Below are positions 1-64,000 of a stretch of 64,000 nucleotides of DNA, piece after piece (within the stretch, counting starts at the first letter, position 1; each line of letters begins with the position of its first letter). The position numbers and the translations under genes were made by a program. The stretch comes from Allolobophora icterica (taxonomy: Eukaryota > Annelida > Clitellata > Crassiclitellata > Lumbricidae): NCBI GenBank assembly GCA_963556255.1, contig OY744604.1, positions 71,970,390 to 72,034,389 on the forward strand. The letters are read 5' to 3'. The notes below the pieces were generated by a model. The model was not told the DNA's origin and made no database searches. It saw only the letters and a list, made by a program, of their open reading frames with translations.

Positions 1-2650
1 GCTAAAAATAATATTTCTTTTTTTTAATAATTTCGAAAAATGTCTTAAATTCTTGACACCAGACTAATATTTTATGTGAAGGAAAGGCCTGTTGTATTCC
101 TACTTAATGCTGGCATCATCTACTTTTAGGAAATTGCCATTTTATAAGCACCAGAGGAATATTTCAGGTCTTTGTGATTAAATATGATTACACAAAAAGG
201 TCGGAATGTAATGAAAAAAGAGGCATTTTCACTTTATAAATTCTGCAAAAACATTAACTTATTATTACAAATATAGTGGATTTCTTTCAAATTATTTAAA
301 TTTAACTATGTACATGACTAAAAAAACACTTACAACCAATTTTGGGGAAAAAAATTTTTTGTTTTTCGGAGACGAAATTTGTAACATTTCGGATAATGAC
401 CCTTATAAGCCTTTCCCCGCACTCCAAAAATTGCGACAAGATGGTCTAATAAATTAGAATTAAAAAATGCTGGTTGGAGCGAATTGTAATTATAATTGCA
501 ATCTGACATTTATAAAGCGCCACTTCAAGAATAAACTCATCGGTGGCGCACAGACCCGAACCGGTGAAATCACTGTCAAATGATGAAGACTGTAGGCGCT
601 TGCGAAACTGTGGAAGGGCCAAACTGAGGATGATCCTGGCACATAGTGATTGTGATAGTCACATGGCAAAAGAGCTGCTACCAGCATAAGCTGAGAATAA
701 ACTGCAGTTGTTTGTTTGCTGCGTCAGCTTCGCAATGCTACAGTGTTTGTCAAGTCATAACTTGTCCTAGAGCTATAGATCTTTTGAAAATAAAACACAA
801 GAGTTTTTCAATAAGTATTCTTCATTGTTCGATTTTTTTTACACAGCTAAGGATTTTACACGCACATCCACTGAAATTTAGCATGTATACCGGTTGTAGC
901 TAGGCCTATGTAAGAAATCCTGTAAGAATTTTTCAACAACAACCCCAGTCCAAATTTGACAATTCAAACCCTGCCTCTCCTACATCGAAATGAGGCCTTG
1001 TATAGGCCTACTTAAAACTGCTGACAACCATAAAGGCATAATAACACATTGCGTAGGCCTTTGCGCTTTCGGTTGCTCAGTAAGCTAGTAATCTGTTAAC
1101 TACTGAAACGAGAGAAGATGCTGGAAAGTATTAGGCCCTAAGTGAAACGAGGTCGAAGTCTAACAGAAAGAGAAACAAGTTACCAGATCTTAAATAGTCA
1201 ATGTGTACATCGCCAGAGCAAACGTTGAATGTATTCAAATTGCTGATTGCTAAGACAGTGTGCATCAACTACCAGGCGTCTGTTTAGGATCCTGTCGGTG
1301 AGTTTTTCCAATACTCGGACGACTTTCTGTCACGCATTCCAAATAATTCTTTTTGCCTCCATACAATCGGTTTGGCTGTTTGTTGCAGAGTAATTTTGAT
1401 TTGAAGTTTGTAAAAAAAACGCTGTTTAATTATGTTGTTAATCTTGAGCTTTTCTTGACGTTTCATTAAAAGTTAGAATTCAGAGCTGATTTATTGAAGC
1501 AAAATGTTTTTAACATAGGCCTACATGACATTAAGTTTCTGAGTGCAGTGCAACAGAATTCGGATGAAAACTTTAAAATTTACCCTAAATTCGACCCATA
1601 TTTTCAAGCTATAATTAGTAAATTATGCCAATATATGAATTAAGCAAGACTAGAACTGCTTTAATTGATGTTTCTGAAAGATATGTATTGTTTTCAGAGG
1701 ATATCTGGCTCATAATAAATAGATGGGGTAATAATATTTCGTCGATTTTCCAGCACATATCGGAGAAGTCGCTGTTGATTCGTGTTGACGTGGGAAGTCA
1801 TATCGAAGCTGTCGGTCGCATACTCTGCATTAGTTACTTAACTTGCCGTGCTTCATATGATTCGTTGAAATAGTACGTGGTGTATTATCTTGTCTGCTCT
1901 GTTTGTTTAAAATGTTTCACCGGTTAAGATCTCGAGCATTAGCATATCAAAACTTCCAATGAGTCGTAAAGTGGATAAAACACTGAATCTCGCATTTCTG
2001 CGTTACATTAGGTTGATTATTACGGTTGCTAGAAGGATATCTAAAGATATAAGACACTGGAATGATGGCAAGGCAACAGTGCTATACCCATGGGAATAAT
2101 TACGCAACACTGGGGCCACTTTACTGAACTTTATCTCACTAAGTCTCACGAACAGCCCGTCCGAAAGATATGGCGTGCGCTACAGAAATACTCAGTTACA
2201 CGCACATACCTACAAAATACAAACGTACGTACTGTAAGTACACAGACATAATTATATTTGCACATACATACACACATTACGGTCTGATCTGCTGGATTTT
2301 AACCTGATATCGATTGATGGTTGACACTTTGTGCATTAGACATCGACGCAACAGAAGTGACTAATTATCGCCTACATGATTGAATACATGCAAACATACA
2401 TGTGTACATAAATGCAAATATACTTAAATTTGGTCTAAATACAAACATACATAAACGTACACATACGTCTATGTTTTAATTTCGTTTTAATTTCTGTTAT
2501 AGTACACAACTTAATCAACTTCTGTGTAGATAACTGATTAGCAGCAATGCACATAACCGAAGATACATCCGTGTTTTCGATGGATTCATCCACAGATTCC
2601 GGTAACTTCCTCGTTGTTTTTCTCTGTTAGGTTGTACGCATGTAGGCTTA
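1..2650. other. AT-rich stretch without a recognisable gene
   Basis: I see no coding exon, RNA gene or delimitable transposon here; the short open frames show no protein-like composition. The stretch has TAGGCCTA octamers at 901, 1003 and 1516. Around 2310-2365 is a motif (gattgatg..ttgtgcattagac..gcaacagaagt) that recurs in diverged form near 31046-31096 and 62530-62585, so part of the stretch is an old dispersed repeat. Confidence 0.5.
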
Positions 2651-3015
2651 TCAATATAAATAAAGCAAAGACTCTGTCTGTCTGTCCCTCTGTCACGGCG
2701 ATCTTTGACCGGGATGCATTTCTACACCTTTCGATCTTTTCACTCCAAACCTTCACTACTGTCTCGGGGTGGGCATTACACACCCAGTGTGAGGCTTCGC
2801 GTTCCCCGTTTTCACCGCTTCCATGGTGAAAACGGGCGAAAACCTCTCAAAAACCTCCACTTCTTAAAAATTCGAGTCGACCTATTTTCATTCGCCAGAT
2901 GGCGCCACCCGAGAAGATTTCACCGAAAATTCTGTCACCGGCACGCATTGGTGGTGGTGGTGGTGGTGGTGGTGGTGGCTTATAACCCCGGGCAACGCCG
3001 GGTAAACCAGCTAGT
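2651..3015 (+). mobile_element. Non-autonomous Helitron-like element
   Basis: The element begins with TC after a host A (TCAATATAAATAAAGC, followed by a CTGTCTGTCTGTCC run). It ends with a GC-rich hairpin (cccgggcaacgccggg) and CTAGT, the classical Helitron 3' end of a short stem plus CTRRT. It has no terminal inverted repeats and no TSD, as expected. A (TGG)n run at 2949-2978 lies near the 3' end. One detail does not fit: the base after CTAGT is A, where Helitrons normally have T. Confidence 0.6.
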
Positions 3016-3531
3016 ATATAATATATGACAACATTTAATATAGCGCTTTAGTGGTTCCTTGATCTCTCTTTACCTGTTTTCCGTAAGCCCTTGAAAACCA
3101 TGTTGTTCGGTTTTGGTTTTGTGTTGTGAGCTCGGAAGCACCATTGGGGATCTTTCTCGAAGAGTCGTTGCATAATTCTGTTATTACAATTAGCCTACAG
3201 TAAAACATTAAGTAGGTTTTTATAGTAACTGTCCTTGTCGTGCCCCATGAGACCTTTCGAACCTGTTAAAACTTCATTAAACCATTAAATTTTTGTCTTA
3301 CGTAACGAATAATATCACAGTTTCTTCACCAAAGCCAAAGTCAGAGCGTCAAGATTTCTGCAAATTGTGCGGCATGTGACTTTTAAGCTATAAAACTAAA
3401 AAATATATCGGAAGAGTAATATTCCTAACACAGGGTAATGACATTCTATGAACATTTCAAGGTGTCGTTTGATTTATAAATTAATTTACGTTACATAAAT
3501 TTACAATTGACGATGGATAATTGATTTCTAG
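3016..3531. other. Intron or intergenic DNA upstream of the membrane-protein exon
   Basis: No gene or delimitable repeat is visible. It ends in a splice acceptor (gatttctag) directly before the coding exon at 3532, so its right part is intron. Confidence 0.45.
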
Positions 3532-3711
3532 GTACTTGGACTTTGGAGGCTTCGAATGATCTTACCTTTGATCATACAATGACGACGTATCATGATGTGA
3601 GCCCAGCAATGCCGCTTTGGATGCCCGGCATCATTTTTGGAGGACTCTTGCTCGCTGCCTGCGTTGGGGTCGCTTGTCTCATCATTTTCGTTATAAAGAA
3701 ACGTCGAAAAT
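3532..3711 (+). CDS. Transmembrane exon of a single-pass membrane protein (penultimate exon)
   Basis: This internal exon is bounded by an acceptor (ttgatttctag) and a donor (gtaatt). It encodes a short juxtamembrane stretch (GTWTLEASNDLTFDH..), then one hydrophobic helix (about PLWMPGIIFGGLLLAACVGV, continuing ACLIIFVI) and a stop-transfer cluster KKRRK. It ends in phase 1 and joins in frame to the exon at 4989, giving the codon for S after KKRRK. Orientation by the positive-inside rule puts the C-terminal tail in the cytoplasm, so the ectodomain would be encoded by exons further left; I could not identify them. The family is not recognised. The receptor role is inference from topology and the tail motifs. 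Confidence 0.65.
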
Positions 3712-4149
3712 GTAATTTAATTTGTCAGTTAGTGACTTGTCATCATCACCATCATCATCAGTCGTCGTCACCATCATCGTCAATGACAACAACAACAATA
3801 ACAACAGCAACAATAACGCCATGAAAACGCCACAGCCAGTGTCATCAAACGTCATTAAAATTGCGAAGTAAAGCTTATTTATCATTTGTTTATATGCTCT
3901 GTAACAGTGCCTAAAACACTCAGAAATGTCAACTGCACACTCTCCTTCAAATTGTCAAACTGCACTTGAACTGGTAATTAAAATTTCAGGAATTGGAATG
4001 GAATCATATCTAGTAAGTAAGTAAGTATTTTCTTGATCGAAAAGCACTAGCAAACGCACATCGCTGTAGGCTATATGGTAAACGTATTACAGTCAAATTA
4101 TCAAACAATGTAACCAATTAATTATATAAAAAGAGAAATTACTGCGAAT

Positions 4150-4760
4150 TAAGTTCGACATAGGGACGATACGAGATGAGAGGAGTAAGGTAGCCAGATC
4201 TTGGGAGAGCATAGTGGCTGAGAACCCATATTTCTCATTTAGCTCGACACCCAGTATACTAAGAGTGTACACTGTGCACCCTGGCGATACCATCTAGAAT
4301 GGGAGGTGGGGAGTACCAATGGTTCCCCGAGGGCGCGTGAATATTATTTTACTGGACATGCTCGTATCAAGGCTTAAGTTGCACCTGTGTTCCCAGGCAG
4401 TAAAGTGCTGAGTTCCATCTCAGTGCTCGAGATGCCTGATGCGGGGACTGCAAGGTAACAATCATCGGCATATTTAAGAATGCGGTTACTTTTGTTGATT
4501 GGTTTTAAACCCGAGGTGGTAACTACAAAATCAATGGGGCCCAAACCGGATCCCTCAATGATGCTTGCATTGAATTGTGCAAGGGAAGATATTTCTCCCC
4601 GGAACTCGGCGCAGTGACTTCGATTATGGAGGGGGTTCAAGATCCAAGTAAAGATTTGATCAGTGATTGGGAATGAGACAAGCTGTTCGGCCAGATACGA
4701 GTGTCTGACCGAGTCAAATGCTTTGGAAAATCTAAGGAAACCAAGCGAACATAGGGTTCA
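4150..4760 (-). pseudogene. Decayed non-LTR retrotransposon reverse transcriptase fragment
   Basis: On the minus strand the translation reads FSKAFDSVRHS, then ..LNPLHNRSHC.., a G.GLGP-like stretch and KYADDCYLAVPAS, which is the RT catalytic box (YADD). A shifted piece (TLSILGVELNEKYGFS) matches the region after the palm domain. The pieces are in different frames and interrupted, so it is dead. It lies antisense in the intron between the two membrane-protein exons and looks like a Jockey/CR1-group LINE. Confidence 0.7.
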
Positions 4761-4988
4761 TTACCTAAGGAACTAAGGATTTGAGTAGATAATAGCCATC
4801 AAAGCAGCAGCCGATGTACCAGTAGGCCTAAAGTTAATCTCTCAAAAATTCTTACTATTCACTGCACACTCAAGACAAGTCAACTTGGCCTACACATTTT
4901 GTGCCAGAAAACACACTATTTTATGCCCTGGTCTGTAATAAAGCATAGTTCTTACCTACTGTCAAGACGCATATTTTTTATTTTGAAG

Positions 4989-5665
4989 CGAAACAACCAA
5001 CACGAGGAGAAGAAGGGGCTGGCAATGTTCCGGAAGCCACGCCAACTGCAGCCACTGAAGCCGATCTCCATGTGTATGAAGATATCATAGAACCCGGTTA
5101 CTGTGAGGTGATAACAACGCTGCAGAGGTTTTCGCAGCCTCTCCTCTCGGATTCGGGTGATTACGAGGAGATAGCCGGCGGTACACTGACCGCTAAAGTC
5201 AAATCACTGATGCGAAAGCGAATTCTTGCAGTAGATCAACCTCAATCTTCGAATAACACAGCATCTGCTCATCGTGCGGCTAAACATCTTTCAGATCAAT
5301 CAGATGATTCTTTAATCACAACGCACACAGAGCCCACTCAATCGTCCAGCAAAGAAAATTCTTCTCAAGATATTCAAGTCAAATACACGAACCCTGTCGA
5401 TTCATCTACATCCACAACTGTGCCATACTGCATAGTCGAATTGGCGTTTGCTGGACAACAGCGTCGCAAAGTTTCACCGAATAAGCCGCTATATCACAAC
5501 GAAAAACCCAAGGCAGACAACGAAGCACCACACTCAGACTACACGAAACTCGGTCAAAGACCAGTGAGGAGACCCCGGATCTACACCAGGTTAACTGAAA
5601 TCTTCCGTCCAAGTTCAAATAGACGAAATTTTGGGAAATCTGGTGCTGCGAAGGATGATGTTTAG
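4989..5665 (+). CDS. Cytoplasmic tail exon of a single-pass membrane protein, tyrosine-rich (terminal exon)
   Basis: The terminal exon has its acceptor at ttttgaag, phase matching the exon at 3532-3711, and a stop at 5663-5665. It encodes about 225 residues of hydrophilic tail. Tyrosine motifs seen: VYEDI (Tyr codon 5075), GYCEV (5099), DYEEI (5162), DYTKL (5540) and IYTRL (5582). The YEEI core is the known preferred ligand of Src-family SH2 domains. S-D-Y-T-K-L fits the loose ITIM pattern (S/I/V/L-x-Y-x-x-L/I/V), and YxxL can also be an endocytic signal. The remainder is rich in S, T, N, Q and basic residues with no fold I recognise. A signalling or endocytic receptor tail is the best inference. 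The intron between the exons carries an antisense LINE fragment. Confidence 0.7.
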
Positions 5666-5717
5666 GCGTTATCATCGTCCCAAAACTTTATTTCAGCCCC
5701 AAATGGAAAGATTCTGG

Positions 5718-5985
5718 AAAACATAGCTACTCGGAGATCAGTCAGTTAGATAAGCTGCCTGCCCATAGGAATTGGCTCGAACTATGATGTGCTAAAGATG
5801 GTTACAATATAAATGGATGTATAGGCCTATGCTGTGTATTGACCAGACAATGGAAAACGTGAGCTACGAGATAGTCAGTTAGATAAGCTGCCCGCACAAT
5901 GTATAGGGATTGGCTCGAACTAGGATATGCAAAGAGGGTCACAGTGAAATATAGGCCTATGCTGTGTTTAGACCACGCAGTGCGG
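5718..5985. repeat. Direct tandem duplication, about 130 bp x 2
   Basis: Two adjacent units share gatagtcagttagataagctgc (with a one-base difference), the attggctcgaacta motif and TATAGGCCTATGCTGTGT. They lie just behind the membrane-protein stop codon, probably in its 3' untranslated region. Both units carry TAGGCCTA (5822 and 5952). Confidence 0.8.
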
Positions 5986-6738
5986 AATACCACTGGACGT
6001 TTGAAACGGCTGTATTTTTCAGGATGGATTAGTAGCTACTTCTTTATATGAAATGTACAGTAATATTTAAAGCTAATTTAATCTGAAATAGACGATAGTT
6101 GATCTCAACTAACCTAGACTAAATTGCAAATGCAATGTAACGCATCATAGTCTATTCAGATCTGACAGGCTCCTTCCTATCTAACAGCTTCTCAAACACC
6201 ATTACAATGTTGCACAGTGTTTCATGCGATGATCCGCTAAAACTTTTCAAGTCAACATCCAGGCAAGTCAAAGATTTTAATTGTATTTAATTCATTCAGG
6301 TAATTTTATATCACCTCTTCAAGGGAACTACTCAGAGGTGCTCCCGACTCCAGCACGGCCGAACAGGACATTTTTTCAGTTATTTGTAGTAATTAGGGCA
6401 ATTTCTATTGCATCGTCAGTAGCAAGTCACACGTACGTCTAGACTCTAGAATATGAGTAAGGTGGATAAACGTGCTGAAACAGATCTATAAGAAGTTATG
6501 TCGAGATAGAAAAGTCAACAAAGAGCCGATAGAGTAGACTGACTGTGGCGTGCATTCCAGAAGCACATAGGCCTAAGCGTGGCTTTAAGGCAGTGATGCA
6601 CAACCTTTATCGACCAAGGGCCACTAAATGATTTCTGAATCCCTTCAGGGGTGGGGGGCAAACAAGTGTGACGATCGACTCAGCTTGTGTCAGATGATTG
6701 CATGCTAAAATTTACGAAGGCGACATGAGCAGTAGAAC
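5986..6738. other. Stretch without recognisable gene
   Basis: No coding exon or delimitable element seen. A TAGGCCTA octamer is at 6568. Confidence 0.4.
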
Positions 6739-7150
6739 CAGAGGCGGCGCTACCATGGGTCGCGGTAGGTCATTAAACCTGCCTATTTTGCTCTTGACCT
6801 GCCTTATGAGCTGCCTATTTTGCTCTTGACCTGCCTTATGATCTGCCTATTTTACTCTTGACAGGACCCTGGTTGACTGTTTCTGTAATGTTGTGCGTCT
6901 TATTAGCATGCATGTTCATGATGTTCTGAGTAGCTATATAAAAAAAATCAGTACTTCCAAATCTATAAATATTATACTAAAGTCAATTCAATAATACTTT
7001 TCTTCGTTTTATATATCTAAGTTATGGTGCTTATGTTGAAGTTCTACTTAATTGATGCGTCAAACTCAAACATTAATTTCTTCGACCTGCTGAATAACTC
7101 CTATGACCTGGACGCGACCTGCTGAAATTGTATAGCTGGCGCCGCCACTG
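6739..7150. mobile_element. hAT-like MITE with internal minisatellite
   Basis: Termini are cagaggcggcgctacc on the left and the complement of cagtggcggcgccagct on the right. They are flanked by an 8-bp TSD with one mismatch (agtagaac at 6731-6738, agtagagc at 7151-7158). Inside, a ~37-bp unit (ctgcctattttgctcttgac..) is repeated about 2.5 times at 6778-6862. There is no coding capacity. Confidence 0.75.
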
Positions 7151-7256
7151 AGTAGAGCACATATAAAAGTAAATCTAAATAGTTATAGAGTTACAGCACT
7201 TCTACATTACTACAATAATGGTAGTTTTTTCCAATTACCACAGTGCACGAGTTACT

Positions 7257-7665
7257 CTAGACTAGCTTAAGGTCAGTGCCCACTCTTAAAGTCACTTTTC
7301 CTGTTGGACATCGCCGGCCACATGACAACACGTGATAGGCTCGTGCAAAAATAAAGGTCTTTAAGCATTTAAGTGAAGCTGGTGAAAACGTCCCAGGGAT
7401 CCTGCTCCGGATCTCAGATGGGAGTTCATTCCAAAGTGAAGGGCCAGCCGAAGCAAAGGCCCGATGTTGAGTTAACGAGGTTCGCGACCGAGGTACGAAC
7501 AAGTCCAATCGGTCAGTAGAACGAAGGGGGCGAGAGGAGCGTGAAGAGATCGGTTTGCTCATCAGTTCAGAAAGGTATATAGGCGCCAAGCCTAACTGGG
7601 ATCCAGTGACTAGAAGAAGGACCTTGAATCTTAAGATGGATCTTGAAGGTAGTTCATTTTCCCGT
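7257..7665 (-). pseudogene. 3' end of an L2/CR1-like LINE (RT C-terminus)
   Basis: The minus-strand frame reads RFKVLLL..SQLGLAPIYLSEL.., then RPLRSTDRLDLFVPR and AFASAGPSLWNELP. This is the conserved C-terminal region of Jockey/CR1/L2-type LINE proteins. It is 5' truncated. It belongs to the same family as the copy at 15062-15590. Confidence 0.75.
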
Positions 7666-7689
7666 ATCAGAAGAAAATAAGTGTGGCTG

Positions 7690-8800
7690 ACTGCATAGAG
7701 ACGTTAAGGCAGATATGTATTGTTTTGTGAGAGTTATATCCACAGCTACGCCAGGCAGAGTGTAATAATTAAAATTTTATGGATTATGGTTGAACACCAT
7801 TCTGCTCGAACGTGGTCTTTTATAGTTAGGTTAAGAGCTCCTTTAGTGAGTTTTCTATAAAGACGCTATATAAATGACCACTTACAATTACATGCATTAT
7901 ATTAGTCTATGCAGAAGACTACTTTCTGACATTGGTAATGGTGTATGGCTATATCAGCTACAATAAAATTTAATGTGCTTCATTAAGAGGAAATTAGTCT
8001 GTAGTCACAGTGGCCGGATTTGTTGCAGTCTTTACGAGAGGTCTGGTTTGCTCCTGATAAGCGTAGTAGGAGAGATGATTCAAGTGAATGGCCTGCATTA
8101 ATTATAATTCATTTGCGTCAGGACACTGAACTGGGTAATATAAGCTTAGCGGTGTAGCCAGACTAGCTTGTATTATATCTCGTTCGATCAGCGGTTGACA
8201 TGAGTAGTTATAGAGCTCTTCATTATCAAAGTCCAGCACTTGAACCGCCGCTGAATGAAAATCCTAGAGAGCACAGATAACCAGCAGCACATTCCAGCGT
8301 ATATGGGCCTACGCATGCTTGAAATCTCCTATTTGCTTATTATCTCCGGTAGACTTGACATCGGATCTTACACAAAGCCAAGTAAGCCAAGTTCTTCCAT
8401 ATTCCGTTGAGTGTGACTTTAAGGTAAGTCGTTCAACCTTCGAAGATGCACTGGTTAAGTTTCAGCTGACAGAATCTGTCGTCTCCGGAGATTCATCTAA
8501 ACAGTAACAGGAATAATTTGAAATGTTTCTTAGCCACGAACCGCGCAATATCGAGCACTCACCAAGTGCTGCTCAATAAATGCCTACTGTGCGCAAACAT
8601 TCAACCCACGGTCTCTACAGGCCTATAAATAGAGTATTGAATATGCATAAAATTGTCTATACTAGATGACTGTATATGTAGACGATTTGCACACAAAAGG
8701 CTAATCATTATAGCGTCTACATTTACTGTATAGCCGGCCAGCGGGCTGGTGTATACTGCACAGGCGTATATAAATATGCAGACACGTCAAGTGTTGTTGA
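7690..8800. other. Stretch without a confident gene
   Basis: A short open frame near 8319-8507 contains a good-looking donor (tttaag/gtaagt near 8421), but no partner exon or protein family supports it. Otherwise nothing is seen. Confidence 0.35.
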
Positions 8801-8810
8801 GCATTATATT

Positions 8811-8814
8811 TATA

Positions 8815-8873
<59 letters not shown>
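8811..8873. repeat. (TA)n microsatellite
   Basis: About 60 bp of nearly pure TA dinucleotide repeat. Confidence 0.95.
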
Positions 8874-8877
<4 letters not shown>

Positions 8878-9079
8878 TTACTTCTGCAGTCATATATTCT
8901 GGATAAATAATCCGAAATCAAAGCAATATGCATTATAGACATTAAGTTACGTATGTTTGTATGTATGTATTGTAATTACAATCGCAAATTGATACCCAGA
9001 AAGCACACTTTATGACCAGAAAAACTAAGAATCTACCTTGAAACACCCAGAAATATTTATTCTGGCAGGAAAAAGTTCT

Positions 9080-9345
9080 TTCTTTTTGCAAATCTTTTTG
9101 CTGCTTTTTGTTCTTTCTATTATCGTTCTTGTTCCTGCTTCCCCTGTTCTTTCTCTTTTCCTTCTTCTTCCTGCTTTCAGTGTACTGTCTTTTTCGTTCC
9201 TGTTCTTGCTCTCCATGTTCTTCCTCTTTTCTTCTTGTTTCTGCTTCCCTGTTCTTTCTTTTATCGTTTTTTGTTCCTGGTTTCCCTGTTCTTTCATTGC
9301 TCGTTCTTATTCCTGCTTTCCCTGTCATGGAGGCCTTCTTGTTTA
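9080..9345. repeat. Pyrimidine-rich degenerate minisatellite
   Basis: The motif (ttccctgttctttct..ttgttcctg) recurs with a period of roughly 35-40 bp. It makes long open frames on both strands (Glu/Arg/Lys-rich on minus, Phe/Leu/Ser-rich on plus). The amino-acid composition simply mirrors the repeat, so I do not call a gene. Confidence 0.75.
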
Positions 9346-9575
9346 GAAGAATCCTCACTCCTGTTTTGTCCTCTGGAATAAAGAGCTGTTGCGCCATTGA
9401 ACCCCAATCTTCCACTCTCCGTCTATCTCATCTCACTTATCCCAGAGTATAAATAACTAAACACTACGTCGACTTCCGGCCGCTGCCTGTTGACTTGTTT
9501 TCTGGTCACTTGATTATGACAATATAAAGGCGACAGTGGATGGGGCTAACCCATTTTCAGTCGGTCACACATTCT

Positions 9576-9878
9576 CAGAGGCGCCGCCAGGCTTAAAAAA
9601 TTGGACGCACACACCCTCCCGTTTCCTCCCATGGACACCCGTCCCCTGTCTGCCACTCGCAGTCACCTACACTGAAAATCACTCAGAGTGACTCATAAAA
9701 GTACAGTAGAGCACATGCATTATGATATCATATGATATTATTTATACTTACTATATGGTAAACCAAAATTACACAGTGAAATTGTCAAAAATATCGATGC
9801 GATGCCTAATCTTTGTGTGGATTTGATTTGGTGGGTGGACGCACGTGCGTCCAGTGCGTCACGCTGGCGGCGCCCCTG
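9576..9878. mobile_element. hAT-like MITE, 303 bp
   Basis: Termini are cagaggcgccgccaggc and the complement of caggggcgccgccagc. The 8-bp TSD cacattct is perfect at 9568-9575 and 9879-9886. The right half contains the palindrome gacgcacgtgcgtc. Confidence 0.88.
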
Positions 9879-9886
9879 CACATTCT

Positions 9887-10972
9887 GACTGCTGCAGCGG
9901 CCGGGAGTCCACGTACTGTTTAGTTATTTGTACTGTGGCTTAAGTGATAATCTACATCCTATATGTAACAACTCATCTCTCTCAACACCTAGGCTTACGC
10001 TAAACCTTAAGTTCCAGTTACATTCCATGTACGGTACCGACTTGGTTGAAGGAATCTGTTGTCTCCGAATCCCGACTTCCGAAGACCGGCTTTCGCCGAT
10101 GATCTTTTAGGAGTTTAGTGATCCACGATCCGTCGAAAGATTATTCAACATCCCTGCTCTTCCATCTTGTCTCAACATACACTTTGACGAATTAATTTGT
10201 TCCGTTGTTTCTGTTGATAGAGGTTTTACTCGGGGGATTGCAAGCCACCGAGGAACCCTCTTTTTTTACCCTGGAGCATCTGAGGTAGTCTTTGGCGGAG
10301 ATTTTAAAGTAAATCAACAATAATATTAATGATAACGATGAGTTAATAACCAGTTAAATTCAAATTTCACCTCTGTGAGTCAATTAAGTCATTTTATTTT
10401 CAATACGTTTACTCATGAGCTCCATTGCCCATGGCACGATATACAGTCTCTTTCAAAACAAACTCTCAACTGGACTGAAATAATGTATTCCCTTGCCTTT
10501 TCAATCCTATTCACAAACTCATGTCATTATTGTAACATATAGTTTTGAAGCAATAAATAATTTGACAATAAAGTAATAAAATCCACCTGCTCAAAATTAT
10601 TATTAACCTTAGAACAAAATTTAATGTGACTGTAGTCTGTATCTCTCAAAGAACAAGAAGATTATTTCAACGGAGGATAAAAATTCTCCCTCGGAAACTT
10701 TTTTATAGTTAGAATGGAGTATCCCGGGGCGAATATATTCAAAACCGATCTGGGAGAATCTGTTCCGAAGTAGATTCACTAGGAAGACTTTGAAGGATGG
10801 ATACTGTGTTTGGACACCGGTTTCACTGGACGAATTACGGCATTGGCCTAAAGTTTATTAATTGGGTGTCCAATTAGACCTGTTTAACTTTTATATGGGC
10901 CCTACGCACTTTACGTTTTATGTTATTTAATTATGCCAGTGCTAACTATAATTAGATCTGTTTGCGATGTAG
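9887..10972. other. Upstream region of the three-exon gene
   Basis: No recognisable exon or delimited repeat. The 5' untranslated exon and promoter of the downstream gene may lie here, but no element can be assigned. Confidence 0.35.
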
Positions 10973-11053
10973 ATGACGATGAATTCAAACGTAAAGAATG
11001 GAAAGGAGAAAGCCAAAGAGAAGGAAAATAAAACTGGAGGATCGCACGAAAAA
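10973..11053 (+). CDS. Exon 1 (coding) of unknown Lys/Ser-rich protein gene
   Basis: The exon starts ATG ACG ATG directly behind an acceptor-like tag and ends at donor gtaaaa. It gives 27 residues, nearly all charged or polar (N, K, E, G). Phase 0 joins exactly to the exon at 12377. The ATG at 10973 is the first possible start; an upstream untranslated exon is likely because the ATG follows an AG directly. Confidence 0.55.
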
Positions 11054-11344
11054 GTAAAACTACCAGCCTTGTTTTTAAATATTATTTTAAGACAACCTAT
11101 TTCCATAGGCGTCCTGCTTAAAAATTGATTAGTGGCATGTTGACCGGCAAATCACTGATTCGTCAGTTTTCCTTTCTGTACTTTTGGGATTCAAATCCTG
11201 GTTCACCGTGTAAAAATGACAATTCATTTTTCGTCAGAGCAGCAGAGCAGAAGTCCCTTAAGCCATCCCCATGGAACAGGTCATGACATAAAGTCATTTT
11301 TCCTGGTCCCGGCATATAATCCTTTATGTCGCGCCTGGTCATCT

Positions 11345-11515
11345 CAGTAGCAGTGTTGAATAAGTGTATTCATTAGGCCTATTGCCGAACTGGTTAAGTG
11401 GCGAAAGTTGAGCCGAAATATCGAAGCAAAGTTGCGGCCATTGCGAGGATTTGAACCCCCACATTACGACGGACAGTCAAGCACATCAAACCACTAGACC
11501 ATCGCACACCTGATA
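11345..11515 (-). mobile_element. tRNA-derived SINE-like element
   Basis: Read on the minus strand there is a tRNA-like head with an A-box region (gatggtctagtggtttg) and a B box (ggttcaaatcc), spaced about 40 bp apart. The acceptor arm does not pair, so this is a SINE head and not a tRNA gene. The 3' end and TSD were not resolved. It lies in intron 1 of the unknown gene. Confidence 0.5.
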
Positions 11516-12376
11516 TTAGCGAGTAAGGACATGTTGGCTTATTGTCTGGTTACTGTTTGGCCTGAAAGATTTTCAACATAGAGTCGTTCATCTTAAGAAT
11601 ATCGTCGACTGAAGCATGCCATAAATAGCCTAAGCAATATTTTTACCTGATCGTACTATAGATCATATTCTCTCTCAGACACAAGTTTATAATTGCAATA
11701 GCACAGTTAATGAAAACAGTTGCAACATACAATTGTCAGAGATGCAATCTTGAAATTTGTTATAAGAAAACTGTATGACCCTTTCAGCGGAATTTGTTGC
11801 ATATATGTGCTCACCTTTGCATGCTTATTAATAGTTTGATTGAATGAACTATTTTACTGATTGATATTTCAAATTTGCTATTCGTTAAGATGCTTTAATT
11901 GAAATAAAATGTAAGAAACTTAAATAAGCAAACAAGTGAGTAAGCCATAGACCTATTATATTGACAGAGCTTCAACATCATGACATCACAATAACAGTAG
12001 TCAGTACAAACTCAAAGATTTCCAGTAAATAATGCAAAAGTCAAAACGCCAATCTAAAGGGGTCATTCACTGGCTGGGTTGGCATTTTTCTGGATAGTAT
12101 TAATATTTGATAGTAGTAATAGTACAAGAATGAAATGTACTAAATGAGTGTATAATACACAACTGAAACGAAGTAGGCCTAAATATGACTGTAAATCCCC
12201 AGGTAGAATAATCTCATGATTAATAGGCTAGTAGTCAACTTGAATAAAATGTGTTCGATATGCTGGTCGACAGGATTACCAGGAGGACAATAGATGGTGC
12301 CAATTACAATAACTTTATTTAAGATGAAATATTATAATTAGATCTGAATTAATATTTTCCAAAAACGTTTTTTTAG

Positions 12377-13237
12377 GATAATCTGGCTGACAATAAATCA
12401 CTGAAGTCTATCTTTGAACCTGTATCTACTCGAAAAGACAGCAAGCAATCAACAACTCAGACGCCTCCATCTGATGAATCCCATACCAAAGCCACTCCCA
12501 CCGTTCATCAGAAGAATAGCCATGACGAAGGTATGGTCGATTGCAGTCAGCCATTGATGGAAGACCTTCTCACAAAGTTTCGACAACTTGAAATTGAAAC
12601 CGCCATGATGAGAAACGCGCAAGGCAGAAGCTCGCGGAAATTGAAGGCAGACGAATACATGCAACGGAGCGTCTCCCTCGACCGCAAACCAAGTCTAACG
12701 TACGAACGGAAGGTCAGAGAGACTTCGAGAAATACTTTGAAAGGAATGACAATAGACGAACGACTACAGGCAGCAAAATCAAAACCCGCTAAACTGAGCA
12801 CTGACCAACAGTCGCAAAATCCTCCTGATAAAAGTCTCTCCAAAGCAGAAATCAACTCCAGTGCTAACGGCTCTAAGAAGGAACCTGATACTGCCAATGG
12901 GTACTCTGTTTCTGTTGACTCTATCAAACGGAGTCTTGGAGCTGCTACAGTTAAGCAGGTTGTGGACAAACAGGTTGAACATGAGGAACTTCCGTCTCAG
13001 GGAACGGTACAGGCGCTGTTGACCCAGTGGAAGTCACTGGAGAATACAGAGATTCTGAAGAAAAAGAAGAGAGTCAGGTTCGGAGTCGACTCTTCGTGGT
13101 TTCCTCAGACTGAGACAAATCCAGGAACGAAGAGCTCAAAACAAATCAAGTCCTGTCTGAAATCAAAGACTCCAGCGACCGCAACAGACAGAAACCACAA
13201 CAAAGCCACAGTCTTAGCTGCGAATGATAGCAAAAAG
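12377..13237 (+). CDS. Exon 2 of unknown Lys/Ser-rich protein gene (main exon)
   Basis: This 861-bp exon has an acceptor in a T-run (cgtttttttag) and donor aaaaag/gtaacc, phase 0 at both ends. With the flanking exons the predicted protein is 387 residues, hydrophilic and probably largely disordered. It has K/R clusters (KKKKRVRFG) and no membrane segment. A short amphipathic motif occurs twice here and once in the last exon: LLTKFRQLE, LLTQWKSLE and LLEKFRAMQ. The N-terminal LKSIFEPV resembles a fourth, shorter version. I do not recognise the family. A cytoskeletal or scaffold role would be a guess from composition. Confidence 0.65.
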
Positions 13238-13385
13238 GTAACCAAATGCAAATTATAGACCTTTTGGAGACCTATAAGCTCTTCAACTGGAAATCAAATT
13301 GCAACGTTGGAGTTAACTAGTGGCGTAATATATATAAAGCAATCATGCAGTCCTTTATCCTGCCAATGCATGGTGACTCTTCTAG

Positions 13386-13812
13386 CAGTGTTTAATCTAG
13401 TCCCCCTCTTCTGGGAGGTGAAACACGGTTTCTGGGGGGGGGGGGAACCAACGAATTTACACATGACTCTTTTTGGTCATCATTTTGGTTTCATCCATCT
13501 TGAAAGAGTTTCAGACTCTTTAAAATTTCATCTTAAAAAAATGTTGATTACCTTTAATCCTTTTTTAGACATTCGTCCAACTTTTCAGGCTTTTTCTAAG
13601 AATTACTCTCTCAAAAATATTGATAACCTTCTTTAGGAATTCATCTCTCAAAAAGTATATTACTTACCTTCTCGGGGGAAAAACCATGTATCCTGGGGGC
13701 GGGGAATTTCCCTCCCCAAAATGTCTCTACATTATAATATTGCTGGCCTCTGGGGGGAAACACAAATCCTGGGGGAGGAATTCCCCCCAAAAGGTGTCTA
13801 GATTAAACATTG
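13386..13812. mobile_element. MITE of the CAGTGTTTAATCTAG family, copy 1
   Basis: Left end cagtgtttaatctag, right end ctagattaaacattg. The flanking 9-mers ctcttctag (13377-13385) and gtcttctag (13813-13821) agree at 8 of 9 positions. The interior is rich in G-runs, with gaattcatctctcaaaaa motifs. It lies in intron 2 of the unknown gene. Confidence 0.8.
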
Positions 13813-14374
13813 GTCTTCTAGTTATCTGAATAATGTTCACTAACTGATTAATGCTCTGCTCTTAACGATATTTAACATCAGACACTGAGTGCACCTCGTA
13901 GCTTTGTAAGGGGGGTGGGTGCAGTCATATTTTAGGCCTATTGGTCTGGAAACCGGACTCTGACCTTCTTTAGACTACTCTTTGGAACCCCCTCTGATCT
14001 GACGCAGCGCTCTTGAATAAGTTGGTGGTTTCGAGTGGCGCTTTAGAAGTTTGGAGATTACTTGAGCTGATTGCAGAGAAATAATTTTATCTGCATAAAA
14101 CTGCATTGAAATAAAACGTCCGACAGCTTTACTAGAGAGAGGAATATGTAATAGGGGCCTCAAATTCTACATCACTTTTATTTTTTTTAAATTAAATTTA
14201 AACAAGAAATTGCATAGTTTTGGTCTATATGAAGCATTGAAGCACTAGGACATTATTTCATAATCAGTTTTACCAATATTATTATTTGGAACTTTGTTAA
14301 ATTAACGTTACCTGCATATTTTAAAATCATCAGACTTGTTAATGGAAGCTCTGCAATTTTGTTGAACCAATTAG

Positions 14375-14596
14375 ACTTCCTTCCACGAAGACAAATTCAC
14401 TTCGAAAGCTCCGAGGTCAACTTCTATTCAGCCGCTGAGAACAACCAATTCAGTCAATAGCCAAAGTCCACCACCGGATATCGTTAGTCAGGTTTCAGAA
14501 GCAGAGAACAAACCAGCGGATGAACTTCCACCGCCATCGAATACTAAGGCTCTGTTGGAAAAATTCAGAGCGATGCAAGCCCAGACCAAGACATGA
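14375..14596 (+). CDS. Terminal exon of unknown Lys/Ser-rich protein gene
   Basis: The acceptor ccaattag precedes 73 codons and TGA at 14594-14596; phase 0 agrees with the exon at 12377-13237. It encodes TSFHEDKFTSK.., a proline stretch (SPPPD, ELPPPS) and the C-terminal motif KALLEKFRAMQAQTKT. This motif echoes LLTKFRQLE and LLTQWKSLE of the previous exon, supporting the join. No canonical AATAAA is obvious within the next few hundred bases. Confidence 0.65.
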   Translation, partial: TSFHEDKFTSKAPRSTSIQPLRTTNSVNSQSPPPDIVSQVSEAENKPADELPPPSNTKALLEKFRAMQAQTKT

Positions 14597-15061
14597 TAAC
14601 AATACGAAAAGAATGTATGTGTAAAGTCTGTTTCAATTCTGCTTGTGTTTTGAGTTGTTGTCGCCGTTGGCCAGTACACAAACGCAATAACTGTTCATAC
14701 TTGACAAGTGATCGAACCGAGTTTCTTCAAAGATATTCGCAGTCAGAGCAGATAAGATCATTGGAAAGAACATGCCGTATTTATTGTATACTATTTGTAC
14801 ATGTAGCTTTATATAAGTTTTGCTAATGATCCGAATTTTGGAGTGGCAATGTTTGCATCACTCTGTCGACAAACAAAGTGATACTTGAAGCATTTCGAAA
14901 TGCATGAATTTAGGTTTAGTAGGCCTTCTTTCTACCTAATCTAACTATTCATTCATGCCATTCATATTGAAAATTATTTTTAGACATGTAAATCGTGTTA
15001 CTACACCATCAATTAATCAGCTGCAAATGCAATGATAAAATAATTCCTACCCGCCATTATT

Positions 15062-15590
15062 GTATTGTATTGCATTCAGATATTTATAAAGCGCTTCAAG
15101 CGGGAGGGCCATTAACAAGCGTTTCCATGGTGCGAGAGACCCCGAGAGAAAAGCAAGTTTTAAGAAAGGTAAAAGAGGATGAGACGTTTCCTGAGAGAAT
15201 AGAAGAACGAACGAGCGGAGGAAGCTCATTCCAAAGAGCAGGGCCAATGGAGGCAAAAGACCTAGATTGAGCCAGAGAAGTCCTGACACGGGGAACGAGG
15301 AGGTCCAAACGGTCAGATGAACGAAGAGGACGAAGAGAAGCAGCAGAGTGAAGGCGATGAATTAAGTCACATGAATATTTTGGAGCGAAACCAAGTTGAG
15401 CCTTAGAGACAAAGATGAGGACCTTAAATTGGATGCGGGCAGAAAGCGGGAGCCAGTGGAGTTCTTCTGCCATAAAGGTGGTGATATGAGAGAACCGAGT
15501 AAGAAGGGCAATTAATCTAGCAGCAGCATTCAGAACGGACTGAAGAGGAGCAAGACGGACTTTGGGAAGACCAATATGGCGGGTTTAGGA
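15062..15590 (-). pseudogene. 3' end of an L2/CR1-like LINE (5' truncated)
   Basis: On the minus strand: RHIGLPKVRLAPLQSVLNAA, ARLIALLTRFSHIT, EELHWLPLSARIQFKVL, LGFAPKYSCDLI, then RPLRSSDRLDLLVPR and ALWNELPPL. The 3' end is agcgctttataaatatct followed by an (atacA)-like tail at 15062-15080. Same family as 7257-7665. Confidence 0.8.
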
Positions 15591-15599
15591 AGTCCGTAA

Positions 15600-16609
15600 G
15601 TATAGATACACGACCGTATAGATTTCAAGGTCTTATGACAACAGCATGAGCTTAACGTTTTAGCATTTGTTGTTGTTGCTGCTTGAAACTTTAGGTTTTC
15701 ATTCCAGTTGCTTTTCATGACGGCAAATAATACATGTAAATTGCTTTTATATAAATTGTTCTGCATATCCTAGCAAAACTGGCCCCAGGGTGGTCGATCA
15801 TATGGGCCAGAAATCAGGGCCCAGGCAATATTTTGAGTAGAGGCCCAACCAATGCAATATTTGATCTGCTAAATCGGTAAGGAAGTCTGTGGACTGATAT
15901 GTTTCAACTCTTTACTTACTCTTCTAGTTGATGCGTATTTTTCTACAAGTGTCCATGCGTTTCGATAGGGCGATTGTATGCTCTTGACCACGCTAGTTTT
16001 AAAGTGAATCTATTGGGTAAATCTTTCACCACCGCGGCCCGTTTGAACAGATGGCGTGTCACTTAAGGTCCTCATGTACGGACCGTGATAACTTAGGATT
16101 CTAACTTCCACGCTTAGGCCCTACCATGCAAACCGGCATCCTAACTTACAGATGCACCTTGACGTAAATTTCAAAGTAGCTATTCTATGCTACTGACTCA
16201 ACGAGAAAAACGGTGTGTCGTTTTGTTGTTGGAAAAATACAATTTGCAAAATGAACGTATTTTAACATGTCTCAGAAATAGAAAGAACTTTAAAGAGATA
16301 TGGTATGAAGCCGAACAGCGGAAATGAAGAGCCTAGAGCTCATGTAACCAGGTCAACTGACGGATCCAGACAACCAATTCAACCTTAGCTTGTGATATTA
16401 AATGGGCGTTTGCCCATGAACGTGGGGTCATAGATTGTAAGATTTACATTGAATCATTCAAACATAGAAGAATTCATTGTATGATTTACACTGAATCACT
16501 GAAACATAGAAGAATTTATTTTAAAAGTTGGCCTTTGCTGAGTAAATGTTTCAGCTTCAAAGGCTTGGCCTCTGAACCCCAGAAAATGAAGTTTGGACAC
16601 CTCTTGAGG
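15600..16609. other. Stretch without recognisable gene
   Basis: No coding exon, RNA gene or delimited repeat seen. Confidence 0.4.
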
Positions 16610-17691
16610 CAGTGATATTTTCGTTAACGAAAACTAAAATTAGAAGTAAAAATAAATGATTTCGTTAACGAAAACTAGAAGTAAAAGTAGAAATTATTTC
16701 AGCAGCAAGAACGAAATTAGGAATTGAATTAGGAATTATTTGCCGAACTAAAATTATGAACTAAAATAGGAATTATTTTCAGAAGTAAAATCATTTTACT
16801 TCTTGTGGCACTTAAGTTGGGACGAAAGTGAGTATCGGTAAAATTACGCGCTCCTAACACTAACCATTGGAAAACTTCGGTTGAGATGAAGACGCTGAGC
16901 ATACCATTCGCGATGTAGGCACTAATCAACTTTCTGTCGTCTTCGTTGTCTAATAATTGTCCCCACTTAATTGCATACCAACCGCCTCAGTTTCATACGC
17001 CATTTTATTTCGGGTTTGATCGTTAAATTGTAAAATTACGAGTTTGTCAGAATGTTGACCGGAAGGAAGCGAGATTGCCCAATTTATCATTTTCACGAAA
17101 CTACGTGTGCAGGCAGATCTACATGCCAAGTACTAAACTGGGAAAATGATGGAATTTGTGGAACAGCACTAGCTGGAGAAATACAAGTAATATAAGTCTT
17201 GGAAGGGGAATAGATATATGGTAACGCGCTGGCATAGCCTATAAGAGCATTAGATCTTGCCGACGAACTCGAATGAATTATATCAGCGACTGCACAGGTT
17301 TTTGGATATGGTTGTCCACACAGTAGGGCCTGCCTGGTTACGCTGATACCAGATAATCCTTCGTTTCGTAAAATGATAACCACACGACTCAAAATTCAAA
17401 TAACCAGCATTGTTAGACTAACGCTTCACCCCTTGTTTTACTTCAACAGTTTTTTTCTTTCTCGAGACAAGTTTGGTGTGCTTCTCTCTGCAAGCATTGC
17501 ATAGTTTTACAGCACGGAAATAAATAATTAGTTGGAAAACTAAAATAAGAAGTAAAATTATTTGAGAAGTAAAATAGGAATGAGAAGTAAAATTATTTGT
17601 GAAGTAAAATTAGAATTAGAAGTAACATTCAAGAGCTCAGAACTGAATTAGAACTTAATTAGGAATTATTTTTAGAAGTAAAATATCACTG
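16610..17691. mobile_element. hAT-like element with possible BED zinc-finger remnant, 1.08 kb
   Basis: Termini cagtgatatttt and aaaatatcactg are a perfect 12-bp inverted repeat. They are flanked by the perfect 8-bp TSD tcttgagg (16602-16609 and 17692-17699). Both subterminal regions consist of repeated gaagtaaaattagaa-like words and the palindrome cgttaacg. In the middle, near 17058-17190 (+), a frame reads KRDCPIYHFHETTCAGRSTC and continues with QVLN..CGTALAGE. This resembles BED-finger proteins of hAT transposases, but the identification is weak. Confidence 0.8.
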
Positions 17692-17699
17692 TCTTGAGG

Positions 17700-19100
17700 T
17701 ACTTCCCGGACTCCACTATAGCCTCACGCTTTACGCGAGTCATATGCCGCACCTGTCCTTACAGAGGAGCGACGCCTCTGGTAAGCCTCCATATTGCTTA
17801 GGCCACTTATTCAATGACTGCGCATGGATGTCAATAGCTCCGGAAAGAACACTTACTCTGCAATACGACGTGTAGCACACTTTGTAAACAATGATTTGCA
17901 GTGATCTTTTTGCAGTTTTGTATAAGGCCTATCCAAGAAAAATGCTCAGAGGTGCCTCGACCGGATAAGACCGCGCAAAACCACGCTCACAAATATAGTA
18001 ATGGATGCATGTTTAGGGGTTAACCATAAAGGACGTCCGCAAAAGATGACCTACGTTGGACTCCTCCCTCCCTTGTCTGCATTTGAACTTACCATCCCCT
18101 TTTGTGGACGTCCGCTTGCCAAAGCCAATGAACGAAAAAAACAACATTTAGAGTTTTCAAGCGCCAGAATGTATTGAAGTTCTAGTACATGGCATGAGGT
18201 TTAGGCAGTCACCTCACTGATGTTTTCTTCTTTCGGGGAAGGTTGACAAAGTGTTTTAAACCTATCAAATTTAGAAATTTATATGCAGACGTCATCACTG
18301 GTCATAACCGCCTTTCCCTTATCCGCATTTGAATGACCCCTCCCCCCCAATTACGCGTGGTTTGTATTTAAATTGCTTACATTCATACTTCTGATTTAGC
18401 TCGCTAATAAGAAGTGTGTGCTCCAGCCCAGTTTTTTAGTTGTCAAGAAAGAGATGGGGTCTAACGCAGTACAGAATACCTAAGTACACGAACACAGTTC
18501 AAAATCTAATGTTGCTAATACGTGGCATACGAAACAACTGAGGTATCTTAGTTCCTGACCCCAACATCTTTTCAGTTACTTAGGTGAGGGGCTATAAGAA
18601 GGGCTAGGGGAGTTGAACCCAACCTCTCCAACAACTAAAACACTGCTCCAACTGAAAAGTCATTCTGCGAAAAAGAAATTTTAAAACATTTAGACAACAA
18701 TTCGCATAAGTATTTATACACGAGAACATAATTATTTAAGCAGCGTTTTTGTGTTTCATTGTACATTCATAAGATTTCAATAAAGAGTGATTTGATTTGA
18801 TTTGAAGCACTCCAATGTCACAATTCGTGGCTGAATGAATTGTATAATTTCAGTTACATCTTTTCTAGACATGCTAATGTGAGAATCCAAAATAAAAAGA
18901 AAACTTTCGTGATGGTTGATACTAGATGGGAAGTTGATCTCAGAGTTTCAGCCAGCTTTCTGCAAAGTGTTAACCAAAATTGCTTTTACTTACAATTCAA
19001 TGGTTTCGATATGGTCTAAAATTCCGCCTAAATCAAACGCCATCTAGTAAATGAGTTTAAGTGTTTCTTTTAACAGACGACCATTCTACAGCATTCTAAT
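17700..19100. other. Stretch with minor repeats, no gene
   Basis: It contains a likely LINE/SINE 3' tail (ttcaataaagagtgatttgatttg, about 18778-18806). An inverted pair of ggacgtccgc words at about 18031 and 18107 may bound a small element. Nothing coding is seen. Confidence 0.4.
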
Positions 19101-19103
19101 CTT

Positions 19104-19666
19104 CTAGTCGTCTGGACAAGAATCATAACCGAACGAAGAATACGCAAAATCATCAGTTTCGTTATAGTCTTCATCAAATGAATCGGAATTGTTATCAATG
19201 CTTGAACTGTATTCACTGTCATCGTTGCAATCGTCATCTGAACTCGTACCAGGTTCTTGGTAGGGATACTTAGAATCTGTTTCTTGTTTCACGCCTCCTG
19301 CTTTAGAAATATCTGGATTTGTAGGGATAACTTTGGCTCTTTTAATCTGAACAAACTCATCGTTTTGAGCAACTGATGAGGGACTGGCTTTCCTTTTAAA
19401 AGAAATTTCGTTTGTATTAGTGGTAACATTTTCACGCAGCTGAGTTATTGTTTCAGTGTACTTCTTTTCTTTGGCAAGCCAATCTTTTTTCAACTGTACA
19501 GATTCTTAATTTTTGGAGTTTATGATGTTTGTAAGGTCCAGCTCGCGGACAATCCGAGTAAATCTTTCTTTTCCCATTTCGTTTTGTGCTTTCTCAAGCT
19601 GATCTTCAAGTTCCTTTATCTGATTCTGTAATTTTTGGTTCCTTGTTTCCAGTTCGGCAAACTTTT
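19104..19666 (-). pseudogene. Coiled-coil exon of CARD gene B, interrupted by an in-frame TAA
   Basis: Minus-strand terminal exon; acceptor cacttttgtag at 19667 and up, stop at 19104-19106. It reads KFAELETRNQKLQNQIKELE, continuing DQLEKAQNEMG.. as a clear coiled coil. It is then broken by TAA at 19506-19508 and continues in the same frame with ESVQLKKDWLAKEKKYTETI. After the coil come basic motifs FKRK and IKRAK, a possible SUMO site VKQE and a strongly acidic Asp/Ser tail. Because both sides are open in one frame, the TAA is most simply a nonsense mutation or sequencing error. A tiny intron is unlikely. It splices in phase to the CARD exon at 20882-21187. Confidence 0.6.
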
Positions 19667-20881
19667 CTACAAAAGTGTAGTATTTATACATGTAAATTAA
19701 ACCAAAAAACTAAACTTGTAACTTTAAATTGACGCGTCTATTTATCGAAAATGTGCGCTTTCATATACTGATAAATTATTCTTCGATTACGAAGTGTAAA
19801 TTTACGAAAACAGTTAAGCAACATTTGGACCTTTAACTATTTATTTATAACTATCTTAGCATTAACTAATTAACTATCCTAGTTGAAAGACTTTGTGCTA
19901 CAAAAAGTTTCCTTAGAATAATGTATCCTAAAATCTTTACAATTTTATTATAGTCAGTCGTCTTCTTCTAAAAGTAAGTAAAAGTAAGTATATTCTTTAT
20001 TTGACCAGTTGACATAACGCACTCTGGTTTACATACAGGTCAGACAATAATTAGAACACATACAGCCTCTTAATCAAAAGTCTTTCTCATTTGAACATCA
20101 GCCTTAGTTAATGTCCGATTGTGAGTTTTTGCCTTTGAAAATATTGGATAGGCGGCATAGGCCTAAGTTTTTCTGTTCCATCGTGTATCACTCAAGCGTT
20201 GTCGTTTACAGGGTTAAGTGTGAAAACTTAATCCGGGTAAAATTTTGGATATAACATTGCATTTAGTTTAAAGGCACGAAACGCCAAGGTTGAATGGGAA
20301 CGGAGTGGGCGCGAAACGCCCACAAATTTCGAGACGGTCTGAGACTTTTATCATAAATCTTCTCGGACTTTCAACGAGTTTCTCTTGTTAAAACATTCAA
20401 AAGATTTATTTAACTTCTCTAAGTAACTAGCATGTTCTTCGCCATTTTCAGTTTAATTTACATGCTCTTCAAGTTTGTTGTAACCTGGTCCTCGAACTGA
20501 CCTAATTTGGCCCTTGCATTCATAAAAGTTTAGAGCCTATCTGCTGAAAGTAAAATGTTCACATGTGACCATGACATGGTCACATATCCATTTTTTATGA
20601 TTAGAACAGCTGAGATAACGAGGGTGTAGAGTTGTAAACTTTCGGTCGGATATAACCTCGGCCGAAAAGCCGGCCTGCAGCGGGGGATTTCATTTAATAA
20701 ACAAATTAATTATAGCTGATGACACATTATTATATTGAAATTGTTTTAGCCATTTGAGTAGCCTAATAGGAGAAAGTCATCACAAATGCCTGTGATGTCT
20801 TTAATTTTCTTTGGGTATATGCAAATACTGATAAATTATTATAATTTTATGCTTAATCGGATCTCTTAAACCCCAACGTAC
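19667..20881 (-). other. Intron of CARD gene B
   Basis: The intron has donor gtacgt and acceptor cacttttgtag, phase 1. It contains (agta)n-like simple repeats around 19971-19996 (+), probably the end of a retroposon, and a TAGGCCTA at 20158. Confidence 0.55.
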
Positions 20882-21187
20882 CTGTCTGCTTACAAGCGCA
20901 CGTGTGGTGATCAATTTCCTGCAGTAACCAGTGATTTTGCTTCACGAGGGCGTTTCTCACAACGAGAAAGGTTTTCGGGTTTGAAAGACTCAATAGGTGG
21001 TTGAGGAGTTTACGACAGATGTCCGGATTGGTCTTCTCGCTGCCTTTGATCTCCTGCCATTGGTCGATTGTAATTACCTTCTCCTGAATCAGCCAATCAC
21101 TCAGTCGTATCGGATTCACGTCGGATACAAACTCGGCGTAGACGTCCTGCACGCGCCGCTTTATTTCAGTGTTTGACAGAAGATGCT
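20882..21187 (-). CDS. CARD-domain exon of CARD gene B
   Basis: This minus-strand exon reads HLLSNTEIKRRVQDVYAEFV, then RLSDWLIQEKVITIDQWQEI, NPDICRKLLNHLLSL, NPKTFLVVRNALVKQNHWLL. The helix order, the xL(I/L)xxxVIxxxxWxxI core and the F-x-x-x-x-x-A-L helix fit a caspase-recruitment domain, which mediates homotypic assembly in apoptosis and innate immunity. It aligns along its full length with the exon at 29834-30127. The donor gtacgt is chosen because the alternative gtaagc 12 bp upstream would create a TAA at the junction. No upstream coding exon was found. Confidence 0.7.
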
Positions 21188-21225
21188 CTGAATCGCGTAC
21201 AATAATTTGTAAGTACTTACTAGCA

Positions 21226-21452
21226 ACTCACTAGAAGATCACTAGAATCACTAGACTCACTTGAAGATCAATAGAATCACTAGAAGATTACTCGAAGATC
21301 ACTATATAGAATCACTAGAAGGTCACTAGAATAACTAGAAGATCGCTAGAATCACTAGAAGAAAAATTGAAACAATAGATCAATAGAATCACTAGAACAT
21401 CACTAGAACATCACTAGAATCACGGATCATTAGAATCACTAGAATGACTAGA
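21226..21452. repeat. Minisatellite of (atcactagaag)n type
   Basis: A ~10-12 bp unit (atcactagaa) repeats about 20 times with variation. It lies just 5' (on the gene's strand) of the CARD exon of gene B. Confidence 0.9.
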
Positions 21453-21797
21453 AGAGTCTGGTCAAACAACGTTTTGCAATGACGTAATTTCTGCCTCTGG
21501 CTTAATCTTTTGTTTTCACATCACTTGTCTAATAATTGGATATAACTGTTCTAAGCTCAGTCGGTTTAAGTTATTCGTCATCTCGAAATTTCTTCATTGC
21601 TCAATACAGCCTATAGATGTGAGAATCAGCTTATTTACAGGCGACCAGCCCAGAGGCGTAGCTAGGGGGGGAGCAGGGGGAGCGGCCGCTCCCCCTGAGA
21701 CCATTTTCCTAGATGTGGGGCCTTTTTCACAGTTTATTTATCCCAATCGTTCAAAATTTATTTATTCCAATTGTTCAAATTTTTTTTATTCCAATCG

Positions 21798-21925
21798 TTT
21801 GAACGACATAATTTGTTTTCTGGAACTCTAGAAAGACTTTGCGATACCAGATGGGCATTCAGAAAATCAGCAGTACATGTACTCTTGCAGAATTTACCAG
21901 AACTAATAGTTGCCCTGCATATATG
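21798..21925 (+). pseudogene. hAT transposase fragment, 5' of LINE insertion
   Basis: It reads GTLERLCDTRWAFRKSAVHV and LLQNLPELIVAL. The (L/V)-C-x-T-R-W signature is conserved in hAT transposases of the ZMYM1/THAP12-like group. The frame is cut by the LINE at about 21926. Confidence 0.8.
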
Positions 21926-23070
21926 TTTGGGCTGGCTGGAAATTTTCTGGAATGGATTAGCTCTTTTCTCTCTGGGCGTTCTTTCAGGGTGGTGCATGGA
22001 TCGACTAGGTCTCTGTGGGTCCCTGCCCCATATGGTCTGCCCCAGGGCTCCGTTCTTGGCCCCCTACTCTATATCATATACACCTCTGGCCTTTCCCTGC
22101 TCCTTGCGAATCATGGTGCCTTAGCTCAGCTCTATGCAGATGACACGCAGGCGTACATGCATTGTCCGCCGCATAATGCTGCTTCTGTTGTAGCGGCTAT
22201 GGCCCAGACACAGTCTGATCTGGAGATGTGGATGGCGTCAAACCGCCTCCGCTTAAACCCTTCTAAAACTAAATTTATGTGGCTGGGAACCCGTCAGCAA
22301 TTAGCTAAACTCAACCTTCCCTCTCTCTCCGCACAGTTTCCTGGCTTTACTTTCTCTTCCTCGGTCCGTGACCTTGGCATTCTATTGGACCAGGAATTAA
22401 GTTTTGCACCACACCTTCATCGCCTCAGCCGCGACTGCCTTTATCAGCTCCGTCAGCTTCGTACTGTCGCTCGCTCTCTCTCAGCAACAACAGCAACTAC
22501 ACTTGTTCACGCTTTCGTCACATCTCGTCTTGACTATTGCCTATCTCTTTACTCTGGCCTCCCTTCTGCACGCCTAGACTGCCTTGACCGCATCTTGCGC
22601 TCTGCTGCACACCTTATTGGCCAAATACCATATTTTGGCCATGTATCAAATTATATGCTGGAGGTCCTGCATTGGCTCCCTGTACGGCAGCGCATTGAGT
22701 ACAGGATCGCCTCCTTTGGTTGGCGATGTCAACTGGGTCTCGCACCAAAATACCTTATAGATCTCTTCCAGCCTGTGTCTGCTTCTCGGACTGCCCGAGT
22801 CCTCCGCTCGGTGGGGAGGGGGATGCTATCTGTCCCGTTTGCCCGTACTGCTATCATGCAGACCCGCGCCTTCTCGGTGGTTGGCCCGACCATGTGGAAT
22901 GGCCTTCCTCCTGAGCTGCGCCTACATCCTAGGTCTTCCTCTTGTACCTTCTATGACCACCTGAAAACTGCTCTTTTTCGCCGTGCTGGAGTCGGGAGCG
23001 CCTCTGAGTAGTTCCCTTGAAGTGGCGCTATATAAATTTACGAATGAATGAATGAATGAATATATACTCA
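21926..23070 (+). mobile_element. L2/CR1-like LINE, 5' truncated, RT C-terminal half intact
   Basis: Open to the stop at 23009-23011. Domains: GRSFRVVHG.., PYGLPQGSVLGPLLY (RT block 4), QLYADDTQAYMH (catalytic YADD), LRLNPSKTKFMWLG, then the C-terminal LEVLHWLPVRQRIEYRI, RAFSVVGPTMWNGLP and LKTALFRRAGVGSASE. The 3' end is gtggcgctatataaattt with a (GAAT)n tail at 23041-23060. The 5' part (endonuclease and N-terminal RT) is missing. TSD not certain; only atatat is shared at both borders. Confidence 0.88.
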
Positions 23071-23074
23071 CGGA

Positions 23075-23440
23075 TAGTGAGATTAAAAGCTGCACTACGA
23101 AACAGCTGACTGAGGCAAAGGATGTGCTTGTCACCCTTGATACGTTCGAATTCTTAGTTCTTCTAATATTCTGGAAAAAGTGCTAGAGAAGGTTTTCAGT
23201 TTATCCACATATTTACAGAGAAGTAGCATTGATTTGGTAACACCTTCTCATTTGAGTCAACTTTATGAAAACGATACTAAAATGTGCGAAACGAATTCAA
23301 ATTTGAGTTTGAACGGATTGAGAATGAAGCAATCGAGTTGGTTCAAAAATGTGATTTTAATACTGACTATAAGCAACACAGAGTTAAAAAAAAGAAAGAG
23401 ATTCCATGAGTGGATAATCGAATATCTGATTCATGGTTGA
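23075..23440 (+). pseudogene. hAT transposase fragment, 3' of LINE insertion
   Basis: It reads KQLTEAKDVLVTLDTFEFLV and, after a frameshift near 23180, VLEKVFSLSTYLQRSSIDLV. These match the central region of ZMYM1-like hAT transposases. It lies directly behind the LINE tail, so both fragments were once one gene. Confidence 0.75.
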
Positions 23441-23484
23441 AACCTAAATAGTGTCACTAGATTGTATCACAAATCTTGACTTGA

Positions 23485-24465
23485 GCACTGTTCCTCACTC
23501 TACTATGGCCTAGTTTCTAGTCGTTTGGCGTGCCTCAACCGAGTGCAATGCTCTGCGGCACGTCTACATGTAGTTGGTCGAATACCAAAATTTGGTCAGG
23601 TCTCTGGTTATATGCTGTAGGTCATGCACTGGCTCCAGCCAACTGTCGGCCAGCGTGTATAGTATAAGGGTTGTTCCCCTGGTCTGGAGGTGCTTGCTGG
23701 GGTGCGCTCCAGCTTATCTGCGGGTCCTTTGCGCCCTATGCTGGGATTTCATGGTAGTCGCCACCTCCGATCTTCGGGCAAAGGGGTACTCATTGTGCCG
23801 ATCCCGCTTAGCCACCATGCAGAACCGTGTTTTCAGTGGTGGGCCCGACGGCATGGAACGGGCTTCCCGGATCTATGCCTGTTCCCGAGAACTCCCTCTT
23901 ATAAATTCTATAGGCCTACTCGATTGAAAACTGTCTTGTTTGGCCGTGCAGGAGTCGGGAGCACCTCTGAGTAGCCCCCCGAAGAGGTGCTCAGTGGCGG
24001 CGATCTTGTCTGAGAGGTGGGGGAACAAAGTCGGCCATGGTCTGGTCGATGACCTTTTTCAAGAATTCCATGTCCCCAAAAAAAATTCTTAACGTTTTGG
24101 GAATTCATCTCCACAAAAGTTGAGGACTTTTCTAGTAATTCATCTCCCGAAAAAGTTGATGACCTTTTTTTAGTCATTCGCCACTTTTTACAACTTGTTC
24201 TACTTTTTTACAAATTCCTTCTTCTTTCTCGCAATTTTTTTGGGGGACACTTCTGCTAACAAATTTTTTTTACCTTGTCTGGTCAGAAACGCTGCAAAAC
24301 CCTCACGCGCAATTACATTTATCCGCCTTTTTTGGTGTTTCTTCAAAATGTGGGGGGACAAATGTATGGAATGTCCCCCCACTCTTAAAGGTGGGGACTT
24401 GTCCCCCCCGACCCCCCTAGATCGCCGCCCATGGAGGTGCTATGTAAATACTCGATCGAATTAAT
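23485..24465 (+). pseudogene. Second, more degraded copy of the same LINE, split by a MITE
   Basis: Frameshifted translation parallels the copy at 21926-23070 (RIPKFGQVSGYML.., FYRPTRLKTVLFGRAGVGST). Its 3' end (gaagaggtgct/atgtaaat) is split by the MITE at 23992-24433. It carries the 6-bp gain that creates TAGGCCTA at 23911. Confidence 0.8.
23992..24433. mobile_element. hAT-like MITE inside the second LINE copy, 442 bp
   Basis: Termini cagtggcggcgatc and the complement of catgggcggcgatc. The perfect 8-bp TSD gaggtgct is at 23984-23991 and 24434-24441. The interior has repeated gaattcatctcc..aaaagttgatgac words, shared with the CAGTGTTTAATCTAG MITEs, although the ends differ. Confidence 0.9.
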
Positions 24466-25150
24466 TAATAAATAGCACAACTAATAGATATGAGCATTTT
24501 TACAAATGTGGCTTCCAAATTTAGTTGTGTTAATTAGATTCAAAGCATTTTTGCAACGTGAATGCCGATAATTATTTATTTTGGTAGTTGGGGCCTTTTT
24601 CATGTGCTCGCTCCCCCTGGTGTTGAAACCTGGCTACGCCACTGGACCAGCCAATATAAAACTGGTAGGCAGGCAAGGGCAAGGACGGTTCCAGTTCAAG
24701 GTCGAAGAGTCGGGATTGTAGACAGTCAGACGGGTGGGTGGGTGGTGTCTAGAATTGAAAGGACGAGAATACTAAGAAGGTGGTTCAGAATAGGGTTCCT
24801 TGAGGAGGAATTTGTATACCTCATGCTCAGAGTAACATCTGTTGTCATTATCAAATATAAAGATTTACATGTATCTTAACGGCGTATCAAATGGTGCCCT
24901 AAACACTTAACGACGAATTGCATTGGTTTCCCAGTCGCTTTTAGTAGGCCTACACTCTCGTCTTAACGTGTTAAAAGTAACGCATAATATTACTACCTCT
25001 TTAAAGTGTTAAGCGTAACTACGACAAGACTCTTACACAGATGAAGTAATGAGACTGATAATTATTATAATGAGGAACTTCTGAAGCGCTGGTGTATAGT
25101 GCACAGGGCATCTACCGATGGTGTAATAAACCATGGCGTATGCTCTAACA

Positions 25151-25481
25151 CTGCGGTTCCCAAACTTCTCTGGGTCGGGACCCACTTGTGAATATCTTGG
25201 CAGTCTTACCCACCGTGTAAAATTAATCATTGTGTACTAAAATGTGATTCGTAGATTGGCGTCGAAATATGCGGATTTACGCACGGAGTTTAGAAATTGG
25301 TATATTGAAAGTATTAACTTAGGTAAAAAAAACAGTTCACAATTTATTGCAATCCAAAAGCATCTGTCGTATCTATATAATGCAACAGTGTAAGTAATGT
25401 TGTTGCTCCGAAAAAAATGTTTCTCGAAAAAAATGTGGCGATCCATTTGCCAGAGCTTCATAACACAGTTTGGGAACTCTG
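25151..25481. mobile_element. hAT-like MITE, 331 bp
   Basis: Ends ctgcggttcccaaactt and cagtttgggaactctg are inverted repeats. The 8-bp TSD is ctctaaca (25143-25150) and ctttaaca (25482-25489), one mismatch. The paralogous segment near 47341-47355 has the uninterrupted site (tgtctaacaatctgtaac), confirming both borders. Confidence 0.88.
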
Positions 25482-26200
25482 CTTTAACAATCTGTAGCCG
25501 TGTTCTGCAATAGGCCCTATTTACGATATTATTTTCTATTTATAGCCTATGGCTGTAACCAACCTTTGTTGGTCAACGATACAATTTTTTTACCCCAGGC
25601 TGGTTAACAGCAAATAATTAGTCTACTGCACTCGTGAATATTCAGGTGCGCTTTAACCAGACCAAGGAAAATTTAAATTAGCCTAGGCTTTGATGTCAGC
25701 CGATACCAAACTTATGCTAAGAAGCTTATGATATTTAGAAAACAAAATGAAGCCCACATACCAGCCATGACGGTTGTAACAGAAAGGACGAAAGCATTAT
25801 GCAAGAAAATTACCGCAAAAATTCCGTGACCAATTGGGTTTCAATCATTTTCAATGGCTGTTCCATAAAACACACCATTTAAGTAACTATGTGACAAACT
25901 TCTGAATTTTTGTAACACTAAATCTTATGCTTATTTAACTTATTGGAAACGCATGAGAGAACGAATATTTTTGATTTTTCAAGCCTCGAGAGTAGGTCCT
26001 TACTTTATTATACGTGATCTTCACTGAGGAAACTTTCACAAAATTTGAAAAATCAAAACTGTCTGATACTGCACTAGATTGTACTGGAATTGCTTTTCAA
26101 TTGTGAAAATAGCATGTTCTCATTACCAATAATACAAAATTTGCATTTAGAGATGCAGGTCTCTTCAGAGGTACTCTTGAAATATCGCGAGTTAATGTTT
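25482..26200. repeat. Dispersed duplication, copy 1 left part
   Basis: Diverged match over about 700 bp to 47348-48045, beginning caatctgtagccgtgttc versus caatctgtaaccgtgttc and running to a shared gtctcttca..ttttgaaa region. The two copies differ by many substitutions and small indels, so the duplication is old. Confidence 0.8.
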
Positions 26201-26261
26201 ACCATGCCTAGAGTACCTGTACCTAATCATCTTATGCTGTCATACATTTCTGTTTCCCCGG

Positions 26262-26343
26262 GGCTTCTGTGCTGAGATCACCTCTGAATAGTTATTCTGC
26301 GAGAGGCGCTTTATAAATTTCTAGATACAATACAATACAATAC
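26262..26343 (+). pseudogene. LINE 3' end fragment
   Basis: Short tail tgctgagatcacctctga..gaggcgctttataaatttct followed by (atacA)n, matching the 3' ends of the L2/CR1-like LINEs in this window. Confidence 0.7.
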
Positions 26344-27780
26344 ATGAAATCTGCATAAAAACTGTCTAAGAGGAATTTGTTGTCAGAATAAATAATCGAT
26401 GCACTCGAATTCAAATTAGTGCACCAAAATAAAATGTCAAATTAAGTTTGTCCAGTGCATCAAAAGAGAATTAAAAATGAAAATACTTAGACAGCAAAAC
26501 TTTACGCGATGTTGCAGTTTTGTAGTTAGCACAACAAGGAAATATAAATATGCAAAAACTCACCTTCACCCATCTTAGACAAACTTGTCTTCTGATTGCG
26601 TGTGCTGGAATTGCTTTTTCCAACACGTTAGGCCCTTAGGGGTTTCGGGCACAGCCACAAACGTGAGCGAGAAACGCGTTCCAAATAGGTGTACTAGTAT
26701 TGTTGTTGTTGTTGTTGCTGTTGCTGCTGCTGCTACTGGTGTTATTTTTAGTAGGCCTACAATCATAATTTTTTTAATATCTTTTTTCAAACTCGAGGTA
26801 CCGTGCAACTGGTTGGTCACGAACCGCATAAGCTAGAAGAAGAAATTTTTCTTTTTTATAATTGGCTTGGACAAGAATGGCTAGTTATTCAAAATTATCA
26901 GAAGTTTTCAATTACTTGAGTGTATAATTTTGAATTACATTCCTAAACTAAGAGGACTAACGGGGAAGGGAGGTTTGGCAAGTTTGTCTGCCATGGCTTA
27001 CACGTTGCAATCAATCAATCAATCAATCAAATTCGTTTATTCAATACATTAAGCTGACACTGACGCAACTTAGACATAGGCCTATACACAAATTCTTTTG
27101 TAGGAGTCTGTAGTCTATAGCTGGCATAGATTTCTTTCTCACAAATTAAACCTGTTTACACCAATTTTGTTCCAGTTCAGTCAAACAGAAGAAGTGGCAA
27201 ATGTATTTTATACAAGTGAATAGGGAAGCTGGCCGAATGACACATAGAGTGGCCTGTGTCGTAGCAACCTAGCCGGGGGCCCTTGGACATTATAAGCATA
27301 GGGGCGCTTACCATTAAAAAGTGAAAATAATTAGACATCTATTTAAAACTGCAGTTAGGTAAAAAAAAGAGCATTAAACATTATCATAAATAATCCATCG
27401 TTCAAGCCTTCAAGTCACATTAATAGTTCAAGACAAAAAAGGATACAACAAAACTGTATTGGCTAATATGGCCTTTCGGCGCTTATACACTAATTACATG
27501 CTGAATGCTTAGCTACTGTACATTAACATTGTAGATAGGAGAATTACATAATGAATGAAGAATCATGAAGAATACTACATCTTGCACAGTACAATAGTCA
27601 ACAGGTCAATAGGTTATCCTAATGAATAGTTCAAGCGAGATTAATAATTAAAGTCTTGAATTATAAAATTAATATAGGTCGAAATGTATTGGTCTGCCAG
27701 TCCCATCTATACATGCACTGCGTACACAGTAATGTAGACTGTAGACTGTAGTTCGACAGAGAATCACTTCATGAATTTGG
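26344..27780. other. Intergenic stretch with simple repeats
   Basis: It contains (GTT/GCT)n at 26699-26735, which produces short open frames, and (AATC)n at 27009-27028, probably a retroposon tail. No gene is seen. Its right part may include the 3' flank of the hAT element whose transposase lies at 27820-28690. Confidence 0.45.
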
Positions 27781-27819
27781 CTATTCTAGCTTTACTGTTC
27801 GCAAATGTGTCTATCAAGT

Positions 27820-28690
27820 CATCAATTTTCAATTGTTTGCTCATTCGTTTTCGATCGCAAGACGAGCAAGATCATCAAGCCTATCCTATGAGATAGTGGA
27901 TCTAAGATACGTCTTTATGATTTTCAATTTGGAGAAGGAGCGCTCCGCACTGGCATTGATGACTGGATGAGTGGCAGTGCACAGTAGCCAATTCCGGGAT
28001 AGATGACGTGATGTGAGAGATCTAAATGAGTTTGAGTATGTCCAACACAGTTTTTGTTGTTTCAAGTTCCTTGCTGAACTCACATCTGAAGGACCAAATC
28101 GTGGCCGATTTCCGATGAATATGTTTGCTACAGTTTTGTCGCTGCTAATTCTAAACCAACATCGTATAGTGCATCAGAGATTTGGAATAAAGAATACTAA
28201 ACTCTGCCCTTCAAATTTCAAAACAACTCTTAAGCTGTGCCATTGCTGTGTCTACAATAGAGAAAAATACATGACTCTTGAAAACTACTTCAGGATCTCG
28301 AAGACGTTCGTCATTGTTCGGTTCATCAAAGAATTTCTTTGTGCGTTTCTTTCTAACAGCATCAAACGTCGGTGTAATCTTCCAAATAGCTGAGATTGCT
28401 GTAGCTGTAGTAATGATAGTTTCCCACGAATCACGCGTGTAAGTCATTTCACCAAATGCCATGGAGAGCTGCAGTCCGCTAGCAGCAGATATGTCTATTT
28501 CGACTGACTGAAGTGCACGAGACGCACTGTCATTTGTCAGTAACAATCTTTTCCAAATGGAAATAAACATTATGAACTCAAATTTCTCCATATCGTGCTT
28601 CAAACCAGTAACATCACTCCTCTCCTTTGAATCTGTGCTCTCGAGGCAAATTCTTGTCAGAACATCAAGCACTGAAGTTGAATTCCAATA
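27820..28690 (-). pseudogene. hAT transposase C-terminal half (ZMYM1-like), with stop
   Basis: Minus strand: KHDMEKFEFIMFISIWKRLL, ..LQSVEIDISAASGLQ.. and VRKKRTKKFFDEP, then after frame changes the hAT dimerisation motif NASAERSFSKLKIIKTYLRS, TIS, a TAG stop and DRLDDLARLAIENE. The TAG occupies the place where a codon like CAG would continue the motif. Termini of the host element were not resolved. Confidence 0.8.
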
Positions 28691-28801
28691 AGCCTAATGT
28701 TTGTTCCGTAATTCGCTTTACAGCAGAAGATTTTTAGGCGGACGTCCAGTTTAATCATGCCTATATGAGGATCCGATGGGACCCGTATTCCGAAGTTCAA
28801 C

Positions 28802-29364
28802 CTATTTAGGGCTCATGTGGATACCATAACATGTTTTTCGGTATCCTGATAGGGAAGAAACTTCAGGCGGAAAATATGAGGTGATTTTCTGCTGTTTCTT
28901 TTTTGACGGCATTGCCTTCTCTGGAGAACTAAGTGGTCTTATATTCTCCTTTTTACTCATCTGAGTTTGTTTTGCAGAATTAGATTTCTTGATTTTTTTA
29001 TCTATCACAATTTCCTTATCTTCTTCAGGATCGTTTCGACAACTTAGGGCTCGTTTACGTTGCAACAGTTTTTTCATTTCATCCATTGGCTTTTTATTTT
29101 CTACGTTTGTCTTCTCTTCTCTTTTCAACTGTTGCTTCATGTCTTGAAGTTCTTTCTTGTACTGATTTTTCTCTTCCTTTTCTAAGTCGAGCTGTTCTTT
29201 TATATTTACCACTTGTTTCACGAGATTTTGGTTTTCTTGTAGTTTATTCTTTAGCTGTTTTCTAATTTCTTCCAACTGTTCATCCCGTTCCCTAGCACTT
29301 GCCTCGTCTCTGTCGCTCGCAAGCAAAGCTTCATCTCGTTTCAGTCGATCCATAGTTGTTCCTT
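28802..29364 (-). CDS. Coiled-coil exon of CARD gene A, with PIP-box-like C-terminus
   Basis: Minus-strand terminal exon; acceptor tatattttgcag, stop at 28802-28804. It reads KGTTMDRLKRDEALLASDRD, then about 100 residues of strongly predicted coiled coil (EQLEEIRKQLKNKLQENQNL, VKQVVNIKEQLDLEKEEKNQ). A basic tail follows, with KRAL, KKIKKSN, SSPEKAMPSKKK and then QQKITSYF. That last motif matches the PCNA-binding PIP-box pattern Q-x-x-(I/L/M/V)-x-x-(F/Y)-(F/Y). The 2-nt start phase fits the CARD exon at 29834-30127. The basic clusters suggest a nuclear protein (inference). It differs from gene B, which ends in an acidic tail. Confidence 0.72.
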
Positions 29365-29487
29365 CTGCAAAATATAGTTTATTTCCTAGTTAGTACAAAT
29401 GTCTCAGATTAACTAGTTGACATCACTTTGCAGTGTTTTTACTTTTAATCAGGGTCGAACGATAATGACAGTGAGTAGTGCAAAGAC

Positions 29488-29762
29488 CAGTGTTTTTTCT
29501 AGAAAAGGTTCCGGAACTGGGATCAACCTTCTGCTGGCCTCATTCCGGAACTGAAGAATTATGGAAGGGCTAAAATCCCGAAAAAAACGGGATTGGGGGT
29601 CGGGAGAGGTCTCAATAAACACTGAAAACAGTTCACAACACTGAAATTAATTAAAATAACTAAATTATTGCTTTTATTATTAAAATAAATGAATAATTTT
29701 TTAGTAGCTGAAAAAAGGTGCCGGAACGCCGTTCCGGCGCGTTCTGGCTGAAAAAAGCACTG
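29488..29762. mobile_element. hAT-like MITE in the intron of CARD gene A, 275 bp
   Basis: Ends cagtgttttttctag and the complement of cagtgcttttttcagc. Perfect 8-bp TSD gcaaagac at 29480-29487 and 29763-29770. The interior has an inverted pair built on ttccggaac / gccggaacgccgttccggc. Confidence 0.9.
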
Positions 29763-29833
29763 GCAAAGACATTTATAGATTCCACAAAGCATGATAATTC
29801 CTAAATATAACGACTAGGAATCTTCTTGCTTAC

Positions 29834-30127
29834 TTGCAGGTTGATCAAGTAATCCATGCAGCCAGGAACTTCCGGTTTCTTTCAGAGCCATTTTAAACAC
29901 TAAGAACGTCCTTGGATTCTTCAGACTTAACAGCAGGTGAAGAAATGCCCGATTGATACCAGATCTTGTGCGGCCACTTCCGCTGGCTTCGATACCATGC
30001 CATTCTTCCACTGATATTATACTCTCTTGAATAAGCCAGTCGCTTATAGGCGCTGATATCATGTCTGATACCAATCTCACGAGGTTATCTATAACACGCC
30101 CCTTTAATTCCTCATTTGAAACAACAT
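29834..30127 (-). CDS. CARD-domain exon of CARD gene A
   Basis: This 294-bp minus-strand exon has acceptor ttgcttgtag and donor gtaagc, ending in phase 1. It reads VVSNEELKGRVIDNLVRLVS, PISDWLIQESIISVEEWHGI, GINRAFLHLLLSLKNPRTFL and VFKMALKETGSSWLHGLLDQ. These helices fit a CARD, a six-helix death-fold domain that builds signalling complexes by homotypic contacts. Gene B has a paralogous exon with the same start phase and the same position relative to a coiled-coil exon. The N-terminal start exon was not found; the codon before the domain is split across the splice site. Confidence 0.75.
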
Positions 30128-30571
30128 CTACAAGCAAAATTTGCATTTTCGCATTACGTATACACATACGGAACCCAAACTGTTACCTTAGCAAAAAGGT
30201 AACACAGAAGTAACACAAAAGAAAGCTTACTTAAGTGCGATAAATTTCTATGGTTCCATTAATTATCTGGAAATACGAGAGCAAAGACAGATGACAGAGG
30301 AGGGTGAGGAAGACCCAAGCAGATGCTTTGGACTGGATGTTGACGAATCGATATAGCAAGGTTTAACATGAAGCTTAGAACCGAGAGATGCGGCTGCTGT
30401 TGACGTCAGGGCATAGAATCTAAAGAAGAGTAAGAGAGAGAGCATCTACCGCCTTGCAGCTTATACATTTTCTGAAGACAGCGTGGTTCGACTTGATCGC
30501 TAAATTGCTTACTTCATAGTCAAATACGTCGATGCAAAATTATTTCCCAGTAGAGGATGAAACTATAAAAC

Positions 30572-30841
30572 CAGGCCCGAGTGGCAAACTAGGCAGCCGC
30601 CTAGGGCCGCCGATTTTTAGGGGCCGCCAATTTTCCATGTTTCCGAAATAGCCTAAACATAAAAAAATAATTTCTGGACATTCATAAATGAAACAACGTT
30701 GGATTATTTTTAATTATTATCGCTAGATGGAAGTAATATAGTGTTGGTGTAATAAATTATGTTCTATTAAGGTAGGGTTCACCGTTAAGTTTTAATCATA
30801 AGTTTTTGCCTAGGGCCGCTAAATGTCTTGAGCCGGGCATG
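30572..30841. mobile_element. hAT-like MITE, 270 bp
   Basis: Ends caggcccgagt and the complement of catgcccggct. Perfect 8-bp TSD tataaaac at 30564-30571 and 30842-30849. The duplicated locus has the empty site near 48182 (gctataaagcaactgctgtcg). Confidence 0.88.
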
Positions 30842-31990
30842 TATAAAACAACTGCAGTCGAAATGTGTGTTTAACAGTTTTATTTCTTCTGTAGTTCACA
30901 AATTATGTTTCTCAATAGTTCACTAAAGTTTTAAAAGTGGGTTCACTTTGTTGGGATTAACCTTATACCTTAATATACAATAACTTTCAAGTTGGGTAAA
31001 AAAATAATAAAGTTAAATCTTGGTTTTTAAAGCAGTGGTTCTGGTGTGGCATCTGTTGATGTCTTGTGCATTAACACCGGCGCAATAGAAGTTACTAATT
31101 TGAATGCAAAACTTTCTGAAGCATTTTTACAACCTACAGTAATTAATTTAATTTAGTGAAAAGAACAACGTGTTGCAGAGTAGTCTCTGAAAACTTCACA
31201 GAACCTCTGCAACGGATAAATTATTTGCTCACTTTCTGACCCATTTTCATGATAATTTATTTGATTAATCTAGATTGCCGCGTTTACAAGGTAAGTAAGT
31301 AAGTAAGTAAGCAAGTAAGTATGGACTTTAATGCTTCGCCTGCAAACGCACTGCGGCTAACAAACTGGTTAATACAAGTGTAAGAAACTGAACATATCAA
31401 GCACAGGCACAAGCAACCTAAATAAAAGGAAAAGAAAAAAATAATTTAAATCCAATTAGTGTTCAAATTCCTAAGTAGAGCATTCTAATGATAAAATGTG
31501 TATCAGCCCTGGGGACCTCACGGTTATGCGGTAGGCTTACAGTGCTAGCCGATTAGGCCTAAGACTCTTACCACCTCAGAATTTTAAACCAAGATTTAGA
31601 TTGCATAAAAAATGGAATAGTTTTCTAGCTAAACGATCATCTGCTTCATTACAAAGAACCTACAACCAAAGACAGTTGATATATTGTGTAATATAAATTC
31701 ATGCTATGAAGCTATACGTTACTTTCTAGCAGTTTAATTGCATAGCTTTGCTGGTTAGTATTTAAATAATATTAGCATTATGCCACGCGTGCTATTTATG
31801 CCTAACATATATGAATACGATTTCACCGCAACAATGTGTAGACGTCTTTTCAGTTGACATGTTGTGATCCAGTTGCCGAACAAATTAATGTGTGCGATCT
31901 TTCCTCGATACACCTGCAAAAACTAACAGTTTGCAAATATTATAACAGTAACTGTTGTAAAGAATCGAGTAGATGGAAGTTTCTGACTGG
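30842..31990. repeat. Dispersed duplication, copy 1 right part
   Basis: Matches 48180-49490 in diverged form; anchors include tgcaaaactttctg, ataaattatttgctca, cctcagaattttaa, agactgttgat/agacagttgat and ctagcagttta. It is interrupted by the retroposon-like insert at 31287-31545, absent from the other copy. Confidence 0.75.
31287..31545. mobile_element. Retroposon-like insert with (GTAA)n tail
   Basis: Starts with (gtaa)n at about 31291-31320, followed by tggactttaatgcttcgcctg. The paralogous segment (about 49020-49040) runs through without it, so this is an insertion. Similar agtaagtaagta tails occur near 4015 and 19975. The family is not identified and the right border is approximate. Confidence 0.5.
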
Positions 31991-33440
31991 GAGTACAGTG
32001 GTTAATATATAGGATTTTCAAGCGCCGGTGTAGCAATTTCAGTTATCCCCACTTCACATTACCCCCAGTAACTTGAAATCGCGTTCAGATTACCGGGAGG
32101 TAATCTTAAATCGATTTCATGTTACCCCGGGGTAACTTGAAATCGATTTAAGATTAACCCATATACGATCTCAGATTACCCTCAAATTAATGGGGCCAAT
32201 TTTTCGTCTATCTCATATAATACTAATGATTGTCAATATATATCATTAAACTCTCACTACCCCTATTGCATGATGTATGATGTTATTGTAGTTCACACAT
32301 CAACTACATATGAAACATGCAAATCATGCATATTAGCTAAACGTTATGGTAACTTATGGTAACTGCCTTTAGTCCAGGCAATCTAGCTCAAATATCCATT
32401 GAACCTGGGCAAAATTGCTTCAGAAGCTTTTTAAACGGTTTCCTGTCCAGAAAAATTGCTGAATAACACATCCAAAATTCGACAAAATTGGAGTAGGGGA
32501 ACACCCCCAAAATGAATTTCAAAATGGCGGATTGGTGTTTCTAAGAAATACCAATAATAATGTAGAGAGACGTATATAACATTATCTGTCTCATCCGGGT
32601 AGGAAAGGGAATATTGTGACCAAATTGGGTTAATATTGGGTCCTTGGTTCAAAGCTCCGAATGCATATTGTCGAGTCCTTAGCTTAGATAAAAAATGAAG
32701 TTTCTTTTTACGATCTACTAAATATATGACAAATGATTGGCGTTTTAACGTTTAGGAAATCTACCCAGGTGACACTGTTTAAGCGGGGTACACAGCCCTT
32801 TCTGTGTCACCTGCGTACCAAAACTAAACCAATATTCAGGCGAATAAACAACCTGCTGTGCAATCATTAAATCGGGCAGCTAACACGAATATTATTTATA
32901 TTTTTGTTCAGATATTGAGTCTAACTTTCAATTTTGTATGTTTTACGTATTTTATTCAATAAACGTATCATGAGTTGTAAACACAAGAATTTAATCATTT
33001 TAGCTAAATCAGATTCAACCAATAAAACTACTGAGTCAGGTCATTTGAGTGTGAAGTACTGTGTAAGCTTACGCTGTTGCTAACTTGCTGTACATGTAGA
33101 TTTACGTTTAGGCTAAAAATGATCCTACTCGCTGCCAGAGGCCATTCTGACCGCTGGGGGCCTTTGTGCATTGCACAACCTGCACAACGCATTGCAACGC
33201 CACTGGTTGGGAGCAAGAATAGTAGTAGGCCCTAATCATGTTAACTTCAGTGTCATTGAAAATGTTAGGGGTAAGGTATGGTAGAGATAGCGAGGTGTAA
33301 GGGTATGGCCTAGGGGTATGGGTAGAAGGGAATTGCAGGTATGAGATCATCACGATCATCAATATATCCATCACCATCCAACATCGTTACCGCACTAGTA
33401 TTATTATTGTTATTACCTGAGGCTGAAGGTGTAATAACTG
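31991..33440. other. Intergenic stretch containing a palindrome cluster
   Basis: It holds the palindromes at 32040-32180, listed separately, and otherwise no recognisable gene or delimited element. Confidence 0.45.
32101..32156. repeat. Near-perfect 56-bp palindrome
   Basis: Arms of 28 bp meet at cccc/gggg (32128/32129) with one mismatch (32120 versus 32137). The core gttaccccggggtaac is perfect. A second palindrome, agattaccgggaggtaatct, overlaps its left side at 32087-32106, and related gtaacttgaaatcg words repeat nearby. It could form a cruciform and may be the core of a foldback or MITE-like element. Confidence 0.9.
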
Positions 33441-33446
33441 TAGTAG

Positions 33447-33505
33447 GCCTAGTAGTAGTAGTAGTAGTAATAATAATAATAATAGTAGTAGTAGTAGTAG
33501 TTGTT

Positions 33506-33573
<68 letters not shown>
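33447..33573. repeat. (TAG)n microsatellite
   Basis: About 120 bp of GTA/TAG trinucleotide repeat with short AAT and TTG interruptions. It produces poly-Val and poly-Tyr frames that are not genes. Confidence 0.95.
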
Positions 33574-33574
<1 letters not shown>

Positions 33575-34937
33575 ATAGGGTAGCAATAGTATTAGAAGCA
33601 GCAACAGCAGTGGTGGTAGTAGTATTAGCAGTAGCGGTGGTGTGTTGGTGGTGGTTGAAGTAGCATCATAGACAGTGAAAATGATACTTGTGAGGGATTG
33701 AAAGAGATCGGGAACTGTACGAGTGAAGTGTAAGGGTTTGAGTAGAAGTGAGACATGAGGGAAAGGGTAATGATGCAATGACGACACAGAGGAAGTATAT
33801 AGCAGGGTTGGGAAAGAGAATGGGTAGGAGCTAGGGGCAAAATGTGCTATTGCATTACAAATCTCTTGCATACTTCGATTACATCACTCCACTTGACATT
33901 CATACCTCAAGAAGTTATCGCATCCTGAAATTATGTTTGCGTAATTATGGCATCATTAGAGAAAAGGTTTACAGACTATAAAGGGCCTATGCGTTTAAAA
34001 CGTGGTTGGCATTTAAATGTAGGTCAACGGGCGTGCAGTCAGAACAATGAAGGTAGGCGTCATCCGCCATTATGCACCCGATACGAATCACGAAGAAGCA
34101 ACGTATCCAATAATATTGTAAGAGATCGAACTGTGTTGCAAATAAAAGTTTAGAATCAGATTTACGAAATTAACTTGGCTTACCTGTAAAGACACCGTAG
34201 AGAGTAAAATTCTAGATGCTTCCAAAAGGTATCTAGATTTTGAATTTTCACTCGAGCGCTGCGATTGGTTGAGTCGCTGATTGGCATATGCCTAATAGCC
34301 TATAGGTTGGAAATCCCATCAAGGCATTGCCTACCTTTTATAACATTAAACGACATTGCATGATTAATCGCCATTCATTCTGAAGTGACAATGGACAAGT
34401 ATGCATAGAGTTAAGGCATGTGCAGTAGTGAATTTGTATTAGGCCTACAAGGGTTTACAAAATGTTTATAAACAATATGTGCTCTGTAAGACTGTATATG
34501 CCTACAAATATGAACGAAGCACACAGCTCTGGATGAAAACGAAACCCTCCAACTGCTAACATGAAAGCTTGAGGCAGTGAAGGAATTGCAGAAGAAAGAC
34601 AATGATAGGCTATACAGTATAGCCTACACATGTCCTGTTCTGTAGTCTCTTCTTTCAGTAGGCTAGATCATACGAGCGAAGAATTACTATTTTTAAACTT
34701 TGAGACATTCTCCGAGTAAGACAGTGCTTCAGTTTCATTTTCGCTTTTGGATATCTCCAGATTGTCAATCAAATGAGCAAGATCACAGCAGGTTTTGATT
34801 TTAGGCAGTGCATTTACAATAGCTGAAGTTGCAGTTAAACCTCGAAAGTGAATGTAATCACGAATTTATCGCGTGCACGAAGCACCTATTGGAATCGGCA
34901 CCGACTGATCCAGAAGGTTTATGAGGGAGGTCAAAAA
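33574..34937. other. Intergenic stretch without recognisable gene
   Basis: GTG/GTA-rich at its left edge, then unremarkable. A TAGGCCTA is at 34440. Confidence 0.4.
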
Positions 34938-35160
34938 TACATACATACATACAATCATACATGCATAAATACATAAATACATTCATACATACATACACAC
35001 ATACGTTCATACATACGTACGTACATACATACATGCATAAATATATACATACATATATGCATACGTACATACATCCATACATACATACGTACGTACATAC
35101 ATGCATACATACATACGTGAATACGTACATATACATACAAACAAACATAAATACATACAA
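34938..35160. repeat. (CATA)n imperfect microsatellite
   Basis: Degenerate (cata)n with cgta and gcat variants. It makes Met-Tyr-Val-Cys frames that are artefacts. Confidence 0.95.
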
Positions 35161-35214
35161 AGATGCAAGTTACATACGTAGCGTCGTATCCCACCTTCGC
35201 TGGTGTTGTAGCGT

Positions 35215-37859
35215 CGTTTTTGTTTTGAAGTGTTCTCTCAAAAAGTAATATAAAACAGAAGAACTGAATTTAAATTACCTCGGTTCTTCACGTCACATCC
35301 TGACTTTGAAGTTCGAATTGCTTTCATGTTGGCCATATATCTAAAAATTACCTTCGTTCTGGACTTTGAATTGCTGAAAACCCCCTTCAACTTTGAATTA
35401 GACCTACCATAAGATCAAAACCCTTGGAAAACTTTAAGTCTAAATATGGAAGTTGAGTTTCGTGTTTTAAAGTGTTCTGTCATAAAGGTACAAACCAAAT
35501 TAAACCGAATTTAAATTACCTCGTTTCTTCGCTTCACATCTTGACTTTGAAGTTGGCTTTACTTTTATGATGGTCATTTTTCTAAAGTTGACCTTCGATC
35601 TGGACGTTTTGATTTGCCGAAAACCCCGTTCAGCTTTAAATTGCCATAAGTTAAAGTTAAATATAAGAGTTAATGTTCAGTTCTGTGTTTTGAAGTGTTC
35701 ACTCAAAAAGTACAATAAAACTGAAGATGCTGAATATAAATTACCTCGTATGTTCACTTCACACCCTGACCTTGAAGTTGGCATTGCATTCATGTTGGCC
35801 ATATATCTAAAGTTGACTTTCAATCTCGACTTCTTGATTTGCTGAAAACCTCTTCCACTAAATATTGCCACAAGTTAAGTTTTAATATAATAGTTAATGT
35901 TCAGTTCTGTGTCTTGAAGTTACCATAATAATTGGATTTCCCAATTAGGAGCATAACCCCTTTCTCTCAAAAACATACTGAACATTAGAAGAACTGAATT
36001 TAAATTACCTCGTTTCTTCGCTTTACTTCACTGTGAAGACGGCATTGCTTTCATGTTGGCCATATAGCGAAAGTTGACCTTCGATCTGGACTTTTTGATT
36101 TGCTGATCAACTTTAAATTGCCATAAGTTAAAGTGAAATATAAACAGTTATGTGTTTTGAAGTGTTCTCCCAAAAATGGCACTATAAAGCAGAAAACTGA
36201 ATTTAAATTACCTCGTGTGTTGAGTTCACATCCTGACTTTGAAGTTGGCAGTGTTTTCATGTCGGCCATATACACTGGCGTAAACTTGTCCAAAATATTG
36301 GGGGGGAGCATGCGGTCTGGATCAGAGGTGGAAAAAAATTTTTTTCAAAGATGAAAAGTTGTTTTTGTTGTTTTGTTTTGTTTTGTTTTTGTTTTTATGG
36401 TTTTTGTTGTTTTGGTTGTTTTTAAGATTTTCGGATATCGAATCATTAAAATCATGAAAAATGGCATGAACAAGAACTCCAACTCAGTTTAATTCAGTTG
36501 CGATTTCCAAAGATTAGAAGTAATTAAATCAATCTTATTAAAAGAACTTCTACAAAAATAAGAAATTCATTTTAAAAGAAAAAAACAACAAATTTTGTGG
36601 GTTTTTAAACCAAAATCCGAAAAAAACTTTGTCACCTCTGGTCTGGACAGTCAGCAGAGGCTTCCGGTGTTACGGTAATGCGTATGAAATGGGGCGTTTT
36701 GTTTGCATTTAAATTTGTTTCATATTGAAGATATTGAAGACAACAATAAATCTTTGTTTTCATTATGAATTTCTAATAGTATTTCAGTTCTGTGCCTCTG
36801 TTTTTCTGCTTCTGAAGAAATATGTCTATATTGAAACATGATATTTTAATATTCGAAGAAATTCTTCTCTCGATCTTGGGGGGGCATTGCCCCGGCTCCT
36901 CAATTATTGGGGGGGGGGCACGTGCCCCGGCTGACCCCCCAGAGTCTACGCCTATCATGGCCATATATCTAAAGTTGACCTTCGATCTGGACTTTTTGAT
37001 TTCCTGAAAACCCTCTTCAACTTTAAATTGCCATACGTTAAGATTAAATATAAGAGTTAGTGTTCAGTTCTGTGCCTTGAAGTGTTCTCTCAAAAAGGAT
37101 ACTATGAAAAAGAAGAACTGAATTTAAATTACCTCGTGTCTTGAGTTCACATCCTGACTTTGAAGTTGGCATTGCATTCGTGTTGGCCATATATTTTATA
37201 TTGGAAGTTGACCTTTGATCTGGACTTTGAGTTGCTGAATGACTTTGAATAACCGCATAAGATAGAAACCAATGAAAACATTTAATTCTAAATATAGAAG
37301 TTCAGTTGCGATTTTAAAGTGTTCTTTTATAACGGTACAAATCAAAAGAATCTGAATTTAAATTACCTCTTCACTTCACATCTTGATTTTGAAGTTGGCA
37401 TTGTTTTCATTTTGGCAATATACCTAAAGTTGACCTTCGATCTGGACTTTTTGATTTGCTGAAATCCCTTTCAACTTTAAATTGCCATACGTTAACTTTA
37501 AATATAAGAGTTAAGGTTCAGTTCTTTGTCTTGAAGTTTTCTTTCAATAAGATACTGTAAAGCAGAAAACTGAATTTAAATTACCTCGTGTCTTGAGTTC
37601 ACATCCTCACTTTGACGTTGACATTATTTTCATGTTGGCCATATATCTAAAGTTGACCTTCGATCTGGACCTTTTTGATATGGTGAAAACTCCTTCAACT
37701 TTAAACTGCCATAAGTTTAAGTTAAGTATAAACAGATGTGTATTTTGAAGTGTTCTCTCAAAAACGTACTATAAAGCAGATAACGGAATTTAAATAACCT
37801 CGTGTCTTGAGTCTACATCCTGACTTTGAAGTTGGCATTGTTTCCATGTTGGCCATATA
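35215..37859. repeat. ~215-245-bp tandem array, main part
   Basis: Landmarks gaagtgttctctcaaaa, gaatttaaattacctcg, catcctgactttgaagttgg, catgttggccatatatc and ttgaccttcgatctggactt recur in order. Unit starts are near 35228, 35470, 35692, 35915, 36160, 37077, 37315, 37532 and 37747. It is interrupted by a DNA element at 36273-36959. The array resumes at 45967 behind the 8.1-kb insertion. Units are about 75-90% alike by eye. Confidence 0.9.
36273..36959. mobile_element. hAT-like element inserted in the tandem array, 687 bp
   Basis: Left end cactggcgtaaacttgtcc; the right end contains gagtctacgcctat, an imperfect inverted repeat of the left. The 8-bp TSD gccatata is at 36265-36272 and 36960-36967. 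A related element with the same ends lies near 48834-48962. G-runs lie near both ends; a (GTTTT)n stretch is at 36358-36425. Confidence 0.75.
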
Positions 37860-38704
37860 CAGTGCTTAAAGTGTAAAAAAAGAAGTGCCTGGACGCCGCT
37901 TACAATAGGCGCAATCATGGTCTAGAAGTTGGGGGACCTACTAGAACGTGCGAGTGGGGGGAATTGCGAGCGCCGAAGGCGCGAAGCCGCGATTGTCGAA
38001 GGCAAGAAGCCCTTACGACTAGGGGGTCTGGGGGAGCGTCGTAAGCTCCCCCTGCGGGGTCTGGGGCGGAGCCCCAGAAACCGACGCAATTTTGAGCATT
38101 TGATGCCAAAAGGAGCACATTTTTCGCTCTTGTTTACCTCACATTTTTCAACGATGATTTCGAAATAAAACTACCTAAACCATCTCAATCTGTGATAAAA
38201 TTTGAGTATTTTATAGGCCTATGTGAGGAAACTGAGATTTTAGGTGTTAGAAGAACACAATTTGCAGTCGCAGCATTAAAAATTGAAATGCCCTTCTATG
38301 CTTCTACTGTGAGCCATAGTCGGATTTTAAAAAGCGAGATGAAGTAAAGTTTTAGAGTGAAATTATGGCCTTATAGCAACATTTTGCATTGAATTCTTAT
38401 AGACTTGAGTTTAGCCTGAACGTTTATTTTATCGACAGCCTGCAGAACCAGCCACTTGTAATTGCTGAGAATAACAGTTATGAAATTTTACATTTTAAAA
38501 GAGTTAAACATTAAAACAAAACATGAAAATACTAAAGGAACGTCAAGACTCAAGAATCACTTAATGTCGCCAAATATCAGTTTCCGTGACTCGCGCTTAG
38601 CAACAAACTCACTTTAGAATGCTCGTAGGTGAGTTTCATGCACTTTGATAAACAAAAGTAGTCGACTGATAGCAGGTTTTTCTTGCTAGACATTGATTGA
38701 CTAA

Positions 38705-38867
38705 CAGTGTGTAATCTAGTCCCTCTGTTCTGGGGGGGGGAACAAGGTTTCTCGGGGGGAATTTTCCCCCAAAAAGGTCTCTGCCTTACAATATTGCTGA
38801 GTTCTGGGAGGAAACTTCAATCCTGGGGGGAATTCCCCCCCCAAAAAGACGTATAGATTAAACACTG
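38705..38867. mobile_element. MITE of the CAGTGTTTAATCTAG family, copy 2 (163 bp)
   Basis: Ends cagtgtgtaatctag and tagattaaacactg. Perfect 9-bp TSD attgactaa at 38696-38704 and 38868-38876. Shorter than other copies by internal deletion. Confidence 0.9.
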
Positions 38868-39021
38868 ATTGACTAAGAATGATGAAGCTCTGAGCCCATG
38901 CACGGTATCATAACCATGCGATATTTTAGAAAAGTAGGCCAAATAAATTAGCAGCTGAATACTTGTAATCGTGGCATATTTATCTTGACACCAGTCCAAT
39001 TTTATATTGAATATAAAGTAG

Positions 39022-39080
39022 CAGTGTTTAATCAAGTACTCCCCTCTTCGGGGGAGGGGGTCAAGGTTTGTGGAGGGGGG
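39022..39080. mobile_element. Left end of a CAGTGTTTAATCTAG MITE (partial)
   Basis: It begins cagtgtttaatcaagtac, followed by the G-rich subterminal stretch, then switches to unrelated sequence. A right end of the family lies at 44260-44312, but the flanking 9-mers do not match, so I do not join them. Confidence 0.65.
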
Positions 39081-39147
39081 CGAACGAGCGTCCGAAGGAT
39101 GATCGCCGAGCAGGGGAAGGGTTTTAGAAATTTTTGAGTTTCGACAC

Positions 39148-39866
39148 TGTCGCGTGAGGAGATCGACGACAACGACGAGATGTCATCATCATCAGGATGG
39201 AGTCGTCGTTGGTGGTCGAGATGGAATGATGACGGACGAAAGCCAGTACCCACTTGGACAACAATGAAGGCAGCGAGGCCGAGGTGTAATCGGACACCAC
39301 ACAGCCAAGGTGTAATAGGACACCTCGCGGCTATGGTGTAACCAGACACGACAGGTGTAAGAGCGACGACCCGCGGCGCGAAGAGCAATCTGACACTAAT
39401 TGACGATAGCATGACGTGGGGAGGGGGCTGACTGATGCACGCTGGAGTTCCTACTTAACAGAAGGGAAAGGAGAATACGGGACTTGTACTACTGACGCGG
39501 GCGACGCGTGAACATCGGTCGAGCGATCAACATCGAGAGGACGACCAGCGCCAGGCGGCAGAGTATAGTCCGTCAGATTCAGAGACTGACGCGAAAGAAC
39601 GATCTGGAGTTAGGCTGTACGAAGCAACATTTGAGATAGTCCGATTTAATAACTAAACGCTTTAATACAACGTGGAAGTTCCCGTAGAGTTAGTGTATAT
39701 ATTTGTTTCTTTAATTAAATTCATTTATTAATTAAACAAAGTTCGTCGTGAATCTTCTATAGAAAAGTTAGGCACGTTAAATAAAAGTGCAAGTAAAAGA
39801 ACAAGCAGTCGAGGGTCGACATCAACACACGGCAAACACACGACAGGGCGACCTTCGATTGCGACA
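39148..39866 (+). repeat. 5' LTR
   Basis: A TG..CA-bounded LTR. It contains tgtatatattt near 39692 as a possible TATA region and aataaa near 39780. It differs from the 3' LTR mainly in one block around 39350-39370 (acgacaggtgtaag against a longer GC-rich stretch), plus one visible substitution. Confidence 0.92.
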
Positions 39867-40394
39867 TTGGCGCAGTCGACAGGGTTTTCAACGGAAGACG
39901 TCACGACGAAGAGCGGAACCGGAAACGGAAAAGAGGAATCTCAACAGATCGGGACCAGCGGCGAATACAACCCTTCGCAACTGGAGAAATCGAGTGCCGG
40001 ACTCCGAAGACGAAGGACTCGAAGGAACCGACAGCAACAGGCAAGGACGAGGAACAAGAGCGCCAACGGACGACCGACCATCGCTAGCAACGACGGACGG
40101 GAGTGGCAACGGAGGACAGCGGATCAGCCAAGATACCAAAAGACGGAGCTCGCTCGACGTATCAGAGGGTAAGTCCTTACTGGTAGTCGTGGTAAATCTG
40201 TGAGGTTGCGGTTGAGGTCTGGATGAGGATTGGTGTGCGAATAGCCGAGGCTTTTGCGTAGCTCCTTTTGCTCAGTTCTGTTCTTGTTGTATTGGTGGTA
40301 GAATTTTAGGACGTTGTTTTCTTTGATTTCTGACCAGCGGTGACTCTCCTCTAACTTACTTATCTTTTTCTATTAGTGAGCGGACTGTTGGAAG

Positions 40395-42457
40395 ATGGAT
40401 AAGTTGTCGGTAGAGAAAAGAATGAGGGTGCAGAACACGCCCCATCACAGACTAGTCGCATATCTGATAAAGATGGGACTAGGAGAGAAGGAATTGGATT
40501 CCATGAATATGAACCAGCTCCGAGAGGCTAGCGCTGAAATAATTGTTTCTGGACGGGAGGCCCCGCCAGAAGTAAGTGAGGAAGTAAGCATAGATAGCCT
40601 AGATAACAGTATTCGCTCGACAAGGGAGATGCAGCTAGTCGGGCTCGAACAATTAAAATACGAGAGAAGGGAAGCGGAGAGAGTGGAGAGGAGAAAAGAA
40701 GAGGAGGAGGAAAGGCAGAGAAGGATCGAAGAAGAGAGAGAGAGGAGACTAGAAGAGGAAGAAGAAAGGCAGAGAAGTGAAGAGAAAGAGGAAGCGGAGG
40801 AACTGAGGAAAGAAGAAGGAGAGGAAGCGGAGCGGAGACTCAGGCTGCTTGAGGAGAGAGCGGAAAGGAGAGAGGAAGAGGAGAAGGATCGAAGAAGAGA
40901 GAGAGAGGAGACGACAAGAGAAAGAAGAGAGACTGAGGCTCCTTGGGGAGAAGCAGGCTGAGAAGATCAGGCTGCTGGAGAAGGAGAGCAGTCTGCTTAG
41001 GGAGAAGCAGGCTGAGAGACTATGGCTTCTTGATGAGAAACGGAGGAGAGAAGAGAAGGAGGAAACAGAGAGACTCAGAGTGCTAGAGGAAAAGCAGGCT
41101 GAGAAGCTCAGGCTTCAGGAGGAGAAGCAGAGGAGAGAAGAGAAAGAGGAGGCTGAAAAATTAAGGCTTCAGGAGGAGAAACGGAGGAGAGAAGAGAAAG
41201 AGGAAGCAGAGAAATTAAGGCTTCAGGAGGAGAAACGGAGGAGAGAAGGAGGAAACAGAGAGACTCAGAATGCTAGAGGAAAAGCAGGCTGAGAAGCTCA
41301 GGCTTCAGGAGGAGAAGCAGAGGAGAGAAGAGAAAGAGGAAGCAGAGAAATTAAGGCTTCAGGAGGAGAAACGGAGGAGAGAAGAGAAAGAGGAAGCAGA
41401 GAAATTAAGGCTTCAGGAGGAGAAACGGAGGAGAGAAGAAAAGGAGGAAACAGAGAGACTCAGAATGCTAGAGGAAAAGCAGGCTGAGAAGCTCAGGCTT
41501 CAGGAGGAGAAGCAGAGGAGAGAAGAGAAAGAGGAAGCAGAGAAATTAAGGCTTCAGGTGGAGAAACGGAGGAGAGAGAAAGAGGAAGCGGAAAGATTGA
41601 GGAGAGAAGAGAAAGAGGAAGCAGAGAAATTAAGGCTTCAGGAGGAGAAGCGGAGGAGAGAAGAAAAGGAGGAGGCAGAGAAGAGAGAGAGGGAAGTCCG
41701 AGAGGAAAGGGACGCAGAGAGGAGACTCAGAGACGAAAGGGACTATAACTTAAGGCATTCGGTCGTAGAACGAATGAAGACGTATAGTGAAAGCTTGCGA
41801 GGACTCTTGCCAAGATTCCCAAGCGACCATGCACAAATCCCTGGTTTCTTTGTGCATTGTGAAAGGTTGTTCGACTCTTGCGTTGTCCCGGACGACCTTC
41901 GAAGCAGATTACTCTTGACCTGTCTAGATAATCAGGCCAGAACAGTGACAGCCAGAATTCTCATTGACTGGACCCAGAAATCGGTGCCTGTTAAGATACC
42001 CTGGCGAGCTGATCACCAAAAGGCGCTAGATAAACTTATGCACGATTCGAATAACGCTGTATGTTTGCAGACAATTGACTACGGCAGAGAGTTTGGTCTA
42101 TCGACTGACGCTTCAGACAAAGCAGTCGGTTGCTGCTTATTCCAAATTCAAGACGATGGAACAGAACGGCCAATATATTTCGCCAATTCTAAATTAGATG
42201 CTGCGCAAGCGCGTTGGTCCACTGTGGAACGCGAAGCGTATGTCGTAATCTTTGCGTTGAAGAAGTTTAGGAATTGGATTTTTATGTCAAGGACCACCCT
42301 CTATTCTGATCACGACCCCTTGACTTTCCTAACTGCTTCTACGCCCACAAGTGCTAAACTTGCGAGAGGGGCTCTGGCCCTCCAGGACTTCGATATTTCA
42401 TTTGAATATCGACCTGGGGCGCTGAATATTCCCGCTGATCTTTTGTCCAGACTATGA
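40395..42457 (+). pseudogene. Frameshifted gag-RNase H fusion of the LTR retrotransposon
   Basis: Three successive plus-strand frames (40395-40961, 40849-41292, 41270-42457) form one interrupted reading frame. The N-terminus is MDKLSVEKRMRVQNTPHHRL. Next comes a very long Glu/Arg/Lys coiled coil built of 18-residue units (KLRLQEEKRRREEKEEAE). Then a gag capsid-like stretch, FPSDHAQIPGFFVHCERLFD, runs directly into the end of RT (VPVKIPWRADHQKALDKLM) and RNase H (LSTDASDKAVGCCLF, ..STVEREAYVVIFAL.., YSDHDPLTFL). The two frameshifts lie in the repetitive coil, near 40910 and 41250. The gag-to-RNase H jump shows an internal deletion. Confidence 0.85.
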
Positions 42458-42649
42458 TTGAGGAAGAAGGCGGACTACCATGTAAGGCACCGCGACAACT
42501 GTAAATAATAATTGCTAACTGTGCTGATATTTTGTATTTTCATGGGAACGACGAGGACATGGTCTGGAGGAAATCGAGGGAGGGAACGACATCATTCTCA
42601 GCCGGGAGGCGAACCAATGACTGGCTTTGTCCTCCCCCGGGGAGGGAGG

Positions 42650-43373
42650 TGTCGCGTGAGGAGATCGACGACAACGACGAGATGTCATCATCATCAGGAT
42701 GGAGTCGTCGTTGGTGGTCGAGATGGAATGATGACGGACGAAAGCCAGTACCCACTTGGACAACAATGAAGGCAGCGAGGCCGAGGTGTAATCGGACACC
42801 ACACAGCCAAGGTGTAATAGGACACCTCGCGGCTATGGTGTAACCAGACACCGCCCGCGCTGCAGGCGAGCGACGACCCGCGGCGCGAAGAGCAATCTGA
42901 CACTAATTGACGATAGCATGACGTGGGGAGGGGGCTGACTGATGCACGCTGGAGTTCCTACTTAACAGAAGGGAAAGGAGAATACGGGACTTGTACTACT
43001 GACGCGGGCGACGCGTGAACATCGGTCGAGCGATCAACATCGAGAGGACGACCAGCGCCAGGCGGCAGAGTATAGTCCGTCAGATTCAGAGACTGACGCG
43101 AAAGAACGATCTGGAGTTAGGCTGTACGAAGCAACATTTGAGATAGTCCGATTTAATAACTAAACGCTTTAATACTACGTGGAAGTTCCCGTAGAGTTAG
43201 TGTATATATTTGTTTCTTTAATTAAATTCATTTATTAATTAAACAAAGTTCGTCGTGAATCTTCTATAGAAAAGTTAGGCACGTTAAATAAAAGTGCAAG
43301 TAAAAGAACAAGCAGTCGAGGGTCGACATCAACACACGGCAAACACACGACAGGGCGACCTTCGATTGCGACA
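42650..43373 (+). repeat. 3' LTR
   Basis: Direct repeat of 39148-39866, preceded by the polypurine tract and followed by the TSD gacac. Confidence 0.92.
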
Positions 43374-43680
43374 GACACTGTAATGGTAGTATTTTAAGCT
43401 GCCATCTTAACAAAATGTTTAGAAATTTTTTGAATATCGACATTGTAATGGTAGTATTTTAAGCTGCCATCTTAACAAAATGTTTAGAAATTTTTTGAAT
43501 TTCGACATTGTAATGGTAGCATTTTAAGCTGTCATCTTAACTAAATTTTTAGAAATATTTTGAATTTCGACATTGTAGGCCTAATGGTAGCATTTTAAGC
43601 TGTCATCTTAATTTAGGACTTTTTTAAATTTTGACATTGTAGTGATAGCATTTTAAGCTATCATCTTAACAAAATTGCTC
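43374..43680. repeat. ~65-bp tandem array, 5 units
   Basis: The unit cattgtaatggtagcatttt.. recurs at about 43376, 43441, 43505, 43570 and 43634. A further partial unit (ttttagaaatttttgagtttcgacac) precedes the 5' LTR at about 39121-39147, so the retrotransposon interrupted the array. Unit 4 has TAGGCCTA where the other units have a plain TA. Confidence 0.9.
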
Positions 43681-43864
43681 TATTACTTCAGTGCTGATAG
43701 GAGTGGATCAGCTTATCCTTATTGCTCAAGACGGTCTTGCATTGCTGACCAGGACACAACTAGTAGAAATAGTTTACAAATAGTACACAAACCAAACAAG
43801 AATGATCCAGCTAACAAATTGGGAAGCCATGTACTAGTGATGTAGTTTTACTAAATGTTCCAGA

Positions 43865-44105
43865 ATCAAAACATTTTGAAATGTCTTATTTTGAAATTTG
43901 AAAGATAACACTGGAGAGAAGGCAGTTAGTTGTACAAACTGAGTATATTATAGGCCTACACATTATAATATGATAGTATCATTACTGTATACATGTCCAA
44001 GGAACAAAACATTTTGAAATTAGATATTTTTAAATTTTAAAGATAACACTGGAGAGAAGCCAGTTAGTTGTACAAATATTTGTACAAATATTAACAGTAG
44101 ATTAT
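43865..44105. repeat. Direct duplication, about 125-150 bp x 2
   Basis: Both units contain aacattttgaaat.., gataacactggagagaag and cagttagttgtacaaa. The first carries TAGGCCTA at 43951; the second has TA at the corresponding place (44105). Confidence 0.85.
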
Positions 44106-44259
44106 ACTCATTATAATATCATAGTATATGTATTATAATAGTATATAATATCATTATATCATATCATGGTAAATGATATCATTATATATTATGACAGTTC
44201 ATATAATATTATGCTGTCAACAACAACTCAAAACTATTATTTTATTTTTATATTTTTCT

Positions 44260-44312
44260 GGGGAAATCCTGGGGAATTCCCCCTCCAAGAGATGCCTAGA
44301 TTAAAAACACTG
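44260..44312. mobile_element. Right end of a CAGTGTTTAATCTAG MITE (partial)
   Basis: It reads ggggaaatcctggggaattc.. then gcctagattaaaaacactg, the family's right end. The left end in this neighbourhood is not matched. Confidence 0.6.
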
Positions 44313-44994
44313 GACATCAAGTATAAGCAGCGTGAGAATTGTAGAAAAAGATGCAGGTAGACTTTAATCCATGTGGAGTTGAATATTTTATCCATATTTG
44401 CAAACTGAGAAAATTCAAAAATGCAATAGAAAGCTTAAACTCCATAGAGTGAGGATATCACCAAATTTATTAGTATACACTAATATGCAATTTACACAGT
44501 CACAAATCTCACAATAAACCAGAGCATTACTTTATCAGTCACCCACAAAGTGAATTTCGAAAGCAAATGCTAAAATATATGCACAATAATCACACTAGCC
44601 CAAATGGGGGTCACCGACCCCCTTGGGTGTGCAATGAACTTAACTGGGGTCCTAAAAAAAGACTGGGGGTTGAACCCCTAACCCCAAACAATTCTCACCA
44701 TGAGTATAAGTCTGTGGTATTGTATTGTATCGTATCAATGCGCTCCATTGAAGTCATTTAACTTCATAAGTTGATTCAGTTATGAAACAGTCAATAAGAC
44801 TAGACCGATCTCTGGAGGCATAGCATTTTAGACAATCACGTATAATAAACTTTCTCTAGACTACTTTTTTATTTTAAGAGATTCACAGCGTAACGTTTAA
44901 GGTTTAAGTAAAATGCATTTTATTTAGTAATGTTTCACGAAGTGAAGCAGATTACTTATGTACTACTTAAACAGCAAAGCAAGTGCAACAAACT

Positions 44995-45220
44995 GATGAT
45001 GATAATGATGATGAGTTCTCTGTCCAAAGGCAGGTCCATTGGCTTTATGCCACCCGGGGATGAGGTGAGTGAGGTGGTTTCCCGTTGCCTTCCTCACAGA
45101 CAATTGTAGGTGAGCAACTTGTCCAAGGTTGCTACGCAGTGGCTGTAGGTAGATTCGAACCTGCGACCCTCCAGTTGCAAGGCACAGAACATAACACTAT
45201 AGGCCCTACCACCGCGTCCC
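44995..45220 (-). mobile_element. tRNA-derived SINE, 226 bp
   Basis: On the minus strand it starts gggacgcggtggtagggcc (A-box region) with the B box ggttcgaatct about 45 bp further on. It ends with a (TCA)n-like tail (tcatcatcattatcatca). A perfect 10-bp TSD gcaacaaact lies at 44985-44994 and 45221-45230. The A box is split by a GGGCCTA gain. Confidence 0.92.
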
Positions 45221-45448
45221 GCAACAAACTACTATTTTAAATTTAGAAGTTCCTTACCATCAGTTGCGTTTTTATAATAGTTTCTCTGGTTCAGAAGGGT
45301 TTTAGGCTTTTAGCCGGCGATTAAAAATGTAATTTAAAGTCGTTTCTTTGTTTAAAAGTAAGCGAATATATATAACTATACTTTAAATTCACATGAACAA
45401 TGAACATTGCAGTCAGAGACAGACTGCTACAGAGACATAGCGACAGAA

Positions 45449-45581
<133 letters not shown>

Positions 45582-45966
45582 CGAACAAGGCACATTATAT
45601 TACCGGCATTTCTTTGCGCTGGAGCCTAGAGAATCTGGCTCATGCACAACTAGGTCGACCAGAGTCAAATTCTTCCGACAAATCAGGGTGACCTAGTATA
45701 GACCAGACTGGCAGACGCCACACTTACATGTATACGTCTGCAGTGGCCCGGCATATCATGTAAAGCAGCTGAGACCTAGGCGGGAAAAACATGAAATTTT
45801 TGTTAAACTTAGTCCACCCTCGTTACATGATTGTGACGCCACTGCATGGACGCTGCATGGACGGCGTCCAGGCCGTGCTGGCCTATTAAGTGGCAGGACG
45901 GCGTCCAGCCTTGAAAAGAAGTGCCTGGACGCCGTCCATGACCGTCCATTCACACTTTAAGCCCTG

Positions 45967-46250
45967 GCCATATACCTAAAGCTGACCTTCGATCTGGACT
46001 TCTTATGGTTGATTTGCTGAAAACCCCTTCAACTTTAAATTGCTATAAGTGGCAGTTAAATATAAGATTTCGATTATGTATTTGACGTAGGGCCTATTCC
46101 TCGAAAAGATACTATAAAACAGAAGAAGTTAATTTAAATTACCTCGTGTCTTCACTTCACATCCTGACTTTAAAGTTGGCACTGCTTTCAGGTTGGCCAT
46201 GTATCGAATGTTGATCTTGGATCTGGACTTGTGATTTGCTGAAAACCCCC
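45967..46250. repeat. ~230-bp tandem array, continuation beyond the 8.1-kb insertion
   Basis: The array resumes with gccatatacctaaagctgac and covers one more unit (gaatt..aattacctcgtgtc, catcctgactttaaagttgg). It then breaks off near 46250 into a G-rich repeat fragment. Confidence 0.85.
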
Positions 46251-47345
46251 TTCAGCGTAGTCAACTTCGTGATGGGGAGGGGCACGTCCTGTGTAAATAT
46301 CAAATGGGGCCATGACCGGATTGCCCCCCTCTTGGATACACCCCTCGGCATCAGTCATCTCAACCTTCTGTAAATTCAGAAATCTAGGGACCGATTGACA
46401 TTTAATTGGCATGAGTGATTAGGTTGAATTCATTCAGATATAAAATGAGTGCCCTTCTCGAACAATGTATGTGGGTAGATCATGTGAAAGAGAGAAATAG
46501 AGTATCCCAGGACTCGGAGACTATGTTTCGGAACAAAATCCTCCCATTTGAAATGGAATCTTTCCATCTACGATACAAATCGCTCACACTTAAATCGCCC
46601 CCATTTCAGTTGCCATTTAATTTCAAATAGGATCCACATAAGATCATGATTTACACTTAATTACATACGTTGATTCCTATGTCTTTTTTAGTTCGATTGG
46701 ATATTTTAAGCAAAATGCTTAATAACATTAATTACATAATTTAATAACACGATTTAAATACCGAGCGAAGAGGTTAACATGTGTAATTTAATAAAGGTCT
46801 TGCAACCGAAAACTCTCGTTCACCAAAAACAAGTTAGTTCTCTCTGACTAAGAAGCAAACAGCGCAGTTTAAAAAAAGGCATTCAACGAAAGTGAATACA
46901 TGGTATAAGCAGAGGCAGAGAGACAGAAAGAGAAAGATGACGAAAGACAGGAGCATTATGTAATTCGCATTTGTTCAGATATCCTTGAGATTGCTGCAAT
47001 ATTAGCTACATGCCTGATCAGAAATTTATCTGCATGACGGTCACATCGATTTACAAGACTAGACTATTATAATTAGCACGATAATAGATTTACGCAAGCC
47101 ACTCTGCTGCGTCAAAAGTTTCGCCTTTCCTGTCACTAAAACCTTACAACTATGCAAAACACACTTCCTAAATTCCATTCCTAGCTGAAGGTGCAAGAAT
47201 GATTTTCCTATAAAACTCTGCCGACTTTCGTTTATTTTCAGACTCCAGCCTTTTTGCATTTGAAATTAGCCTACTTTCCTTCCAACCACGCGTAGCTGGG
47301 AGTTCTTCCTACCATGCCTTCACCTCGTTTCCAGCCATAGCTGTC
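46251..47345. other. Stretch without recognisable gene
   Basis: A short repeat-like piece (gtagtcaacttcgtgatgggg..) lies at its left edge. No exon was identified. Confidence 0.4.
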
Positions 47346-48480
47346 TAACAATCTGTAACCGTGTTCAGCAATAGTTACAGCAGTATTATCTATTTATAGG
47401 CGTAAACGATAATGGTTGCTACATCCTTTGTGGGTTGACCAAGTTGGCTTCAGTAAATAATTAACCTACCGCCTCGTTTATGTTCAAATCCATTTTACTC
47501 AGGCAAGGAAATGCTAAACTATGCTTTGATCTCAGCCGATCACAAAAATAAAGCAAAGACACACCTATTTATGAAATAATATAAAGCCAATGGACCAGTG
47601 TATGCAAGATAATTACCATAACATTCCATGACCAATATGGGTTTCCAACGGCTGTTCCAAAAAACAACATATGCTGTTGTAAAAAGTTCTATGTAAAAAT
47701 TTCTAAACTATTATAACACTGTACGTGTTATGCATCGGAAACACATGACGAATGATTTTGACTTTTCGGAAGTCGAGAGGACTTTGATATATTATACAAA
47801 ACTCTCACAAATCTGAACAATCAAGAGTAAGACTAGGTTTCGTAGACATCTTTGGTAGGCCTACTGCGTCCCTGCGTGAACTCTCACAAAATCCGAACAA
47901 TCAAAACCAGGTTTGGAAGGTCTACTACACGAGATTGGTCTGGAATTGCTAAGTAATTGGTGAAAATATCACAAATAATAAAAATTACATATAGTAAAGG
48001 ATCTACGTCTCTTCACAGTTATTTTTGAAAATTGCGAGTCAAATTACACCGTGACTGGCCAGAGCCAAATCGCTGTATCGGGGAGTCGTGCACGTTCAAG
48101 AGTATAATAAAATATATGCCTCAAAGGTTGTCATATAATTTATGAAGTAGGCTCTAAAACTGGTTAAGGCGAATAATAAGCTATAAAGCAACTGCTGTCG
48201 AAATGTAGGCCATCCTGGTTTTAGGCCCCTATGCCTGTCCTTCACTGGTAGCCTACATTCCCAGATATTTGCAACTTCATTCGAGAGCCTTGTTGGGATC
48301 CATCTGAATATAACCTACAGTAGCCTGAGGTTAAAGTTTAAGAAAAAATAAAATTGAAACCTTCCCTTTAAAACAAAAGAAATTTGTATGCAAAACTTTC
48401 TGCAGAATGTTTACAACGTAGGCTACACTCATTATTCTCGTTTAGTGGAGAGAGCAGTGCTGTGCAAAGTAACCCTTTGC

Positions 48481-48759
48481 CAGTGTTTAATCTAATCTAG
48501 TCCCCCTCGTCTGGGAGGGGAAACCAGGTTTCTGGGGGGAGCAAACAATTGACACAAAATTTTGTCTTCCATCTTTAAAAAGTTTAAGACTTTTCTCAAA
48601 TTTTTCCATTTTTCATCTTCGAAAAAAGTTGATGACCTTTTTTTTTAGTCCTTCACCCGATTTGTAACTTTTTCCTCTGTCAAAAAATGTTGATGACCTT
48701 TTTTTTAGGAATCCATCTCTCTGGGGGGGGGGAACCAAAGACGTCTAGATTACTCACTG
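48481..48759. mobile_element. MITE of the CAGTGTTTAATCTAG family, copy 3
   Basis: Ends cagtgtttaatctaatctag and gtctagattactcactg. The flanks share ccctttg with imperfect ends. The other copy of the duplication has no insert at this place (about 31180). Confidence 0.8.
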
Positions 48760-48833
48760 CCCTTTGTAATTTGTCAGAAACCTGGCTTCAAATGATAAAT
48801 TATTTGCTCATTTGCTGAACTTACTGGCGTCAA

Positions 48834-48962
48834 CCTGTCCAAAATATTGGGAGGGGGCATTTGGTTATTCATTCTACACTTGTTGCATTGGGTGTACAGT
48901 CCATGTCAATTATTTGGGGGGGGCACGTGACCCAGCTGCCCTTACAGAGTCTACGCCTATGG
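48834..48962. mobile_element. Small hAT-like element related to 36273-36959
   Basis: The left end actggcgtcaacctgtcc and right end gagtctacgcctatgg match the ends of the element at 36273. No TSD is recognisable. It is absent at the paralogous position near 31230. Confidence 0.6.
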
Positions 48963-49490
48963 TAGCCTGAACAACTTTCATAGTTTCGGTCATAATTTAC
49001 TTGGTTACTCAGGATTGCCACGTTTTCAGTCTAGGCCTACAGCATTGGCTGAATATTCACTCCTCAGAATTTTAAGCAACGTTTGAAATTGTATTTCTTG
49101 TGTATAAAATAAAATAATTGAGCTAAACAATGTTTGCTGGCACAGCTGTACAGTTTCAGCAAATGGAACCCACAGCTAAAGACTGTTGATGTGGGCCCTA
49201 TAAAAATTCATGTTCCAAAGTTTCTACACATTATACTCTAGCAGTTTAAGTATACGACTTTGCAACTTTGTTGGTTCGTTATTAAAAGCAAATTGAGCAC
49301 TATCCTAAATATTCTACATTTAGATTTGCCTGAGCGTGATTTCTTATACCGTTGCAATTAATTTTTCTCTTTTCAGTTCAAGTTACATCGTTGTAAACCC
49401 AGTAGTCGTGCTATTAATGTACGTGATGTTTCTCCGATGTAGTCTACCCGCGAAAACTAAAATGCTTTCAAATGTTGTTACAACAATGAT

Positions 49491-51039
49491 ATGGTATGTA
49501 GTCTGTAAAGTTTGTGGTAGAATGGTGGTCAGCTTGCGGGATATTCAAGCGTCAGGGCAGACAGATGTTTCAAGATTTATGCTCAACTTGTGCCCCCTAG
49601 CGAACCATCAAATGAGTACATTGGCCACAAACACTGTTTGGGACGATCAGACGACAAAGGAGATAACTGATCAATGACAGTGGGCATCCGCCCTCATGTG
49701 CCAAGGCTAAGAAAATGAAGTCGTTGTCACTTTAATTCTCAAGACTGTTTTTCGGATATAGATCAACGACTGGTCTACTTCTTCTAAGTCATCATGTTGA
49801 CGTTCTTGAATAAGCAGTTTAATAGCTTGAAAACCGGATTCAAGCAGTACTGAGCACCCCTTTTCTTCATTGCTTAAGTAAATACGGGCGGTGATTTTAT
49901 GGGATCAGGAACTATGCTGCAAGTGTACTTTTGACGACATTTTACATGACTTCTATCGTCATACGCGCCCATGCTCTTCAGAATGTGCCAGTTTAAGTGG
50001 TTTTCTTACATCAAAAGACTCATTGCAACCTTGTTGACATACAGAACAATCCATAGCCAATCGTGGCACGTTAAAGTTAAGAGTAGCGCAATTACTCATT
50101 CAAAGCCGGCTTACATAAAGTAAAATATCAATCATGCACGACAGCAAAATAGCAACAACCGTTCTCTGTCAACCCCAAACCAGATTTCAGCTTACGTCAT
50201 TAAAATATATATATTTGCTTGTATTAAACAAGAATGTTTACATTGCATCTACATATCGATGCATATGGACGCGTCAGTTTGCTAAGGAAAATACATAAAA
50301 TTTCAATAAAAATAGGAAAATACATAAAATTTCAATAAAAATAGGAAAATACATAAAATTTCAATAAAAATATAGACGCGTCAGTTTGCTAAGGGAAATA
50401 CATAAAATTCCAATAAAAATAGCCCGCCAGGATTGCCATGCATTCATATTCCATAGGCCTATTCTCTGTGCTACGTTCAATGACCTCAACAAACAAATTT
50501 TAAGAACTTGTTTTTCGAAAAAGTAGGACAAAGTCTTGTTGAAAACAAGGCCAATCAGTTTTATAATTTTAACCTCGCGAGTTCTTAGGCAACCAAAGTA
50601 AACGAAGTTGCGAAAACCAGCTTATTTTGATGGCAGTTCAATCAAAACGTAATCGACACACCTTCTGACTTGACGAAACGCTCGTGAATGAGCTGGTACC
50701 TGCGCTTAATCTTAGAGTAGCGTTTTAGAAATTTGGAGTTTACAGTTATTATTACGATTACAATAGGCAGGTAAAGGTCAGGTTCAAGGTTGAAATTGGT
50801 AGACAGTCAATGTTGACAGGATCAGACAATTTCACAGCAGTCCCTCAAGTTGTGTTAGATAGCAGCTTATTCACGGGTGCCTCGTCATTATCGTCAAGTC
50901 ACAGATATTCTCCTGGGATTCTGTGTACAGAAGATAATACGGTTGCCAGGTCATCCGCGAAAGAGAGAGACAGAAAGAGATAGAGAGAAAAGAAGAGAGA
51001 AAGAGAAAGAAAGGAATGGAGTGAGAGAGAAAGAGAAAC
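49491..51039. other. Stretch without recognisable gene, with a minisatellite
   Basis: A frame at 49336-49677 lacks recognisable domains and overlaps the duplicated segment, so I do not call it. A 29-bp unit (ggaaaatacataaaatttca..) repeats about four times at 50284-50424, part of it with a larger gacgcgtcagtttgctaag unit. Confidence 0.45.
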
Positions 51040-51048
51040 GTGAAGGAG

Positions 51049-51508
51049 CAGTGTTTAATCTAGTCCCCCTCTTCTGAGGGTGGAAACAAGGTTTGTCGGG
51101 GGGGGAGGACCAACAAGGCCGACCTTTTTTGGAAATTTCATCCGTGTTCCAACGTCCAAGGATCTTTGGGGAATTTTATGTTGAAAAAAAGTAGATTTCA
51201 TCTTGAAAAAACTTGATGACTTTTTTTCTTTTTTTAGTCATTCGTCCCACTTTTTTTACCTTTTCTGGGAAACTGAAAACTTTAACGACCTAGTAATTCA
51301 TCTCTCATTCTCAATTCACCTCTTATTCTGTAATTTTATTCTTATATCACTCGTTTCCTTGTCTCTGGGGAGTCCAACATGCATCCTGAGGCGGGGATGG
51401 GGAATTCCCCACAAAAACGGTATCTACATTAAAATATTGCAGGCCTCTGCTGGGGGAAACACAAATCCTGGGGGGAATTCCCCCAAAAGGTGCCTAGATT
51501 AAACACTG
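51049..51508. mobile_element. MITE of the CAGTGTTTAATCTAG family, copy 4 (460 bp)
   Basis: Ends cagtgtttaatctag and cctagattaaacactg with a perfect 9-bp TSD gtgaaggag at 51040-51048 and 51509-51517. The interior has the family's G-run and gaattcatctctc motifs. Confidence 0.93.
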
Positions 51509-51774
51509 GTGAAGGAGTGAAAGAGAGAAAGAGACAGAAGCAGACAGGAGAGCTGTTACAGCGGATTACGGTCGGAGAATGAGGACCGTATAAACGAGAT
51601 GTCTATGGTCTGATATTCAAAATGCCATATAAATACGAAAACCGCATATCAAATTATTATACGAAATGGTCACAAAGAAGAATATATCGCTGTTTTATAA
51701 TCCATCAAGCCGGCCATTACCAGCAAAGGCTAGTTGTGTCTCTCAGCTAAGCAAATATAATAATCTCATCACCC

Positions 51775-51898
51775 TGTTTCTTAGTGTCCTCAAAACCCGC
51801 ATTGTTCGACCGTGGTTGGGCTGGGAGTGCTCCTGAGTAGGCAATCTTGAAGGGACGCTATATAAAACTGCTTTAATAATAGTAATAATAACAACAAA
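51775..51898 (+). pseudogene. LINE 3' end inserted in the piggyBac remnant
   Basis: It reads ..FLSVLKTRIVRPWLGWECS-stop, then gacgctatataaaactg and a (taataa)n tail. It corresponds to the LKTALFRRAGVGSASE end of the LINE at 21926-23070. Confidence 0.7.
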
Positions 51899-52575
51899 TA
51901 CTATAAGGGCACTGATGTCCAACATGTTGCAGAATATTGCTATAGGCCAACACCTTGTCATTATTTTGTACTGTACATATGGAGCACCTGATCTGTAGTG
52001 TCAACACTCCCTTTGGATGCATTACAGTCCAAGATCATTAGGGTTTTTTCTCAGGGTGGTTGCTATCAATCTCTGCTGAGCAGAACAACAACTTTACCTT
52101 TCTTTGGACAGTAGGACACAAGTCTTGCATCATCTCGTAAAACAAAGATGGAAGATAGTGCTTCATGACCTTTTGAGTTTATGAACTCTGAAGGAAGTTC
52201 CTTGCTGTTTTTCCGGATGGTGCTGAGAAGGGTCAGCATTTTAGTGCTACACCAATCAATTATATTAGTTTCTCCTTGTAAAAATACTCATAAACTAAAT
52301 TTTATTTCATTAAAAATATATTTTATTATATTTACATTAGTCACAATCGTGCAGTTTACATTGGGGTCAAAAACGACCCCATTGGTACTCAGTGTATAAA
52401 TGCAATACCTGCACCATCCGGTGACAAAAATTCAAAAGAAAACAGGGGATTCTGTACACAACGGGAATATCTATTAAGTCATAAAATTTCGTTTAGATAT
52501 CGTATATGGGGGCTGAGCAGCACTAATGGAAACAACCTCTGGGGTCCTTTTCGACCCCCAGTGATAGTCAGAGGG
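51893..52575 (-). pseudogene. piggyBac element remnant with transposase C-terminal part
   Basis: Minus strand, with frame breaks: TLLSTIRKNSKELPSEF, RLVSYCPKKGKVVVLLS, LDCNASKGSVDTTDQVLHMY and RCWPIAIFCNMLDISAL. These are conserved piggyBac transposase segments. The element's outer end is agtgatagtcagaggg directly followed by TTAA (52576-52579), the piggyBac target. Inverted hairpins built on ggggtc..gacccc occur at 52362-52381 and 52537-52559. The N-terminal transposase and the other end are missing. Confidence 0.82.
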
Positions 52576-52827
52576 TTAAGATGGCGATAAGTCCACGTCA
52601 AAGGCTTTCTATCCTGAGTGCCGGCTATAAAAAAGAGGAAGCGAACACCGTTTGGAGTGCGGACATGGAACACTTGGGTTTATCTCGCTTTCATGGCACT
52701 TTGCGAGGTCATAATCGTAATCGTAAACTCAGAAAATTTCTAAAGCCTCACTTGAAAGCTAGACCGGGGCACCAGCTTATTTACGAGCGCTGCGTCGAGT
52801 GAGGTGAGGTACACACAACAGTGAGCA

Positions 52828-53279
52828 TACATACATACATACATACATACATACATACATACATACATACATACATACATACATACATGCATACATACAT
52901 ACATACATACATACATACATACATACATACATACATACATACATACATACATACATACATACATACATACATACATACATACAATCATACATAGATACAT
53001 ACATACATACATACATACATACATACATACATACATACATACATACATACATACATACATACATACATACATACATACATACATGCATACATACATACAT
53101 ACATACATACATACATACATACATACATACATACATACATACATACATACATACATACATACAATCATACATACATACATACATACATACATACATACAT
53201 ACATACATACATACATACATACATACATACATACATACATACATACATACATACATACATACATACATACATACATACA

Positions 53280-53313
<34 letters not shown>

Positions 53314-53333
53314 CATACATACATACATGCATA
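52828..53333. repeat. (CATA)n microsatellite, about 500 bp
   Basis: Long CATA repeat with regularly spaced variants (tgcat, aatcat at about 52982 and 53162). The variant pattern suggests an internal ~180-bp higher-order duplication. The open frames are artefacts. Confidence 0.97.
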
Positions 53334-53793
53334 CAAGTAGTAAGCCCTTTGACAGCCGGCACTTACTGAATGACATGTAGCCAAGCAGACAATAAGGTGC
53401 AGAGCAATAATGATAATTTTCTGAGCTTTTGTTTAGCTAGCTGAACTCGTTATGCGCGGTGAAAGGCACAGTAGTAGCTGCTAACTCCTTAGTGCAGTTG
53501 TTGGTGTCCTGCTTGAGATGTGACAATAGACCCTAGTCAACAATCTGACAAATTAATGTGACCAGGGTGCTGATGCTTGCGATGGCGAGAAGTTTATTGC
53601 TATTTTCTTTGTTATTGTGACCTCTTGACATGGAATTCAGAACAGCTTGGCTTAAGCAAAAGAAACAGTGACATCCTAATCGAAGTTTAGGCAATGATAG
53701 GGAAGCAGCGAGAGACAGCGAGAGAGAGATAGAAGGAGAGAGAGACAGACAGACAGACAGAGACAGACAGACAGACAGAGAGGAGAGGGAGAT

Positions 53794-54018
<225 letters not shown>

Positions 54019-54149
54019 AAAAGAAAAATGACATGACATTGTTTTAAAGCTCTATTTTCCTATGGCCATCCAACATTTCAACGCAATTTCAAACCAACTT
54101 TCTGAGAGCTTCCACTCACGAAGACTAACCACTAAGAATCGTCTATTCT

Positions 54150-54340
54150 CATAAGTTTCCATGTATTCGATCAATAAGGACCATCTATTCTCATATACCT
54201 TTTCATCTTTTCTATCAACAAGAACCATCTATTCTCATACGTTTTCATCTTTTCTATCAACAAGAACCATCTATTCTCATACGTTTTATCTTTTCTATCA
54301 ACAAGAACCATCTATTCTCATACGTTTTCATCTTTTAGAT
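54150..54340. repeat. ~42-bp minisatellite, about 4 copies
   Basis: The unit (tctatcaacaagaaccatct, then attctcatacgttttcat) is repeated; the small frame on it is not a gene. Confidence 0.9.
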
Positions 54341-56236
54341 CAATTCCGTTTCGGAACAGAACAAAGATAGACATAAATTGCGTGAGTAGTATATCGATAG
54401 CCATAACTGCGATTATAAATACATTAATACCGACATGACAAGCGTCTTATAACATCCTCTTGACGATGCATCTCACGAATGCCACTAGAAGAAGTATCCG
54501 CTGGCAATAATAATACCAACAACAACAGCAATGTTAAATTGCCAGAGACATTTTAAGACCGTAGACTTAGTTAAACATTCTCTGTTAACAATACCAATAG
54601 CCTATGATACATACATTTTGGTTAGAGTTAACACGTTCATTTTCAAGCAGGCGAAGAAAGCGGTCGATTCGCTTGAGGAGACGTCCCAATAAACGCCTTT
54701 AAAAAACTTTATGACCTCATACAACCGATCACTGTCAAGTGATATTCGTGCAGTTAATGGCTGCGATGCCTATTAACAGGACTTCAAGATGTCTTATATG
54801 TCCAATCAAGTGTTCCGATGAAAGTAGGCCAGTGAACATTGAGCCGAAGCCACGGATCACGACAGTGCGGAATATAAATGCCGAGAACCGGGGAGGGATT
54901 GTACTCATTATGTTCAGGTGACAACAGATGCGCCGCTTGCAGGAAGGCAACACGAGAGGAATAGATTGTCATGTAATTTGATTTTAACAGAGACCGAGTA
55001 GCATAACGTCACTCGACGTCTTCAACTGAGTAGGCCTAACGCTCGTTCTGTTAGCTTACGTTTTGAAGATCGTTTAAGCATTAGAAATGTCGAACCATAC
55101 CCAGGTTTGTACTCTGCTGCAATCTGTTTAATTGGATATTCATTTGTGGAAACAGTTGCTCGGTAATCCAGCGGTTATTCTGCTGGACTATCAGCCTACT
55201 GGTCGGGGTTCAAATCCCTTGTAGGGGAGAAATATATTTCGACTTTCTGTTTCATTTTCGTAGATGATTAGGCGTTAGGGTAGAGGACATACCTCCCGTC
55301 CTCAAACACCAGGGCCAAGAAAATGGAGCCGTTTACAGTTCATAGCCATGCTTGTTCTCGGGCTTGACTTTTCTTTCTTTTTCTGTTTTCGCTTTTTCTT
55401 CATCGTCTTCTTCTTCATTTGTATGCAAGTATTTTCCTCTTTTGACGATCATGCAAAATATTCTTGAATAGTAACTGGAATGATTCTATTTAATTAATTG
55501 CCACGTATTATTTATAATTTGTCACACATGATATTACTCACAATAAAACAGATATGAGTTCGTCTCGCATTTACTATATACAGTGCGATTAAACGAGCAA
55601 GCAGAGGCGAGAAGATTCGTGACTGCAGAGAAGTCTGCAATAAGTGCGCATATTGCCATCACTACACACTTATCCGCGTCTTATCTTTCTGCTCTCTTGC
55701 TTTGATTGAAGTTTCAACTTTTGCAAACTTGTCTATTATTATTAGCAGTAATATTGTTTTTATTTTTTACCATCGGCATTAATTAATGATCCCTCGGGTT
55801 TTCGCCAACATCCTTTAACGTTTCTTCCACCAGTATCTTGCTTTTTTTAAATTCTTTCCTTCCACTGAAAATTCAAACTGCACCGCAAAAAACAACTCAA
55901 GAAATATTCTCAAATTATCTTAACAGCTACGCATCCATAACTATAATCGGGGTATATGAGACATTTTTTAAATACTATAAATAGGCCTGAAGGTTAAACT
56001 ATATGCATGCAGTTGTCTTTTTGTCTCATCACTTTAAATACATTTCTTCCCCTAACTTTAATAATTTTTTAGTTCTCTGTAGTTTCCAATTCACCTCAAA
56101 TGTAGGCCCTGTAATTTTCACCCCATAATTGACTTACGTTATTGACATAACAGAAGGCTAATATTCCCACATCGTTGAATAACAGGTTATTGACCACTTC
56201 GGAAAGTTGCATTACAGACGTTTTGTTCCATTGTAG
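54341..56236. other. Upstream region of the ATPase gene
   Basis: No coding exon was identified. A tRNA-like SINE lies at 55150-55375. The promoter or untranslated first exon of the ATPase gene should lie in or left of this stretch, but I cannot place it. Confidence 0.4.
55150..55375 (+). mobile_element. tRNA-derived SINE-like element
   Basis: A-box-like tcggtaatccagcgg and B box ggttcaaatcc about 45 bp apart, followed by a body (ggccaagaaaatgga..) that is partly shared with 49690-49735. Borders are approximate. Confidence 0.5.
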
Positions 56237-56248
56237 AAACCTGATCAG

Positions 56249-56401
56249 ATGTCCAGCTATGCCAACCCTGCATTTGCGGTGTCCACCGAGGGCTTGGACC
56301 GCTTTGTTGGTCAGGAGAGTGATGGGTCAAAGGCCAGGGGTCAAGGCCATGGAGGCATCGAAGTCAGAAATGCAATGCCGACTGGCAGCACGGAGCCACC
56401 G
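56249..56401 (+). CDS. P2C-type ATPase alpha subunit, coding exon 1 (gene continues to right edge)
   Basis: The seven exons 56249-56401, 56716-56817, 57738-57797, 61712-61915, 62176-62289, 63082-63216 and 63821-63938 join in frame into 295 residues plus one base of the next codon. They form the N-terminal third of a Na+/K+-ATPase-type alpha subunit, which pumps cations across the plasma membrane using ATP. This exon gives the start and 51 polar residues (SSYANPAFAVSTEGLDRFVG..), much longer than in typical alpha subunits. The ATG is the first in frame; an acceptor at 56236 would place a short untranslated lead before it. The H+/K+-ATPase subgroup cannot be excluded because the diagnostic parts lie beyond the window. 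Confidence 0.72.
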
Positions 56402-56715
56402 GTTTGTATCAATAGCCACACAACAACTAAACTCCTTCAGCTTGAAAATATAGTGCTTATGTAGATATAACATAACTGTACAATATTTTAGATTTATTTC
56501 ACCGTCCAACATGAAAAATTATATGTAAGTATTTACGAATGTATGCACGTGGTTATTTATTTAGCGTCTTTTAGACACATAACATGGCCGCTAACTATAG
56601 GCCCTAGATGTATTTGAACTCTAAATATACACATTTCGGCATATTTCTAGATAAGTTTTCTGTATTATCATTGTTTATTTGAAACGTTTTATTGTCTATT
56701 CGTGGTTTGTTGCAG

Positions 56716-56817
56716 ATGTCACGTGGTACTGTTACCAGAATATCTAAAAAGAAGCGACAGTTCAGAAATCTTGGAAAAAAGATCGACAAGAAAAATCTGA
56801 AGAAGGAAGTGGAAATG
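56716..56817 (+). CDS. ATPase alpha, exon 2
   Basis: A phase 0 exon encoding MSRGTVTRISKKKRQFRNLG and KKIDKKNLKKEVEM, the Lys-rich N-terminus typical of alpha subunits (compare the common KKEVxMDDHK junction). Its first codon is ATG, so it could also serve as an alternative start. Confidence 0.8.
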
Positions 56818-57737
56818 GTCAGTCGTTGCTCTATTTCCAGGATTAGTATTCCTAAATCAGGATTTTGGATCGCAGATCTAAGACCATTTTCCTGTGGGTA
56901 GGTTATACAGGAAGAGTTAAGCCTATGCGGCCTATTAATGGAGTTCAGTGCCACTAACTGATACAGGGGGTTCAGAAGAGAATTATCTAATTTGGAGAGA
57001 TTTACGTCAGACAAGAACGTTCTGTTATGGCTGACCATTTAGATGATTGTTTCGGCATAAATGAAGTTTAGGCTTAGATACAGTGGACTGTAGGAGTTAC
57101 GAGATAGACCTGTGACCAGGTCTCTGAAATAGAAGCAAATAGTTTCGCCTGTAAGGCAATAGGTTTTACATTAGATCTGAAAATGAGTTGTTTTAAAGTG
57201 TGGTTAAAATGTGGCACATTATTGCATATCTCATACAGATTGGTCTCCGCATTAATTTGAAATTAATCGTAGAATTCCAATCTTCAACTAAAAATATATC
57301 TGCGGAGCTACATAAATTTTTAAAAATCCGTCTTAGTGACTTGATATGATATTTCGCCGATATATTGCCTATAATTAATATCCCCTATACAAGTGGAAAA
57401 TACATTTCAAAATTTCTTTAACCGTATTAGGACGGGCAAACATCTATTTTATTATTATTGGAGGAAGCTCGCGGCTAGGAGGCGTTAAGCTTGCAAATAC
57501 GCTTGTCTCGTTCAAACTTTAGACTGGACTCCAAACGCAGATGTGCTTCGATACATATGCAGCAGTGACAAGCGTGTCATGTCCATCGCTAGCATGCCTG
57601 CATGAACCAAGGAATCAAACCTTACTTACCTTTAAAATGTCTCTTTTATATGTTACGTATATTGAATTCAGCGAAATAGATTCAATCTGAAGGCATAGGT
57701 TATCTAAGTGTTTGAGTTGAATTGTTTGATTTTGAAG

Positions 57738-57797
57738 GACGACCACAAGATTCCGCTGGAAGAACTTGTTGTTCGCCTGAAGACAGATTTAGTCCGG
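57738..57797 (+). CDS. ATPase alpha, exon 3
   Basis: 60-bp phase 0 exon: DDHKIPLEELVVRLKTDLVR. DDHK(I/L)xLEEL is a hallmark of the family. The donor is gtcagt. The next intron (3.9 kb) carries the mariner and RTE insertions. Confidence 0.88.
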
Positions 57798-58306
57798 GTC
57801 AGTTCACAATCGTCTGTTGTTATTTGTTGGAATGTAGGTCAGAGTACCATTATGTTTGAAGTGAACTCTTATATTTGCATGCAGGAATGAACGCCTGTAT
57901 ATAATGGTAGCTGTACAATCTCATTTCTCATCGCAAAACTAAAGCCACATGAGAAGGACGAATGAAATGACCGGCGCTATATCAATTGAAGTCAGTTTCG
58001 GAGTCAGTTCCGGATCCGGGTTTGGTCAAGATGGTGAAAATCGATGTTGTTGGTGGTTATAGGGTGGTGCACGAGCGGAAGTAGTTGTGAATATCTGGAA
58101 AGTCCACGTTTCAACCAAAACCCCTTATATACAGGAAACACTATAGGAACCAGGCGCTTCAGTTGATCATGCTAAATTATATATATTCACATATATATAT
58201 ATGCATTATATATACAGGGTGCGGCAAAATAAAGTAATCCCCTGCAGTGTGTTGCAAATTCTGTAGCAACCGCTTAGAATTTTTATATAAAACTTGGTAA
58301 TGATTT

Positions 58307-60679
58307 GAGGAAGTACACGGAGGTCACGGTTTCGGTAGAAGAAATGAAGAAGGAGACAGATTATTAGAAGCTGCACAGGGATTGGATCTGGCTATTGTAA
58401 ACACATACTTTAGAAAATCAGATGAACACCGAATAACATACCGCAGTGGAAGAAATGCAAGCCAGATTGACTACTTACTGGTGAGGAGGGAGGATAGAAA
58501 GCATATACGTGATTGCAAAGTTATACCAGGAGAGGCAGTGGTCAGCCAACACAGGGTACTGATCATGGACATGATGGTGCAAACTCAACATCAGAAAAGA
58601 AAACAGATCAAGCAAAAGGAACGTATCAGAACTTGGAAACTGAAGGGAGATATAAAAGATGCTTACAAACTGGAGGTGCAGGCACGATTAGCTGGAGCAG
58701 AGGAGGGGACATGGGACAAACTGAAAAGCGGCGTGCTGGGGGCGGCAAAGCAGGTGTGTGGAACAACAAAGGGACAAAAAAGGAAGGAGAGAGATACTTG
58801 GTGGTGGGAGGCAGAGGTGCAGACGGCAATACAAAGCAAGAAGACCGCCTATAAGAACTGGCAGATGAATCGACACGATGATGGACGGAGAGCAGAATAC
58901 AAGGCAACCTGTCGGGAAGCTAAAAGGTCTGTGGCAATAGCCAAAAATAGGGCGTTACAACATATGTACCAGGAGCTAGACACCAAAGAAGGGGAGGGCA
59001 AGATATATAAAATAGCAAGGGCAAGACAAAGAAGTCGACAAGATAAACAGTCAGTAAATGTTATTAAGGACAAGAATGGTAAAATACTCATCGATGAGGA
59101 GGCAATCAGATCCAGATGGAAAACATACTTCGAGGAACTGCTAAATGAAGAAAACCCAAGGGAGCCTCTACAGGAGATCAACCCTGTAGCAGGACCAGAG
59201 ATGGAAATCACCTATAAAGAGATTGAGACAGCAATTGCAATGATGAAGAACAACAAGGCACCGGGGCCATCTGGAATGACGGCCGAAATGTTTAAGGCAC
59301 TGGAACAAAATGGGGTTGAATGGTTATATGTCATCTTAAACAACTTCATGAAGCAGGAAAAACTACCCCAAGATTTGAAAGAAAGTGAAATACTAGCGTT
59401 ATACAAGCAGAAAGGAGATGTGCTGGAATGCGGGAATTACAGAGGAATCAAATTGTTGGAGGTCGTACTCAAGGTGTATGAAAAGATCATTGAGAGGCGT
59501 ATCAGAGAGCGGGTTGAGCTACATGACAACCAGTTTGGCTTCAGGCCAGGGAGGGGTACAACAGATGCAGTGTTCATACTGAGACAGGTACAGGAAAAGG
59601 TTTTAGAAGGAAACAACAAAAGATACTGGACCTTCGTGGATATGGAAAAAGCTTTTGATAGAGTTCCAAGGGATGTCGTTTACTGGAGTTTGAGGAAGAA
59701 GGGAGTCTCGGAGGTAATTGTGCGCTTGGTAAAGTCAATGTATGAAGGTGCAAGAACAACAGTGAGGAGCAGTATAGGCAACACAGGAGAATTCGAGATA
59801 CGAGTGGGTGTACATCAAGGATCGTGCCTGAGTCCTCTACTGTTTATTATTGTGATGGATGCAATATCAGAACATGTAAGGAGAGAGGTACCTTGGGACA
59901 TGCTGTATGCGGATGATCTTATACTGGCGGACGATGCAGAGGCGAAGATGCAAGCACGTTTTACAGACTGGCAGATGGCAGTGGAGAGCAAGGGTCTTAA
60001 GATAAACATCAATAAAACAGAAACCATGGTCTGCTCAAAAACAACGGAAGCAATTGAGATCAGAGACATTGCAGGAAAGTCACTGAAACAGGTTGAAACA
60101 TTTAAATATCTGGGATCGACCATGAATGCACAGGGTGGCTGCGAGCATGACATCAGGAACAGGATTAAGGTGGCTTGGCAGAAATGGAGAGAACTAACGG
60201 GAGTGCTGTGTGACGCCAAAATGCCAACTCAACTCAAGGGAAAGGTATACAAAACAATGGTAAGACCGGTGATGCTATATGGAGCAGAGGCCTGGGCGCT
60301 GACAAAAAGGGATGAAGGGTTACTGGAGAGAACAGAGATGAGAATGCTACGATGGATACTTGGGATCTCACTGAAGGACAGGAAAAGAAATGTGGACATC
60401 AGAAAGAAGCTCGGGGTGGCATGTATAACTGACAAAGTACGAGAGACCAGGCTGAGGTGGTATGGACATGTAATGAGAAAAGAGGATGATAGTTGTGTGA
60501 AAAGAATCATGAATGCAGAGGTATACGGACGCCGCAGCCGGGGACGACAGAGGAAGAGATGGGAAGACACGATACAACAAGACCTAAAACTCCTAAAACT
60601 GAAGAAAGAAGATGCTCAAGAAAGAAACAAGTGGAAGAGAAGGATCCGAGTGGCTGACCCCTCTCCAAAGAGGGATTAA
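58307..60679 (+). CDS. LINE protein: partial endonuclease, reverse transcriptase, C-terminal region
   Basis: The frame is open from the truncation point to TAA at 60677-60679 (790 codons), without stops. It begins inside the endonuclease (HGGHGFGRRNEEGDRLLEAA, then NASQIDYLLVRR). RT follows: MMKNNKAPGPSGMTAEMF, CGNYRGIKLLEVVLK, DNQFGFRPGRGTTDAVFILR, WTFVDMEKAFDRVP, HQGSCLSPLLFIIVMD and MLYADDLILADD (catalytic YADD). The C-terminus has RETRLRWYGHVMRKEDD and RGRQRKRWEDTIQQDL. The order and wording are typical of RTE-like elements (the 'craniofacial development protein 2-like' group). The intact frame suggests recent insertion. With no start and no complete endonuclease it cannot move on its own. 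Confidence 0.9.
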   Translation, partial: EEVHGGHGFGRRNEEGDRLLEAAQGLDLAIVNTYFRKSDEHRITYRSGRNASQIDYLLVRREDRKHIRDCKVIPGEAVVSQHRVLIMDMMVQTQHQKRKQIKQKERIRTWKLKGDIKDAYKLEVQARLAGAEEGTWDKLKSGVLGAAKQVCGTTKGQKRKERDTWWWEAEVQTAIQSKKTAYKNWQMNRHDDGRRAEYKATCREAKRSVAIAKNRALQHMYQELDTKEGEGKIYKIARARQRSRQDKQSVNVIKDKNGKILIDEEAIRSRWKTYFEELLNEENPREPLQEINPVAGPEMEITYKEIETAIAMMKNNKAPGPSGMTAEMFKALEQNGVEWLYVILNNFMKQEKLPQDLKESEILALYKQKGDVLECGNYRGIKLLEVVLKVYEKIIERRIRERVELHDNQFGFRPGRGTTDAVFILRQVQEKVLEGNNKRYWTFVDMEKAFDRVPRDVVYWSLRKKGVSEVIVRLVKSMYEGARTTVRSSIGNTGEFEIRVGVHQGSCLSPLLFIIVMDAISEHVRREVPWDMLYADDLILADDAEAKMQARFTDWQMAVESKGLKININKTETMVCSKTTEAIEIRDIAGKSLKQVETFKYLGSTMNAQGGCEHDIRNRIKVAWQKWRELTGVLCDAKMPTQLKGKVYKTMVRPVMLYGAEAWALTKRDEGLLERTEMRMLRWILGISLKDRKRNVDIRKKLGVACITDKVRETRLRWYGHVMRKEDDSCVKRIMNAEVYGRRSRGRQRKRWEDTIQQDLKLLKLKKEDAQERNKWKRRIRVADPSPKRD

Positions 60680-60721
60680 TTCGAGCCTGAAGGAAAAGAA
60701 GAAGAAGAAGAAGAAGAAGAA
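58307..60721 (+). mobile_element. RTE-like LINE, 5' truncated, inserted in the mariner
   Basis: The insertion is bounded by the 11-bp TSD ggtaatgattt (58296-58306 and 60722-60732). It ends in a (GAA)n tail at about 60696-60721, typical of RTE-group LINEs. The left border falls inside the endonuclease domain. Confidence 0.92.
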
Positions 60722-60928
60722 GGTAATGATTTTGTCTGTTCACATCTACATATAACTTCCAAATGTTATTTAACAATCTTAAAATATGACAAAGTTATGT
60801 TATTTCAAACACGACACCCCCACGATTTTACATGGCTAAAAATAGTTACTTTGTAAAGAAACAAGAAAAATAAATAGTACAACTTGAAATATTTTTACAA
60901 CAAAGCTTTACGAATTGCACTTTCAATT

Positions 60929-61175
60929 TTACATTAAGTGTTCAAAGTGTCCACCATTGGCCTGCACGCATGCCTTCAGCCGTTTGGTAAAGTTCTTGAT
61001 GGCTTTGTTGATCGGCGCCTGTGGCATATCGTCCCATATTGACTGCAAAGCGGCTTTCAACTCGACGATTGTCTTTGGCTTCGGCTGGAGTTTGTGATAC
61101 CTTTCCAGCATGGCTCCCCACACGTGATAGTCAAGGGTTTGAGATCTGGGGAATTTGGTGGCCACTGGTCCTTCT
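60929..61175 (-). pseudogene. mariner transposase C-terminal fragment, frameshifted
   Basis: Minus strand: EKDQWPPNSPDLKPL in one frame, then DYHVWGAMLERYHKLQPKPK, AALQSIWDDMPQAPINKAIK and VQANGGHFEHLM in the next. A one-base loss separates SPDL (last catalytic Asp region of the D,D34D triad) from DYHVW. The N-terminal part is missing. Confidence 0.9.
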
Positions 61176-61711
61176 CAATGATCTTTTAAGCTGGTGCCCT
61201 GTTTTTTGTTTTCATAATAAATGCTACAGTACAACCAATAACGCAACCGTAAAATTTGCACGTTATAAAGCGTGGGCTTGTCTCTGTTCAAATAGCATAA
61301 CTTAGTCAATTGTTGTGATAATATAATGTAATTTGGCAATTGTACGTAGATATGAATGACCAATGGCCGTGTAAATTTTCTTATAAAAATCCAACTTCGT
61401 TCTTGAGATATCAACCAAACACTGCAGAGGATTACTTTATTTTGCCGCACCCTGTATATAACGTGTCTAGATTTCACAGCGATTTAGTTACTACTAGTAA
61501 AGAGCTGTCAAGAACAATGCGACTTTAAGTTTGTTTTTATGCAGCTGTAAAGTGCAATAATTAGACAAGTAAGTTATTAATTATCCACTTCTTTCATTGT
61601 GTAAACAAATAAACTTTCATATTTTTAGACCGACGCATTTTTAGTGACCCATTGGTATGCAACTGAATGTAAATGAAACTTTTGTGGCGCCTTTTCAATG
61701 TGCTGTTCTAG

Positions 61712-61915
61712 GGTTTGTCGAGTGACTTTGCAGAGGAGCGGTTACTAGAGGATGGTCCGAACGCCCTGACTCCACCGAAGACTACACCCGAGTGGGTTAA
61801 GTTCCTAAAGCAGATGTTCCTTGGTTTCGCTATTCTGCTCTGGGCAGGAGCCGTGCTCTGCTTCGCCGCCTACGGCGTCCAATACGCATCGAGCGACCAC
61901 CCACCTGGAGATACT
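61712..61915 (+). CDS. ATPase alpha, exon 4 (M1 segment)
   Basis: 68 codons, phase 0: [35 protein letters not shown], then membrane helix M1 ([20 protein letters not shown]) and the M1-M2 loop [27 protein letters not shown] is diagnostic for the Na+/K+- and H+/K+-ATPase family. The loop keeps Gln at the position of mammalian Q111 but has Thr where cardiac-glycoside-sensitive pumps have N122. Confidence 0.92.
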
Positions 61916-62175
61916 GTAAGCTTCCGCCAATATACATTGACGACTTTTCCAGAAACATGACCAATATTATTATTGATAGTATCGATTGATTTCTTGTTGT
62001 TTTAAACTTTAATCATAATCGTAGTCGTATTCGCCAAGCTTCTAAAGCACCACTCGAAAACCAAGTCTGTCAAGGCCTTCAAGATTGTTACTTTAGTTGT
62101 TGTGCCTTGATGCTGCACTCATTTTGTTTGAACGGTGTTTAAATATTCAGAGACGCTGTGTAATTAATGTTTTAG

Positions 62176-62289
62176 CTTTACCTGGGTATTGTGTTGGTGG
62201 CTGTTGTCGTAATCACCGGATCCTTCGCGTATTATCAGGAAGCAGCCAGTTCAAAGGTCATGGAGTCCTTCAAGAAGCTCGTGCCTCAG
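62176..62289 (+). CDS. ATPase alpha, exon 5 (M2 segment)
   Basis: 38 codons, phase 0: [38 protein letters not shown]. It contains M2 and the stalk leading to the actuator domain. The exon borders (before LYLG, after LVPQ) are plausible for vertebrate ATP1A-type genes. Confidence 0.92.
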
Positions 62290-63081
62290 GTGAACAGAGG
62301 CTTGTCCTTGTGGTGTGGATTAACCAGTCTATGTAAAACTTACAAACGCTGTTCTTGCCGAACGAGTCAAATTTTCTTGTTGATCGAGCTTTATCTGTTG
62401 CTAGACCTAACTTTTGGAACTTTCTCCACACGTCTTGGTCGATCTGGTCAACCTTGCATACCATTTTGTTCTTAGCTCAAAACTGCAATTTCACGTAGCT
62501 TATCCATTGTAGGTTGTCTCTTTATGTCTCACTGGTTTTCGTCATCGATTGATGCCATGTGCGTTAGACACGAATGCTATAGAACTGGTTTATTATCATC
62601 TAGGGGTTAATGCATTAATGTATTGACATTTAATATGAACGAATAAATAAAATTTGGAACTGGAATATTAGAAGCGAATTACTGTCGTTAAAGTTTTAAG
62701 CGATTTGGTAATTATAAATTCTCGATGGGTAAAGAGTTAAAGAAATCACCTTTTTACCAGACCAGATGAACGGTAAGGACAATGCATCTTCTAATTGCAA
62801 TTGTAATTATAGGCTATTTGTAATGGTTCTTGCAACTCTAACTACGAGTCTCACTGTAGTTTTAATTCTGATTGTCATCGTATATGTGACTGCAATTCTA
62901 TAATACTTGTAGCTGTTTCTATAATTGCTACTGTTACTGCCATCTAGAAGTGATCCATAAAGTTCTGACTCAGCTCCACAAAAGGTTTCATGATGTCAAG
63001 AAACTTAAATGATTCAATTCAAAACATATCTTAGACTGATTTCTCAGTCGTGTATTTGAATGGGAACTGTTTTGACGGTAG

Positions 63082-63216
63082 AGTGCGACAGTGATTCGTG
63101 ATGCAGTTAAGCGTGAGGTTCCAGCGGAAGATCTGGTCGTCGGTGACATCGTTGAGGTTAAGTTTGGTGATCGGTTACCAGCAGATGTTCGAGTCACCTA
63201 TGCTCAGGGATTTAAG
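63082..63216 (+). CDS. ATPase alpha, exon 6 (actuator domain, first part)
   Basis: 45 codons, phase 0: [60 protein letters not shown] is conserved; the usual VKGGDR is VKFGDR here and the usual GCK is GFK. ATVIRD at the start is also used by H+/K+-ATPases, so the subfamily stays open. Confidence 0.92.
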
Positions 63217-63384
63217 GTAAATTTTTGTCTAATCTACCTCTGTGTATGTCTGCTTCTGTCAGTCTGTATCTATTTCTAGTTCATTCTTTTAGTAACTTGT
63301 GAAATGAAAGAGGGGTCGAGAGGAATTGAGAATTGGTTTTCCTTTTTCCTTTTTCTGTTTATTCGGAAAGCATCACTCAATTGT

Positions 63385-63787
63385 CAGTGTTTAATCTAGA
63401 CGTGTTTTAATCTAGTGTTTAATCTAGTTCCCCCCGAGGTCAGCAATATTATAATGTAGAGACCTTAAGGAGAGGAAAATTCCCCCAGGATACATGTTTC
63501 CCCCCCCCCTCCACAGGTGAATAATAAACTTTTTAGAGAGATGAATTCCTAAAAAAATGGTCATGAACCTGTTTGTGAGAGTAATTCCTATAGAAAAGTG
63601 TTAGAAATCGGACGAAAGACTAGAGAAAAAAAGAAAAAAGGTTTTCTACTTTTTTGGAGATGAAAGTTTTAAAAGTCTGAAACTTTTTCAAGATGGGTGA
63701 AATTTGAAAAAAAATCTTGTGTAAATTCGTTGGTCCCCCATAAACCTTGTTTCCCCTCCCAGAAGAGGGGGCCTAGATTAAACACTG
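63385..63787. mobile_element. MITE of the CAGTGTTTAATCTAG family, copy 5, in ATPase intron 6
   Basis: Ends cagtgtttaatctag and ctagattaaacactg with a perfect 9-bp TSD ctcaattgt at 63376-63384 and 63788-63796. Its interior is inverted relative to copies 1 and 4. It lies only 33 bp before exon 7. Confidence 0.93.
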
Positions 63788-63820
63788 CTCAATTGTCGAT
63801 GACGGTCTATTTTGTGACAG

Positions 63821-63938
63821 GTCGATAATTCGTCGTTGACGGGTGAATCGGAGCCACTCGCCAGAACTACGGAATTCACTCATGAAAATCCACTAGAAAC
63901 GAAGAACCTGGCTTTCTTTTCTACTAATGTAGTAGAAG
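63821..63938 (+). CDS. ATPase alpha, exon 7 (TGES actuator loop)
   Basis: It reads [20 protein letters not shown] and [19 protein letters not shown] plus one base of the next codon (phase 1, donor gtttgt). The TGES loop (codons 63839-63850) is the catalytic dephosphorylation motif of all P-type ATPases. The gene runs on past the window edge. Confidence 0.93.
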
Positions 63939-64000
63939 GTTTGTTTTGAATATCAGACTCTAAAATCAGCATAACACTTGGGATAGTCTGAACTAGTAAG

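Follow-up and report, generated by a model that had tools for sequence, protein, structure and literature searches.

Sequence features of the window

All results refer to a single window, a stretch of 64,000 nucleotides from Allolobophora icterica (OY744604.1). It contains 52 sites of a graded series of TA-X-TA words centred on TAGGCCTA, in which the filler X comprises 3, 4 or 5 nucleotides, corresponding to gains of 5, 6 or 7 bases (+5, +6, +7) relative to a simple TA. They are listed below together with one site of a comparison type, TACATGTA; positions are those of the window and no strand is assigned.

901–908, TAGGCCTA, scar candidate
1003–1010, TAGGCCTA, scar candidate
1516–1523, TAGGCCTA, scar candidate
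4823–4830, TAGGCCTA, scar candidate
5822–5829, TAGGCCTA, common to two diverged local copies (with 5952)
5952–5959, TAGGCCTA, common to two diverged local copies (with 5822)
6568–6575, TAGGCCTA, scar candidate
11374–11381, TAGGCCTA, scar candidate
12174–12181, TAGGCCTA, scar candidate
13933–13940, TAGGCCTA, scar candidate
20158–20165, TAGGCCTA, scar candidate
23911–23918, TAGGCCTA within a dead LINE reverse-transcriptase copy, two codons added
24945–24952, TAGGCCTA, scar candidate
26752–26759, TAGGCCTA, scar candidate
27077–27084, TAGGCCTA, scar candidate
31554–31561, TAGGCCTA, scar candidate
33444–33451, TAGGCCTA interrupting a (TAG)n array at its edge (read by eye)
34440–34447, TAGGCCTA, scar candidate
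38214–38221, TAGGCCTA, scar candidate
43576–43583, TAGGCCTA in a single unit of a 65-bp tandem array, other units with TA
43951–43958, TAGGCCTA, paralogue 43990–44127 with TA
47856–47863, TAGGCCTA, scar candidate
49032–49039, TAGGCCTA, scar candidate
50454–50461, TAGGCCTA, scar candidate
55031–55038, TAGGCCTA, scar candidate
1132–1140, TAGGCCCTA, +7 form
16115–16123, TAGGCCCTA, +7 form
25511–25519, TAGGCCCTA, +7 form, paralogue 47346–47399 with TA
33226–33234, TAGGCCCTA, +7 form
45200–45208, TAGGCCCTA, +7 form
56598–56606, TAGGCCCTA, +7 form
46088–46096, TAGGGCCTA, +7 form, within a single copy of a repeat of about 220 bp, best paralogue with TG
25679–25685, TAGCCTA, +5 form, paralogue 47466–47559 with TA
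48419–48425, TAGGCTA, +5 form, paralogue 31097–31167 with TA
3191, 4067, 11626, 12224, 17235, 20759, 25543, 30649, 33109, 34296, 34606, 34620, 34659, 40595, 47267, 48249, 54598, 62810, starts of the other 18 of the 20 +5 words (TAGGCTA/TAGCCTA), spanning 3191–62816
23565–23572, TACATGTA, +6 gain in the same dead reverse-transcriptase copy as 23911, comparison case

Over-representation of TAGGCCTA and its length variants

The octamer TAGGCCTA, a short palindrome, occurs exactly 25 times in the window, in agreement with the at least 25 exact copies claimed in the original prediction. The coordinates given there are exact for 24 of the 25 copies; the remaining one, 24944, should read 24945. Markov models of order 1, 2 and 3 lead to expected counts of 0.63, 0.61 and 1.15, respectively, and 100 dinucleotide-preserving shuffles contained 0.78 copies on average and 4 at most. 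The predicted expectation of about one copy is thus confirmed for the 64-kb window, and chance or base composition can be rejected as the source of 25 copies. Under Markov orders 4, 5 and 6 the expected counts rise to 4.2, 13.4 and 21; at these orders TAGGCCTA itself largely supplies its own sub-words. The 25 sites are dispersed along the window (Kolmogorov-Smirnov test against uniformity, p = 0.34).

Instead of the single word originally proposed, the window exhibits a spectrum of gains. When words counted four or more times on both strands together are ranked by over-representation, GGC/GCC leads the 3-nucleotide fillers (20 sites, about 5–6 expected), GGCC those of 4 nucleotides (25 sites) and GGCCC/GGGCC those of 5 (7 sites, about 0.2 expected). 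The +5 words TAGGCTA and TAGCCTA exceed chance by about 14–15 sites, and any single one of them is unsure, since chance alone would supply about six of the 20. Exceptional counts apply only to the strand-summed classes: TAGGCTA alone (7 seen, shuffle maximum 10) and TAGGGCCTA alone (1 seen, shuffle maximum 1) are unexceptional. The further word TACATGTA was found 8 times, compared to 1.2–1.5 expected.

One-substitution variants of TAGGCCTA amount to 50 against 41.5 or 33.4 expected, both strands counted. This is an excess of only 4–8 sites, so the forms with 3- and 5-nucleotide fillers are unlikely to be decayed TAGGCCTA copies. We reject the view that the 7- and 9-mers are decay products, since substitutions should then exceed one-base indels, which they do not. 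Some decay of TAGGCCTA does exist, as its two most frequent core variants, TAGGCTTA and the complement TAAGCCTA, also exceed expectation (6 compared to 1.6 per strand pair).

Insertion at TA

Nine of the 52 sites possess a related copy inside the window. Seven of these nine align better once collapsed to TA, whereas among 191 control words 27 do so (Fisher p = 6.5e-5); the controls overlap each other, and one of the 27 is TACATGTA at 23565. The seven gains are located at 43576, 43951 and 23911 (TAGGCCTA), 25511 (TAGGCCCTA), 46088 (TAGGGCCTA) as well as 25679 and 48419 (7-mers). Flanks are collinear with the paralogues across the sites, and the paralogue shows TA in five cases and TG in two (23911, 46088). 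The prediction that related sequences carry TA where others have the longer word is therefore borne out at these seven sites, GGCCTA gains at TA being present among paralogues within the 64 kb, with TA on both sides of the insertion as in footprints of the Tc1/mariner type. The remaining two of the nine sites are the duplicated pair 5822/5952, in which TAGGCCTA is common to both copies.

The TAGGCCTA at 23911 lengthens a dead LINE reverse-transcriptase copy by two codons. At the protein level, with 120 homologues given, 51 of 67 spanning homologues align ungapped after collapse, compared to 0 of 53 before. In the same copy, the sole TACATGTA having a paralogue is a gain at TA, too: of 120 homologues, none aligns ungapped there before collapse and all 120 do so after it.

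Scars fared less well in two indel surveys than in this site-centred comparison. Only two of 82 distinct insertions of 4–9 nucleotides relative to a paralogue, with the gap placement of the aligner kept, can be written as a TA...TA duplication, one of them being TAGGCCTA at 43576. Ordinary indels are thus more numerous than scars in this window, which is rich in repeats; the survey misses gains found by the site-centred comparison.

Flanks and independence of the sites

A G directly outside TA was found at 3 of 50 ends of the TAGGCCTA 8-mers and at 5 of 54 ends of the 7- and 9-mers, compared to 18% of all TA sites (pooled p = 5.3e-4). Avoidance of CTAG does not explain this bias (171 seen, 155 expected). 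The second flank base showed no significant bias (p = 0.13). The bases outside the TA are mixed, and A occupies 23 of 104 ends there, fewer than the 32.4 expected from all TA sites.

A flank comparison of the 52 sites yielded nine rows, representing seven pairs of sites. Six of these pairs are close neighbours, no more than about 105 bases apart, with overlapping flanks; 5822 and 5952 are true copies, 77% alike. A motif inside one repeat family, which had been named beforehand as speaking against a transposon, was therefore not found among the 52 contexts: the TAGGCCTA sites lie in unrelated sequence, this pair excepted, and one repeat family can be rejected as their source.

Origin of the insertions

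We consider it likely that TAGGCCTA and its relatives of 7 and 9 bases are excision footprints of a cut-and-paste transposon which targets TA and has ends starting with 5'-GGC or 5'-GGG. Recurrent insertions of 5–7 bases at TA sites are the reason for the scattered TAGGCCTA, most likely as scars of such an element, and from these scars we infer a donor that is probably Tc1/mariner-like. The transposon would enter many TA sites, duplicating the TA, and then leave. After staggered cuts, 2–3 nucleotides of each element end would remain with the flanking DNA; sealing by end joining would produce TA + G(1-3)C(1-3) + TA with a net gain of 6 bases most often, or of 5 or 7. In one version, a 3-nucleotide 3' overhang GGC may pair over GC to form TAGGCCTA, or along its full three bases, one of them mismatched, to form TAGGCTA/TAGCCTA, which would account for the two commonest products together. 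In another, the overhang would be the 2 nucleotides GG, with both ends retained. The third end base is suggested by the 5-nucleotide fillers, which are always GGGCC or GGCCC, never GGACC or GGTCC. As in footprints of the Tc1/mariner type, near-palindromic fillers with length variants (GGC/GCC, GGCC, GGCCC/GGGCC) lead their length classes, a comparison made among fillers.

The original prediction also expected TA-flanked elements with GG...CC termini. Our search for TAGG...CCTA end pairs within 4 kb, with at least 14 of 20 bases matching, gave 7 pairs in the window (best 15), not above the 0–10 pairs (best 14–17) of ten shuffles; a TA-flanked donor whose inverted repeats begin with the filler bases was thus not found in the window at spans up to 4 kb. 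A broader search for 16-base inverted repeats flanked by TA, at spans up to 1.5 kb, yielded 5 rows, compared to 0 in every one of five shuffles; none starts with GG, and several lie in AT-rich or tandem sequence. Nor did we find a solved or annotated element combining a TA target with GG ends. The Markov, paralogue and repeat-family tests thus support the proposed transposon excision, whereas a single scar word, the scar size of Tc1 and a donor in the window were not recovered.

Real TA-directed insertions might also arise without a transposon, by a template-free or telomerase-like process that adds GG to either side of a TA-ended break before it is rejoined, or by insertion of the 6-base palindrome AGGCCT. 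We regard this as unlikely. Insertion of AGGCCT between T and A cannot be told from that of GGCCTA after TA by sequence, as the products are identical; the lack of a donor in the window would fit as well, and telomere-type repeats (TTAGG) contain TAGG. However, T before TAGG and A after CCTA would be preferred if telomerase had added the bases, and since A is not favoured outside the scars, we reject a telomerase origin of TAGGCCTA. Furthermore, TACATGTA behaves like TAGGCCTA, in keeping with elements that differ in their ends and not with a single added sequence, and a target bias beside TA is usual for transposases. Programmed somatic removal of germline-limited, TA-flanked elements with GG ends, an animal counterpart of the internal eliminated sequences of ciliates leaving 5–7 extra bases, seems very unlikely. 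Here donors would be absent from the sequenced DNA by design, in line with many scars and no donor in 64 kb, and TA-flanked, Tc1-related eliminated sequences are known in ciliates (PMC3464196, PMC3408717). Yet ordinary heritable excision accounts for the same data, and scars present in both of the copies at 5822/5952 must be inherited.

Still less probable is a conserved functional motif, e.g. a protein-binding site or an origin, spread or kept by selection. TAGGCCTA is indeed palindromic, abundant and mostly unmutated, but the gains are insertions at TA with exact TA duplication, they lie inside dead reverse-transcriptase and tandem-array sequence, and the accompanying 7- and 9-base forms would ruin the spacing of a binding site. 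We give the least credit to a single repeat family, or to composition, microsatellites or assembly as the cause. Microsatellites and tandem arrays do abound in the window, and 5822 and 5952 share TAGGCCTA by duplication; against this, they are the only related pair among the 52 contexts when overlapping flanks are set aside, the shuffles never exceed 4 copies, and a ligation artefact would not give flanks collinear with paralogues.

Comparison with known systems

The TA target, the TA on both sides and the few end bases between them resemble the IS630-Tc1-mariner group, e.g. Tc1 of C. elegans. Unlike Tc1, whose ends start with CA, the footprints proposed here are led by +6, with +5 and +7, the ends would start with GG, and the window holds no donor. 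Sleeping Beauty leaves the footprints TACAGTA and TACTGTA, which are not notably enriched (14 compared to 10.4 expected). The 3-nucleotide filler that its 3-nucleotide overhang would give is matched by the +5 form TAG(G/C)CTA, which fits an overhang GGC, whereas our main form has a 4-nucleotide filler. Its 3-nucleotide 3' overhangs are sealed by end joining (PMC7827188), and for Tc1/mariner elements staggered cuts 2–3 nucleotides inside the ends and scars of non-homologous end joining are established (PMC2170065, PMC7827188). The usual somatic scar of Tc1 is +4 (78%, cited in PMC13148408), not +6, and the original likening of TAGGCCTA to it needs correction: TAGGTA/TACCTA, the +4 form expected from GG ends, is not enriched and not the commonest product (13 compared to 20–23 expected).

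Stowaway MITE scars of the wheat tribe comprise 1–4 bp of the ends between TA duplications and differ at one site (PMC1925063). The length between the TAs varies here, too; Stowaway ends, however, are of the CTCC type, and its scars have been recognised locus by locus, from alleles carrying the element, and not through over-representation of a word. ISL2EU elements (PHIS superfamily) usually have ends starting with GG, as we propose, but duplicate AT inside AATT (PMC4482050) instead of TA, and were rejected as donor for this A|AT|T duplication. Sailor (DD82E), common in invertebrates, belongs to the IS630-Tc1-mariner group like the probable donor; it has ends GT or CC and a TATA duplication (PMC8533490), and we rejected it for the latter, since mixed bases lie outside the TA here.

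A pattern of three TAGGCCTA copies matched 11 loci in viral contigs, mostly local clusters or tandem repeats, without a sign of the dispersed pattern among the matches listed. The reverse transcriptase at 58382 has no relatives in the viral_contigs or genome_contigs collections, and Rfam gave no match in the window at gathering thresholds. Among the literature matches listed, from a search with subscription papers mostly outside its scope, no title dealt with TAGGCCTA or with over-represented excision footprints.

TAGGCCTA may occur in fish and marine invertebrate sequences as well, a point to which we attach no evidential weight. As a caution, over-representation of a palindrome does not by itself make it a regulatory motif. 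After subtraction of chance (52 seen, 7.4 expected from shuffles) about 45 scars remain, i.e. 0.7 per kb; extrapolated from this one window, a 1-Gb genome would carry some 700,000. The thousands of past events named in the original prediction are likewise extrapolated. The proposed end 5'-GGC or 5'-GGG would be a direct handle for finding the element. If the pattern is true genome-wide, the count of one octamer would read past transposon excision without a surviving element, and past activity, the choice of repair pathway and the target preference of an unknown element would become measurable.

Abundance of the octamer and related words

The palindromic octamer TAGGCCTA (TA-GGCC-TA) occurs 25 times in the window, compared with 0.6-1.2 copies expected from Markov models of order 1-3 and with a mean of 0.78 (maximum 4) in 100 dinucleotide shuffles. 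This bears out the original count of at least 25 exact copies against about one expected; all coordinates listed with it were right except 24944, which is really 24945. At Markov orders 4-6 the expectation rises to 4-21, because the sub-words are supplied by TAGGCCTA itself. The sites are spread along the window (KS p = 0.34) and their flanks are unrelated to each other; the one exception is a pair of diverged copies, at 5822 and at 5952.

All words TA-X-TA with X of 1-6 nt were scored against an order-2 expectation and listed if present at least four times on the two strands. The top-ranking fillers were GGC/GCC for 3 nt (20 sites vs 4.9 expected), GGCC for 4 nt (25 sites; 50 vs 1.2 on both strands) and GGCCC/GGGCC for 5 nt (7 sites vs 0.26), while for 1, 2 and 6 nt words outside this series lead. 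TAGCTA was counted 26 times vs 19.6 expected. The over-representation is that of a series of words rather than of a single octamer. In the shuffles, the class sums were 6.4 for the 7-mers and 0.19 for the 9-mers. Taken individually, TAGCCTA (13, shuffle maximum 9) and the 9-mer TAGGCCCTA (6, shuffle maximum 1) are exceptional; TAGGCTA (7, shuffle maximum 10) and the 9-mer TAGGGCCTA (1, shuffle maximum 1) are not.

We considered the 7- and 9-mers as decay products of TAGGCCTA and rejected this reading. Its 24 one-substitution neighbours, summed over both strands, number 50 vs 33.4 (order 2) or 41.5 (order 3) expected, an excess of just 4-8 sites. If this excess is decay, mean divergence would roughly be 2-4% per site. 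One-base deletions are enriched only within GG or CC (leaving aside words containing the octamer's own halves) and one-base insertions only as GGGCC/GGCCC (leaving aside flank-extended octamers). Substitutions normally outnumber one-base indels, and the 7- and 9-mers are therefore better read, from these word counts, as primary products. The words TAGGACCTA and TAGGTCCTA are absent from the window, which suggests G or C as the third base of the proposed element end.

The length classes share a bias in their flanks, which suits one process. G rarely lies directly outside the TA, at 3 of 50 ends of the octamers and 5 of 54 ends of the 7- and 9-mers, compared with 18% of all TA sites (pooled chi-square for the first outside base, p = 5.3e-4; second base, p = 0.13). 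CTAG itself shows no deficit across the window (171 vs 155 expected).

Comparison with putative empty sites

The flanks of all 52 sites of the series (octamers, 7-mers and 9-mers) were compared with the remainder of the window in two versions, one with the word intact and one with it reduced to TA. A paralogue across the site was found for nine, and seven of these (23911, 25511, 25679, 43576, 43951, 46088, 48419) aligned better when reduced, the paralogue reading TA in five and TG in two (23911, 46088). The remaining two are 5822 and 5952, which have the word in common. Among 1245 other TA-N(3-5)-TA words serving as controls, 191 had a paralogue and 27 of these aligned better reduced (Fisher p = 6.5e-5). 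The clearest case is a 65-bp array (43576), in which one unit reads GACATTG-TAGGCCTA-ATGG, three others GACATTG/GACACTG-TA-ATGG and a fourth GACATTG-TA-GTGA. A gap survey not focused on the sites was less striking: a TA...TA duplication is possible in 2 of 82 distinct gaps of 4-9 nt, one of them being 43576. Within the window, insertion at TA is well supported, in agreement with the earlier claim that related copies have TA in place of the longer word.

A dead reverse-transcriptase copy at about 23.5-24.0 kb, kin to the ORF at 21839-23008, holds both TAGGCCTA (23911) and TACATGTA, another TA-4 nt-TA word (23565). Among the best 120 of 1092 homologues found, 53 spanned 23911 when intact, none ungapped, and 67 spanned it as TA, 51 ungapped. 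Site 23565 was spanned by all 120, none ungapped when intact and all ungapped as TA. Thus, each presumed scar adds two codons.

Microsatellite words aside, TACATGTA ranks second among the 4-nt fillers (16 vs 3.0 on both strands at order 2; 8 sites vs 1.2-1.5 expected). In the contexts listed, its sites lie outside CATA microsatellites; one of the eight has a paralogue, and that site is a gain at TA.

14798, 15731, 19687, 21874, 23565, 24866, 33091, 45725: the 8 sites of TACATGTA
58215-61454: putative inverted-repeat element with TA on both sides and ends CAGGGTGCGG

The arms of this element (58209-58250 and 61419-61460; 42 nt, 98% complementary) enclose a LINE reverse-transcriptase ORF (58304-60676), apparently a LINE nested in a TA-flanked DNA transposon. 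Its fragment SPDLKPL / LDYHVWG is presumably Tc1/mariner-like, an identity for which Pfam and PDB searches gave no confirmation. The TACATGTA scars would suit the CA ends of this element.

Other features of the window

20856-21227, minus strand: CARD-domain stretch (Pfam E 1.2e-6, above cut-off)
29817-30182, minus strand: CARD-domain stretch (Pfam E 3.1e-5, above cut-off)

These stretches, with about 9 kb between them, are perhaps exons of duplicated genes. Together with a 38-residue match to Na,K-ATPase alpha (62176-62289), they mark the window as animal DNA. The long ORF at 12377-13255, with one homologue (P0121, 71% identical) among 5.8 billion proteins searched at E 0.001, is a lineage-restricted gene. 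Segments 39148-39660 and 42650-43167 lie about 3.5 kb apart; both contain tracts, 202 and 300 nt long, that are listed at 100% identity, and therefore reflect a recent duplication. A repeat with diverged copies of some 214-241 bp is tandem at 35219-37887 and recurs 8 kb off at 45965-46243; a dispersed unclassified family starting AGCAGTGTTTAATCTAGTCCCCCTC occurs in both orientations (13384, 38703, 39020, 48484, 51047, 63735).

Possible origin of the words

Excision of a TA-targeting element with ends starting in GG, as originally proposed, is the best explanation of the series, and a probable one. According to passages of PMC2170065 and PMC7827188, Tc1/mariner transposases cut at the element 3' ends and inside the 5' ends, 2 nt inside for ISY100 (PMC2170065) and 3 nt for Sleeping Beauty and mariner (PMC7827188); element end bases stay on the flanking DNA and are made into scars by end joining. 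Stowaway scars are described as variable in length in a part of PMC1925063. With GGC ends and 3-nt overhangs, pairing over GC would yield TAGGCCTA, and three-base pairing with one mismatch TAGGCTA or TAGCCTA. With 2-nt GG overhangs, TAGGCCTA would require both to be kept, and the usual +4 product would be TAGGTA/TACCTA. Whereas +4 is the usual Tc1-type product (78% in worm soma, as cited in an excerpt of PMC13148408), TAGGTA/TACCTA is not enriched in the window (13 vs 20-23 expected). We lean slightly towards the 3-nt GGC version.

Among the matches listed, a literature search gave nothing on an over-represented word as excision footprints. No TAGG...CCTA end pair within 4 kb stands out in the window as a donor; since the donor feature looked for in the window was not encountered, Tc1/mariner membership is not established. 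Frequent excision combined with a low copy number may allow scars to pile up while copies of the element stay few.
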